Shown in pieces: positions 1 to 28,779 of a stretch of DNA of 28,779 nucleotides. Origin of the DNA: a virus; IMG/VR virus record IMGVR_UViG_3300048834_001299, positions 1 through 28,779 of that record. One strand, given 5' to 3'. The translations under genes and the position numbers were made by a program. Under the pieces are notes generated by a model. It was given only the letters and a program-made list of their open reading frames with translations, ran no database searches and was not told the origin of the DNA. Position 1 is the stretch's first letter. The number at the start of each line of letters is the position of its first letter.

Positions 1-21
1 ATGAAACGAAAGGGTGCCCAT

Positions 22-27
22 GTTGAC
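22..27 (+). promoter_or_regulatory. Start-linked GTTGAC motif that sets the integrase start
   Basis: GTTGACACC followed by 12 bases and ATG at 43. The geometry equals that upstream of many phage genes in this window. It argues that translation starts at 43 and that the ATG at 1 is not the start. Its role in translation is inferred from position only. Confidence 0.5.
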
Positions 28-42
28 ACCTTTTCCCCGGTC

Positions 43-1377
43 ATGAATGGCTGTGGTGACAAATTGGTGACAACTCAGGAGCCCGCGGTTTGCGGCAAAT
101 CCAAGAAGCCCAAGCGGGGCAAACCCGTGGCTTCGGGGAAGTTCGGTTCGGCCGTGGTGCCGATCTATCGCCTGGGTTCCGGTGGCCGGATCCGCTTCAT
201 GCTTTCCTTCTATCTGGAGGGCAAACGGCAACGCCGCTCGTTCACCAGCTTGGAGGCTGCCAAAAAGGAAGCTCAGCTCGCGGCGCAGCGGATTCAGGGC
301 GGTCGGCAGGAAATGAACGACCTGCGGCCCCACGACCGGGAAGCCTACCGGACTGTGACCGACCTCCTGAAATCCTCGGGGGTCCCGCTGGTCACGGCGG
401 TTCAGGAATACGTCAGGGCGAACAAGCTCTTGAGCGGCATTCCGCTGGTGAGCGCCGTGGAGGAATTCAGCCGCAAGGCCCGCGGCATGAAGCTGGGGGT
501 GAAGGTCAAAGATGTTGTCGAGGAACTCCTGGTCGCAAAAAAGCAGGATGGCCTGAGTCATCGCTACCAGCTCCAGCTTCAAAGCAACCTGCGGCGCTTC
601 GCGGCGGATTTCGATGTGCCGATCTCGCACATCCGGCGCGACCAGATCGACGACTGGCTCCGGAAGCGTGGGATCGCCGTCCGTTCAAGAAATGGTCTGC
701 TCGCCACGATCCGGGTTCTGTTCTCGTTTGCCAAGAAGCGGGCCTATCTGCCCGTCGGCGATGTGACCGAGGCGGAGGCTCTCGACAAGATCCGTGCCGG
801 CGACGTGGACACGCAAATCTTCACCCCCGAGCAGTTCGCAAAGATCCTCCATGCGGCACCGCCAACTTTGATTCCCATCCTGGCCATCGGCGGATTCGCC
901 GGGATGCGGAAGGCGGAAATGGATCGCTTGGACTGGAATGCGGTGGACCTGGAGCGGAAAATGATCGAGGTCCGTGCCGGCCAGGCGAAAACCGCGTCAC
1001 GCCGGATCATTCCGGTTTCCGACAATCTCGTGGCATGGCTGACACCCTTGCCGCGGGAAGGCAAGATTGTGAAGGACGTGGACTTCCATCGCCAGATCAC
1101 CGCATTGGCCGAAGCGCTCAAGGTCGGCTGGCCGCACAACGTGCTGAGGCATTCGTTCATCAGCTACCGCATCGCCACGGTGAAGAGCGCGGACCAGGTG
1201 GCCCTTGAGGCAGGGAATTCGCCGAACGTCATTTTCTCGAACTACCGAGAACTAACCACCGAGGAGCAGTCGGACATTTGGTTTGGTATCCTTCCCAAGG
1301 ACGGACAGTGGGAAAACGCCGTCAAGTACGACCGACGCACCCACACGGTGACGCTGCCGGAATCCGCCGATCCTTGA
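43..1377 (+). CDS. Tyrosine recombinase (phage integrase)
   Basis: Site-specific integrase of the tyrosine recombinase family, expected to catalyse prophage integration and excision. Numbering from an ATG at position 1, the C-terminal catalytic domain shows the first arginine in GGFAGMRKAEMDRLDW (R303), a beta-hairpin lysine near K330, the HxxR-type box in PHNVLRHSF (R383) and the nucleophile in FSNYREL (Y415). An N-terminal SAM-like core-binding region lies around residues 160-250. The window begins exactly on an upstream in-frame ATG, but I choose the ATG at 43 because GTTGACACC lies at 22-30, the same start-linked motif and spacing seen before most other phage genes here. It stands alone on the plus strand and is followed within a few bases by repeat copy A. 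The usual GHxxxxxxxxHY context has Asn in place of the first His, as in related prophage integrases I recall. Confidence 0.9.
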   Translation: MNGCGDKLVTTQEPAVCGKSKKPKRGKPVASGKFGSAVVPIYRLGSGGRIRFMLSFYLEGKRQRRSFTSLEAAKKEAQLAAQRIQGGRQEMNDLRPHDREAYRTVTDLLKSSGVPLVTAVQEYVRANKLLSGIPLVSAVEEFSRKARGMKLGVKVKDVVEELLVAKKQDGLSHRYQLQLQSNLRRFAADFDVPISHIRRDQIDDWLRKRGIAVRSRNGLLATIRVLFSFAKKRAYLPVGDVTEAEALDKIRAGDVDTQIFTPEQFAKILHAAPPTLIPILAIGGFAGMRKAEMDRLDWNAVDLERKMIEVRAGQAKTASRRIIPVSDNLVAWLTPLPREGKIVKDVDFHRQITALAEALKVGWPHNVLRHSFISYRIATVKSADQVALEAGNSPNVIFSNYRELTTEEQSDIWFGILPKDGQWENAVKYDRRTHTVTLPESADP

Positions 1378-1380
1378 GCA

Positions 1381-1506
1381 TCCGTTCAATCCGCATGCCA
1401 ACGGTGATTCTCCGAGTCTAACAGCAGTCTATCAAACGCGGAATGGTTTTGCGGGGGGAGGGGATATTGCCATCCCTTGTGCGGCCGGAACGTGCTCCCA
1501 CGCGGC
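1381..1506. repeat. 126-bp direct repeat, copy A
   Basis: This block after the integrase aligns without gaps to 23886-24011. The first 26 bases are identical, and a further identical block begins ATATTGCCATCCC. A 5-bp inverted repeat CCGTT/AACGG sits at the left end. A third short copy of its first part is at 24072-24092. It may be a host interspersed repeat (REP-like), a recombination site or an integrase arm region; the sequence does not decide. The stretch 1378-1583 holds no other feature I can support. Confidence 0.7.
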
Positions 1507-1583
1507 ACCAAACGCAAAATCCGAGGCATGGAGAAATGTCTCCACACCCCGGATTTGTCATGCCCGGAAAATGGTGCCGCCGG

Positions 1584-1775
1584 TCAGCCCTTGAAGCTCT
1601 GGTTCGGCTGGCCGTCGTCGAGCAGGTCACCGATGCGGTTCACTGCGTCTTTGAGGATCGAGGCGGCGGCGAAGACAATCACCCCGACCTTCGGATCGAC
1701 GAATGGGATGAGGTTGAGAGCGGAAACGAACCCGGCGAGTTTTCCGACGAAGCTGAGGTATTTGAGTGCTTTCAT
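1584..1775 (-). CDS. Small phage membrane protein (63 aa)
   Basis: A 63-residue protein with a positively charged N-terminus (MKALKYLSFVGKLAG), two hydrophobic stretches (about residues 8-26 and 29-42) and a polar C-terminal tail. It has the look of a small inner-membrane protein kept at the lysis end of Verrucomicrobiota prophages, possibly an accessory holin. I do not recognise a defined family. GTTGACACC lies at 1790-1798 with the standard spacing to its ATG, which ties it to the phage late genes although the cassette-like block 1971-2961 now separates it from the holin-like gene at 3087. It is the last gene of the leftward late operon. Confidence 0.6.
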   Translation of the reverse strand: MKALKYLSFVGKLAGFVSALNLIPFVDPKVGVIVFAAASILKDAVNRIGDLLDDGQPNQSFKG

Positions 1776-1922
1776 GGTGCACCTGGGGCGGTGTCAACGG
1801 GCGCGGGTGGATTGTGATTGAAAGGCCCCCCCATACTCGCTAGAAGCCGCTTCATGAAAACGGCCTGCAAATGTGTCGGTGGACGAAGTCTGCTCTTCCG
1901 GGTCGCCTTTTCCCCTGATCAC

Positions 1923-1967
1923 CGACCGGTCGTTTAACACCCCCAAAACCCGACCGGTCGTTCAACA
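1923..1967. repeat. Two copies of palindrome CGACCGGTCG at 28-bp spacing
   Basis: CGACCGGTCGTTTAACA (1923-1939) and CGACCGGTCGTTCAACA (1951-1967) are near-identical direct copies, each containing a perfect 10-bp palindrome, just upstream of the gene at 1988. They could be twin operators (TetR-family operators often look like this) or the remains of an attC-like right half. The rest of 1776-1970 contains only the GTTGAC motif of the 1584-1775 gene. Confidence 0.45.
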
Positions 1968-1971
1968 TCAC

Positions 1972-1978
1972 GTTCGGC
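1972..1978 (+). other. attC-like core site GTTCGGC at start of a cassette
   Basis: CGTTCGGCAGAAATA at 1971-1985 is identical, base for base over 15 bases, to the minus-strand sequence at 28178-28192. Both lie just before the start of a small exported-protein gene. In integron cassettes the recombined attC half (R') sits exactly there. No clear matching left half is visible upstream. Confidence 0.4.
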
Positions 1979-1987
1979 AGAAATAAT

Positions 1988-2527
1988 ATGAAAAATATCC
2001 TTCTCATGGTCGCGCTTTTGCTTTGTCCAGCGTTCGGCAGCGGGGATCGTAGCGTGCCGTTGGACGGAGTGACAATTAGGGCCAATCGATTCGGAGTTGA
2101 GGCGACCATATCGGCTCGGCCAGACGGAACATCAGAGGTGACGATTCTCTTTAATGGGAAAGTCGTTCTGATTCCTAAAGAGGCGCTCGCAGATATTAAG
2201 AATATTAGAGTGGAATCAGCTCAGTTCATTACTCACACCCCAACGGGCGCGGAACTGCACAAAGACTGGCTGAAGGGCCACGGTTTCATGCTTTCTTTCG
2301 ACTATGGCGACAGTAAGTTTCACGCCAAAGATGACAAATCCGAGGAGGTGATGGTATTTGCCTGCTGCCGGATTGAAATTTCCTCGGAAGGAGCTTACAA
2401 AGGGTTGAACCGGTGCATTCCGCAAGGCGATCTTAAGAACAAGTGGCACATCACGGAGCGCTCGGTAGAGGGAAAGGACTTCGACATGGGGATTGAAGAT
2501 TCGATCAAATCGCCATTCGACGAGTAA
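1988..2527 (+). CDS. Exported protein of unknown function, cassette-like
   Basis: A 179-residue protein with a clear signal peptide (MKNILLMVALLLCPAFGSG). The mature part is polar, with beta-rich stretches and cysteines near FACCRIE and NRCIPQ. I do not recognise the family. The gene is oriented against the late operon, is less GC-rich than its phage neighbours and lacks the GTTGAC start motif. It begins a few bases after an attC-like core (1972-1978) and is followed by another attC-like element, so it is best read as a captured integron-type cassette and not a phage gene. Confidence 0.6.
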   Translation: MKNILLMVALLLCPAFGSGDRSVPLDGVTIRANRFGVEATISARPDGTSEVTILFNGKVVLIPKEALADIKNIRVESAQFITHTPTGAELHKDWLKGHGFMLSFDYGDSKFHAKDDKSEEVMVFACCRIEISSEGAYKGLNRCIPQGDLKNKWHITERSVEGKDFDMGIEDSIKSPFDE

Positions 2528-2537
2528 TGCCAAACAC

Positions 2538-2637
2538 GCCGAACCCCAAAGGAGTGTCGCACCAGCCGGCCAGAAGCTCTTCAATTTCACTTCAATTTCC
2601 CTTCAATCGCGCCGGTGAGCGCACATCAAACGCTGGA
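2538..2637 (+). other. Degenerate attC-like element between two plus-strand genes
   Basis: GCCGAAC at 2538-2544 (complement of the GTTCGGC core) follows the stop codon of the 1988 gene. An imperfect inverted pair follows: CACCAGCCGGC (2560-2570) against GCCGGTG (2611-2617). The right core would be at ACGCTGG (about 2630-2636) but is degenerate. Cassette-like by arrangement; weaker than the two sites at the right end of the window. Confidence 0.35.
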
Positions 2638-2655
2638 AACTAGACTGATCGGCTG

Positions 2656-2961
2656 ATGAGTGACAACGCAGCAAACACCGTGAGAGTCTTTTGCCTCCCT
2701 CTCCGAACCATCAAAGAGCATTTTGGCACTGATGCGATTGATGAAGCTGGAGACTTCCTCATAAACAATCTCCGCCAGATATCCGATCTCCCAGTGCAGA
2801 CGGGCACAGATTTCTCTTTGGACACTTCCCATCAGAATTCGTGGTTTCATTCTCTACGGTTCACCGTTACCGGCCTGAGTGAGAGTATGGTCCGCGAGTT
2901 TGTTGGCAGCGCTAGACAAGAGGGCGTAGAGTTGGAGGTTGAAGGCGGTGACATAATCTGA
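2656..2961 (+). CDS. Hypothetical protein (101 aa), cassette-like
   Basis: A 101-residue soluble-looking protein with no signal peptide and no motif I recognise. The ATG at 2656 follows the attC-like spacer by about 20 bases. Base composition is lower in GC than the flanking phage genes and there is no GTTGAC motif. By position it is the second gene of the plus-strand cassette-like block wedged between the phage genes at 1584 and 3087. Confidence 0.55.
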   Translation: MSDNAANTVRVFCLPLRTIKEHFGTDAIDEAGDFLINNLRQISDLPVQTGTDFSLDTSHQNSWFHSLRFTVTGLSESMVREFVGSARQEGVELEVEGGDII

Positions 2962-2978
2962 GAAGAATCGAAGGCGGT

Positions 2979-3077
2979 GGTGGACAAGCGGCTACTCGCT
3001 CCGAGTCGGAATGACCCTCTTTACTACAACACTTAACCCTGTTTCGAGGTGGCGCTCCCAGTAGCCGCTGCCACACC
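2979..3077. repeat. Long-spaced inverted repeat between convergent genes
   Basis: AGCGGCTACT (2987-2996) is perfectly complementary to AGTAGCCGCT (3060-3069), and the match extends imperfectly to about 18 bp on each side (GGTGGACA... against ...GCCACACC). The arms are about 63 bases apart. It lies after the stop of the 2656 gene and before the holin-like gene's stop at 3087. It could be another attC-like fold or a terminator-like structure; the loop is long for a terminator. Confidence 0.5.
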
Positions 3078-3086
3078 TCGGACGTT

Positions 3087-3275
3087 CTACCTCCCCCGCC
3101 ACTTCCGCACCATCGCGGCGAGTGACATGACGCCCACGGCCAGACCGACAAGCAGCGAAGCGATCCGCAGGTGCCATTCGATCTGCTCCTGGAACGACGT
3201 GATCAGGCCCACTACCGGCGAGGCGATGCCGATGATGGCTTTGCTGACGTAGTCGAGATCGATGGGCGGGCGCAT
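3087..3275 (-). CDS. Holin-like small membrane protein (62 aa)
   Basis: A 62-residue protein with two predicted membrane helices (about residues 10-27 and 38-56), a short polar linker (QEQIEWHLR) and a basic tail (VRKWRGR). Size, two helices and place near the end of the late operon fit a class II type holin, but no family is recognised. Longer in-frame starts exist; I chose the ATG at 3275 because ATTGACACC lies upstream at 3288-3296 with the spacing seen at other phage starts. The endolysin is far away, at 17868. Confidence 0.55.
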   Translation of the reverse strand: MRPPIDLDYVSKAIIGIASPVVGLITSFQEQIEWHLRIASLLVGLAVGVMSLAAMVRKWRGR

Positions 3276-3290
3276 GATCCGGTGTTTGGT

Positions 3291-3296
3291 GTCAAT
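3291..3296 (-). promoter_or_regulatory. ATTGAC start-linked motif deciding the holin-like start
   Basis: On the minus strand ATTGACACC is followed by 12 bases and ATG at 3275. It overlaps the end of the upstream gene (stop at 3296-3298). It matches the window-wide GTTGAC(A/G)CC motif at one mismatch. Confidence 0.45.
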
Positions 3297-3751
3297 CACG
3301 GGGAATCGGCGGCCGGCAGGGTCGCCAGTCGGGAGCGGATGAACCGGCTGTTGACGTCGGCGTCCACCAGGGGGACATAGGCGATGGTTTTCCACTCCTT
3401 CAAATCGAGGCTCACTTCGATCTCGACCACGCGGACTCCGGCAGGCTTCGACGGCATGGGCGGCATGGCCTTGGACACTTCATCCGAAGGCGGGGATTCA
3501 CCGACGGCGTTGATGGCGACGACCACGAAATAGTAGGTCACGCCGGGAAGCAGATTGGTGGCTTTCGCTCCCGTTGTGGTCGTGCTGACCGTTTCGGTGT
3601 AGGTGCCTGGTGCCGTGCCGTAGCGCACCTCGTAGCGGGTCACCTCGTCCTCGGGCGGGTTCGGATTCCATGTCAGGTTGGCGGAGAGCGCGTGGGCATG
3701 GGCGGCAAGCACGAGTATCAATAGCAGGGCTTTGGGTATCAGTGTTTTCAT
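3296..3751 (-). CDS. Exported fibronectin type III domain protein
   Basis: A 151-residue protein. Residues 1-22 form a signal peptide (basic MKTLIPK, then a leucine-rich core ending AHAHA). Residues 23-95 are one fibronectin type III domain, visible in LTWNPNPPEDEVTRYEVRYG, the LLPGVTYYFVVVAINAVGES strand pattern and the SPPSDEV end. The C-terminal 50 residues are unassigned. Such domains mediate weak protein or sugar binding and are common in phage particles, but a signal peptide implies export from the infected host. ATTGAC at 3769-3774 precedes the start at the normal distance, so the gene is an established part of the late operon. Confidence 0.7.
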   Translation of the reverse strand: MKTLIPKALLLILVLAAHAHALSANLTWNPNPPEDEVTRYEVRYGTAPGTYTETVSTTTTGAKATNLLPGVTYYFVVVAINAVGESPPSDEVSKAMPPMPSKPAGVRVVEIEVSLDLKEWKTIAYVPLVDADVNSRFIRSRLATLPAADSP

Positions 3752-3769
3752 GGTGACTTGAAGCAGGTG

Positions 3770-4186
3770 TCAATTGCCCAGCGGCACGGCGTCGAGTTCC
3801 TCGCGGGTGGTGGCGGACCGGATGGCGGCGCGGCGGGTGGCGTGGAGCGTCCAGAGATCGCGGATGGCGGCTCCGTAGGCCACGAGGAGCAATCGCAGCG
3901 CCCTGATACCTGGCAGGGTGTGCGGCACGCCGCGGATGTCGGTGATGACCTGGGGCGTGTTCATGAAGGCGGTCTTTGCCGCCGCGTCCGGTTGGAGTTC
4001 GTGGGCCTCGCGTAGGAGCGTGAGCAGCCGGGTGAACGCCTGTTGATCGGCCTCGCCGGCGGCCAGTGTGATGCCGTTGATTTCGATCCCGAGCTTGAGC
4101 CGCTGCTGGGCGGCCTTTTCAAGCTGGAGGCGTTTGACGATCATCGCGGTGCGGAGAGCGACCTGTTGCAGTTGGGATTCGGTCAT
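3770..4186 (-). CDS. Late-operon protein, possibly DUF4376-like
   Basis: A 138-residue, mostly helical protein downstream of the tail fibre gene. The stretch from INGITLAAGEADQQAF to ATTREELDAV recalls DUF4376-type phage proteins found next to tail fibres (a short beta segment, then helices, ending in a TxEEL motif); this is a weak resemblance. Its stop codon lies inside the GTTGAC-type motif of the next gene. Its own start has no such motif and follows the upstream stop by about 13 bases. Confidence 0.5.
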   Translation of the reverse strand: MTESQLQQVALRTAMIVKRLQLEKAAQQRLKLGIEINGITLAAGEADQQAFTRLLTLLREAHELQPDAAAKTAFMNTPQVITDIRGVPHTLPGIRALRLLLVAYGAAIRDLWTLHATRRAAIRSATTREELDAVPLGN

Positions 4187-4199
4187 GGCGGGATGGTAG

Positions 4200-5477
4200 T
4201 TAGATTTCGGTCAGAGTGACGTTTGCTGCGACATAGTAACCGGAGGAATAGGATCCGAAGAAACAGTTGCCGGACCAATCAAAGGTGCCGTCGGCGGTGA
4301 AGGTGAACTCGACGTAAATATCCGAGGCCATTGTTGGCGGGGCATTGAGCGTGGCCGAAAAGCTGGCATCGCTTCCGAGGTAGGAATCCAGATAGTTACT
4401 CGACACATTCTGCACGTTGGAGAACGAGGCCGAGCCGTAATTGACGTTGGAAATCCCGAAGTATTCGCCGCTGACTGGAATGTCGCTGAAGTTGTCGATT
4501 CTCACGTGGTAGTTCCTGCCCGCCTCGACCAGGCCAAAGGAGACGATGCTCTCATAGCTGTCTATGTTCACCGAATTGACCTGTGGCGGGGCGAAGGGGC
4601 CGATGAAGGTGGTGTTAATCTGCACCCAGCCATCGTTGGCGGTGGTCAGGTCGTTCTTGGTGCTGATCCATGCGTCGATCCCGTTGACTGCGATGCGGCC
4701 TTTCCACCCTGGAGTGCCGTCGATCATCTGATCGGGCTGGTAGTTGGTGGGTTCGCCATCATAGACCACCGGATACCAGACCCCGTTGATGTTCTGCCGT
4801 GGCAGGGTCAGGTCGGGCGGGGCCTCGGCTGCAAGGATCGCGTTTCGCACGTATCCCCGCTGCGTGGCCGTGAGGGACTCCTGTGCATCGTGACGCAGAT
4901 ATTTCGGATGCGGGTCCGTGGCATTGAGGTGGGCGGTCATTGCCGCAGCCACATCTGTTGGAGACGCAATGTTCTGCGGCAGCGGATACGGTGGCTCGGC
5001 GGAAGTGGGCACGCCCTCGGTGCCGCGGTTCACGTCGTTTTCCACGACGACGAGGAAGGTCCGGGTGCTGGTCGGTTCGCCTGATCCCTCGCGCCAGGTG
5101 ATCTCGCCCATGAGGGTGATTTCGGCAAGCTCGCTGCCGGTGGACGATCCCACGCCGAGTGCCGAGTCGAGTTCCACGGTGTTGAAGCTGGGCGAGCACT
5201 GATAGACCGGATTCTCGGCGTTAACGGCCGGCATCGTCCAAACCGCATCATGCACCAGATAGCCGATGTCGTAGCGATTGCGCGGCTTGATGCCGAAACG
5301 GATTTCCAGCGTGGCCGGATCGCCGATGGCAACCGCGGTTGTGCCGCCCTCAAGAAACGACACTTCCAACAGGGCCGCGTCGCCGCGCTTGAACCGGAGC
5401 GAGGTGACGGGATTGCGGAATCCCGGGCCTTCGATGAGTTGCAGCGTTTCAAGATCGACGTGGAGCTTCACGTCCAT
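4200..5477 (-). CDS. Tail fibre / baseplate-type protein
   Basis: A 425-residue beta-rich protein. The N-terminal ~170 residues (KLHVDLETLQLIEGPGF..., LRFKRGDAALLEVSFLEGG) resemble the baseplate-attachment end of tail fibres. A central part (HLNATDPHPKYLRHD...) is the short histidine/aspartate linker often found in fibres, and the C-terminal 150 residues are rich in Ser, Tyr and Asn, as expected of a trimeric receptor-binding tip. It is probably the adsorption protein. GTTGAC at 5486-5491 precedes the start but with only 8 intervening bases, the shortest spacing seen. Confidence 0.65.
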   Translation of the reverse strand: MDVKLHVDLETLQLIEGPGFRNPVTSLRFKRGDAALLEVSFLEGGTTAVAIGDPATLEIRFGIKPRNRYDIGYLVHDAVWTMPAVNAENPVYQCSPSFNTVELDSALGVGSSTGSELAEITLMGEITWREGSGEPTSTRTFLVVVENDVNRGTEGVPTSAEPPYPLPQNIASPTDVAAAMTAHLNATDPHPKYLRHDAQESLTATQRGYVRNAILAAEAPPDLTLPRQNINGVWYPVVYDGEPTNYQPDQMIDGTPGWKGRIAVNGIDAWISTKNDLTTANDGWVQINTTFIGPFAPPQVNSVNIDSYESIVSFGLVEAGRNYHVRIDNFSDIPVSGEYFGISNVNYGSASFSNVQNVSSNYLDSYLGSDASFSATLNAPPTMASDIYVEFTFTADGTFDWSGNCFFGSYSSGYYVAANVTLTEI

Positions 5478-5486
5478 GCCTGGCTG

Positions 5487-6383
5487 TCAACCGGGCGCTG
5501 CCGTGAGTTCATGTGTCTCGCCGTGGGCGGTTGGCTTCACGCCGCGTTGGCTGTCGTTGAAACACCGGACCATCATGTTGACCAGCCGGGTTTTGCCCGG
5601 GGATGACGGCAGCGGGATTTCAAACCAAGCCGACCACGGATCTTCGAGGCTTCCCGACCATGTCCAGGATCTTGATGCGACCAACGACGGCGCGGGAGAC
5701 GGAGCCTCGCCCGGATCTGCCGGGATCACAGGTTCGGTACCACGGGATTCAGGGTCTTCGATCTCCCATGCTGCGTGGGTGGCAACCGCTGCATCATAGG
5801 CGTCCTTGAGGGTTTTCCACTCGATCCACGCCTTAGGGAAGAACACCTCGTCCCATTGGACCGCATACGTTGAACGGCTGTAGCCTTCCGGAATGCCGAG
5901 TCGATAGCGGGCAAAGCCGAGTTCAACCACCTGATCCAGCAAACTCACCGGAGTGTGGTTTTCGCGCCACGAATCGCAACCGGTGCCATAGGTGAAATCC
6001 TCGTTGTCCCATTCGACCGCGCTTTCCAACGCTGCTATCGCTGCGGTTCGTGCGGCATCAATGTCGATTGCGTCCGACACGCTGGAATCACTTCCCCCGG
6101 TTTTGGGTTCCCCTTCCGTGATATTGCGAACCGCAGTCGAGACCGGAAAACCGCCCAACTCCGCATTGAATGCCTGGCTTTGCGTCCACTGCAAGAAACC
6201 GCCGTCGTTATAGTCCCAGCGGGTGGTCCTGTAATAGGTGTGGGTGACGCTGTTATAGATTTCCCAGGTGAGGTCGGCCGCTCCGGAAAGTGATTGGCAT
6301 TCCTTTCGCGGTGCCTCGCATGCCGGTGGCAGGCAATCGCAGCAGGAAACAAGTGCCGCATCCTGGGAGGTTTTGATGATCAT
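5487..6383 (-). CDS. Putative tail-tip structural protein
   Basis: A 298-residue protein of unknown family placed between tape measure and tail fibre, where tip and baseplate proteins are encoded. It has a cysteine-rich N-terminus (VSCCDCLPPAC), many aromatic residues (WEIYNSVTHTYYRTTRWDY) and a Pro/Ala-rich hinge near residue 225. The ATG overlaps the stop of the preceding gene as ATGA (6380-6383), which implies translational coupling, and longer in-frame starts overlap that gene fully. Its own stop codon lies within the next gene's GTTGAC motif. Confidence 0.6.
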   Translation of the reverse strand: MIIKTSQDAALVSCCDCLPPACEAPRKECQSLSGAADLTWEIYNSVTHTYYRTTRWDYNDGGFLQWTQSQAFNAELGGFPVSTAVRNITEGEPKTGGSDSSVSDAIDIDAARTAAIAALESAVEWDNEDFTYGTGCDSWRENHTPVSLLDQVVELGFARYRLGIPEGYSRSTYAVQWDEVFFPKAWIEWKTLKDAYDAAVATHAAWEIEDPESRGTEPVIPADPGEAPSPAPSLVASRSWTWSGSLEDPWSAWFEIPLPSSPGKTRLVNMMVRCFNDSQRGVKPTAHGETHELTAAPG

Positions 6384-6997
6384 GCGCGTGAATAGGAAAG
6401 CGTTCCGGCGCAATGCTTGATGGTGAAAGGCCCGCAGCCCGTGGGTTCCAGCCGCACCGAGCCGCCGTTGATGGTGAGCTTGCCGATGGGCAGGACGATG
6501 TTGCCCTTGCCGGTGGAAACCACTGGCGCGGTGTTGGCCGGATAGTCGGTGCCCTCTGACCATGCGGTTTGGGTCCAGTTGCCGGTGGGTTTGGTTCCGG
6601 TTTTCACGCCTGGCAGCAGGAGTTCGCCGTCGTCGTCCCGGTTCACCTCCACCTCGAATCCAATGGACACGAGCCACACGCCGTTGGTCTGCGGGTTGAG
6701 TTCCTGCGAATCGAGGTTCCAGTTCTGGTCGCCGCAATGGATGAGTCCGCCGCGAATGCCGGTTTTCGTGAGGGTGCCGTCCTTCCAGGTGATGATCTCG
6801 CCGAACGGGCAGGGTGCGCCGGCGCCCGATTCGCCGGATGACGAGTTGCGCGCCCGGAATGCAAATCCGCTGGAAGTGAACACGAGCTCCATGCCGGCCG
6901 ATGGGCGCGGGGTGCGGGCTGCGAGCGCGTCGATGAGCGCGTTCCAATCGCTGGCGAGGATCGGATTGCCGGGACGCTTTTGGGGTGGCAGGCGCAT
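6380..6997 (-). CDS. Putative tail-tip protein
   Basis: A 205-residue beta-rich protein of unknown family beginning MRLPPQKRPGNPILASDW. That opening (a short Arg-Pro-rich leader, then a helix NPILASDWNALIDALAAR) is common in prophage tail-tip proteins. The remaining residues are Gly/Thr/Asn-rich, as in virion surface proteins. The start follows the upstream stop by 5 bases, so coupling is likely. It overlaps the following gene by 4 bases. Confidence 0.55.
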   Translation of the reverse strand: MRLPPQKRPGNPILASDWNALIDALAARTPRPSAGMELVFTSSGFAFRARNSSSGESGAGAPCPFGEIITWKDGTLTKTGIRGGLIHCGDQNWNLDSQELNPQTNGVWLVSIGFEVEVNRDDDGELLLPGVKTGTKPTGNWTQTAWSEGTDYPANTAPVVSTGKGNIVLPIGKLTINGGSVRLEPTGCGPFTIKHCAGTLSYSRA

Positions 6998-7002
6998 GAT
7001 GG

Positions 7003-7725
7003 TCAGTCGTTGTAAATGTCCGGATCCCAGCCGCCGAGGTCGCTGGCGATCCATTCGCGCTCGATGCGGTAGGATCCGCCCTCCTGCGTTTGGGTGACGC
7101 CGTTGTAGAGCCAGTTGCGGCCGTCTGATAGAGCTGGCTGCCGGCCGTCCGGTTCGTCGATCTTGCCAATCTTCTGCACGTCGGAGGAGGCGGCGGATGC
7201 TTTTCTCACGGTGGCCTGCCGCCAGGTGACTTTGGGCGAGTAGTAAGAGGTCTGGCCGCGATTGATTTTTTCGAGTGCCTTCATGCCGAGGGTGCTCGTC
7301 ACCTTGTCCTTGTAGGGGGTGCCCGACGCATCCTTTTCCTTGCCGCTGATGATGGCTTGGAGTGCCTCCAGTTCGGATTCGGCCAGGTCGCGGAACTTCT
7401 TGTGGGAAAGCAGAGGTTCCTCCGAGAGCGACAGTCCGAGCGTGTGGGTGGTCTTGTTAGGATCGGCGTCGTTGTTGTCGGTCCCGGCATAGTGGCAAGT
7501 GATTTGCGCGAGGTCGCCCTCGCTGACCTGGGCGCTGGCATTGTCCACGGTGATGAAGGGGATCTCCGGGTGGGGCGTGCCCGGACGCGGCATCAGCTTG
7601 GTGATGGAACTACGATGGCAGAGGAATACCTGAGTGGCCGTCCACTTGCCCTCGCGGTCCACGGCGATGCTGTAGTCGGGCTGCGGGTAGAGTTTGCCCG
7701 GTTCGATGGAAACGTGTCTCGGCAT
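7003..7725 (-). CDS. Putative tail protein downstream of tape measure
   Basis: A 240-residue soluble protein (MPRHVSIEPGKLYPQPDYSI...) in the position of the lambda M/L tail-tip genes. I recognise no domain. GTTGACGCC at 7740-7748 precedes the start, and the stop codon of the tape measure gene is the TGA inside that motif. Confidence 0.55.
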   Translation of the reverse strand: MPRHVSIEPGKLYPQPDYSIAVDREGKWTATQVFLCHRSSITKLMPRPGTPHPEIPFITVDNASAQVSEGDLAQITCHYAGTDNNDADPNKTTHTLGLSLSEEPLLSHKKFRDLAESELEALQAIISGKEKDASGTPYKDKVTSTLGMKALEKINRGQTSYYSPKVTWRQATVRKASAASSDVQKIGKIDEPDGRQPALSDGRNWLYNGVTQTQEGGSYRIEREWIASDLGGWDPDIYND

Positions 7726-7743
7726 CCTGGCCGGGACATGGCG

Positions 7744-9420
7744 TCAACCGAAGGCCGCTTGCCCGCCGCCACCGAGTTTTTCCACCCGGCGAGCAAGGTC
7801 TGTTAGCAGGCGGTTGGTTTCGCCGGTGAGCCGATTGTTTTCCCGCTGCGCATCGAGCGTGCCGGACGAATAGCCACCGCCGCCGACTTTGCCCAAGGAC
7901 GTGACTATGGGTGTGAGGCTGGAGGATTGATTGATCGCCGTGGGCGCGGTGTTCGTGGTCTTCGCCGCCACGGTGGCTGCCTGTTTCACCTCCTCTGGCT
8001 TTGGCAGGGCTTCACGGATGGTGCCAAGGACGGTGTTCATGCTTTCGCGCAGTCCGGTGGTGTCGATGACCTCGGCGGTGTTGGAAAAGGCGTCGCCGAA
8101 ACGGGCGGAGATGTTTTCACCCGCTTCCTTCAACCGGAGTCCGACCTTGGCGGCAAGCGGCCCGAGCTGGTCACCGGCGTCACTGTAACGTCCTGCCGCC
8201 TCTGCATCGAGCACACCCGCCGATTCGCGCAGGGCTCCCTGGGCGGAGTTGATGGAATCGCCTTTGCCAAACAACTCGGCGAGCGGGCGTGCTATTTCCA
8301 GCGCTTCAGCGAGTCCTTTTTGAAGGAAACCGATGGCGTTGAGAAAGATTCCGATGATCGCATTGCCCATGCCCTTCCAAAAGTCGGCGGTGGTTAGGAT
8401 CTGGAAGTAGGTGATGGCCGTCCTGAAAATTTCGACGATGTATTGACCGGCGGCGGCGATGGTGGCACGGAGCGTAGCCCACAGGAAATTCACGCTCATC
8501 GCAAACCCGAGTTTCAAGGATGATCCGACAAGATTGATGAACTGGCCGCTCTTGAACACGATGATCACATACTGCATGGCATCGCGGATTTTGTGTCCTG
8601 CCTCTGCCGCCAGTGGGGCGAGTTTCTGGGCAAGCGCGATGGCCTGTTCGACCAGCGGGCGGATGGCATCATTGATCGGCGTGCCGAGGGTGAGGAACAC
8701 TTCGTTGATCGTGTCCTTCAGGGTGGAGAACAGGCCCGAGGTGGTTTTGCTCTGGGCCTCCATCATGCCCGCGAACTTGCCGCCCTGCGAGGTCATGTTG
8801 ATGAATGCCTGCTCGATGGCGGGAAATCCTACCTGGCCTGTCTCCACGAGCTTCTTTACCTGCGAATCCGAGACGCCAAATTGCTTCGCCAGCTCGCCGA
8901 TGATCGGAATCCCTCGACCGGTGAGCTGGTTGATGTCCTCGGCGAATAGCCGCCCCTGGACACGCGCCTTGCCGTAGAGTTCGGCGATCTCGTTGACCGG
9001 TGCCTGCACGCCCGCCGACACGTCACCGATACGGGCGAGAGTGGCGGCAACCGTGTCGGCCCCCTCACCGAATGCGATGAGCTTGCGGCCGGCATCCGCC
9101 AGTTCAGGGAATTCGAATGGCGTTTTTGCACCAAGTTCGCGGAGTTGCGCGAGGGTTTGTTTCGCCTTGGCTGCGTCACCGATCAAGGTCGTGAATGCCA
9201 CTTTCGTTTGCTCAAAATCCGCGGCTGATGTGACCGCCTTCAATCCTGCTGCCAATGCCACGCCACCACCAGCGAGAGCGGCTCCGAGACCAACCTTCAG
9301 ACTCGCAGCACTGAGACTCGCCATCTTCTTGGCCGACGCTGAAACGAGCTGGGTGGCATTCGCCATGGACCGCTTCAACGCGGTGATGTCGGCTCCAAGG
9401 GTGACGGTCAGGGCGCTCAT
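7744..9420 (-). CDS. Tail tape measure protein
   Basis: A 558-residue protein that sets tail length and is packed in the tail tube. The N-terminus (residues 1-65) is an Ala/Lys-rich helix followed by a glycine-rich hydrophobic segment (GLGAALAGGGVALAAGL). Residues 68-200 show the conserved tape-measure N-terminal region (ADFEQTKVAFTTLIGD, AKTPFEFPELADAGRKLIAFG, QLTGRGIPIIGELAKQFGV). Further hydrophobic helices lie near residues 290-380 and a helical tail ends the protein. At about 0.15 nm per residue the tail would be near 80 nm (inference). GTTGAC at 9435-9440 precedes the start. A methyltransferase gene has been placed between it and the chaperone gene. Confidence 0.85.
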   Translation of the reverse strand: MSALTVTLGADITALKRSMANATQLVSASAKKMASLSAASLKVGLGAALAGGGVALAAGLKAVTSAADFEQTKVAFTTLIGDAAKAKQTLAQLRELGAKTPFEFPELADAGRKLIAFGEGADTVAATLARIGDVSAGVQAPVNEIAELYGKARVQGRLFAEDINQLTGRGIPIIGELAKQFGVSDSQVKKLVETGQVGFPAIEQAFINMTSQGGKFAGMMEAQSKTTSGLFSTLKDTINEVFLTLGTPINDAIRPLVEQAIALAQKLAPLAAEAGHKIRDAMQYVIIVFKSGQFINLVGSSLKLGFAMSVNFLWATLRATIAAAGQYIVEIFRTAITYFQILTTADFWKGMGNAIIGIFLNAIGFLQKGLAEALEIARPLAELFGKGDSINSAQGALRESAGVLDAEAAGRYSDAGDQLGPLAAKVGLRLKEAGENISARFGDAFSNTAEVIDTTGLRESMNTVLGTIREALPKPEEVKQAATVAAKTTNTAPTAINQSSSLTPIVTSLGKVGGGGYSSGTLDAQRENNRLTGETNRLLTDLARRVEKLGGGGQAAFG

Positions 9421-9461
9421 GCGCCGGGGGTGGAGTCAACTGGAGGATGGTCCTGCGGTGC

Positions 9462-10082
9462 TCAACTCTCGATCATGCGGCAAAAGCAGTAGATGAACTT
9501 CTGCTCGTTGCCACCAGGCGTGATATGGGACTCCTTCTCATGCCCAAGCAACTGGAACGCTTTGCCAAACTGCGCATGCAGCTCTGTGGCGCTGTATCTC
9601 GCGACAGGCAGTCCGCTGCACTTCGTTGGACCATCTTCCGCAAAGGTGGCAACTATTACGAGACCGCCTGGTTTGACTGCTGACAGCACTTTTGTCACAT
9701 AAGCAGCGCGATCCTCCTCGTCGGTGAGAAAGTGAAAAACCGCCCGGTCGTGCCAAACATCATACGTTTCATCCGGAAGGTCGGCTTGCAGCACATCGGA
9801 TTCGATCCAATGAACGGCATTTGCTCGAGTTCCTAACCGTTCCTTCGCCGCATCGAGTGCATGCTTCGACAAATCCAGGACGGTGATGTTGTGGAAACCG
9901 TGATTGAGCAGATCGTCGACCAGAGCTGAGGCTCCTCCTCCGACGTCGATGACAGCCGCCGACTCAGGCGTTCCCGCATCGAGTATCAAGCGTAACGAAA
10001 GCGCCGCGTGCTCTTGGAACCAGCTAACCTCATTGGTCGCATTTTCTGTATAAACCCCCTCCCAGTGTTGTTTGCTGCTCAT
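9462..10082 (-). CDS. Class I SAM-dependent methyltransferase (moron)
   Basis: A 206-residue protein with the Rossmann methyltransferase signature: motif I AAVIDVGGGASALVDDL (about residues 43-59), the acidic end of strand 2 (NITVLDLS), an aspartate in ESDVLQADLP, and a hydrophobic motif IV (YDVWHDRAVFHFL). It resembles small thiopurine/tellurite-type bacterial methyltransferases more than DNA methylases, because no NPPY/DPPY motif is visible, so the substrate is unknown. It interrupts the normally adjacent chaperone and tape measure genes, has no GTTGAC motif of its own, and is preceded by a GACGCC triple repeat. These points suggest a recent insertion. Confidence 0.85.
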   Translation of the reverse strand: MSSKQHWEGVYTENATNEVSWFQEHAALSLRLILDAGTPESAAVIDVGGGASALVDDLLNHGFHNITVLDLSKHALDAAKERLGTRANAVHWIESDVLQADLPDETYDVWHDRAVFHFLTDEEDRAAYVTKVLSAVKPGGLVIVATFAEDGPTKCSGLPVARYSATELHAQFGKAFQLLGHEKESHITPGGNEQKFIYCFCRMIES

Positions 10083-10105
10083 TGCGTTGCAATTCCTGAT
10101 GATTC

Positions 10106-10123
10106 GGCGTCGGCGTCGGCGTC
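10106..10123. repeat. Three tandem copies of GGCGTC
   Basis: Three perfect 6-bp units, read as GACGCC on the minus strand, lie between the end of the frameshifted tail chaperone and the methyltransferase start. They may mark the insertion junction of the methyltransferase gene or be an expanded part of a GACGCC motif end. Confidence 0.6.
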
Positions 10124-10136
10124 AGGTTAGCATGAG

Positions 10137-10810
10137 TCACAACGATTTCAAGCTGGCAGACTGGCCGACCACGTTTGAGACATGGCTTCTGCAGGAGCCA
10201 AATCTCCCCCGCAGCGCTGCCAACTGCTCTTGAAGCGAGGGCATACTGGTTTCGGACTGGCTCCAGGACGTGCGCACCCCGTTCCTACGCAATAAACAGT
10301 GCTGATACTGAGCGAGTCGCGCCAGCGGCATGAAGAGGATCCGTTTCTCGGACCACCCTGTCTCAGAAGCGATGGCGAAGACCTGGGCGGCTAGGAAGCC
10401 GGGCTCGTCGCAGGGTGGGGCTTTTTTCCACCGATGTCCCCCATGGTTTCAACCTGGGCCGCTTCAAGTTCCCGGCTCTGTTCTTCGAGGCGTTTGAACG
10501 CGATTTGGAAATCGGCCGGGGTGAGACCGCCGCAGAATATCAGCACGGATTCGCGGAACGTCTGATCGTTGAACGACGCGCGCACCACTTCTGGCCACGG
10601 CGCGCAGTGGGTGAAGACGAAGCCCATGATGGCTGAGGTGAACTCGGGGGTGCCGTCCTTGGGCATCTCTCCTTTCACCAGCGGATTGTCCGTCCGGAGG
10701 AGTACGTCATAACTGGCGAGGGACAGGGGCCGCATGGCATGACCTGCGACGATGGTTTCCACATCGTGGAAGGCGGTGGATAAAAGTATCTGGCGGTCGG
10801 TGTCGTTCAT
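10137..10810 (-). CDS. Tail assembly chaperone frameshift product (G-T type)
   Basis: Predicted -1 frameshift fusion of the 10391-10810 gene with the overlapping downstream frame. Residues 1-130 come from the first frame; after the slippery A AAA AAG at 10421-10427 translation would continue for 94 residues to the stop at 10137-10139, giving 224 residues. The second frame reads PGFLAAQVFAIASETGWSEK and then ILFMPLARLAQYQHCLLRRN, which resembles the T part of siphophage chaperones, where a WSEEyIlxMPLxRAlQY-like pattern is typical. The frame is open all the way through the first gene's stop. The role, as in lambda gpG/gpGT, would be binding the tape measure protein while tail tube subunits assemble. 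Confidence 0.7.
10391..10810 (-). CDS. Tail assembly chaperone, short form (G type)
   Basis: A 139-residue protein upstream of the tape measure gene (MNDTDRQILLSTAFHDVETI...). It starts 6 bases after the stop of the preceding gene, so translational coupling is likely; no GTTGAC motif is present. The last codons contain GGA AAA AAG, the in-phase slippery site. Position, size and the overlapping second frame identify it as the G-type chaperone; the sequence alone is not strongly diagnostic. Confidence 0.7.
   Translation of the reverse strand: MNDTDRQILLSTAFHDVETIVAGHAMRPLSLASYDVLLRTDNPLVKGEMPKDGTPEFTSAIMGFVFTHCAPWPEVVRASFNDQTFRESVLIFCGGLTPADFQIAFKRLEEQSRELEAAQVETMGDIGGKKPHPATSPAS
10421..10427 (-). 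promoter_or_regulatory. Programmed -1 frameshift site A AAA AAG
   Basis: On the minus strand the first frame reads GGA AAA AAG CCC. The heptamer A AAA AAG is in the correct X XXY YYZ phase and is the same heptamer used in E. coli dnaX. After slipping, the next codons read GCC CCA and lead into the long second frame. No stem-loop downstream has been worked out. Confidence 0.7.
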
Positions 10811-10816
10811 GGGATC

Positions 10817-11218
10817 TCAGAGGTATTTGAGGAACATGTCTTCGGTGGCTGGTGACGCATCGAGCGGGATGAAGGCGATCTTGCCTCGGCGCGTCACGCA
10901 GGCCAGCGGCACGTCCCGCTTCACCTTGTCCACCAGGCGCTCGCGGTTGAGCAGGGCACACTTGATGTAGGCGAACGGATGCTCGGGATTGGCACGATGC
11001 CAGCCATCGTCATGCCATGCCGCAATGAGCTCCTTGGTCTGGAACTTGCCGCACGGGCTCTGCGGATCGAAGAACCAGACGGTGCGCTCGCCGCGGATGC
11101 CGTCGCCAACAACGCGGACAAACGGTTTCTCGGCGAGCGGGATGCCAACGGCCGTCAAAGCTGCGGCGAGGCAGGTGTTGCTGGTGGCGGTGGAGGACAG
11201 GTGGGATACGGCGTTCAT
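10817..11218 (-). CDS. Late-operon hypothetical protein
   Basis: A 133-residue soluble protein (MNAVSHLSSTATSNTCLAAAL...) between tail tube and tail chaperone. The middle reads like a papain-like or substrate-binding fold fragment, but I recognise no family. An upstream in-frame GTG at 11254 overlaps the tail tube stop as GTGA and would add 12 residues. I kept the ATG because AAGAG lies just before it, but either may be used. Confidence 0.5.
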   Translation of the reverse strand: MNAVSHLSSTATSNTCLAAALTAVGIPLAEKPFVRVVGDGIRGERTVWFFDPQSPCGKFQTKELIAAWHDDGWHRANPEHPFAYIKCALLNRERLVDKVKRDVPLACVTRRGKIAFIPLDASPATEDMFLKYL

Positions 11219-11250
11219 CTCTTGATCTTTGTTAGCGTTGAAAAACTGGT

Positions 11251-11628
11251 TCACGCACCGCCCGTGACGACGAACGGATAGTGGGTGGCGGTGAGGTCGA
11301 TCTTTTCGAAATCCTCGTTGTTGAGGCTGCGGCTGACCTGCATGAGGATCGTGGTGCCGCCCGTGGCCTGAAGGTGGGCGGGGATGGCGTTGGCGAGTGC
11401 GATGGCCGCGCCGATCTTGCCGCTGAATGACGAGGTCTTGGCCACCAGTCCGGACAGCTTGATCTCGACCTTCTCCTGATAGAGCGAGAGGCCGATGACT
11501 TCGCCGCCCTTGTTAAGGACTGTCTTCTCCTGGTTGGAAAAATCGAAGGAAAGGTCGGTGATGAGGAGTCCATCCTGATCGTTCGGGATGCCCCAGTTGC
11601 CGGTGGTGCCAAGGAAGGTTGCGGCCAT
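11251..11628 (-). CDS. Major tail tube protein (gpV-like)
   Basis: A 125-residue beta-rich protein. Position after the tail terminator, size and alternating hydrophobic strands (GLLITDLSFDFSNQEKTVLN, VEIKLSGLVAKTSSFSG) fit a siphophage tail tube subunit. GTTGACACG lies at 11642-11650 with the usual spacing to ATG. The function is assigned by order in a lambda-like tail operon more than by a signature. Confidence 0.6.
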   Translation of the reverse strand: MAATFLGTTGNWGIPNDQDGLLITDLSFDFSNQEKTVLNKGGEVIGLSLYQEKVEIKLSGLVAKTSSFSGKIGAAIALANAIPAHLQATGGTTILMQVSRSLNNEDFEKIDLTATHYPFVVTGGA

Positions 11629-11655
11629 TTGACCGCGGGCGGCGTGTCAACTGCA

Positions 11656-12081
11656 TCAGATGGCAGACACCACCGCCTCGTAACTGAGAACCGATTCACG
11701 TCCCCGCGCTTCGTCCGGAGTGGTGGCACTTTCCCGGTCTAGCAGGTCATGGAGGACAAAGGTATCCGAATCCAACGCGGATTGAATCGCCGCCTTGCTG
11801 CCGAGCAATGCTACCAGTTTTCCGGCCCAATCCGCATGTGTTTCGGCGGGGGTGTCGTCCACCTGGGAAAACAGATGCACGTCGAGCTTCACGCGGGCGG
11901 TGTGCGGCATGCTCGGGATGGGCTTTGATTCGGAGGTGTTGAGAACCACGCACGGACGAGTGCGGATTTCATCGCGGCGGGCGACATGGACTGGAATGGA
12001 ATCGGGAAATCCCTCGGGGCGGTTGGTGTCGATCCAGTCGGCTAGCAGCGAGGAAAGGCGGTCTTCAATCAGGTTGGGCAT
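11656..12081 (-). CDS. Tail terminator protein (gpU-like)
   Basis: A 141-residue alpha/beta protein (MPNLIEDRLSSLLADWIDTN...VHVARRDEIRTRPCVVLNT...) with the helix-strand pattern of minor tail/terminator proteins: an N-terminal helix, then strands with VKLDVHLFSQ. It lies between the gpZ-like and tail tube genes, as lambda U does between Z and V. GTTGACGCC at 12096-12104 precedes the start and contains the stop codon of the upstream nuclease gene. Confidence 0.6.
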   Translation of the reverse strand: MPNLIEDRLSSLLADWIDTNRPEGFPDSIPVHVARRDEIRTRPCVVLNTSESKPIPSMPHTARVKLDVHLFSQVDDTPAETHADWAGKLVALLGSKAAIQSALDSDTFVLHDLLDRESATTPDEARGRESVLSYEAVVSAI

Positions 12082-12099
12082 CTTGCCCGGTGTGAGGCG

Positions 12100-12579
12100 T
12101 CAACCAACACGACCCCGCGCGATCCGTTGGGCCGGCTTTGACTGTGCGTGGATGTTGGCGAGGAAGTCAGAAACGAGCTGCCAATTCTCTTTGTATTGAT
12201 TGAGGTCCGATACTTGCCGGAGGTCAACCTTACTCCAGCGAGCGTCCCGGGGAAGACTCTTGACCACATCGACTGGAATCACGAAAAACTCAGGTGCCTT
12301 TGCCTGCTTGGATCCGTCCTTCGCCCCTCGGTTCAGGAACGCAGCGACAACAAAATCGCAATCAAAGTTGCTGATGGGGAATCCGGTGGCTCCGGTACGC
12401 CAGCGGCTCTTGACCTGTATTCTTGCCGAGGTGTTCGCTTCTGGTTTTGTAGCGATGAGATCATACCCCGGCATGTTGGTGTAGGTCTTATAGGCGGCTA
12501 TCCGATTGAGTAGCAAGTGGCCAAGGACGAGGAATTCGCCTCCTTCGCTCTCCAATCTCGTATCCAGTCGTTTAGGCAT
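12100..12579 (-). CDS. PD-(D/E)XK-fold nuclease-like protein (moron)
   Basis: A 159-residue protein with a probable PD-(D/E)XK core: PGYDLIAT places an aspartate, and RIQVKSRW supplies the (Q/E)xK half-motif on the next strand, with a hydrophobic FDCDFVVAAFL strand after it. This pattern is typical of restriction endonuclease-like folds, including Holliday junction resolvases and DUF4365-like proteins. It sits inside the structural operon between head-completion and tail genes. It lacks the GTTGAC start motif, so it looks like an inserted accessory gene. A GTG at 12585 is an alternative start. Target unknown. Confidence 0.6.
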   Translation of the reverse strand: MPKRLDTRLESEGGEFLVLGHLLLNRIAAYKTYTNMPGYDLIATKPEANTSARIQVKSRWRTGATGFPISNFDCDFVVAAFLNRGAKDGSKQAKAPEFFVIPVDVVKSLPRDARWSKVDLRQVSDLNQYKENWQLVSDFLANIHAQSKPAQRIARGRVG

Positions 12580-12644
12580 GCTCACAGGTTGGTTGTCTCA
12601 TCCTGGTTCGGTGGATGACGCAAAGCAAGTCCGATGAAGCATGT

Positions 12645-13448
12645 TCAACCCGTTCTCCGCAGCGAGCGATTCGCCTTGTCGCTGATCTTGCGCAGCGAGG
12701 TGGAGAGCGCCTTTCTCAGCCGCCCTGCTGCCACTTGAAGCGCGAGGTTGATGCCCTTGTAGGTGCTCACCTGCTCGATGTAGTCGAGTTTGTTGATGAG
12801 CGTCACCGACGGCTTGTCGCCGGTCTTCACGGTTGCCGTGCCGGGAGCCTGCTTGTGACGGGTCGCCCATTGTGCCATACCGCGAACCCGACCCCCAATC
12901 GCCTTGGCGGCATTGATCCACGAGCCTTTGGCAAAACCGACGTTTCTTTTCCGGCGGGCGATGTAGTTGTCGAGTGCCTGCGCGCTGGTGACGACCTGTG
13001 CCGGTTTCATGCGCGTCACCTCGCCACGGACGTTGCGGCTCTGGTGGTGGAGTTTCGGGTCCAGCCGGCCGACCGATAGATCCTTCCAATTCGAATTCGA
13101 CGTTTGGAGCGCCTTTTCGGCCCGCGAGAACCGCCGGTTCTGGATGTTTGCCCAGAATCGGTCAGCCGCGGCTGGGTCAAGCAAGCGCATGTTGTCGTAG
13201 GCGTCAGATGGCAACGCGAACACCAGGCTGATGTCTTGTCCCACCGATTGCTCGCCGCGTTTTTTCGCCTTCTCGGAGAATCCGAACGGCCGGGTGTTGC
13301 GTGCCAACTCGACGGCCAGGCCACGCGCTTCCTGTTTCACCAGGGATTCGAGCGTGCGCCCCACCTTTTCCGGGTAGCGGTTGAGCAGGCGGGCCACGTC
13401 GCTGCCGCCCTTGAGTTTGGCCGTGAAGCGGATGGAGTCGTCACTCAT
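12645..13448 (-). CDS. Minor tail / head-tail completion protein (gpZ / gp10-like)
   Basis: A 267-residue basic, helical protein (residue runs such as RLLNRYPEKVGRTLESLVKQ near the N-terminus and LRKALSTSLRKISDKANRSL at the C-terminus). The opening resembles HK97 gp10/lambda Z type tail-completion proteins. Its ATG lies inside the stop region of the preceding gene (ATGAGTGA, 13441-13448), so it is translationally coupled and has no GTTGAC motif. Confidence 0.6.
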   Translation of the reverse strand: MSDDSIRFTAKLKGGSDVARLLNRYPEKVGRTLESLVKQEARGLAVELARNTRPFGFSEKAKKRGEQSVGQDISLVFALPSDAYDNMRLLDPAAADRFWANIQNRRFSRAEKALQTSNSNWKDLSVGRLDPKLHHQSRNVRGEVTRMKPAQVVTSAQALDNYIARRKRNVGFAKGSWINAAKAIGGRVRGMAQWATRHKQAPGTATVKTGDKPSVTLINKLDYIEQVSTYKGINLALQVAAGRLRKALSTSLRKISDKANRSLRRTG

Positions 13449-13752
13449 CGGTGGAGAAAAGTGAGAGAGTTAGAAGTGGCGAGCGCGGGTGGCTGGAAAC
13501 CTTGGAGATCCGGTATTCGGTGCCATCCAACTCGATGCGTTCGCCAAATTTCGGCAACGGTCCGGGGAATGCCAATTTCGGCACGCGCAGGCTGAGGTCC
13601 GGCGAGTCCACGAACCCGCCGATGTCGATCTGTTGGTCGTTGCGCACGCGGCTCACCAGGACGAGCAGGTCGATGGATTTCCACCGTGCCCTCACGCCAT
13701 GCTCTGATAGAAGCTGGTGAAGGTCCTGGAGGATTTCCGATTCGAGGCTCAT
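13441..13752 (-). CDS. Head-tail joining protein (gpFII-like)
   Basis: A 103-residue protein, beta-rich in the C-terminal half (PGPLPKFGERIELDGTEYRI...LLTLSLFS), with an N-terminal helix. Size, domain form and place after the major capsid gene fit the gpFII/head-tail attachment protein family. TTTGAC at 13767-13772 precedes the start at the normal distance. It shares an 8-base overlap with the next gene. Confidence 0.6.
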   Translation of the reverse strand: MSLESEILQDLHQLLSEHGVRARWKSIDLLVLVSRVRNDQQIDIGGFVDSPDLSLRVPKLAFPGPLPKFGERIELDGTEYRISKVSSHPRSPLLTLSLFSTDE

Positions 13753-13780
13753 GCCAGTGTCGTGCTGTCAAAATGAAACA

Positions 13781-13804
13781 CCCCCTCCAGTTTCCCGGAG
13801 AGGG
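13781..13804 (-). terminator. Candidate terminator or attenuator after capsid gene
   Basis: On the minus strand CCCTCTCC and GGAGGGGG form an 8-bp stem (one G-U wobble) around an 8-base loop, followed by the U-rich TGTTTCATTTT. It lies between the capsid stop (13834) and the joining protein start. Partial termination here could raise capsid output relative to downstream genes. Untested. Confidence 0.4.
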
Positions 13805-13833
13805 CATCCCATGAACCACCCAATCGAAATGGC

Positions 13834-14730
13834 TTACAGCTTGATGATCCGCTTGAGTGCGTCGGTTTTGCCAACCGTGAAGCCGTAGAGGCATTCGAGG
13901 GTGACGAACACCTTGTTGGCGCGGGTGTCGGTGAAACGCAGGTAGCCGAAGGTCATACCGGTCTGCGGGTCGGTGACGGCACCGGCTTGCTGATACTCGG
14001 CGACCGGCTGGAGGTAGCGCATGGCCACCGCAATCGCGCTCGGGTGAGCAGCGAAACCAACGAGTTTTTCCGCGTGGGCGGCCGGAATCACAATCGTCTC
14101 GAACAGGTCGAAACCCGCCAACCGCTTGATGAGGGCCTCGGTGACACCGGGTGCGCTGAGGTTGAGGTTGAAGCTCTTGGCGACCACGTCATCGGCGAGC
14201 AGGTTGGTGTAGAAACCCGAGTCGAGCACGAGCGAACGCTGGGAGGCGGGCATCTTCGCCTGACCGCACACGTCGCGGATGCCCAGCACTTTCTTGTAAT
14301 CGAAGGAGGTGGCGGCAAGCGCGGCGATGGCGGGAGCGCCGAAGTTGGCCAGCGTGATGACCGTCATGATGTCCAGCAGCACGTCCTGGGCGAGTTGTTG
14401 GGCGGCGACTTCCACCAGGGTGTCGAGCACGTCCATGGCGGTTTCCGAGTTTTCCCGGGCGGTGACATGGACGGTCTTGAACTTGTGGCGATTGAGCGTC
14501 ACCGGAACAGTCGTCACCGTGGAGTCGGCGTTGGCGGTGTAGTCGCCGGCGAAGTCGCTCGAATCGGTGGGAGCACCGACCAGAGGAACGCGGACGGTGT
14601 CGCCCTTGTCGGACGGCTGCGGGCCGAAGTTGGTCGAGAACGCCGTGACCGGCAGGAGGTTCGCCATGAAGGGCATGAGCGCCCGCTGTGCGACCTTGAT
14701 GTCTTTGAGGTTGGTGAGGGTGTTGGACAT
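13834..14730 (-). CDS. Major capsid protein (HK97/P22-fold type)
   Basis: A 298-residue protein directly after the scaffold, the standard capsid place. The start MSNTLTNLKDIKVAQRAL, then KGDTVRVPLVGAP and the DIMTVITLANFGAP helix-turn pattern are typical of HK97-fold coat proteins of the P22-like branch. The C-terminal part (QPVAEYQQAGAVTDPQTGMT and FGYLRF) matches the P-domain end of such capsids. The start follows the scaffold stop by 9 bases (TGATAGCACGCC) and lacks a clean GTTGAC motif. A terminator-like hairpin follows. Confidence 0.8.
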   Translation of the reverse strand: MSNTLTNLKDIKVAQRALMPFMANLLPVTAFSTNFGPQPSDKGDTVRVPLVGAPTDSSDFAGDYTANADSTVTTVPVTLNRHKFKTVHVTARENSETAMDVLDTLVEVAAQQLAQDVLLDIMTVITLANFGAPAIAALAATSFDYKKVLGIRDVCGQAKMPASQRSLVLDSGFYTNLLADDVVAKSFNLNLSAPGVTEALIKRLAGFDLFETIVIPAAHAEKLVGFAAHPSAIAVAMRYLQPVAEYQQAGAVTDPQTGMTFGYLRFTDTRANKVFVTLECLYGFTVGKTDALKRIIKL

Positions 14731-14739
14731 GGCGTGCTA

Positions 14740-15192
14740 TCAGGCTTGGTGTTTGAGGATGAGGGCTTGTTGTTCAGGGGTGAGTTTCCGCCAGAAGACG
14801 GTCTGGGCGGTGGGGTCGGTGATGGCGGCGAACTGCGCGTGGAGGTCGGCGGCCTGGGTGGCATCACCTGCTGGAGTGACGCGGGCTGGCAGCGTGGTGC
14901 CGGTGGAGGCGACGACGCGGGCAACCTCGGTCTGGACGCGGGTGTCGAAGTCGGCTTGCGCTGCCTGAAGATCGGCGATGCGGGTTTGCAGGGCGGTGGA
15001 TTCACCCCTGGCGGCATCGCGCTCGGCTTTGAGCGTGTCGATTTCGGCGGTGAGTAATTCCACTTCGCCGCGCAGCGAATCCTGACTGGTGGAGGCTTCG
15101 TTGAGAAGTTCGGCCTGGGCTTGGTAATCCCGCTGGATGGTATCGATCCGGGTGCGGGCTTCTGCGAGTTGGTCTTCGATGGTGGTGTCCAT
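14740..15192 (-). CDS. Nested scaffold protein (Nu3-like), internal start
   Basis: In-frame internal product of the protease gene, 150 residues beginning MDTTIEDQLAEARTRID. It is almost wholly helical, with heptad-like spacing to about residue 90, a Pro/Gly-rich linker, and a C-terminal helix (DPTAQTVFWRKLTPEQQALI) of the kind that binds capsid. Lambda makes Nu3 from the same arrangement inside gene C. The internal ATG is preceded by GTTGACACG at 15205-15213, the same start-linked motif and spacing as ordinary gene starts here, which is the main sequence evidence for a real start. Separate production awaits proof. Confidence 0.6.
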   Translation of the reverse strand: MDTTIEDQLAEARTRIDTIQRDYQAQAELLNEASTSQDSLRGEVELLTAEIDTLKAERDAARGESTALQTRIADLQAAQADFDTRVQTEVARVVASTGTTLPARVTPAGDATQAADLHAQFAAITDPTAQTVFWRKLTPEQQALILKHQA

Positions 15193-16014
15193 TGACCGTG
15201 CGCCCGTGTCAACCGAGGCGTGATAGACGCGCAGTCGGCGCATGGCTTCGGCACGATCCGGGACCATGCCCGCGAGGTTATAGCGTTGGGCCTGTTTGCC
15301 GCTGAAGGTCTGGCCTTCCATGGCCTCGGCCGGGATTGATCGCCCCTTGGCCAACACCGCCGCATGGAACTCCCCGGCGATTTCCGCGAGGTTGGAGTTG
15401 ATGAGTTCCCGCTGGTCGTCGGTGAGCGGGGTGCCCGGTGCGCCCATCGCCTTGTATTTGCCGACCGAGAAGACCTCGACCTTGATGCCCGCCTTATCGA
15501 GGGCGGTGCTGTTGTCGATCACCGCTTGCACCACGCCGATGGATCCAACTTGGGCCGACGGGGTGGCGTAGATGGCGCTGGCTTGGCTCGCAACCCAGTA
15601 AGCGGCGGATGCCATCAGACCGGAGGAGAACGCATAGACAGGCTTTTGCTTGTTGAGCGAAGAGACGGCAGCGGCAAGTTCCGGAGTGCCGGCCACGGTG
15701 CCGCCTGGAGAGTCGATGTTGAGAAACACCGCCTTGATGTCGTCACGCGAACCGGCTTCACGGAGGGCCGCGCCGATGTCCTCGGAACTGGTGGCACCGA
15801 AAAACACGCGGGCGAACAGATCTGGCTTGCGGAGGATCGGACCTTCGATGGCGACCACACCGACGCCGTCCTCGATGGAGAGCAGGGAACTGGACGGCTG
15901 GTGCTGGGGAAGGGATCCACCGCGATCCACGAACGACCGCACGTCGGCGGCCATAGCACGCAGGGCATCGGGCTGGATCAACCACTCTTTATTTTGCAGG
16001 AGCACCGGATTCAC
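14740..16014 (-). CDS. S49-family capsid maturation protease with C-terminal scaffold
   Basis: A 424-residue prohead protease of the SppA/lambda gpC type. The N-terminal half shows the S49 pattern: FLNIDSPGGTVAGTPELAAA (residues 97-116), the catalytic serine in SGLMASAAYW (S136), AQVGSIGVV (155-163) and a likely general-base lysine in SVGKYKAMG (K186 or K188). From about residue 275 the protein becomes a coiled-coil scaffold (DSLRGEVELLTAEIDTLKAERDAA and on). The start is GTG at 16012-16014, overlapping the portal gene by 26 bases, with GTTGACACC at 16026-16034 upstream. The protein cleaves scaffold and capsid during head maturation. Confidence 0.85.
   Translation of the reverse strand: MNPVLLQNKEWLIQPDALRAMAADVRSFVDRGGSLPQHQPSSSLLSIEDGVGVVAIEGPILRKPDLFARVFFGATSSEDIGAALREAGSRDDIKAVFLNIDSPGGTVAGTPELAAAVSSLNKQKPVYAFSSGLMASAAYWVASQASAIYATPSAQVGSIGVVQAVIDNSTALDKAGIKVEVFSVGKYKAMGAPGTPLTDDQRELINSNLAEIAGEFHAAVLAKGRSIPAEAMEGQTFSGKQAQRYNLAGMVPDRAEAMRRLRVYHASVDTGARSMDTTIEDQLAEARTRIDTIQRDYQAQAELLNEASTSQDSLRGEVELLTAEIDTLKAERDAARGESTALQTRIADLQAAQADFDTRVQTEVARVVASTGTTLPARVTPAGDATQAADLHAQFAAITDPTAQTVFWRKLTPEQQALILKHQA
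15208..15213 (-). promoter_or_regulatory. GTTGAC motif inside the protease gene
   Basis: GTTGACACGGGCGCACGGTC then A and ATG at 15192. It is coding (Val-Asp-Thr) in the protease frame yet has the spacing of an inter-gene start motif, so it marks an internal initiation site. Confidence 0.5.
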
Positions 16015-17431
16015 GCCCGGTTGCCGGTGTCAACGCCGAGCCTGATGGCTTCCAGAGCATTTCGACCGGCACGCCGTATTTGAGGGCGGTTTCGAGGATG
16101 AGCTTCGCATCGCTGGCGCGGCGTTCGATCTCCTCGCCGAAGTCGGCACCGAGTTCCTGGAAGTGGTCAGATAGAGTTTTGAGGCCCATCTCCACGTCGG
16201 CGCGGTTCTGTTGGGCTTCACGTCCGGCGTCCACTGTCACACGCTTGGGCGGAACGGAACTGATCTTCCACCATCCTTCGATGGGCGGCAGAAGTCCGCG
16301 TGAAATCGCGTCGCCAATCACATAGGCCCATACCGGGCGGATCAATCGACGTTCGAGAATCATCTGGCGGAATGAGAACCGACGATCCGCCTTGGCCACG
16401 ATCAAACGCACGCCCGCGCCGCCGATCTTGCTGGAATCTGCCGCGAACTCGAAAGGAATCATGCCGAGCGCTGAATCACGCCGCAGGTGTTCCAGGAAGC
16501 CAGTGAACGTGGGCGATGGGCGATTCGACTGGAAGCTGTCGAGGGATTCGTCGGGTTTGAGAGCGATCAATTTGCCGCCGACAATGCGTTGGAGCGAAAC
16601 CGGATCGCTGGATTCAGCTCCGCCGGTCGCCCCACCGACCACGAAATCACCGTTGTCATCCAGTTCGCCGCGTGCTGTTTTGAGGATGCGCGACACGTCG
16701 GCATTGTCCTTCACCGCATGTTTTTCCAGTGCCAGCAACTCCATTTCGTCGAGGACGTGGTTGATGGAATGCTGAATCGTCGGATGCGAACGAACGCCGC
16801 CCGCCCATTCCGGTTCATGGATGTGAAGAATCGCCGGGGCCGGCAGATCACGCCCCTTGCCGTTGTCTTCCCGCACTCGATAGAAGATCGGTGCGCCCCA
16901 GGCATCGAGACCCACGCCGTCGATGGTGTCCTTCGAGCCGAACTCGTCACCGATGCGATGGGACTCGATCAACTGGATGCGTGGTTCACCCTCGGCATCG
17001 CGGGTTTTGTGAATGAAGTATTCGCCGTCGATGTCCATGCCGCGACAGACCAGCGCCTGGCATTCCTCGAACGAAAACCGGCGCGTCACCTCGCAGCGGG
17101 CGGACCACAGGGAAAAATACGCTTCGGCGGCACGGTTCCATTCCGGCTTGGATGATTGTGCCTGGACGCGGATGCCATCGCCGGTTGAATAGATCGCCAT
17201 GTTGGCGACTAGTTCCCGCATGAATCCGCTGTTCTTGTGAAGGTAGCGCGACTTGCGAACCAACTCGGTGCGAACACCAGGCGTGAGTTCGTTGCGGGCA
17301 TCAGTGGGCGAGGCTCCTGGCACGCTGCCACGGCGGGGCGACCAGTTGGCTGCCTCGAACGGAGATCCCCACGCCTTCGGCACGAGGACGGGCGGCAGCC
17401 AACGCATGGCGATTTGTTTGAGGCTGGTCAT
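15989..17431 (-). CDS. Portal protein (lambda gpB type)
   Basis: A 480-residue portal protein, forming the dodecameric vertex through which DNA enters the head. Features of the Phage_portal_2 family are ARNELTPGVRTELVRKSRYL and NSGFMRELVANMAIYSTGDG near the N-terminus, ALVCRGMDIDGEYFIHKTRD, and PIFYRVREDNGKGRDLPAPA-like wing sequence. A longer in-frame reading exists, but the ATG at 17429-17431 overlaps the preceding stop as ATGA and begins the usual MTSLKQIAMRWL leader. No GTTGAC motif is needed or seen, consistent with coupled translation. Confidence 0.9.
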   Translation of the reverse strand: MTSLKQIAMRWLPPVLVPKAWGSPFEAANWSPRRGSVPGASPTDARNELTPGVRTELVRKSRYLHKNSGFMRELVANMAIYSTGDGIRVQAQSSKPEWNRAAEAYFSLWSARCEVTRRFSFEECQALVCRGMDIDGEYFIHKTRDAEGEPRIQLIESHRIGDEFGSKDTIDGVGLDAWGAPIFYRVREDNGKGRDLPAPAILHIHEPEWAGGVRSHPTIQHSINHVLDEMELLALEKHAVKDNADVSRILKTARGELDDNGDFVVGGATGGAESSDPVSLQRIVGGKLIALKPDESLDSFQSNRPSPTFTGFLEHLRRDSALGMIPFEFAADSSKIGGAGVRLIVAKADRRFSFRQMILERRLIRPVWAYVIGDAISRGLLPPIEGWWKISSVPPKRVTVDAGREAQQNRADVEMGLKTLSDHFQELGADFGEEIERRASDAKLILETALKYGVPVEMLWKPSGSALTPATGRESGAPAK

Positions 17432-17688
17432 TTCGGGAGGTAGCCAGAGATGAAGGAGGCGACGGCGATGCGGGGTTTTCCGTAGGTGGCCGGATCGAGC
17501 ACACGGAGCGCGTGGCCGCATTCCTCAAGCACCTGATCGACTGGCATTGTGAACTGCTTGGCGGTGGAAGTGTCCGCGTCGTTCCAGTTCATGATGGTCT
17601 TGCCTTCGAGAATGAGTTCCTTTGCCCGCCGCTGGATGGCGAGCACCTCTGAAACTGTGAATCCGGTGATAAAGAGTCCGCGGGCCAT
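17428..17688 (-). CDS. Head-tail connector, gpW-like position
   Basis: An 86-residue protein (MARGLFITGFTVSEVLAIQR...) between large terminase and portal, exactly where lambda W lies. Helix-rich with a short beta turn (TIMNWNDADTSTAKQFTMPV), which matches the gpW-like fold of two helices around a hairpin. Probably plugs the portal for tail joining. GTTGAC at 17703-17708 precedes the start. Confidence 0.6.
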   Translation of the reverse strand: MARGLFITGFTVSEVLAIQRRAKELILEGKTIMNWNDADTSTAKQFTMPVDQVLEECGHALRVLDPATYGKPRIAVASFISGYLPK

Positions 17689-17708
17689 GAATGATTGCAG
17701 TTGTCAAC

Positions 17709-17867
17709 GGGCCGTGGTATCAAATGTCTGGCCGCTCCCAGGGCCGGGTGAATATGTGTAACCCGAAACTGCGTAGGACCAATGGCGTCATGATCCGTCT
17801 TGGTTTCACCGGCTCACCTTCCGCTCCCTGTGGATTTATTGCCGGAGATTGATCTTTGTAATCGTTC
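17709..17867. other. Non-coding stretch with possible gene remnant
   Basis: About 160 bases between the endolysin stop and the motif of the gpW-like gene. No complete gene is visible. On the minus strand a short frame reads WSYAVSGYTYSPGPGSGQTF and ends at the TGA inside GTTGAC; it looks like the C-terminal end of a lost structural protein, perhaps cut when the endolysin/lipoprotein pair was placed here. Confidence 0.35.
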
Positions 17868-18308
17868 TCACGCCCACCACTTGCCGTCTTTCACACGTTG
17901 GCGTGCTTCGGCCAGCGTGCATTCGGTTTTGATCTGAATATGCGGAATGTCTGGAAAGTTCTTCCAACGTCCGCCCCATTCGAGCCCGAAGGATTCGGCG
18001 ATCCTACCGCAGCTTGCCATCAGCGGGCTTTCCCAGTGCGGTTGGCCCTTGCCATCGAATACGACAAAATCCCAGGCCACGCCGAAGTTGTGCCACGAGT
18101 ATCCGGGCTGGGCATTGGTGACCTTCGGCCCCGGTGCCGTGCGCCCTTTCGCATACAACCTCGCCTGTTCCTGGTAGGTGCGGGTGCCGCAGATGATTTT
18201 CACGTTGATGCCTTTCCACAGGCACTTGGACAGCCACTCGCGGGCTTTGATTTGCGCGGCTGGAATTAGCGTGGCGATGTTCACCGCGGATCGATGGTCG
18301 ATGTCCAT
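17868..18308 (-). CDS. Endolysin, M15-family peptidase (VanY/D-Ala-D-Ala type)
   Basis: A 146-residue zinc peptidase that should cut peptidoglycan peptide stems at lysis. The M15 signature is clear: CGTRTYQEQARLYAKGRT (residues 40-57), then SWHNFGVAWD (SxHxxGxAxD, zinc ligands H73 and D80), and the third ligand in the FPDIPHIQI segment (H123). There is no signal peptide, so release needs a holin. It sits between the terminase and the gpW-like connector, unusual for an endolysin, paired with the small lipoprotein gene 3 bases upstream; no GTTGAC motif. Confidence 0.88.
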   Translation of the reverse strand: MDIDHRSAVNIATLIPAAQIKAREWLSKCLWKGINVKIICGTRTYQEQARLYAKGRTAPGPKVTNAQPGYSWHNFGVAWDFVVFDGKGQPHWESPLMASCGRIAESFGLEWGGRWKNFPDIPHIQIKTECTLAEARQRVKDGKWWA

Positions 18309-18311
18309 GGC

Positions 18312-18467
18312 TTACTTCGAGGTGTGGGGTTCGACGATGATTTCAAAGCGGCCGTCCGGGTGGACCTTGATGACGCCGTCGCGGGTTGATAGGCGACCGG
18401 TGATCGGAGGAGTGACGCAGGACGGCAGCAGGAGCGACAGGGCGGCAAGGAGGATTTCTTTTCTCAT
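18312..18467 (-). CDS. Small lipoprotein (51 aa), candidate outer spanin
   Basis: A 51-residue protein starting MRKEILLAALSLLLPSC, a signal peptide ending in a lipobox (LLPSC, cysteine at residue 17). The mature part is only about 35 residues and ends IIVEPHTSK. Its ATG overlaps the terminase stop as ATGA (18464-18467), and GTTGACACC at 18482-18490 has the standard spacing. It lies directly before the endolysin, so an Rz1-like outer-membrane spanin role is plausible; no inner spanin partner is visible. It could equally be a superinfection-exclusion lipoprotein. Confidence 0.6.
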   Translation of the reverse strand: MRKEILLAALSLLLPSCVTPPITGRLSTRDGVIKVHPDGRFEIIVEPHTSK

Positions 18468-20284
18468 GGCTCCTCTTCCGGGGTGTCAACTGGCGAGGAT
18501 GCCGCCTCCCGACCCACGATCTTGAGCATGGTGGCGGCGGCGACCTGCATGGACTCGTTATCCATGTAATGGTTCGGCCGTGATCCGATTTGCTCCCACA
18601 TCCACCGGCCGCCTTTTTTGATCCGGTGCTCGCTTTCCATTTGGGCGAGGTATTCGTCGTCGATGTCGTCGGGCACTTCCCAAACCGGGCCGTCGTCCGG
18701 GTTTTGATTTCGGCGCAGGCGGGCGAGAGTGTCCTTGATGTTGAGGTTGGACCAGTAGAACACCGAGCAGGTTTGTCCCCGGCCCAACACCACTTTGCGA
18801 CGTGGCGAATAGAACCGTTCCACCGACTTCCGGCCCTTGACCTTGTGGGTGAAGGTCGGCCGTTTATCGCCCTTGAGGGCTGTCCATCCGTGGGCCGCGC
18901 ATTCGCGATAGACGTCATAGGTAGCGTAACCGGCATCGACAAACACCAGATTCGGATGGATGCCAAAGCGTTCCTGGACGTTCTCCACGTCGTTGAAGCT
19001 CAGCACCCGCTCGTTCCAGATCAACCGACTGGATCCGTCCTCGGCCCATGCGCGGACAATGAGCCACAAGTGATCCATCTGGCAATCCACCGTCAGGATG
19101 CGCAGCGGACACGCGCACGGTTCGCCGGCCGGGACCAATCGCCCATGGGCATCCACGCCCGCCTCGCCGTCCCAGGTTTCGCCTTTGAGGTAGCCGCCCG
19201 GGACGATGTCCAGTTTGTAGTCTTCCAGATACTCGCGCCAGGCCAACGCCAGACGTTTCTGGTAGAACTGCTGGATCAAACTCACGTCGCCCTTGCGTGC
19301 GGCGGCCTTGGCGCGGAGGTAGAGTTCGGCCAGCCGGCCCCAGCTCATTGCGCACATGGCATTCCAGTGGAATCCGGTGTTTTCCTTGGGTGCGTTCGGG
19401 TTGGTGACGACGTAGCGGCCCGATAGATTCAGTTCGCGGCGGGTGCGGTCGCTGTCCTCGAAGTAGTGATTGCAGGACGCGCAACGCATCGAGGTGGTAT
19501 CGCGGACTTTCTGGAAATCCCACTCGCCGGTTTCGTCGCGGGCGTCTTTGCTCCACTCGACTTGCTCCCATTTGAAGGGTTGGCGCTGGTGGCAATGCGG
19601 ACACTCAAACGTCCACACCCGCATGTCGGTTGCTTCATGTTTGCGGTGGGTGTCGTCGTCATCCTCGCCGCCCTGGCTCATGAACAGGCATTTGCCCAAC
19701 CAACCGAACGCTGTGACACGGGCTTCGGCTTCGGCCATGTGACCGGTCGGCCAACGCCATGTTTCATCGCCGATCAACCAGCGAATGGAACGACGCTGAA
19801 GATTGGTTTTGTTGTGCGCCCCCAGCACCCAAAGCGTCATGCCATTGGCGAAGTGAACGGTGGCGACGCGCTTCTTGTGCCGGTTCGCGGGATAGAAGGC
19901 GCGGACGGGCTGACATTCGTCGAACAGCTTTTGCAAGCGGCTCTCACTCTGGTCTTTGGCGTCGTCATCTGTCTGGTCGAGCCACAGGGTCGGGCCGGGG
20001 TGGTTGGCGATGATGTGGGCGAGGCCGAGTTCCCCGACGCTGGTTTTGCCGCTCTGGATCGCGGCGATGATGCTCACGATCCGGATTCTGGGATCGACCA
20101 AAGCTTCCATCGGTTCACGCATCCAAGGTGAATTGGCCGAACGAAAGCGACCTGGGATGGGAGAGTATGGAATCGAGGTGATGTGTTCCTCGCACCATGC
20201 CCACGGGGGACGACGATCCGGTGGACGCCAGGCATTCCGCCAGATGCGTTCGAGTTTCCTGCGTGCGGGTTCGACGGTTTTCAT
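18464..20284 (-). CDS. Terminase large subunit (GpA family)
   Basis: A 606-residue packaging motor ATPase and nuclease of the lambda gpA family. The Walker A-like segment is AAIQSGKTSVGE (K80, T81), followed by PGPTLWLDQTDDDAKDQ. A zinc-binding pair ECPHC / RCASC lies at about residues 225-270. The nuclease domain begins ILTVDCQMDHLWLIVRAWAE, with a second acidic strand LVFVDAGYATYDVY. GTTGACGAT at 20300-20308 precedes the ATG, which overlaps the small terminase stop. Position after the small subunit confirms the call. Confidence 0.93.
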   Translation of the reverse strand: MKTVEPARRKLERIWRNAWRPPDRRPPWAWCEEHITSIPYSPIPGRFRSANSPWMREPMEALVDPRIRIVSIIAAIQSGKTSVGELGLAHIIANHPGPTLWLDQTDDDAKDQSESRLQKLFDECQPVRAFYPANRHKKRVATVHFANGMTLWVLGAHNKTNLQRRSIRWLIGDETWRWPTGHMAEAEARVTAFGWLGKCLFMSQGGEDDDDTHRKHEATDMRVWTFECPHCHQRQPFKWEQVEWSKDARDETGEWDFQKVRDTTSMRCASCNHYFEDSDRTRRELNLSGRYVVTNPNAPKENTGFHWNAMCAMSWGRLAELYLRAKAAARKGDVSLIQQFYQKRLALAWREYLEDYKLDIVPGGYLKGETWDGEAGVDAHGRLVPAGEPCACPLRILTVDCQMDHLWLIVRAWAEDGSSRLIWNERVLSFNDVENVQERFGIHPNLVFVDAGYATYDVYRECAAHGWTALKGDKRPTFTHKVKGRKSVERFYSPRRKVVLGRGQTCSVFYWSNLNIKDTLARLRRNQNPDDGPVWEVPDDIDDEYLAQMESEHRIKKGGRWMWEQIGSRPNHYMDNESMQVAAATMLKIVGREAASSPVDTPEEEP

Positions 20285-20880
20285 TCGCCCTGATGGAGTA
20301 TCGTCAACACCTCGTCAATGGCGCGGCGGGCTTCCTCCTGAATGCCGGTGGCGTCGAGTCCTGATAGAATTGGCGGCAACTCCTGTTCAAATTTCTTGCG
20401 AAGCATCGATGTTGCCTGCGCCACGAACTCGGTCCATGCCTGCCGGACTTCCTCGACGGCCACATAGTCACCGCGTCGGATGCCAAGCCGTAGTTCCCGT
20501 TCCTCGACTTCCGCTAACAGCTTGCGGGCCTTGAGCGACGATTCGATGTCGCCGGGTTCTGCCACCTCGCTGCCCTTGAGATCGTTTCGGCGCATGAATT
20601 CCCGCCAGGCGGCCACGTCATGCAGTCCATTGGCGGCGGGTTTTGGCGCGTCCTTGCGCTTTTTCCAGGTGTTGAGCGTCTGGCGGCTGGCTCCCAGGAT
20701 GGCTGCGAGTTCGACGTAGGATGCCGCGGTTGCCGGGGCTGCTCCACTTCCCGTGGCCAATGTCTGCAACATGGCCCGCTCGGCACGGGTCAACTTGCCG
20801 CCCTTCTGCACGCGACCCACGAGGTTTGCGAAGTCGCGGGAAAGCAGCTTTTTGGCGATGTCGGGGGATACGGCGTCCAT
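20281..20880 (-). CDS. Terminase small subunit (Nu1-like)
   Basis: A 199-residue DNA-recognition subunit of the terminase. A helix-turn-helix lies at about residues 55-75 (YVELAAILGASRQTLNTWKK), an order typical of Nu1-like proteins, followed by long helices for oligomerisation (RKLLAEVEERELRLGIRRGD) and a C-terminal region for binding the large subunit. GTTGACGCC at 20895-20903 precedes the start. It binds the packaging initiation site (cos or pac), which is not visible. Confidence 0.82.
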   Translation of the reverse strand: MDAVSPDIAKKLLSRDFANLVGRVQKGGKLTRAERAMLQTLATGSGAAPATAASYVELAAILGASRQTLNTWKKRKDAPKPAANGLHDVAAWREFMRRNDLKGSEVAEPGDIESSLKARKLLAEVEERELRLGIRRGDYVAVEEVRQAWTEFVAQATSMLRKKFEQELPPILSGLDATGIQEEARRAIDEVLTILHQGE

Positions 20881-20906
20881 CTGCCGCTTGCGGCGGCGTC
20901 AACCGG

Positions 20907-21470
20907 TCATTTGTGATCGAACAGATCAGGCGTTCCCTCGGTCAGTTTCGTTTGAATCAGCTTTTGCAGATCAGATTTGAGGACACCATACTTCGAGAGG
21001 AGCTTGGCCGCTTCCCGCAAATCATCATCCAACTCGCCGGTCATTTTGCCAAGGCCAGACGCTTCGATGTCTTCTTGCGATTCGTTCAACAGTGCCGCCA
21101 CAGCATTAGGGCCTGCGAGGTTCACCGGTAGATCCAGGATTTTTGACCATTGAGGCTGCGAGATGCACTTGAGGGCAAGTTTGTTGATGAAGAGGTGGCC
21201 GTTTGCGAGCTTCATCACAATCGTATGTGTGGAGGGAAGCACTGTTGCGAGGTTCAGAATCGATCTGCCCGAAACACGAACCTGGCAGTTGGATGTTCCC
21301 TTCGCAGCAACCGCGATGGAACCTCCGCCCACTTCGATGTGGATGTTCGCGCCATCGAACGACAAGACCGCCTCCTCGCCTTTTCGTCTGGAGACCGTCT
21401 TGGCAAGCAATTTGAGACCCTTTTCGAGTGTGCCTCGTTGGATTTCGAGATGCAGTTGGTCGTCGTTCAT
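20907..21470 (-). CDS. Hypothetical protein, possible sliding-clamp-like fold
   Basis: A 187-residue protein upstream of the small terminase and divergent from the ParB gene. Residues 10-85 (LKLLAKTV..., AVLSFDGANIHIEVGGGSIA, VRVSGRSILNLATVLPSTHT) show the strand and helix rhythm of a DNA polymerase III beta-clamp domain, with a polar helical C-terminal tail. This is a fold impression only, and one domain is too short for a complete clamp. It lacks the GTTGAC motif, so it may be an accessory gene. Confidence 0.5.
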   Translation of the reverse strand: MNDDQLHLEIQRGTLEKGLKLLAKTVSRRKGEEAVLSFDGANIHIEVGGGSIAVAAKGTSNCQVRVSGRSILNLATVLPSTHTIVMKLANGHLFINKLALKCISQPQWSKILDLPVNLAGPNAVAALLNESQEDIEASGLGKMTGELDDDLREAAKLLSKYGVLKSDLQKLIQTKLTEGTPDLFDHK

Positions 21471-21550
21471 CGCATCACATTTTGATCGGTGTCCCGATAA
21501 ACGTGAGTATCGTCTGATGTTGTGTCAAGGTTGACGGGTTGGCATTGGCC
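21471..21550. promoter_or_regulatory. Divergent intergenic region
   Basis: An 80-base divergent region separating the leftward genes from the plus-strand operon, so promoters for both are expected here. TTGACA occurs leftward (within CCTTGACACAAC) and TTGATC rightward, but I find no convincing -10 boxes at normal spacing. The plus-strand GTTGAC motif (21530-21535) also lies here. Confidence 0.3.
21530..21535 (+). promoter_or_regulatory. GTTGAC motif on the plus strand, sets ParB start
   Basis: GTTGACGGG with 15 bases between GTTGAC and the ATG at 21551. Together with the integrase site it shows that the motif follows gene orientation and is not a feature of one strand. Confidence 0.5.
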
Positions 21551-22330
21551 ATGAGCATTCCCGTGCATTGCGCCCACACCCGCCTCGTTGATCCGAACAC
21601 GCTGAAACCCAACCCGGTCAACCCGAACCGGCACAGCGCTCACCAGATTCAGCTTCTCGCCTCGATCATCCAGGAGCAGGGTTGGCGCAATCCGGTCACC
21701 GTCTCGAAACGCTCGGGGCTGATCGTCCGCGGTCACGGCCGCCTGGAAGCCGCGCTCTTGATCGGCTGCGAAACGATCCCCGTGGATGAACAGGACTATG
21801 CCAGCGAAGCGGAGGAACTCGCCGACTTGCTTGCGGACAACCGTCTATCTGAACTCGCCGAACTCGATGAAGACGACCTGCGGAGGGTGCTCAAATCCAT
21901 CGTCGACGCCGATCCCGACTTCGACATCGAACTGACCGGCTTCATGGAGGACGAGATCCGCAAGCTGATGGACGACGAGGCCAATCCGGAGGACGAACTC
22001 GAAACGATCCCCCGGATGGAATGTCAGGCATTCGAGACCCACGACTACCTCGTGTTCATGTTCCACGACCTGCGCGACTGGATGCAGGTGCTTCAACTCA
22101 TGGGGGTGCGCGAGGTTGACTACTCGATCACCCGCAGAACCAAAAAAATCGGCATTGGCCGTGTGCTCCATGGAAAACGACTCATTGAACTCTGCCGCCG
22201 CGCCAGCATGGCCGGAATTCCGCCCCTTGAAACTCCGCCTGGTGATCCTGTCGCGGAGTCGAAGCCGCTCGATCACCAGTCACAAGCTGTTCCCGACGGC
22301 GACGCTGCTCGTTCCCGCAAGCGAGGCTGA
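21551..22330 (+). CDS. ParB-like nuclease domain protein
   Basis: A 259-residue protein. Residues 10-95 form a ParB/Sulfiredoxin-type N domain: LVDPNTLKPNPVNPNRHSAH, then QLLASIIQEQGWRNPVTVSK, and the phosphate-binding GLIVRGHGRLEAALLIG. Acidic helices follow (SEAEELADLLADNRLSELAE), as in phage ParB proteins next to DNA-modification genes. The C-terminal 50 residues are proline-rich and overlap the next gene in another frame. It heads the plus-strand operon; in phages this domain is often fused or linked to DNA methylases or base-modifying enzymes. The ATG at 21551 is chosen by the GTTGAC motif spacing. Confidence 0.8.
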   Translation: MSIPVHCAHTRLVDPNTLKPNPVNPNRHSAHQIQLLASIIQEQGWRNPVTVSKRSGLIVRGHGRLEAALLIGCETIPVDEQDYASEAEELADLLADNRLSELAELDEDDLRRVLKSIVDADPDFDIELTGFMEDEIRKLMDDEANPEDELETIPRMECQAFETHDYLVFMFHDLRDWMQVLQLMGVREVDYSITRRTKKIGIGRVLHGKRLIELCRRASMAGIPPLETPPGDPVAESKPLDHQSQAVPDGDAARSRKRG

Positions 22331-22961
22331 GCATTACCGCCACACCGGGCTGGAAATCGAAACCATCCCTGACGAGATCGCCGGCATCAGCGCCGTGCGG
22401 AACTGGGTGCTCAAGCACTTCACCGATGACGCCATCGTGATGCTCGACGACGATATTTCCGCGTGCGTTTGCATGGTGAGCCTTCGTTGCCGGAAACTCT
22501 CCGTGGCCGAAACCATTGCAATGCTCGAAAACTCGGCGTGGTGTGCACGTGGAGCAGGGGCTCGGTTGTTCGGCTGGCACCAGCGGAGCGATCCGCGGCT
22601 TCTGCAACGCAACGATCCGTTCGGTGTGAACCACTGGGTCGGCGGTGCGGTCGGCGTGGTGCGCGATGAAAAAGGCGGCGTGCCGAAGTGGGACGAGCTG
22701 CTCAAGTGCAAGTGCGACATCGACGCCACGCTCCAGGAACTCATGGACAATCGTCTCGTCTGGAACGAGGCGCGATTCTGCTTTGTCCAGGAGCGCGACA
22801 AGAACCTCGGCGGCAACAGCCTGTTCCGCAGCGAGGAACGCATCGCCACCGAGAAGCGATACCTCAAGCGCAAGTGGAAGGCCCACATCCGCCTCGAAAC
22901 CTACAAGAGCCAGGACCGCGTGGCGATGGATGCCCCACGCCGCCAATCGGTGAAGCTGTGA
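22170..22961 (+). CDS. Glycosyltransferase-like protein (TAGT/GREB1-type)
   Basis: A 263-residue protein. From about residue 25, LKLRLVILSRSRSRSITSHK, LFPTATLLVPASEAEHYRHT and the acid cluster VMLDDDISACV (a DxD-type metal/sugar-nucleotide site) match the pattern of the TET-associated glycosyltransferase family described from phage base-modification neighbourhoods. Later parts include GVNHWVGGAVGVVRDEKGGV and a basic C-terminus. The expected job would be attaching sugar to a modified base in phage DNA. No TET/JBP oxygenase is visible. The ATG at 22170 lies 161 bases inside the ParB gene, in the +1 frame. Confidence 0.65.
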   Translation: MENDSLNSAAAPAWPEFRPLKLRLVILSRSRSRSITSHKLFPTATLLVPASEAEHYRHTGLEIETIPDEIAGISAVRNWVLKHFTDDAIVMLDDDISACVCMVSLRCRKLSVAETIAMLENSAWCARGAGARLFGWHQRSDPRLLQRNDPFGVNHWVGGAVGVVRDEKGGVPKWDELLKCKCDIDATLQELMDNRLVWNEARFCFVQERDKNLGGNSLFRSEERIATEKRYLKRKWKAHIRLETYKSQDRVAMDAPRRQSVKL

Positions 22962-23018
22962 CAAATGGCGTCCAATACTGCTTTCACCTCGTGTGCCAAA
23001 CTGACAAGCTAACTGACG

Positions 23019-23576
23019 ATGAGTTATCACTTACACACCAAGCGCGGATACAGCTTCCCGGCAGTGTCTAGCGCGATGCAGAAGGCGATCCGGCGCGGTG
23101 ACGCAAAGTTGGCCGGTTATTGGGCACTAGAACTTTGGGCGAGCGGATTCGGCCAGTATGTCTGGCGGAGACTGCTCACCGTGAGCGCGGAAGACTGCTG
23201 GGGGATTCTCACGGCGGAGGTGAAAGCGCTGCACGACAGCTACACCGAGATCAATCGCAACAGTCCGGCGAAGGCACCGAAAGGCCGCATCTTCATTTCC
23301 AAGGCGGTGATCCTGCTCAGCCTCGCCAAGAAGAGCCGCGATCCCGACCACCTGCAAAACTTCGTCTATGACCAACAGGCTGGACTCGAACCGGAAACCC
23401 TGACCGACGAACTCGAACAGGCGGGCGAATACATCCCGATCCCCGACTACGCCTACGACCGCCATACGCCGCAGGGCCGCAAGATGGGGAAAACCAAAGC
23501 TGAGTTCTTCCGCGCCGAGCAGGACGCCCTGAATCCCTTCATCCCCGGACTGTTCGACGACCTGATCGATTCCTGA
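23019..23576 (+). CDS. RarA/MgsA C-terminal-domain-like protein
   Basis: A 185-residue protein with the pattern of the C-terminal tetramerisation region of RarA/MgsA/WRNIP1: SAMQKAIRRGDAKLAGYWAL, RRLLTVSAEDCWG (compare the SEDIG motif), a helix AKAPKGRIFISKAVILLSLA, and a terminal DRHTPQGRKMGKTKAEFF. No AAA+ ATPase domain is attached. Phages carry such free-standing versions; a role in replication or repair complexes is inferred. An ACTGAC 13 bases before the ATG is a weak match to the start motif. Confidence 0.65.
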   Translation: MSYHLHTKRGYSFPAVSSAMQKAIRRGDAKLAGYWALELWASGFGQYVWRRLLTVSAEDCWGILTAEVKALHDSYTEINRNSPAKAPKGRIFISKAVILLSLAKKSRDPDHLQNFVYDQQAGLEPETLTDELEQAGEYIPIPDYAYDRHTPQGRKMGKTKAEFFRAEQDALNPFIPGLFDDLIDS

Positions 23577-23600
23577 TAAACCACCAACCCCGAGATCCCC

Positions 23601-23879
23601 ATGGGCATACACCTGATGCAACCCCGCTTCGCGCTGGGGAAGATTTACGCCACACCCGGAGCGCTTGCGCTGGACGTGGACCTGACGAAATACCTCCGTC
23701 GTCACCACTGCGGCGATTGGGGCGATGAACTCTGCGCCGAAGACAAGGAGGCGAATGAGCACTCGCTGAAAGACGGCACCCGCCTGCTGAGCCGCTTCTC
23801 CACGCCGGGCGGATCGATCTACATCATCACTGAATGGGATCGGAGCGTGACGACCCTGTTGCTGCCGTCAGAATACTGA
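23601..23879 (+). CDS. Small accessory protein of mobile elements (92 aa)
   Basis: A 92-residue protein (FALGKIYATPGALAL..., HHCGDWGDELCAEDKEANEH, WDRSVTTLLLPSEY). I recall this family as a widespread small protein of plasmids and prophages, often loosely labelled as a restriction subunit; its function is not known to me. It lies 24 bases after the RarA-like gene in the same direction. Repeat copy B begins 7 bases after its stop. Confidence 0.7.
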   Translation: MGIHLMQPRFALGKIYATPGALALDVDLTKYLRRHHCGDWGDELCAEDKEANEHSLKDGTRLLSRFSTPGGSIYIITEWDRSVTTLLLPSEY

Positions 23880-23885
23880 TGCCAC

Positions 23886-24011
23886 TCCGTTCAATCCGCA
23901 TGCCAACGGTGCTTTTCCGCGCCTAACGGCAGACTAACACACGCGGAATGTGGATGTGAGGGCCGACCATATTGCCATCCCTTGTGCGGGGGCAGCGTGT
24001 CCCTACGGCTG
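23886..24011. repeat. 126-bp direct repeat, copy B
   Basis: Gapless, roughly three-quarters identical copy of 1381-1506, with identical ends as described there. It lies in the 23880-24242 gap between two plus-strand genes. The end (GGGGGCAGCGTGTCCCTACG) resembles REP-like interspersed repeats I associate with Verrucomicrobiota genomes; this is recollection. Confidence 0.7.
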
Positions 24012-24071
24012 ATTACGCGGCACTCCAGAGGGTGCTGGTTTTGCGGTCATTCCATGGCCTGTTGATGGCCT

Positions 24072-24092
24072 GTTCAATCCGCATGCCAACGG
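24072..24092. repeat. Third partial repeat copy (21 bp)
   Basis: GTTCAATCCGCATGCCAACGG with perfect identity to 1384-1404 and 23889-23909. It lies in the same gap as copy B, about 60 bases after it, and is preceded by a doubled GGCCTGTT. Nothing else is visible in the rest of the gap up to the amidoligase start. Confidence 0.8.
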
Positions 24093-24242
24093 CATCCAAC
24101 GCCATCAAATGGTGTGAAAATTTGGTGCGAACTGGCGTGCGGATGGCGCGCGACAAACGACGCGGATGGCTGGCAGGAAGGAGGATGTCGGAACGCGGAC
24201 AACCTGCGCCAACCGGCACCAGATCCCCATCCAGATCCACAG

Positions 24243-25187
24243 ATGAAACCGCAAGATCCCAAAGCCGAATCCATCACCTTCGGAGTTGAACTCGAAACTA
24301 CCATCCCTGCCGCGTCCGATGTCGGAGTAGGCGCATATCACTTCGGCACTTCCGTCGTCGAGGGCATTGAGACCGCAACCAACCAGCGCCTTAGCGCACC
24401 CACCTTTCACGGCAACTACTGGAAGGCCGAGCGCGACGGTTCCATTCTCGTCCATCCAGGAAGCAAGGCCTGCGAGTTTGTCTCGCCCATCCTCAAAGGC
24501 AGCGAGGGCGTCGAGCACCTGCTTCAATTCGTCGAGTGGGCCAACGCCATCGGGGCGAACGTGAACGGCTCGTGCGGCTGCCACATCACCGTGGGCGTGG
24601 AGTCCATCATCGGTTCCAACGAGCCGCAGGCATTGAGCGAATTTGCCCGCAAGCTCGCGCACATCGCCCGGTGGCACGCCATGAGCCTCTACGGCCAGAC
24701 GGGCACCGGACGCCACCTGAACCGCTACAGCCACATGCTCGGCGACGAGGTGGGCAACTTGGTCAAGCGGATGGAGACGACCACCAATCTCACCGTGAAA
24801 GCCGACACCGCCACCCGCTGCGGACGGGGAATGGTGAACTTCAAAAAACTCTTTTCCCACGGTGTGATCGAATTCCGGGTGTTTGCCGGAACGCTCAACA
24901 GCCAGAAGTTGCTCCACCACCTCGCCACGGTGTTGGGGCTCTGCCGCCGCGCCGCCGAAATCGAATGCCTCGGCAGTTTTTCGAAAAACAAGGCGCAGGC
25001 GAAACGCACGGCCACCGCCACCAGCGCCCTGCGCTTTCTCTGGGATTACCTCGGATGGACCGGCAGCAAGCGCGAAGTCGCACTGGGTTTGTTCGGCCCC
25101 CTTCACTCCGAGTTCAAGACCTATCGGAAAGTCGCCGAACGGATGTGCCGCCGCTTCGATGAACGCTTCCCCTCCGCCAATCTCTAA
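24243..25187 (+). CDS. Amidoligase family protein
   Basis: A 314-residue enzyme of the Amidoligase_2 type (COOH-NH2 ligase with a glutamine-synthetase-like fold). Signature pieces in order: FGVELET near residue 13, KAERDGSILVHPGSKACEFV (an acid-containing strand near residue 60), NGSCGCHITVG near 115, RGMVNFKKLF and HGVIEFRVFAGTLNSQK near 200-220. These families join amino groups to carboxylates using ATP. The next gene encodes a glutamine amidotransferase, which would supply ammonia, so the two likely form one system. Substrate unknown: peptide, cell wall or modified base. Confidence 0.85.
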   Translation: MKPQDPKAESITFGVELETTIPAASDVGVGAYHFGTSVVEGIETATNQRLSAPTFHGNYWKAERDGSILVHPGSKACEFVSPILKGSEGVEHLLQFVEWANAIGANVNGSCGCHITVGVESIIGSNEPQALSEFARKLAHIARWHAMSLYGQTGTGRHLNRYSHMLGDEVGNLVKRMETTTNLTVKADTATRCGRGMVNFKKLFSHGVIEFRVFAGTLNSQKLLHHLATVLGLCRRAAEIECLGSFSKNKAQAKRTATATSALRFLWDYLGWTGSKREVALGLFGPLHSEFKTYRKVAERMCRRFDERFPSANL

Positions 25188-25213
25188 AAGTCCCCTAACC
25201 GAAATCCAAAGCC

Positions 25214-25840
25214 ATGTGTGTGATCCTTGTATGCCCTGAGAACGTGCGCCCTGACAGCGCCACCATCGCCGCCTGCCATGAGGCGAATCCCCACGGTGCC
25301 GGTGTGGCATGGCGGGAAGATGGAGTGGTGAGATGGTTCAAGGGAATCGAACCAGGAGGAATCGAACCGCTGATCGCCGGACTATCGGGTGAGATCGTGA
25401 TTCATTTCCGCTGGGCGAGCGTGGGGGAGGTGACGCCGAAGCTGTGCCATCCATTCCCGGTTTCCGCCAAAGCCAACACCCGCCTTTCCGGCCAGGCTCG
25501 CGCCGTCCTGTTTCACAACGGCACTTGGGGGCAGTGGCGGGAAACCCTGCGGCGAATGCCACGGAACCGCATTCCCGACGGCCTGCTTTCCGACAGCCGC
25601 GTTGTCGCGTCCATGGTCGATCTCTGCGGCCCGGACGTCCTGGACCGGCTTCCCGGCCGCTGGGTGTTCTTCGACCGCGACTTCACCGAACTCTACGGCG
25701 ACTGGAGCGACTGGCGCGGCATGAGGGCGAGCAATCTCAACTTCGCCCATTTGTTGAAAGCTCCCGCCCCTTCCCACTCCAAGCGCCGCCCCAAGCCCTT
25801 TCTCGATCTCCCGGACACCTGCGGCAACCCGGACACCTGA
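25214..25840 (+). CDS. Class II glutamine amidotransferase
   Basis: A 208-residue Ntn-type glutaminase. Met-Cys start (MCVILV) exposes Cys2 as nucleophile after Met removal. Conserved pieces: NPHGAGVAWRED, IHFRWASVG (glutamine-binding Arg), PFPVSAK and LFHNGTWG (oxyanion-hole Asn-Gly). It has no synthetase domain, so the partner enzyme is probably the amidoligase 27 bases upstream. Published comparative work describes amidoligases with GAT-II partners in phages and mobile islands. Confidence 0.85.
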   Translation: MCVILVCPENVRPDSATIAACHEANPHGAGVAWREDGVVRWFKGIEPGGIEPLIAGLSGEIVIHFRWASVGEVTPKLCHPFPVSAKANTRLSGQARAVLFHNGTWGQWRETLRRMPRNRIPDGLLSDSRVVASMVDLCGPDVLDRLPGRWVFFDRDFTELYGDWSDWRGMRASNLNFAHLLKAPAPSHSKRRPKPFLDLPDTCGNPDT

Positions 25841-25891
25841 GTCCACCGCACGTGCCCACTCCAACGAAACCATGAACCAAAAACAGACACC

Positions 25892-26311
25892 ATGAAGACC
25901 ATGACCAAACCCGTCGTGCAGATCGGTGACCCCGTGAACCGCACATTCGAACCCGCCTTTGAGATCGACGCCCATGCCTTGTTGTGGGCGAGCGCCAAGG
26001 GCCGGGACTTCATCCCCGCCATCGCAACGATTGGCCGCAAGAGCTATCAGAACGGCCCCTTGCGCCAGGAACCGCTGCCGGACGCCCGCAAGTATCCGGT
26101 GCTGCGCGAGCGGATCGGCTATTGGGAAACCGCGCTGGAACTCGACGACCCCGAGATCCTCTTGGAAGCCGCCGTGACTTCGGCGCTCAACAGCTTCCAC
26201 GACCTGATGGGCAACAACCCACTGGCGGCCGATCCGCATAAGTTCGTCGCCACCATCACCCAGGCCGCCCGCGAATGGGCGGAAGAATGCTTCAACACCG
26301 ACCAGCCATGA
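25892..26311 (+). CDS. Hypothetical protein (139 aa)
   Basis: A 139-residue helical protein beginning MKTMTKPVVQIGDPVNRTFE. I recognise no family. It follows the amidotransferase gene in the same direction and overlaps the next gene by 4 bases (ATGA), so it is part of the same transcription unit. Confidence 0.65.
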   Translation: MKTMTKPVVQIGDPVNRTFEPAFEIDAHALLWASAKGRDFIPAIATIGRKSYQNGPLRQEPLPDARKYPVLRERIGYWETALELDDPEILLEAAVTSALNSFHDLMGNNPLAADPHKFVATITQAAREWAEECFNTDQP

Positions 26312-26613
26312 AAGCCGTCATTCACTTTCACAACAGCACCGGATGGGGCGGGGTTTTCCCTGTCAAAACCCGTGAGTCAGTTGTTGAGCAGGCGGCCGTC
26401 ACTCGCCATGAACCCAAAGTGATAGAAATGGAACCCCTCCTCACCGAGCAACAAGCCTGCGCATATCTGAAGACCTGCAAACGCAACCTCTACTGCTGGA
26501 GGATGGCCGGACTCATTCCCTACATCAAAATCGGGCGGTGCGTGAGATTTCGCCGTCCTGATGTCGATGAAGCCCTGCAACGCATGACCAACCGAAAGAA
26601 AGCAAAACCATGA
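26308..26613 (+). CDS. HTH (excisionase/MerR-like) DNA-binding protein
   Basis: The last 61 residues form a HTH_17/excisionase-type winged helix: EPLLTEQQACAYLKTCKRNL, YCWRMAGLIPYIKIGR and RFRRPDVDEALQRM. It could be an excisionase or a regulator of the plus-strand operon. The ATG at 26308 overlaps the upstream stop; the ATG at 26428 gives a conventional 61-residue protein, and the 40 residues before it show no recognisable motif. Confidence 0.65.
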   Translation: MKAVIHFHNSTGWGGVFPVKTRESVVEQAAVTRHEPKVIEMEPLLTEQQACAYLKTCKRNLYCWRMAGLIPYIKIGRCVRFRRPDVDEALQRMTNRKKAKP

Positions 26614-27110
26614 AACGCACCTACAAACTGATCGCCAGTCGCGGCAATGACATCGTCTTCGATGATCGTCTCCAAGCGGACAGCCCCCGCGATGCACGCC
26701 GGGAAATGAAGAAGCTGCTCGGTCTCGAAAGCCTGAGTGGTATCGTGTATTCCATCACCGAAATCCCCGTCGATCTGATCCGCGAGATCGTGGACGCCAG
26801 GATTGCCGAGTTGGCCGGCGGAGCGCCGATTCAAACACCCGTGCCCGCTGACGTTGAGGCTCTGGTGATGGAACGCCTGAAACCGATCCTCCGCCGACTG
26901 GCCGCGCTGGAACAAACGCCCGAGCAGCCGGAACCTCCCGCCCGATTCGATCCGCTCGCCATCCTGACGGACACACCGCCCGAGCCGGACTGGAATCTGG
27001 TGAAACGCCACTTCCGCCGCTACGGGGATCCGGCCAAGACCGCCGCCAAATACAGCCTTGGCCTCCGCGAGTTGAACACCCGTGCCAGAAAGGAGGGATG
27101 GGCGTCATGA
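26610..27110 (+). CDS. Hypothetical protein with helical C-terminus
   Basis: A 166-residue protein. The first 65 residues form an alpha/beta unit (KRTYKLIASRGNDIVFDDRL); a Pro-rich linker follows (TPEQPEPPARFDPL); the end (WNLVKRHFRRYGDPAKTAAK and onward) looks like a small HTH-type DNA-binding motif. I know no function. It overlaps both neighbours by ATGA. Confidence 0.6.
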   Translation: MKRTYKLIASRGNDIVFDDRLQADSPRDARREMKKLLGLESLSGIVYSITEIPVDLIREIVDARIAELAGGAPIQTPVPADVEALVMERLKPILRRLAALEQTPEQPEPPARFDPLAILTDTPPEPDWNLVKRHFRRYGDPAKTAAKYSLGLRELNTRARKEGWAS

Positions 27111-27277
27111 TCGAGGTCAAACGCTACCGGAAACCCGATGGCTACGCGACCCGCTATTGGGGAATCTACGTGGACGGCGATTTGTTAGCCGTGGTGCTCT
27201 ATCGGAAAGGAGCGATGGCCATTGCCGACCTGATCCTCACCACCCGCGCCGGAAAGGCGGCCAGTGATGCCGCGTAA
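27107..27277 (+). CDS. Small hypothetical protein (56 aa)
   Basis: A 56-residue protein (MIEVKRYRKPDGYATRYWGI...). The ATG overlaps the previous stop as ATGA (27107-27110) and the stop overlaps the next start, so it is tightly coupled. The composition is that of a compact beta-hairpin plus helix; phage genomes often carry such small proteins. Family not recognised. Confidence 0.6.
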   Translation: MIEVKRYRKPDGYATRYWGIYVDGDLLAVVLYRKGAMAIADLILTTRAGKAASDAA

Positions 27278-27638
27278 GCCACCGGTTGCGCCCACCTGCT
27301 TTGTCCCGTCCTGTCCTGCGGATTTCGTGGGGCAGGCGGGCAAGGTGGCGGACGTCCTGATGCGGAAGGCCGGGCGTCTTCGGGCGAACCCGGATCAACC
27401 GCTCAAGTTGCTCGTGTCCGGCGCTCCCGGCATCGGCAAGACGAGTCTGGTGAACCTGATTGCTCGCACACTCGTTGCCCATCCCGCCGCCATCGAGGAC
27501 GTGAACGGCAAGGAAGTGGGACTCGAACTCGCCCGCGAATGGACACGCTCACTCGCCTACCTGCCGATGATACCGCCACTGCGAGAAGAGAAAAGAGCAC
27601 GGCAATTAGTTTGGTTTTCATTTTTCTGGCGAACGTAA
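27267..27638 (+). CDS. Truncated AAA+ ATPase, cut at the element junction
   Basis: The N-terminal part of an AAA+ ATPase with Walker A GAPGIGKTS (residues 52-60). The sequence runs normally to LAREWTRSLAYLPM (about residue 101, base 27569) and is then replaced by an unrelated 22-residue tail up to a stop at 27638. Walker B, sensor and lid regions are missing, so it is probably inactive. In phages this ATPase type may be a replication or chaperone loader. A GTG at 27264 is an alternative start. Confidence 0.7.
   Translation: MPRKPPVAPTCFVPSCPADFVGQAGKVADVLMRKAGRLRANPDQPLKLLVSGAPGIGKTSLVNLIARTLVAHPAAIEDVNGKEVGLELAREWTRSLAYLPMIPPLREEKRARQLVWFSFFWRT
27570..27621 (-). pseudogene. Signal-peptide remnant of a cassette gene
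   Basis: On the minus strand MKTKLIAVLFSLLAVAVSSAG is a complete signal peptide starting at 27621. After about 17 codons the reading frame runs into the inverted phage ATPase sequence, so the mature protein is lost. Its upstream context (GTTCGCCAGAAAA then ATG) is that of a cassette gene. The breakpoint lies near 27565-27580, with a short GATGAT overlap. Confidence 0.6.
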
Positions 27639-27754
27639 AAGAGCACGCAACCCAATCAGCGGGTCGGGCGTCGATCACGGGGTTGAGGTTGGAATCACGG
27701 AAGAACATGCAAACAGGGCGGCTGATAGGGGTTTCTGTGTCTCGTCTTGTCGGC
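27628..27754 (-). other. attC-like site 1 of the right cassette array
   Basis: On the minus strand GCCGAC (27749-27754) begins the element, and GTTCGCC (27628-27634) ends it. The inner arms AACCCCTATCAGC and GCTGATTGGGTT are inversely complementary with an unpaired base, which is a hallmark of attC sites. It separates the gene ending at 27766 from the broken cassette gene at 27621. Confidence 0.55.
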
Positions 27755-27765
27755 AACTTGATAGG

Positions 27766-28167
27766 CTATTCGATCAAGCCTCCAGCCTTCCACTTGTTCT
27801 TATCCAGCTCCGACGCGCGACAAGTGAAGATCGGAATCGACTTCTTCTTGCATTCATCGATCAAATTCTTGAGCTGCGTCTTCTCCTTGTCAGAGTAGGA
27901 AGATGGGTGGGTATAAACGATCCAGATTCCATTCTTCTTTAACTTGTCGGGAAGACCTTGAAAATATTCCATGATCTTGTTGGCGTCCATCGCTGAAGCA
28001 CCCTCTTTCGGGGCAGGTGCCGATACGGTGAATCCTCCGCTTTGGTTGCTTATCTTGGCAACGCGATCTGGCAGCATGTGGAGTGATAGACCCTTGTTCC
28101 TTTCGAGTTGGGCGAACGCCACGAGTGTCGTGGCGAGGATGACGCAAACTGAGATTACATGTTTCAT
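27766..28167 (-). CDS. Exported hypothetical protein in a cassette
   Basis: A 133-residue protein with a signal peptide (MKHVISVCVILATTLVAFA). The mature half has an alternating strand/helix pattern (NGIWIVYTHPSSYSDKEKTQ, SIPIFTCRASELDK), perhaps a small Rossmann- or thioredoxin-like domain. Family not recognised. It is preceded by the core CGTTCGGCAGAAATA shared with 1971-1985 and lies between two attC-like sites, so it fits a gene cassette. Lower GC than the phage genes. Confidence 0.6.
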   Translation of the reverse strand: MKHVISVCVILATTLVAFAQLERNKGLSLHMLPDRVAKISNQSGGFTVSAPAPKEGASAMDANKIMEYFQGLPDKLKKNGIWIVYTHPSSYSDKEKTQLKNLIDECKKKSIPIFTCRASELDKNKWKAGGLIE

Positions 28168-28184
28168 AGGTTTTTAGTATTTCT

Positions 28185-28273
28185 GCCGAACGAATAGGCC
28201 ATCCACGGCGGGAATGGAAGCCCGAATTCAAAGAAGGACGAAGCCCGCCGTTGGAGGGAGTGTCTTGTTCGCC
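28185..28273 (-). other. attC-like site 2 of the right cassette array
   Basis: Cores GCCGAAC (28185-28191) and GTTCGCC (28267-28273) are mutual reverse complements in 6 of 7 bases. Inner arms CCACGGCGGG (28203-28212) and CCCGCCGTTGG (28244-28254) are complementary with one extra unpaired base. Length 89 bp. The layout is that of an integron attC site, with variant core sequence (GTTCGGC and not the textbook GTTRRRY). Confidence 0.6.
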
Positions 28274-28278
28274 GTTTT

Positions 28279-28764
28279 TCATCTTCCCCAGGGTTCGTCT
28301 ATCGGTGGTTCCTGTCCGCTCTCCAAATAAGACCTCTGTAGGGCCTTGTCCGATGGCCACTCAACATCCGGGGCGGCCACGAGAATCCGGAATGACCGGG
28401 GGAATCCTCCTCGAACTTCGTCATCCCACAAGAATTCGCGCACGGCGCTTCGTGTCTCTGGATCCTCACGAACAAGCGCTTCGGAAAACTGATCATCGCC
28501 AAGACTCGTCAATACCTCCTTCATATTCTCTGACATGCCCTCTGCATCCTCTCCTCCGTTGACGTAGGGCAGCATCAATTGATCTTTGGCCGCGGCAAAG
28601 GTCTTGCTCAAAGCCTCCCTATCGCCAGCCTTGGCTGCCTCCCTATACTTCCCGGAATCACGCCATGGCTGGCGAGTCGGGTCAGGAATCGGCGACTCAG
28701 GCGCGGTCCCACATCCAACCACCATTAGAAACGCGGCAATTGCGAGAAACTTCACTGACTGCAT
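28279..28764 (-). CDS. Lipoprotein of unknown function, cassette gene
   Basis: A 161-residue protein with signal peptide and lipobox (MQSVKFLAIAAFLMVVGCG, cysteine at residue 18). The mature part is helical and acidic (REAAKAGDREALSKTFAAAK), as in TPR-like or helical repeat proteins. It begins a few bases after GTTCGCC at the very end of the window (28773-28779), so it is read as the next cassette of the array. Same direction as its neighbour. Confidence 0.65.
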   Translation of the reverse strand: MQSVKFLAIAAFLMVVGCGTAPESPIPDPTRQPWRDSGKYREAAKAGDREALSKTFAAAKDQLMLPYVNGGEDAEGMSENMKEVLTSLGDDQFSEALVREDPETRSAVREFLWDDEVRGGFPRSFRILVAAPDVEWPSDKALQRSYLESGQEPPIDEPWGR

Positions 28765-28779
28765 TTGGTTTGGGCGAAC

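Follow-up and report, generated by a model that had tools for sequence, protein, structure and literature searches.

A conserved (G)TTGAC(A) word 14-18 nt before start codons in Akkermansiaceae prophages and its possible role in translation initiation

The choice of start codons in Shine-Dalgarno (SD)-poor bacteria and their phages is an open question, on which the motif described here bears. The late promoters of phage T4 have one short AT-rich element at -10 before many late genes. In Akkermansia muciniphila, about 10% of the start sites are leaderless, with elements at about -35 and -10 (PMC4782308), and in a published survey Akkermansia was found to be SD-scarce with the CCUCC conserved (PMC10783764). 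ACA motifs located upstream of the SD in yifK and dppA enhance translation, acting together with the SD and having no strict spacing need (PMC3879156). A phage-encoded bS21 was proposed to favour late phage transcripts in Bacteroidetes translation (PMC9723584); our scan of the phage proteins recognised no bS21. The motif analysed here appears to match no known start signal, and no published description of it was found in the literature searched.

Sites of the word in the window

The window, which is the whole stretch of DNA analysed, is a 28,779-base IMG/VR record. It contains an integrase gene at 43(+), a leftward late operon from about 21470 to 3275 that encodes a GpA-type terminase, a lambda-family portal, an S49 protease, a P22-like coat and a tape measure, and a ParB-like gene that is the first of a rightward operon. 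All seventeen sites named in an earlier sequence-only reading of this DNA are present, fourteen of them being GTTGAC, two ATTGAC (starts 3275 and 3751) and one TTTGAC (start 13752). The spacing of 14-18 nt between the C of the word and the start codon holds at sixteen of the seventeen starts listed in that reading, the exception being ATG 5477 with 8 nt.

On the plus strand, GTTGAC is found at 22..27, 15 nt before ATG 43 of the integrase (PHROG 1, Pfam PF00589), and at 21530..21535, 15 nt before ATG 21551 of the ParB-like gene, where it lies back to back with the motif of the terminase small subunit (TerS) in compact relatives. The remaining sites are on the minus strand. The TerS gene has GTTGAC at 20898..20903 (17 nt before ATG 20880) and the gene of the large subunit (TerL) has it at 20303..20308 (18 nt before ATG 20284), where the word encodes Leu-Thr at the end of the small-subunit gene. 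Two short genes of 51 and 86 aa follow the same pattern, with GTTGAC at 18485..18490 (17 nt before ATG 18467) and 17703..17708 (14 nt before ATG 17688) respectively. GTTGAC at 16029..16034, which encodes Val-Asp within the overlapping portal gene, lies 14 nt before GTG 16014 of the S49 head-maturation protease, and a further GTTGAC at 15208..15213 lies 15 nt before ATG 15192. ATG 15192 is not a gene boundary but an internal start in frame with 16014, sharing the stop at 14740 (gene 14740-16014), from which a scaffold-like C-terminal product of 150 aa is predicted.

Further along the operon, TTTGAC at 13767..13772 (14 nt before ATG 13752) and GTTGAC at 12099..12104 (17 nt before ATG 12081) precede genes with weak matches to Phage_attach and Tail_completion_gp17 respectively. 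GTTGAC is also found at 11646..11651 (17 nt before ATG 11628), at 9435..9440 (14 nt before ATG 9420 of the tape measure), at 7743..7748 (17 nt before ATG 7725) and at 1793..1798 (17 nt before ATG 1775 of a 63-aa ORF conserved among relatives), whereas ATTGAC is used at 3769..3774 (17 nt before ATG 3751 of an fn3-domain protein) and at 3291..3296 (15 nt before ATG 3275). The GTTGAC at 5486..5491 is 8 nt from ATG 5477 and 14 nt from the in-frame GTG 5471, which is probably the true start of this gene; with GTG 5471 as the start, the odd spacing vanishes. Homologues of the gene in two prophages also start with GTG, at a spacing of 15 nt from the word.

The methyltransferase and cassette genes of the window lack the motif, as had been noted. 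Most of the motif-less late genes are closely coupled, eight of ten overlapping the upstream gene or starting at most 13 nt from its stop, but a few motif genes overlap their neighbours too.

Spacing and nucleotide-level conservation

The (G)TTGAC(A) word 14-18 nt before start codons is real and strongly conserved. In the window, GTTGACRCC with at most one mismatch occurs 38 times compared with 15.7 ± 4.1 in shuffled sequences, a 2.4-fold excess, and none of 100 shuffles reached 38. A terminase search yielded 85 related loci (80 viral and five in bacterial assemblies), in which an ATG occurs 14-18 nt after 401 of the 621 GTTGAC words. The ATG counts at spacings of 13, 14, 15, 16, 17, 18 and 19 nt are 5, 67, 96, 41, 136, 61 and 1 respectively, and a reversed-hexamer control showed no ATG peak at those spacings in the same loci. 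As the 85 loci are mutually related, distinct starts were also counted: GTTGAC precedes 183 of them compared with about 13 at control spacings, and ATTGAC 34 compared with 10. Other one-base variants were at or near the control level among distinct starts once the matches of GTTGAT had been set aside; these are mostly antisense or in-gene false matches, and GTTGAT was rejected as a variant of the motif. Among 427 crude ORFs of nine contigs, 83 have TTGAC at 14-18 nt, compared with 6-14 at shifted spacings (ORFs outside the window were called with a simple in-house gene caller). After de-duplication of the starts, the spacing range remains sharply bounded at 14 and 18 nt in the window group and the other lineages alike, and the spacing peak for GTG starts is at 14 nt. 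TTG starts show no enrichment, with seventeen carrying the word and twenty-one expected.

The trailing (A/G)CC that had been read as part of the motif proved to be merely a preference, and the core is TTGAC. The base preceding it is G, or T in sister phages and rarely C, and the following base is A in 63%. The consensus of 122 non-redundant starts is (G 0.47, T 0.30, A 0.16, C 0.08)TTGAC(A 0.63), a set selected for TTGAC and therefore informative only for the flank frequencies and for the missing second element. In these starts the spacer after the word is C-rich and then G-rich, and no -10, AT-rich or other second conserved element was found. A hairpin in the spacer was considered and rejected, as the apparent stems in the 17-nt families were not clearly above column shuffles.

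Conservation at the nucleotide level in all three frames was upheld, the word being read as Val-Asp, as Leu-Thr or across a TGA in different overlapping genes. Entropy in the word is zero or near-zero in eight gene families, compared with an average of 1.2-1.55 bits in the flanks; the members were chosen for having the word and the result is supporting only. At the TerS-TerL junction, where about 60 relatives were taken without such selection, most of them keep GTGTTGACG. A few subgroups have it block-replaced by CTTTCC or TTGTCC with the TerL-TerS ATGA overlap retained. Because TerL still overlaps TerS by ATGA where the word is replaced, the word seems dispensable where genes are coupled.

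The predicted internal in-frame start of the protease genes is an independent validation of the motif. In 24 distinct phage protease genes, one motif precedes the start of the protease and another precedes a conserved in-frame internal ATG, from which a product of about 150 residues is predicted. The layout around 15192 would be similar to that of C and Nu3 of phage lambda, which are a protease-scaffold pair. Neither this internal start nor the link to starts in one orientation at 14-18 nt is explained if the word is a repeated operator of a phage DNA-binding protein, acting for example in silencing or as a roadblock. The many sites and the two inverted copies in compact intergenic regions fit such an operator, which we nevertheless regard as very improbable. 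An mRNA-processing site, where an endoribonuclease would cut near UUGAC and free a short-leader mRNA for each late gene, accommodates the fixed distance to the start and the positions in the interior of operons, and the resulting mRNAs would need no SD. However, in-gene copies on the sense strand are not purged selectively relative to antisense copies, and no nuclease to serve as the cutter was identified among the phage proteins, so that processing is considered unlikely.

Distribution among prophages and hosts

Diverged Verrucomicrobiota prophages (TerL identities of 22-71%) have a common TTGAC core with lineage-specific flanks. Three prophages with TerL identities of 55-61% have TTTTGACAC or TTGACA at the same place, and the motif is also present in four loci with TerL identities of 65-72%, in one with a portal identity of 26%, and in five distant loci with TerL identities of 22-39%. 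It is weaker in two further loci of the 22-39% range, and the L301/L311/L312 lineage is without a clear motif. In P8625, a Puniceicoccales phage, the motif was not found at 14-18 nt; TTGACA occurs there exactly 31 nt upstream of four genes, with a -10-like hexamer at at least three of them, and these sites are predicted to be leaderless-type promoters. In the GenBank phage collection no close relative was found, the best terminase identity being below 60%, and a pattern scan of IMG/VR for GTTGACACC...CATGA returned mostly chance matches and members of the same group.

Assemblies in which the terminase was found bear the labels Akkermansia, Akkermansiaceae or Verrucomicrobia. The assignment of the motif phages as Akkermansiaceae prophages is sound despite the possible misbinning of MAG contigs, because of a 278-kb host contig and repeated finds at the family level. 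On this contig the motif precedes the integrase and most structural genes of two prophages, whereas the intervening stretch of chromosome is without it. Among 195 genomes of the host family, GTTGACRCCN11-15ATG occurs 0-23 times per genome, and in genomes rich in the pattern the matches tend to cluster in prophage blocks. A genome-wide host signal was thus rejected, as host counts are at background and the high counts of some genomes fall in prophages.

The motif is restricted to these phages and mainly to their late genes. It was found at 28-29% of the ORFs in motif phages, at 0% in unrelated HK97-type prophages of the same family and at 1% of host ORFs (n=548), the last being not above shifted controls. 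The ATG linkage and the control-level host ORFs show that GTTGAC is clearly not equally frequent at random positions in related genomes. SD sequences are found at 7% of host ORFs, equal to the upstream control, at 5% in the HK97-type prophages and at 4-11% in the motif phages. Purine-rich SD sequences, noted as weak at the starts in the window, are at background in both the hosts and the motif phages.

Candidate readers of the word and comparison with known systems

The sequence-only reading had proposed a non-canonical initiation signal or a binding site for a phage factor. The start linkage, the frame independence and the lack of SD behind this proposal all stood, whereas the choice between the two readers did not follow from them. 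The strict distance to ATG or GTG, the internal in-frame start, the lack of SD, the equal use before first and interior genes and the complementarity with coupling suggest a translation signal. We favour, at close to an even chance, the reading that the word is an mRNA-level, non-SD translation-initiation signal serving mainly late phage genes. More tentatively still, (G/T)UUGAC(A) at about -20 may be a second sequence-specific ribosome-recruitment code beside Shine-Dalgarno, recognised by a conserved site on the ribosome other than the anti-SD or by an attached protein. The Verrucomicrobiota hosts keep a normal anti-SD that they hardly use, and the phages would place the word at about -20 of genes without dependable translational coupling. 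The word would then be captured by a component of the ribosome where the mRNA exits, or by a bound host or phage protein, and the ribosome would initiate at an AUG or GUG located 14-18 nt further downstream. We infer a conserved reader since the TTGAC core stays almost constant even between phages that are very diverged.

Several observations fit a word that is read in RNA and promotes initiation. The motif occurs before first and interior operon genes alike, the internal start in the 24 protease genes lies where no gene boundary exists, the -10 element is missing and the spacers are GC-rich. A word of five to six bases, like the SD, needs an accompanying start codon to define a site, and off-site copies are tolerated in most lineages. 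On the other hand, a pairing partner is absent from both regions of the 16S rRNA considered. The 16S tails of the host family are normal, ending GGATCACCTCCTTTCT, and the comparison with this 3' end proposed for the motif excluded pairing, as the tail holds no GTCAA complement. The helix-40 loop was likewise rejected, as the base opposite the C of the motif is A in the hosts: the loop is AUCAA in four hosts of motif phages and GUUAA in a fifth, and not GUCAA. It also counts against a translation signal that TTG starts are unenriched, since some of them ought to be served by an SD-like signal, and that host genes and other phages of the same host family manage without the word.

Transcription is the main rival and a serious one, which we consider somewhat less likely. 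The word may be a DNA element of phage late promoters, recognised by RNA polymerase that is modified by a phage factor or acts through sigma region 4. Transcription would begin at the start codon or just before it, and the mRNAs, leaderless or with a very short leader, would be translatable in SD-poor hosts. TTGACA is the consensus -35 hexamer of sigma70, which the TTGAC core and the A following it in 63% match, and this identity also weighs against the translation reading. In host genes, TTGAC has a small peak at -35 (7 of 345) and TANNNT one at -12. However, the -10 or AT-rich melting region is absent from the 122 starts, and the distance from the -35 element to the start site is 35 bp in the host and A. 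muciniphila, which is 15-17 bp beyond the distance here. A sigma70 geometry would place the transcription start inside the coding sequence. The information content of about 11 bits is also too little to define promoters.

Other evidence for late promoters comes from the arrangement of the sites. Ten compact relatives have a distance of only 50-56 nt between the divergent ParB and TerS starts, with the motifs back to back at 7-13 bp, and a search reaching as far as 150 nt into the opposite gene yielded no sigma70-like promoter above chance. The lack of a recognisable sigma70 promoter that would yield an mRNA containing the word counts against the translation reading. In the window group, off-site GTTGAC falls on both strands within the 2-3% of hexamers that are most depleted compared with the host, which is not predicted by an RNA signal; the depletion was not found in the other lineages. 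Only purine-initial start codons are enriched, and the genes with the motif are mainly late genes. Motif phages often encode an early HTH protein that is common to most motif lineages, but its recognition helix varies between lineages where TTGAC is constant. This sigma-4-like protein was rejected as the reader, as its recognition helix is unconserved and it is also found in the L301/L311/L312 lineage.

Whether it proves to be a new ribosome-recruitment code, as the translation reading would have it, or a new promoter architecture, a short and strictly spaced word that is common to phages with 22%-identical terminases and absent from host genes offers a clean genetic handle. It improves the annotation of gene starts in these phages, such as GTG 5471 and the scaffold-like internal start at 15192, and it can serve as a sequence marker of Verrucomicrobiota prophages in a large group whose members are mostly uncultured.

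Among known systems, the motif resembles the Shine-Dalgarno/anti-SD pair in being a short frame-independent word at a restricted distance before AUG or GUG of many operon genes. It differs in having no complementarity to the 16S tail (CCTCCTTTCT), in being phage-specific and absent from host genes, and in lying at 14-18 nt, about 10 nt further upstream than the 5-10 nt of the SD. The sigma70 -35 element (TTGACA) and the leaderless promoters of Akkermansia share the identical core hexamer, whereas the motif has no -10 and would have 13-17 nt between hexamer and start site compared with about 29 nt. T4-type late promoters similarly rely on a single short element before many late genes, but the motif is at about -20 in GC-rich DNA. 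As in the ACA enhancers, an upstream mRNA element would take part in initiation, and many of the sites contain ACA; in the motif, however, TTGAC is invariant, the following A is variable and the spacing is strict. Finally, the phages encoding bS21 offer a parallel in the proposed favouring of late transcripts in hosts with unusual anti-SD use, whereas the special feature here resides in the mRNA or the DNA.

TTGACA in phage P8625 and in host DNA

In the Puniceicoccales phage P8625 (L244), TTGACA was found upstream of four genes (5448, 10772, 15594 and 22442), with exactly 31 nt to the start in each case. A -10-like hexamer accompanies it at no fewer than three of the four genes and an inverted repeat, e.g. 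GTATCC..GGATAC, occurs at two or three of them. Judged by this arrangement, these sites are likely to be leaderless promoters with an operator. In the coding DNA of the host contigs (L092-L111 and L264-L283), TTGACA was observed to be rare on both strands, with an observed/expected ratio of about 0.5, and this scarcity is consistent with a role as the -35 element in the host.

Early and intergenic helix-turn-helix genes

Most of the phages carrying the start-linked motif share an early-region helix-turn-helix protein of about 180 aa (L272:8502-9050; homologues in L246, L249, L331, L338, L350 and L083). Its recognition helix differs among the homologues, and no Pfam match was found for it at E 0.01. 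Another small helix-turn-helix gene is optionally inserted between the divergent terminase small subunit and ParB-like gene starts (L086, L041 and similar loci), where the insert contains a promoter-like CTTGACA with the palindrome TCCGCAGACTACGGA just downstream.

Non-coding repeats and prophage ends

Two to three copies of a similar non-coding stretch, TTCAATCCGCATGCCAACGG ... ATATTGCCATCCCTTGTGCGG, flank the phage region of the window on both sides (about 1381-1510, 23884-24000 and 24070-24095), and a related word is also present in the compared locus L077. The rightward operon of the window contains, at 24114-25840, an amidoligase-like gene and, downstream of it, a gene resembling a glutamine amidotransferase.

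Immediately upstream of the integrase genes of several prophages (L274, L277, and L245 and L248 at the starts of contigs G005 and G006) lies a tRNA-like 3' end, either GGTTCGAGTCCTC...GAGCA or GGTTCGAATCCC...GTCCGCCA. As the integrase directly follows this end, tRNA attachment sites are suggested for these prophages.

Internal start in the S49 protease gene

The S49 protease gene (window 14740-16014) contains a conserved in-frame internal start at 15192, which was found in 24 distinct phages and would yield a product of about 150 aa. In its layout, the protease gene with its internal start resembles the protease-scaffold pair C/Nu3 of lambda.
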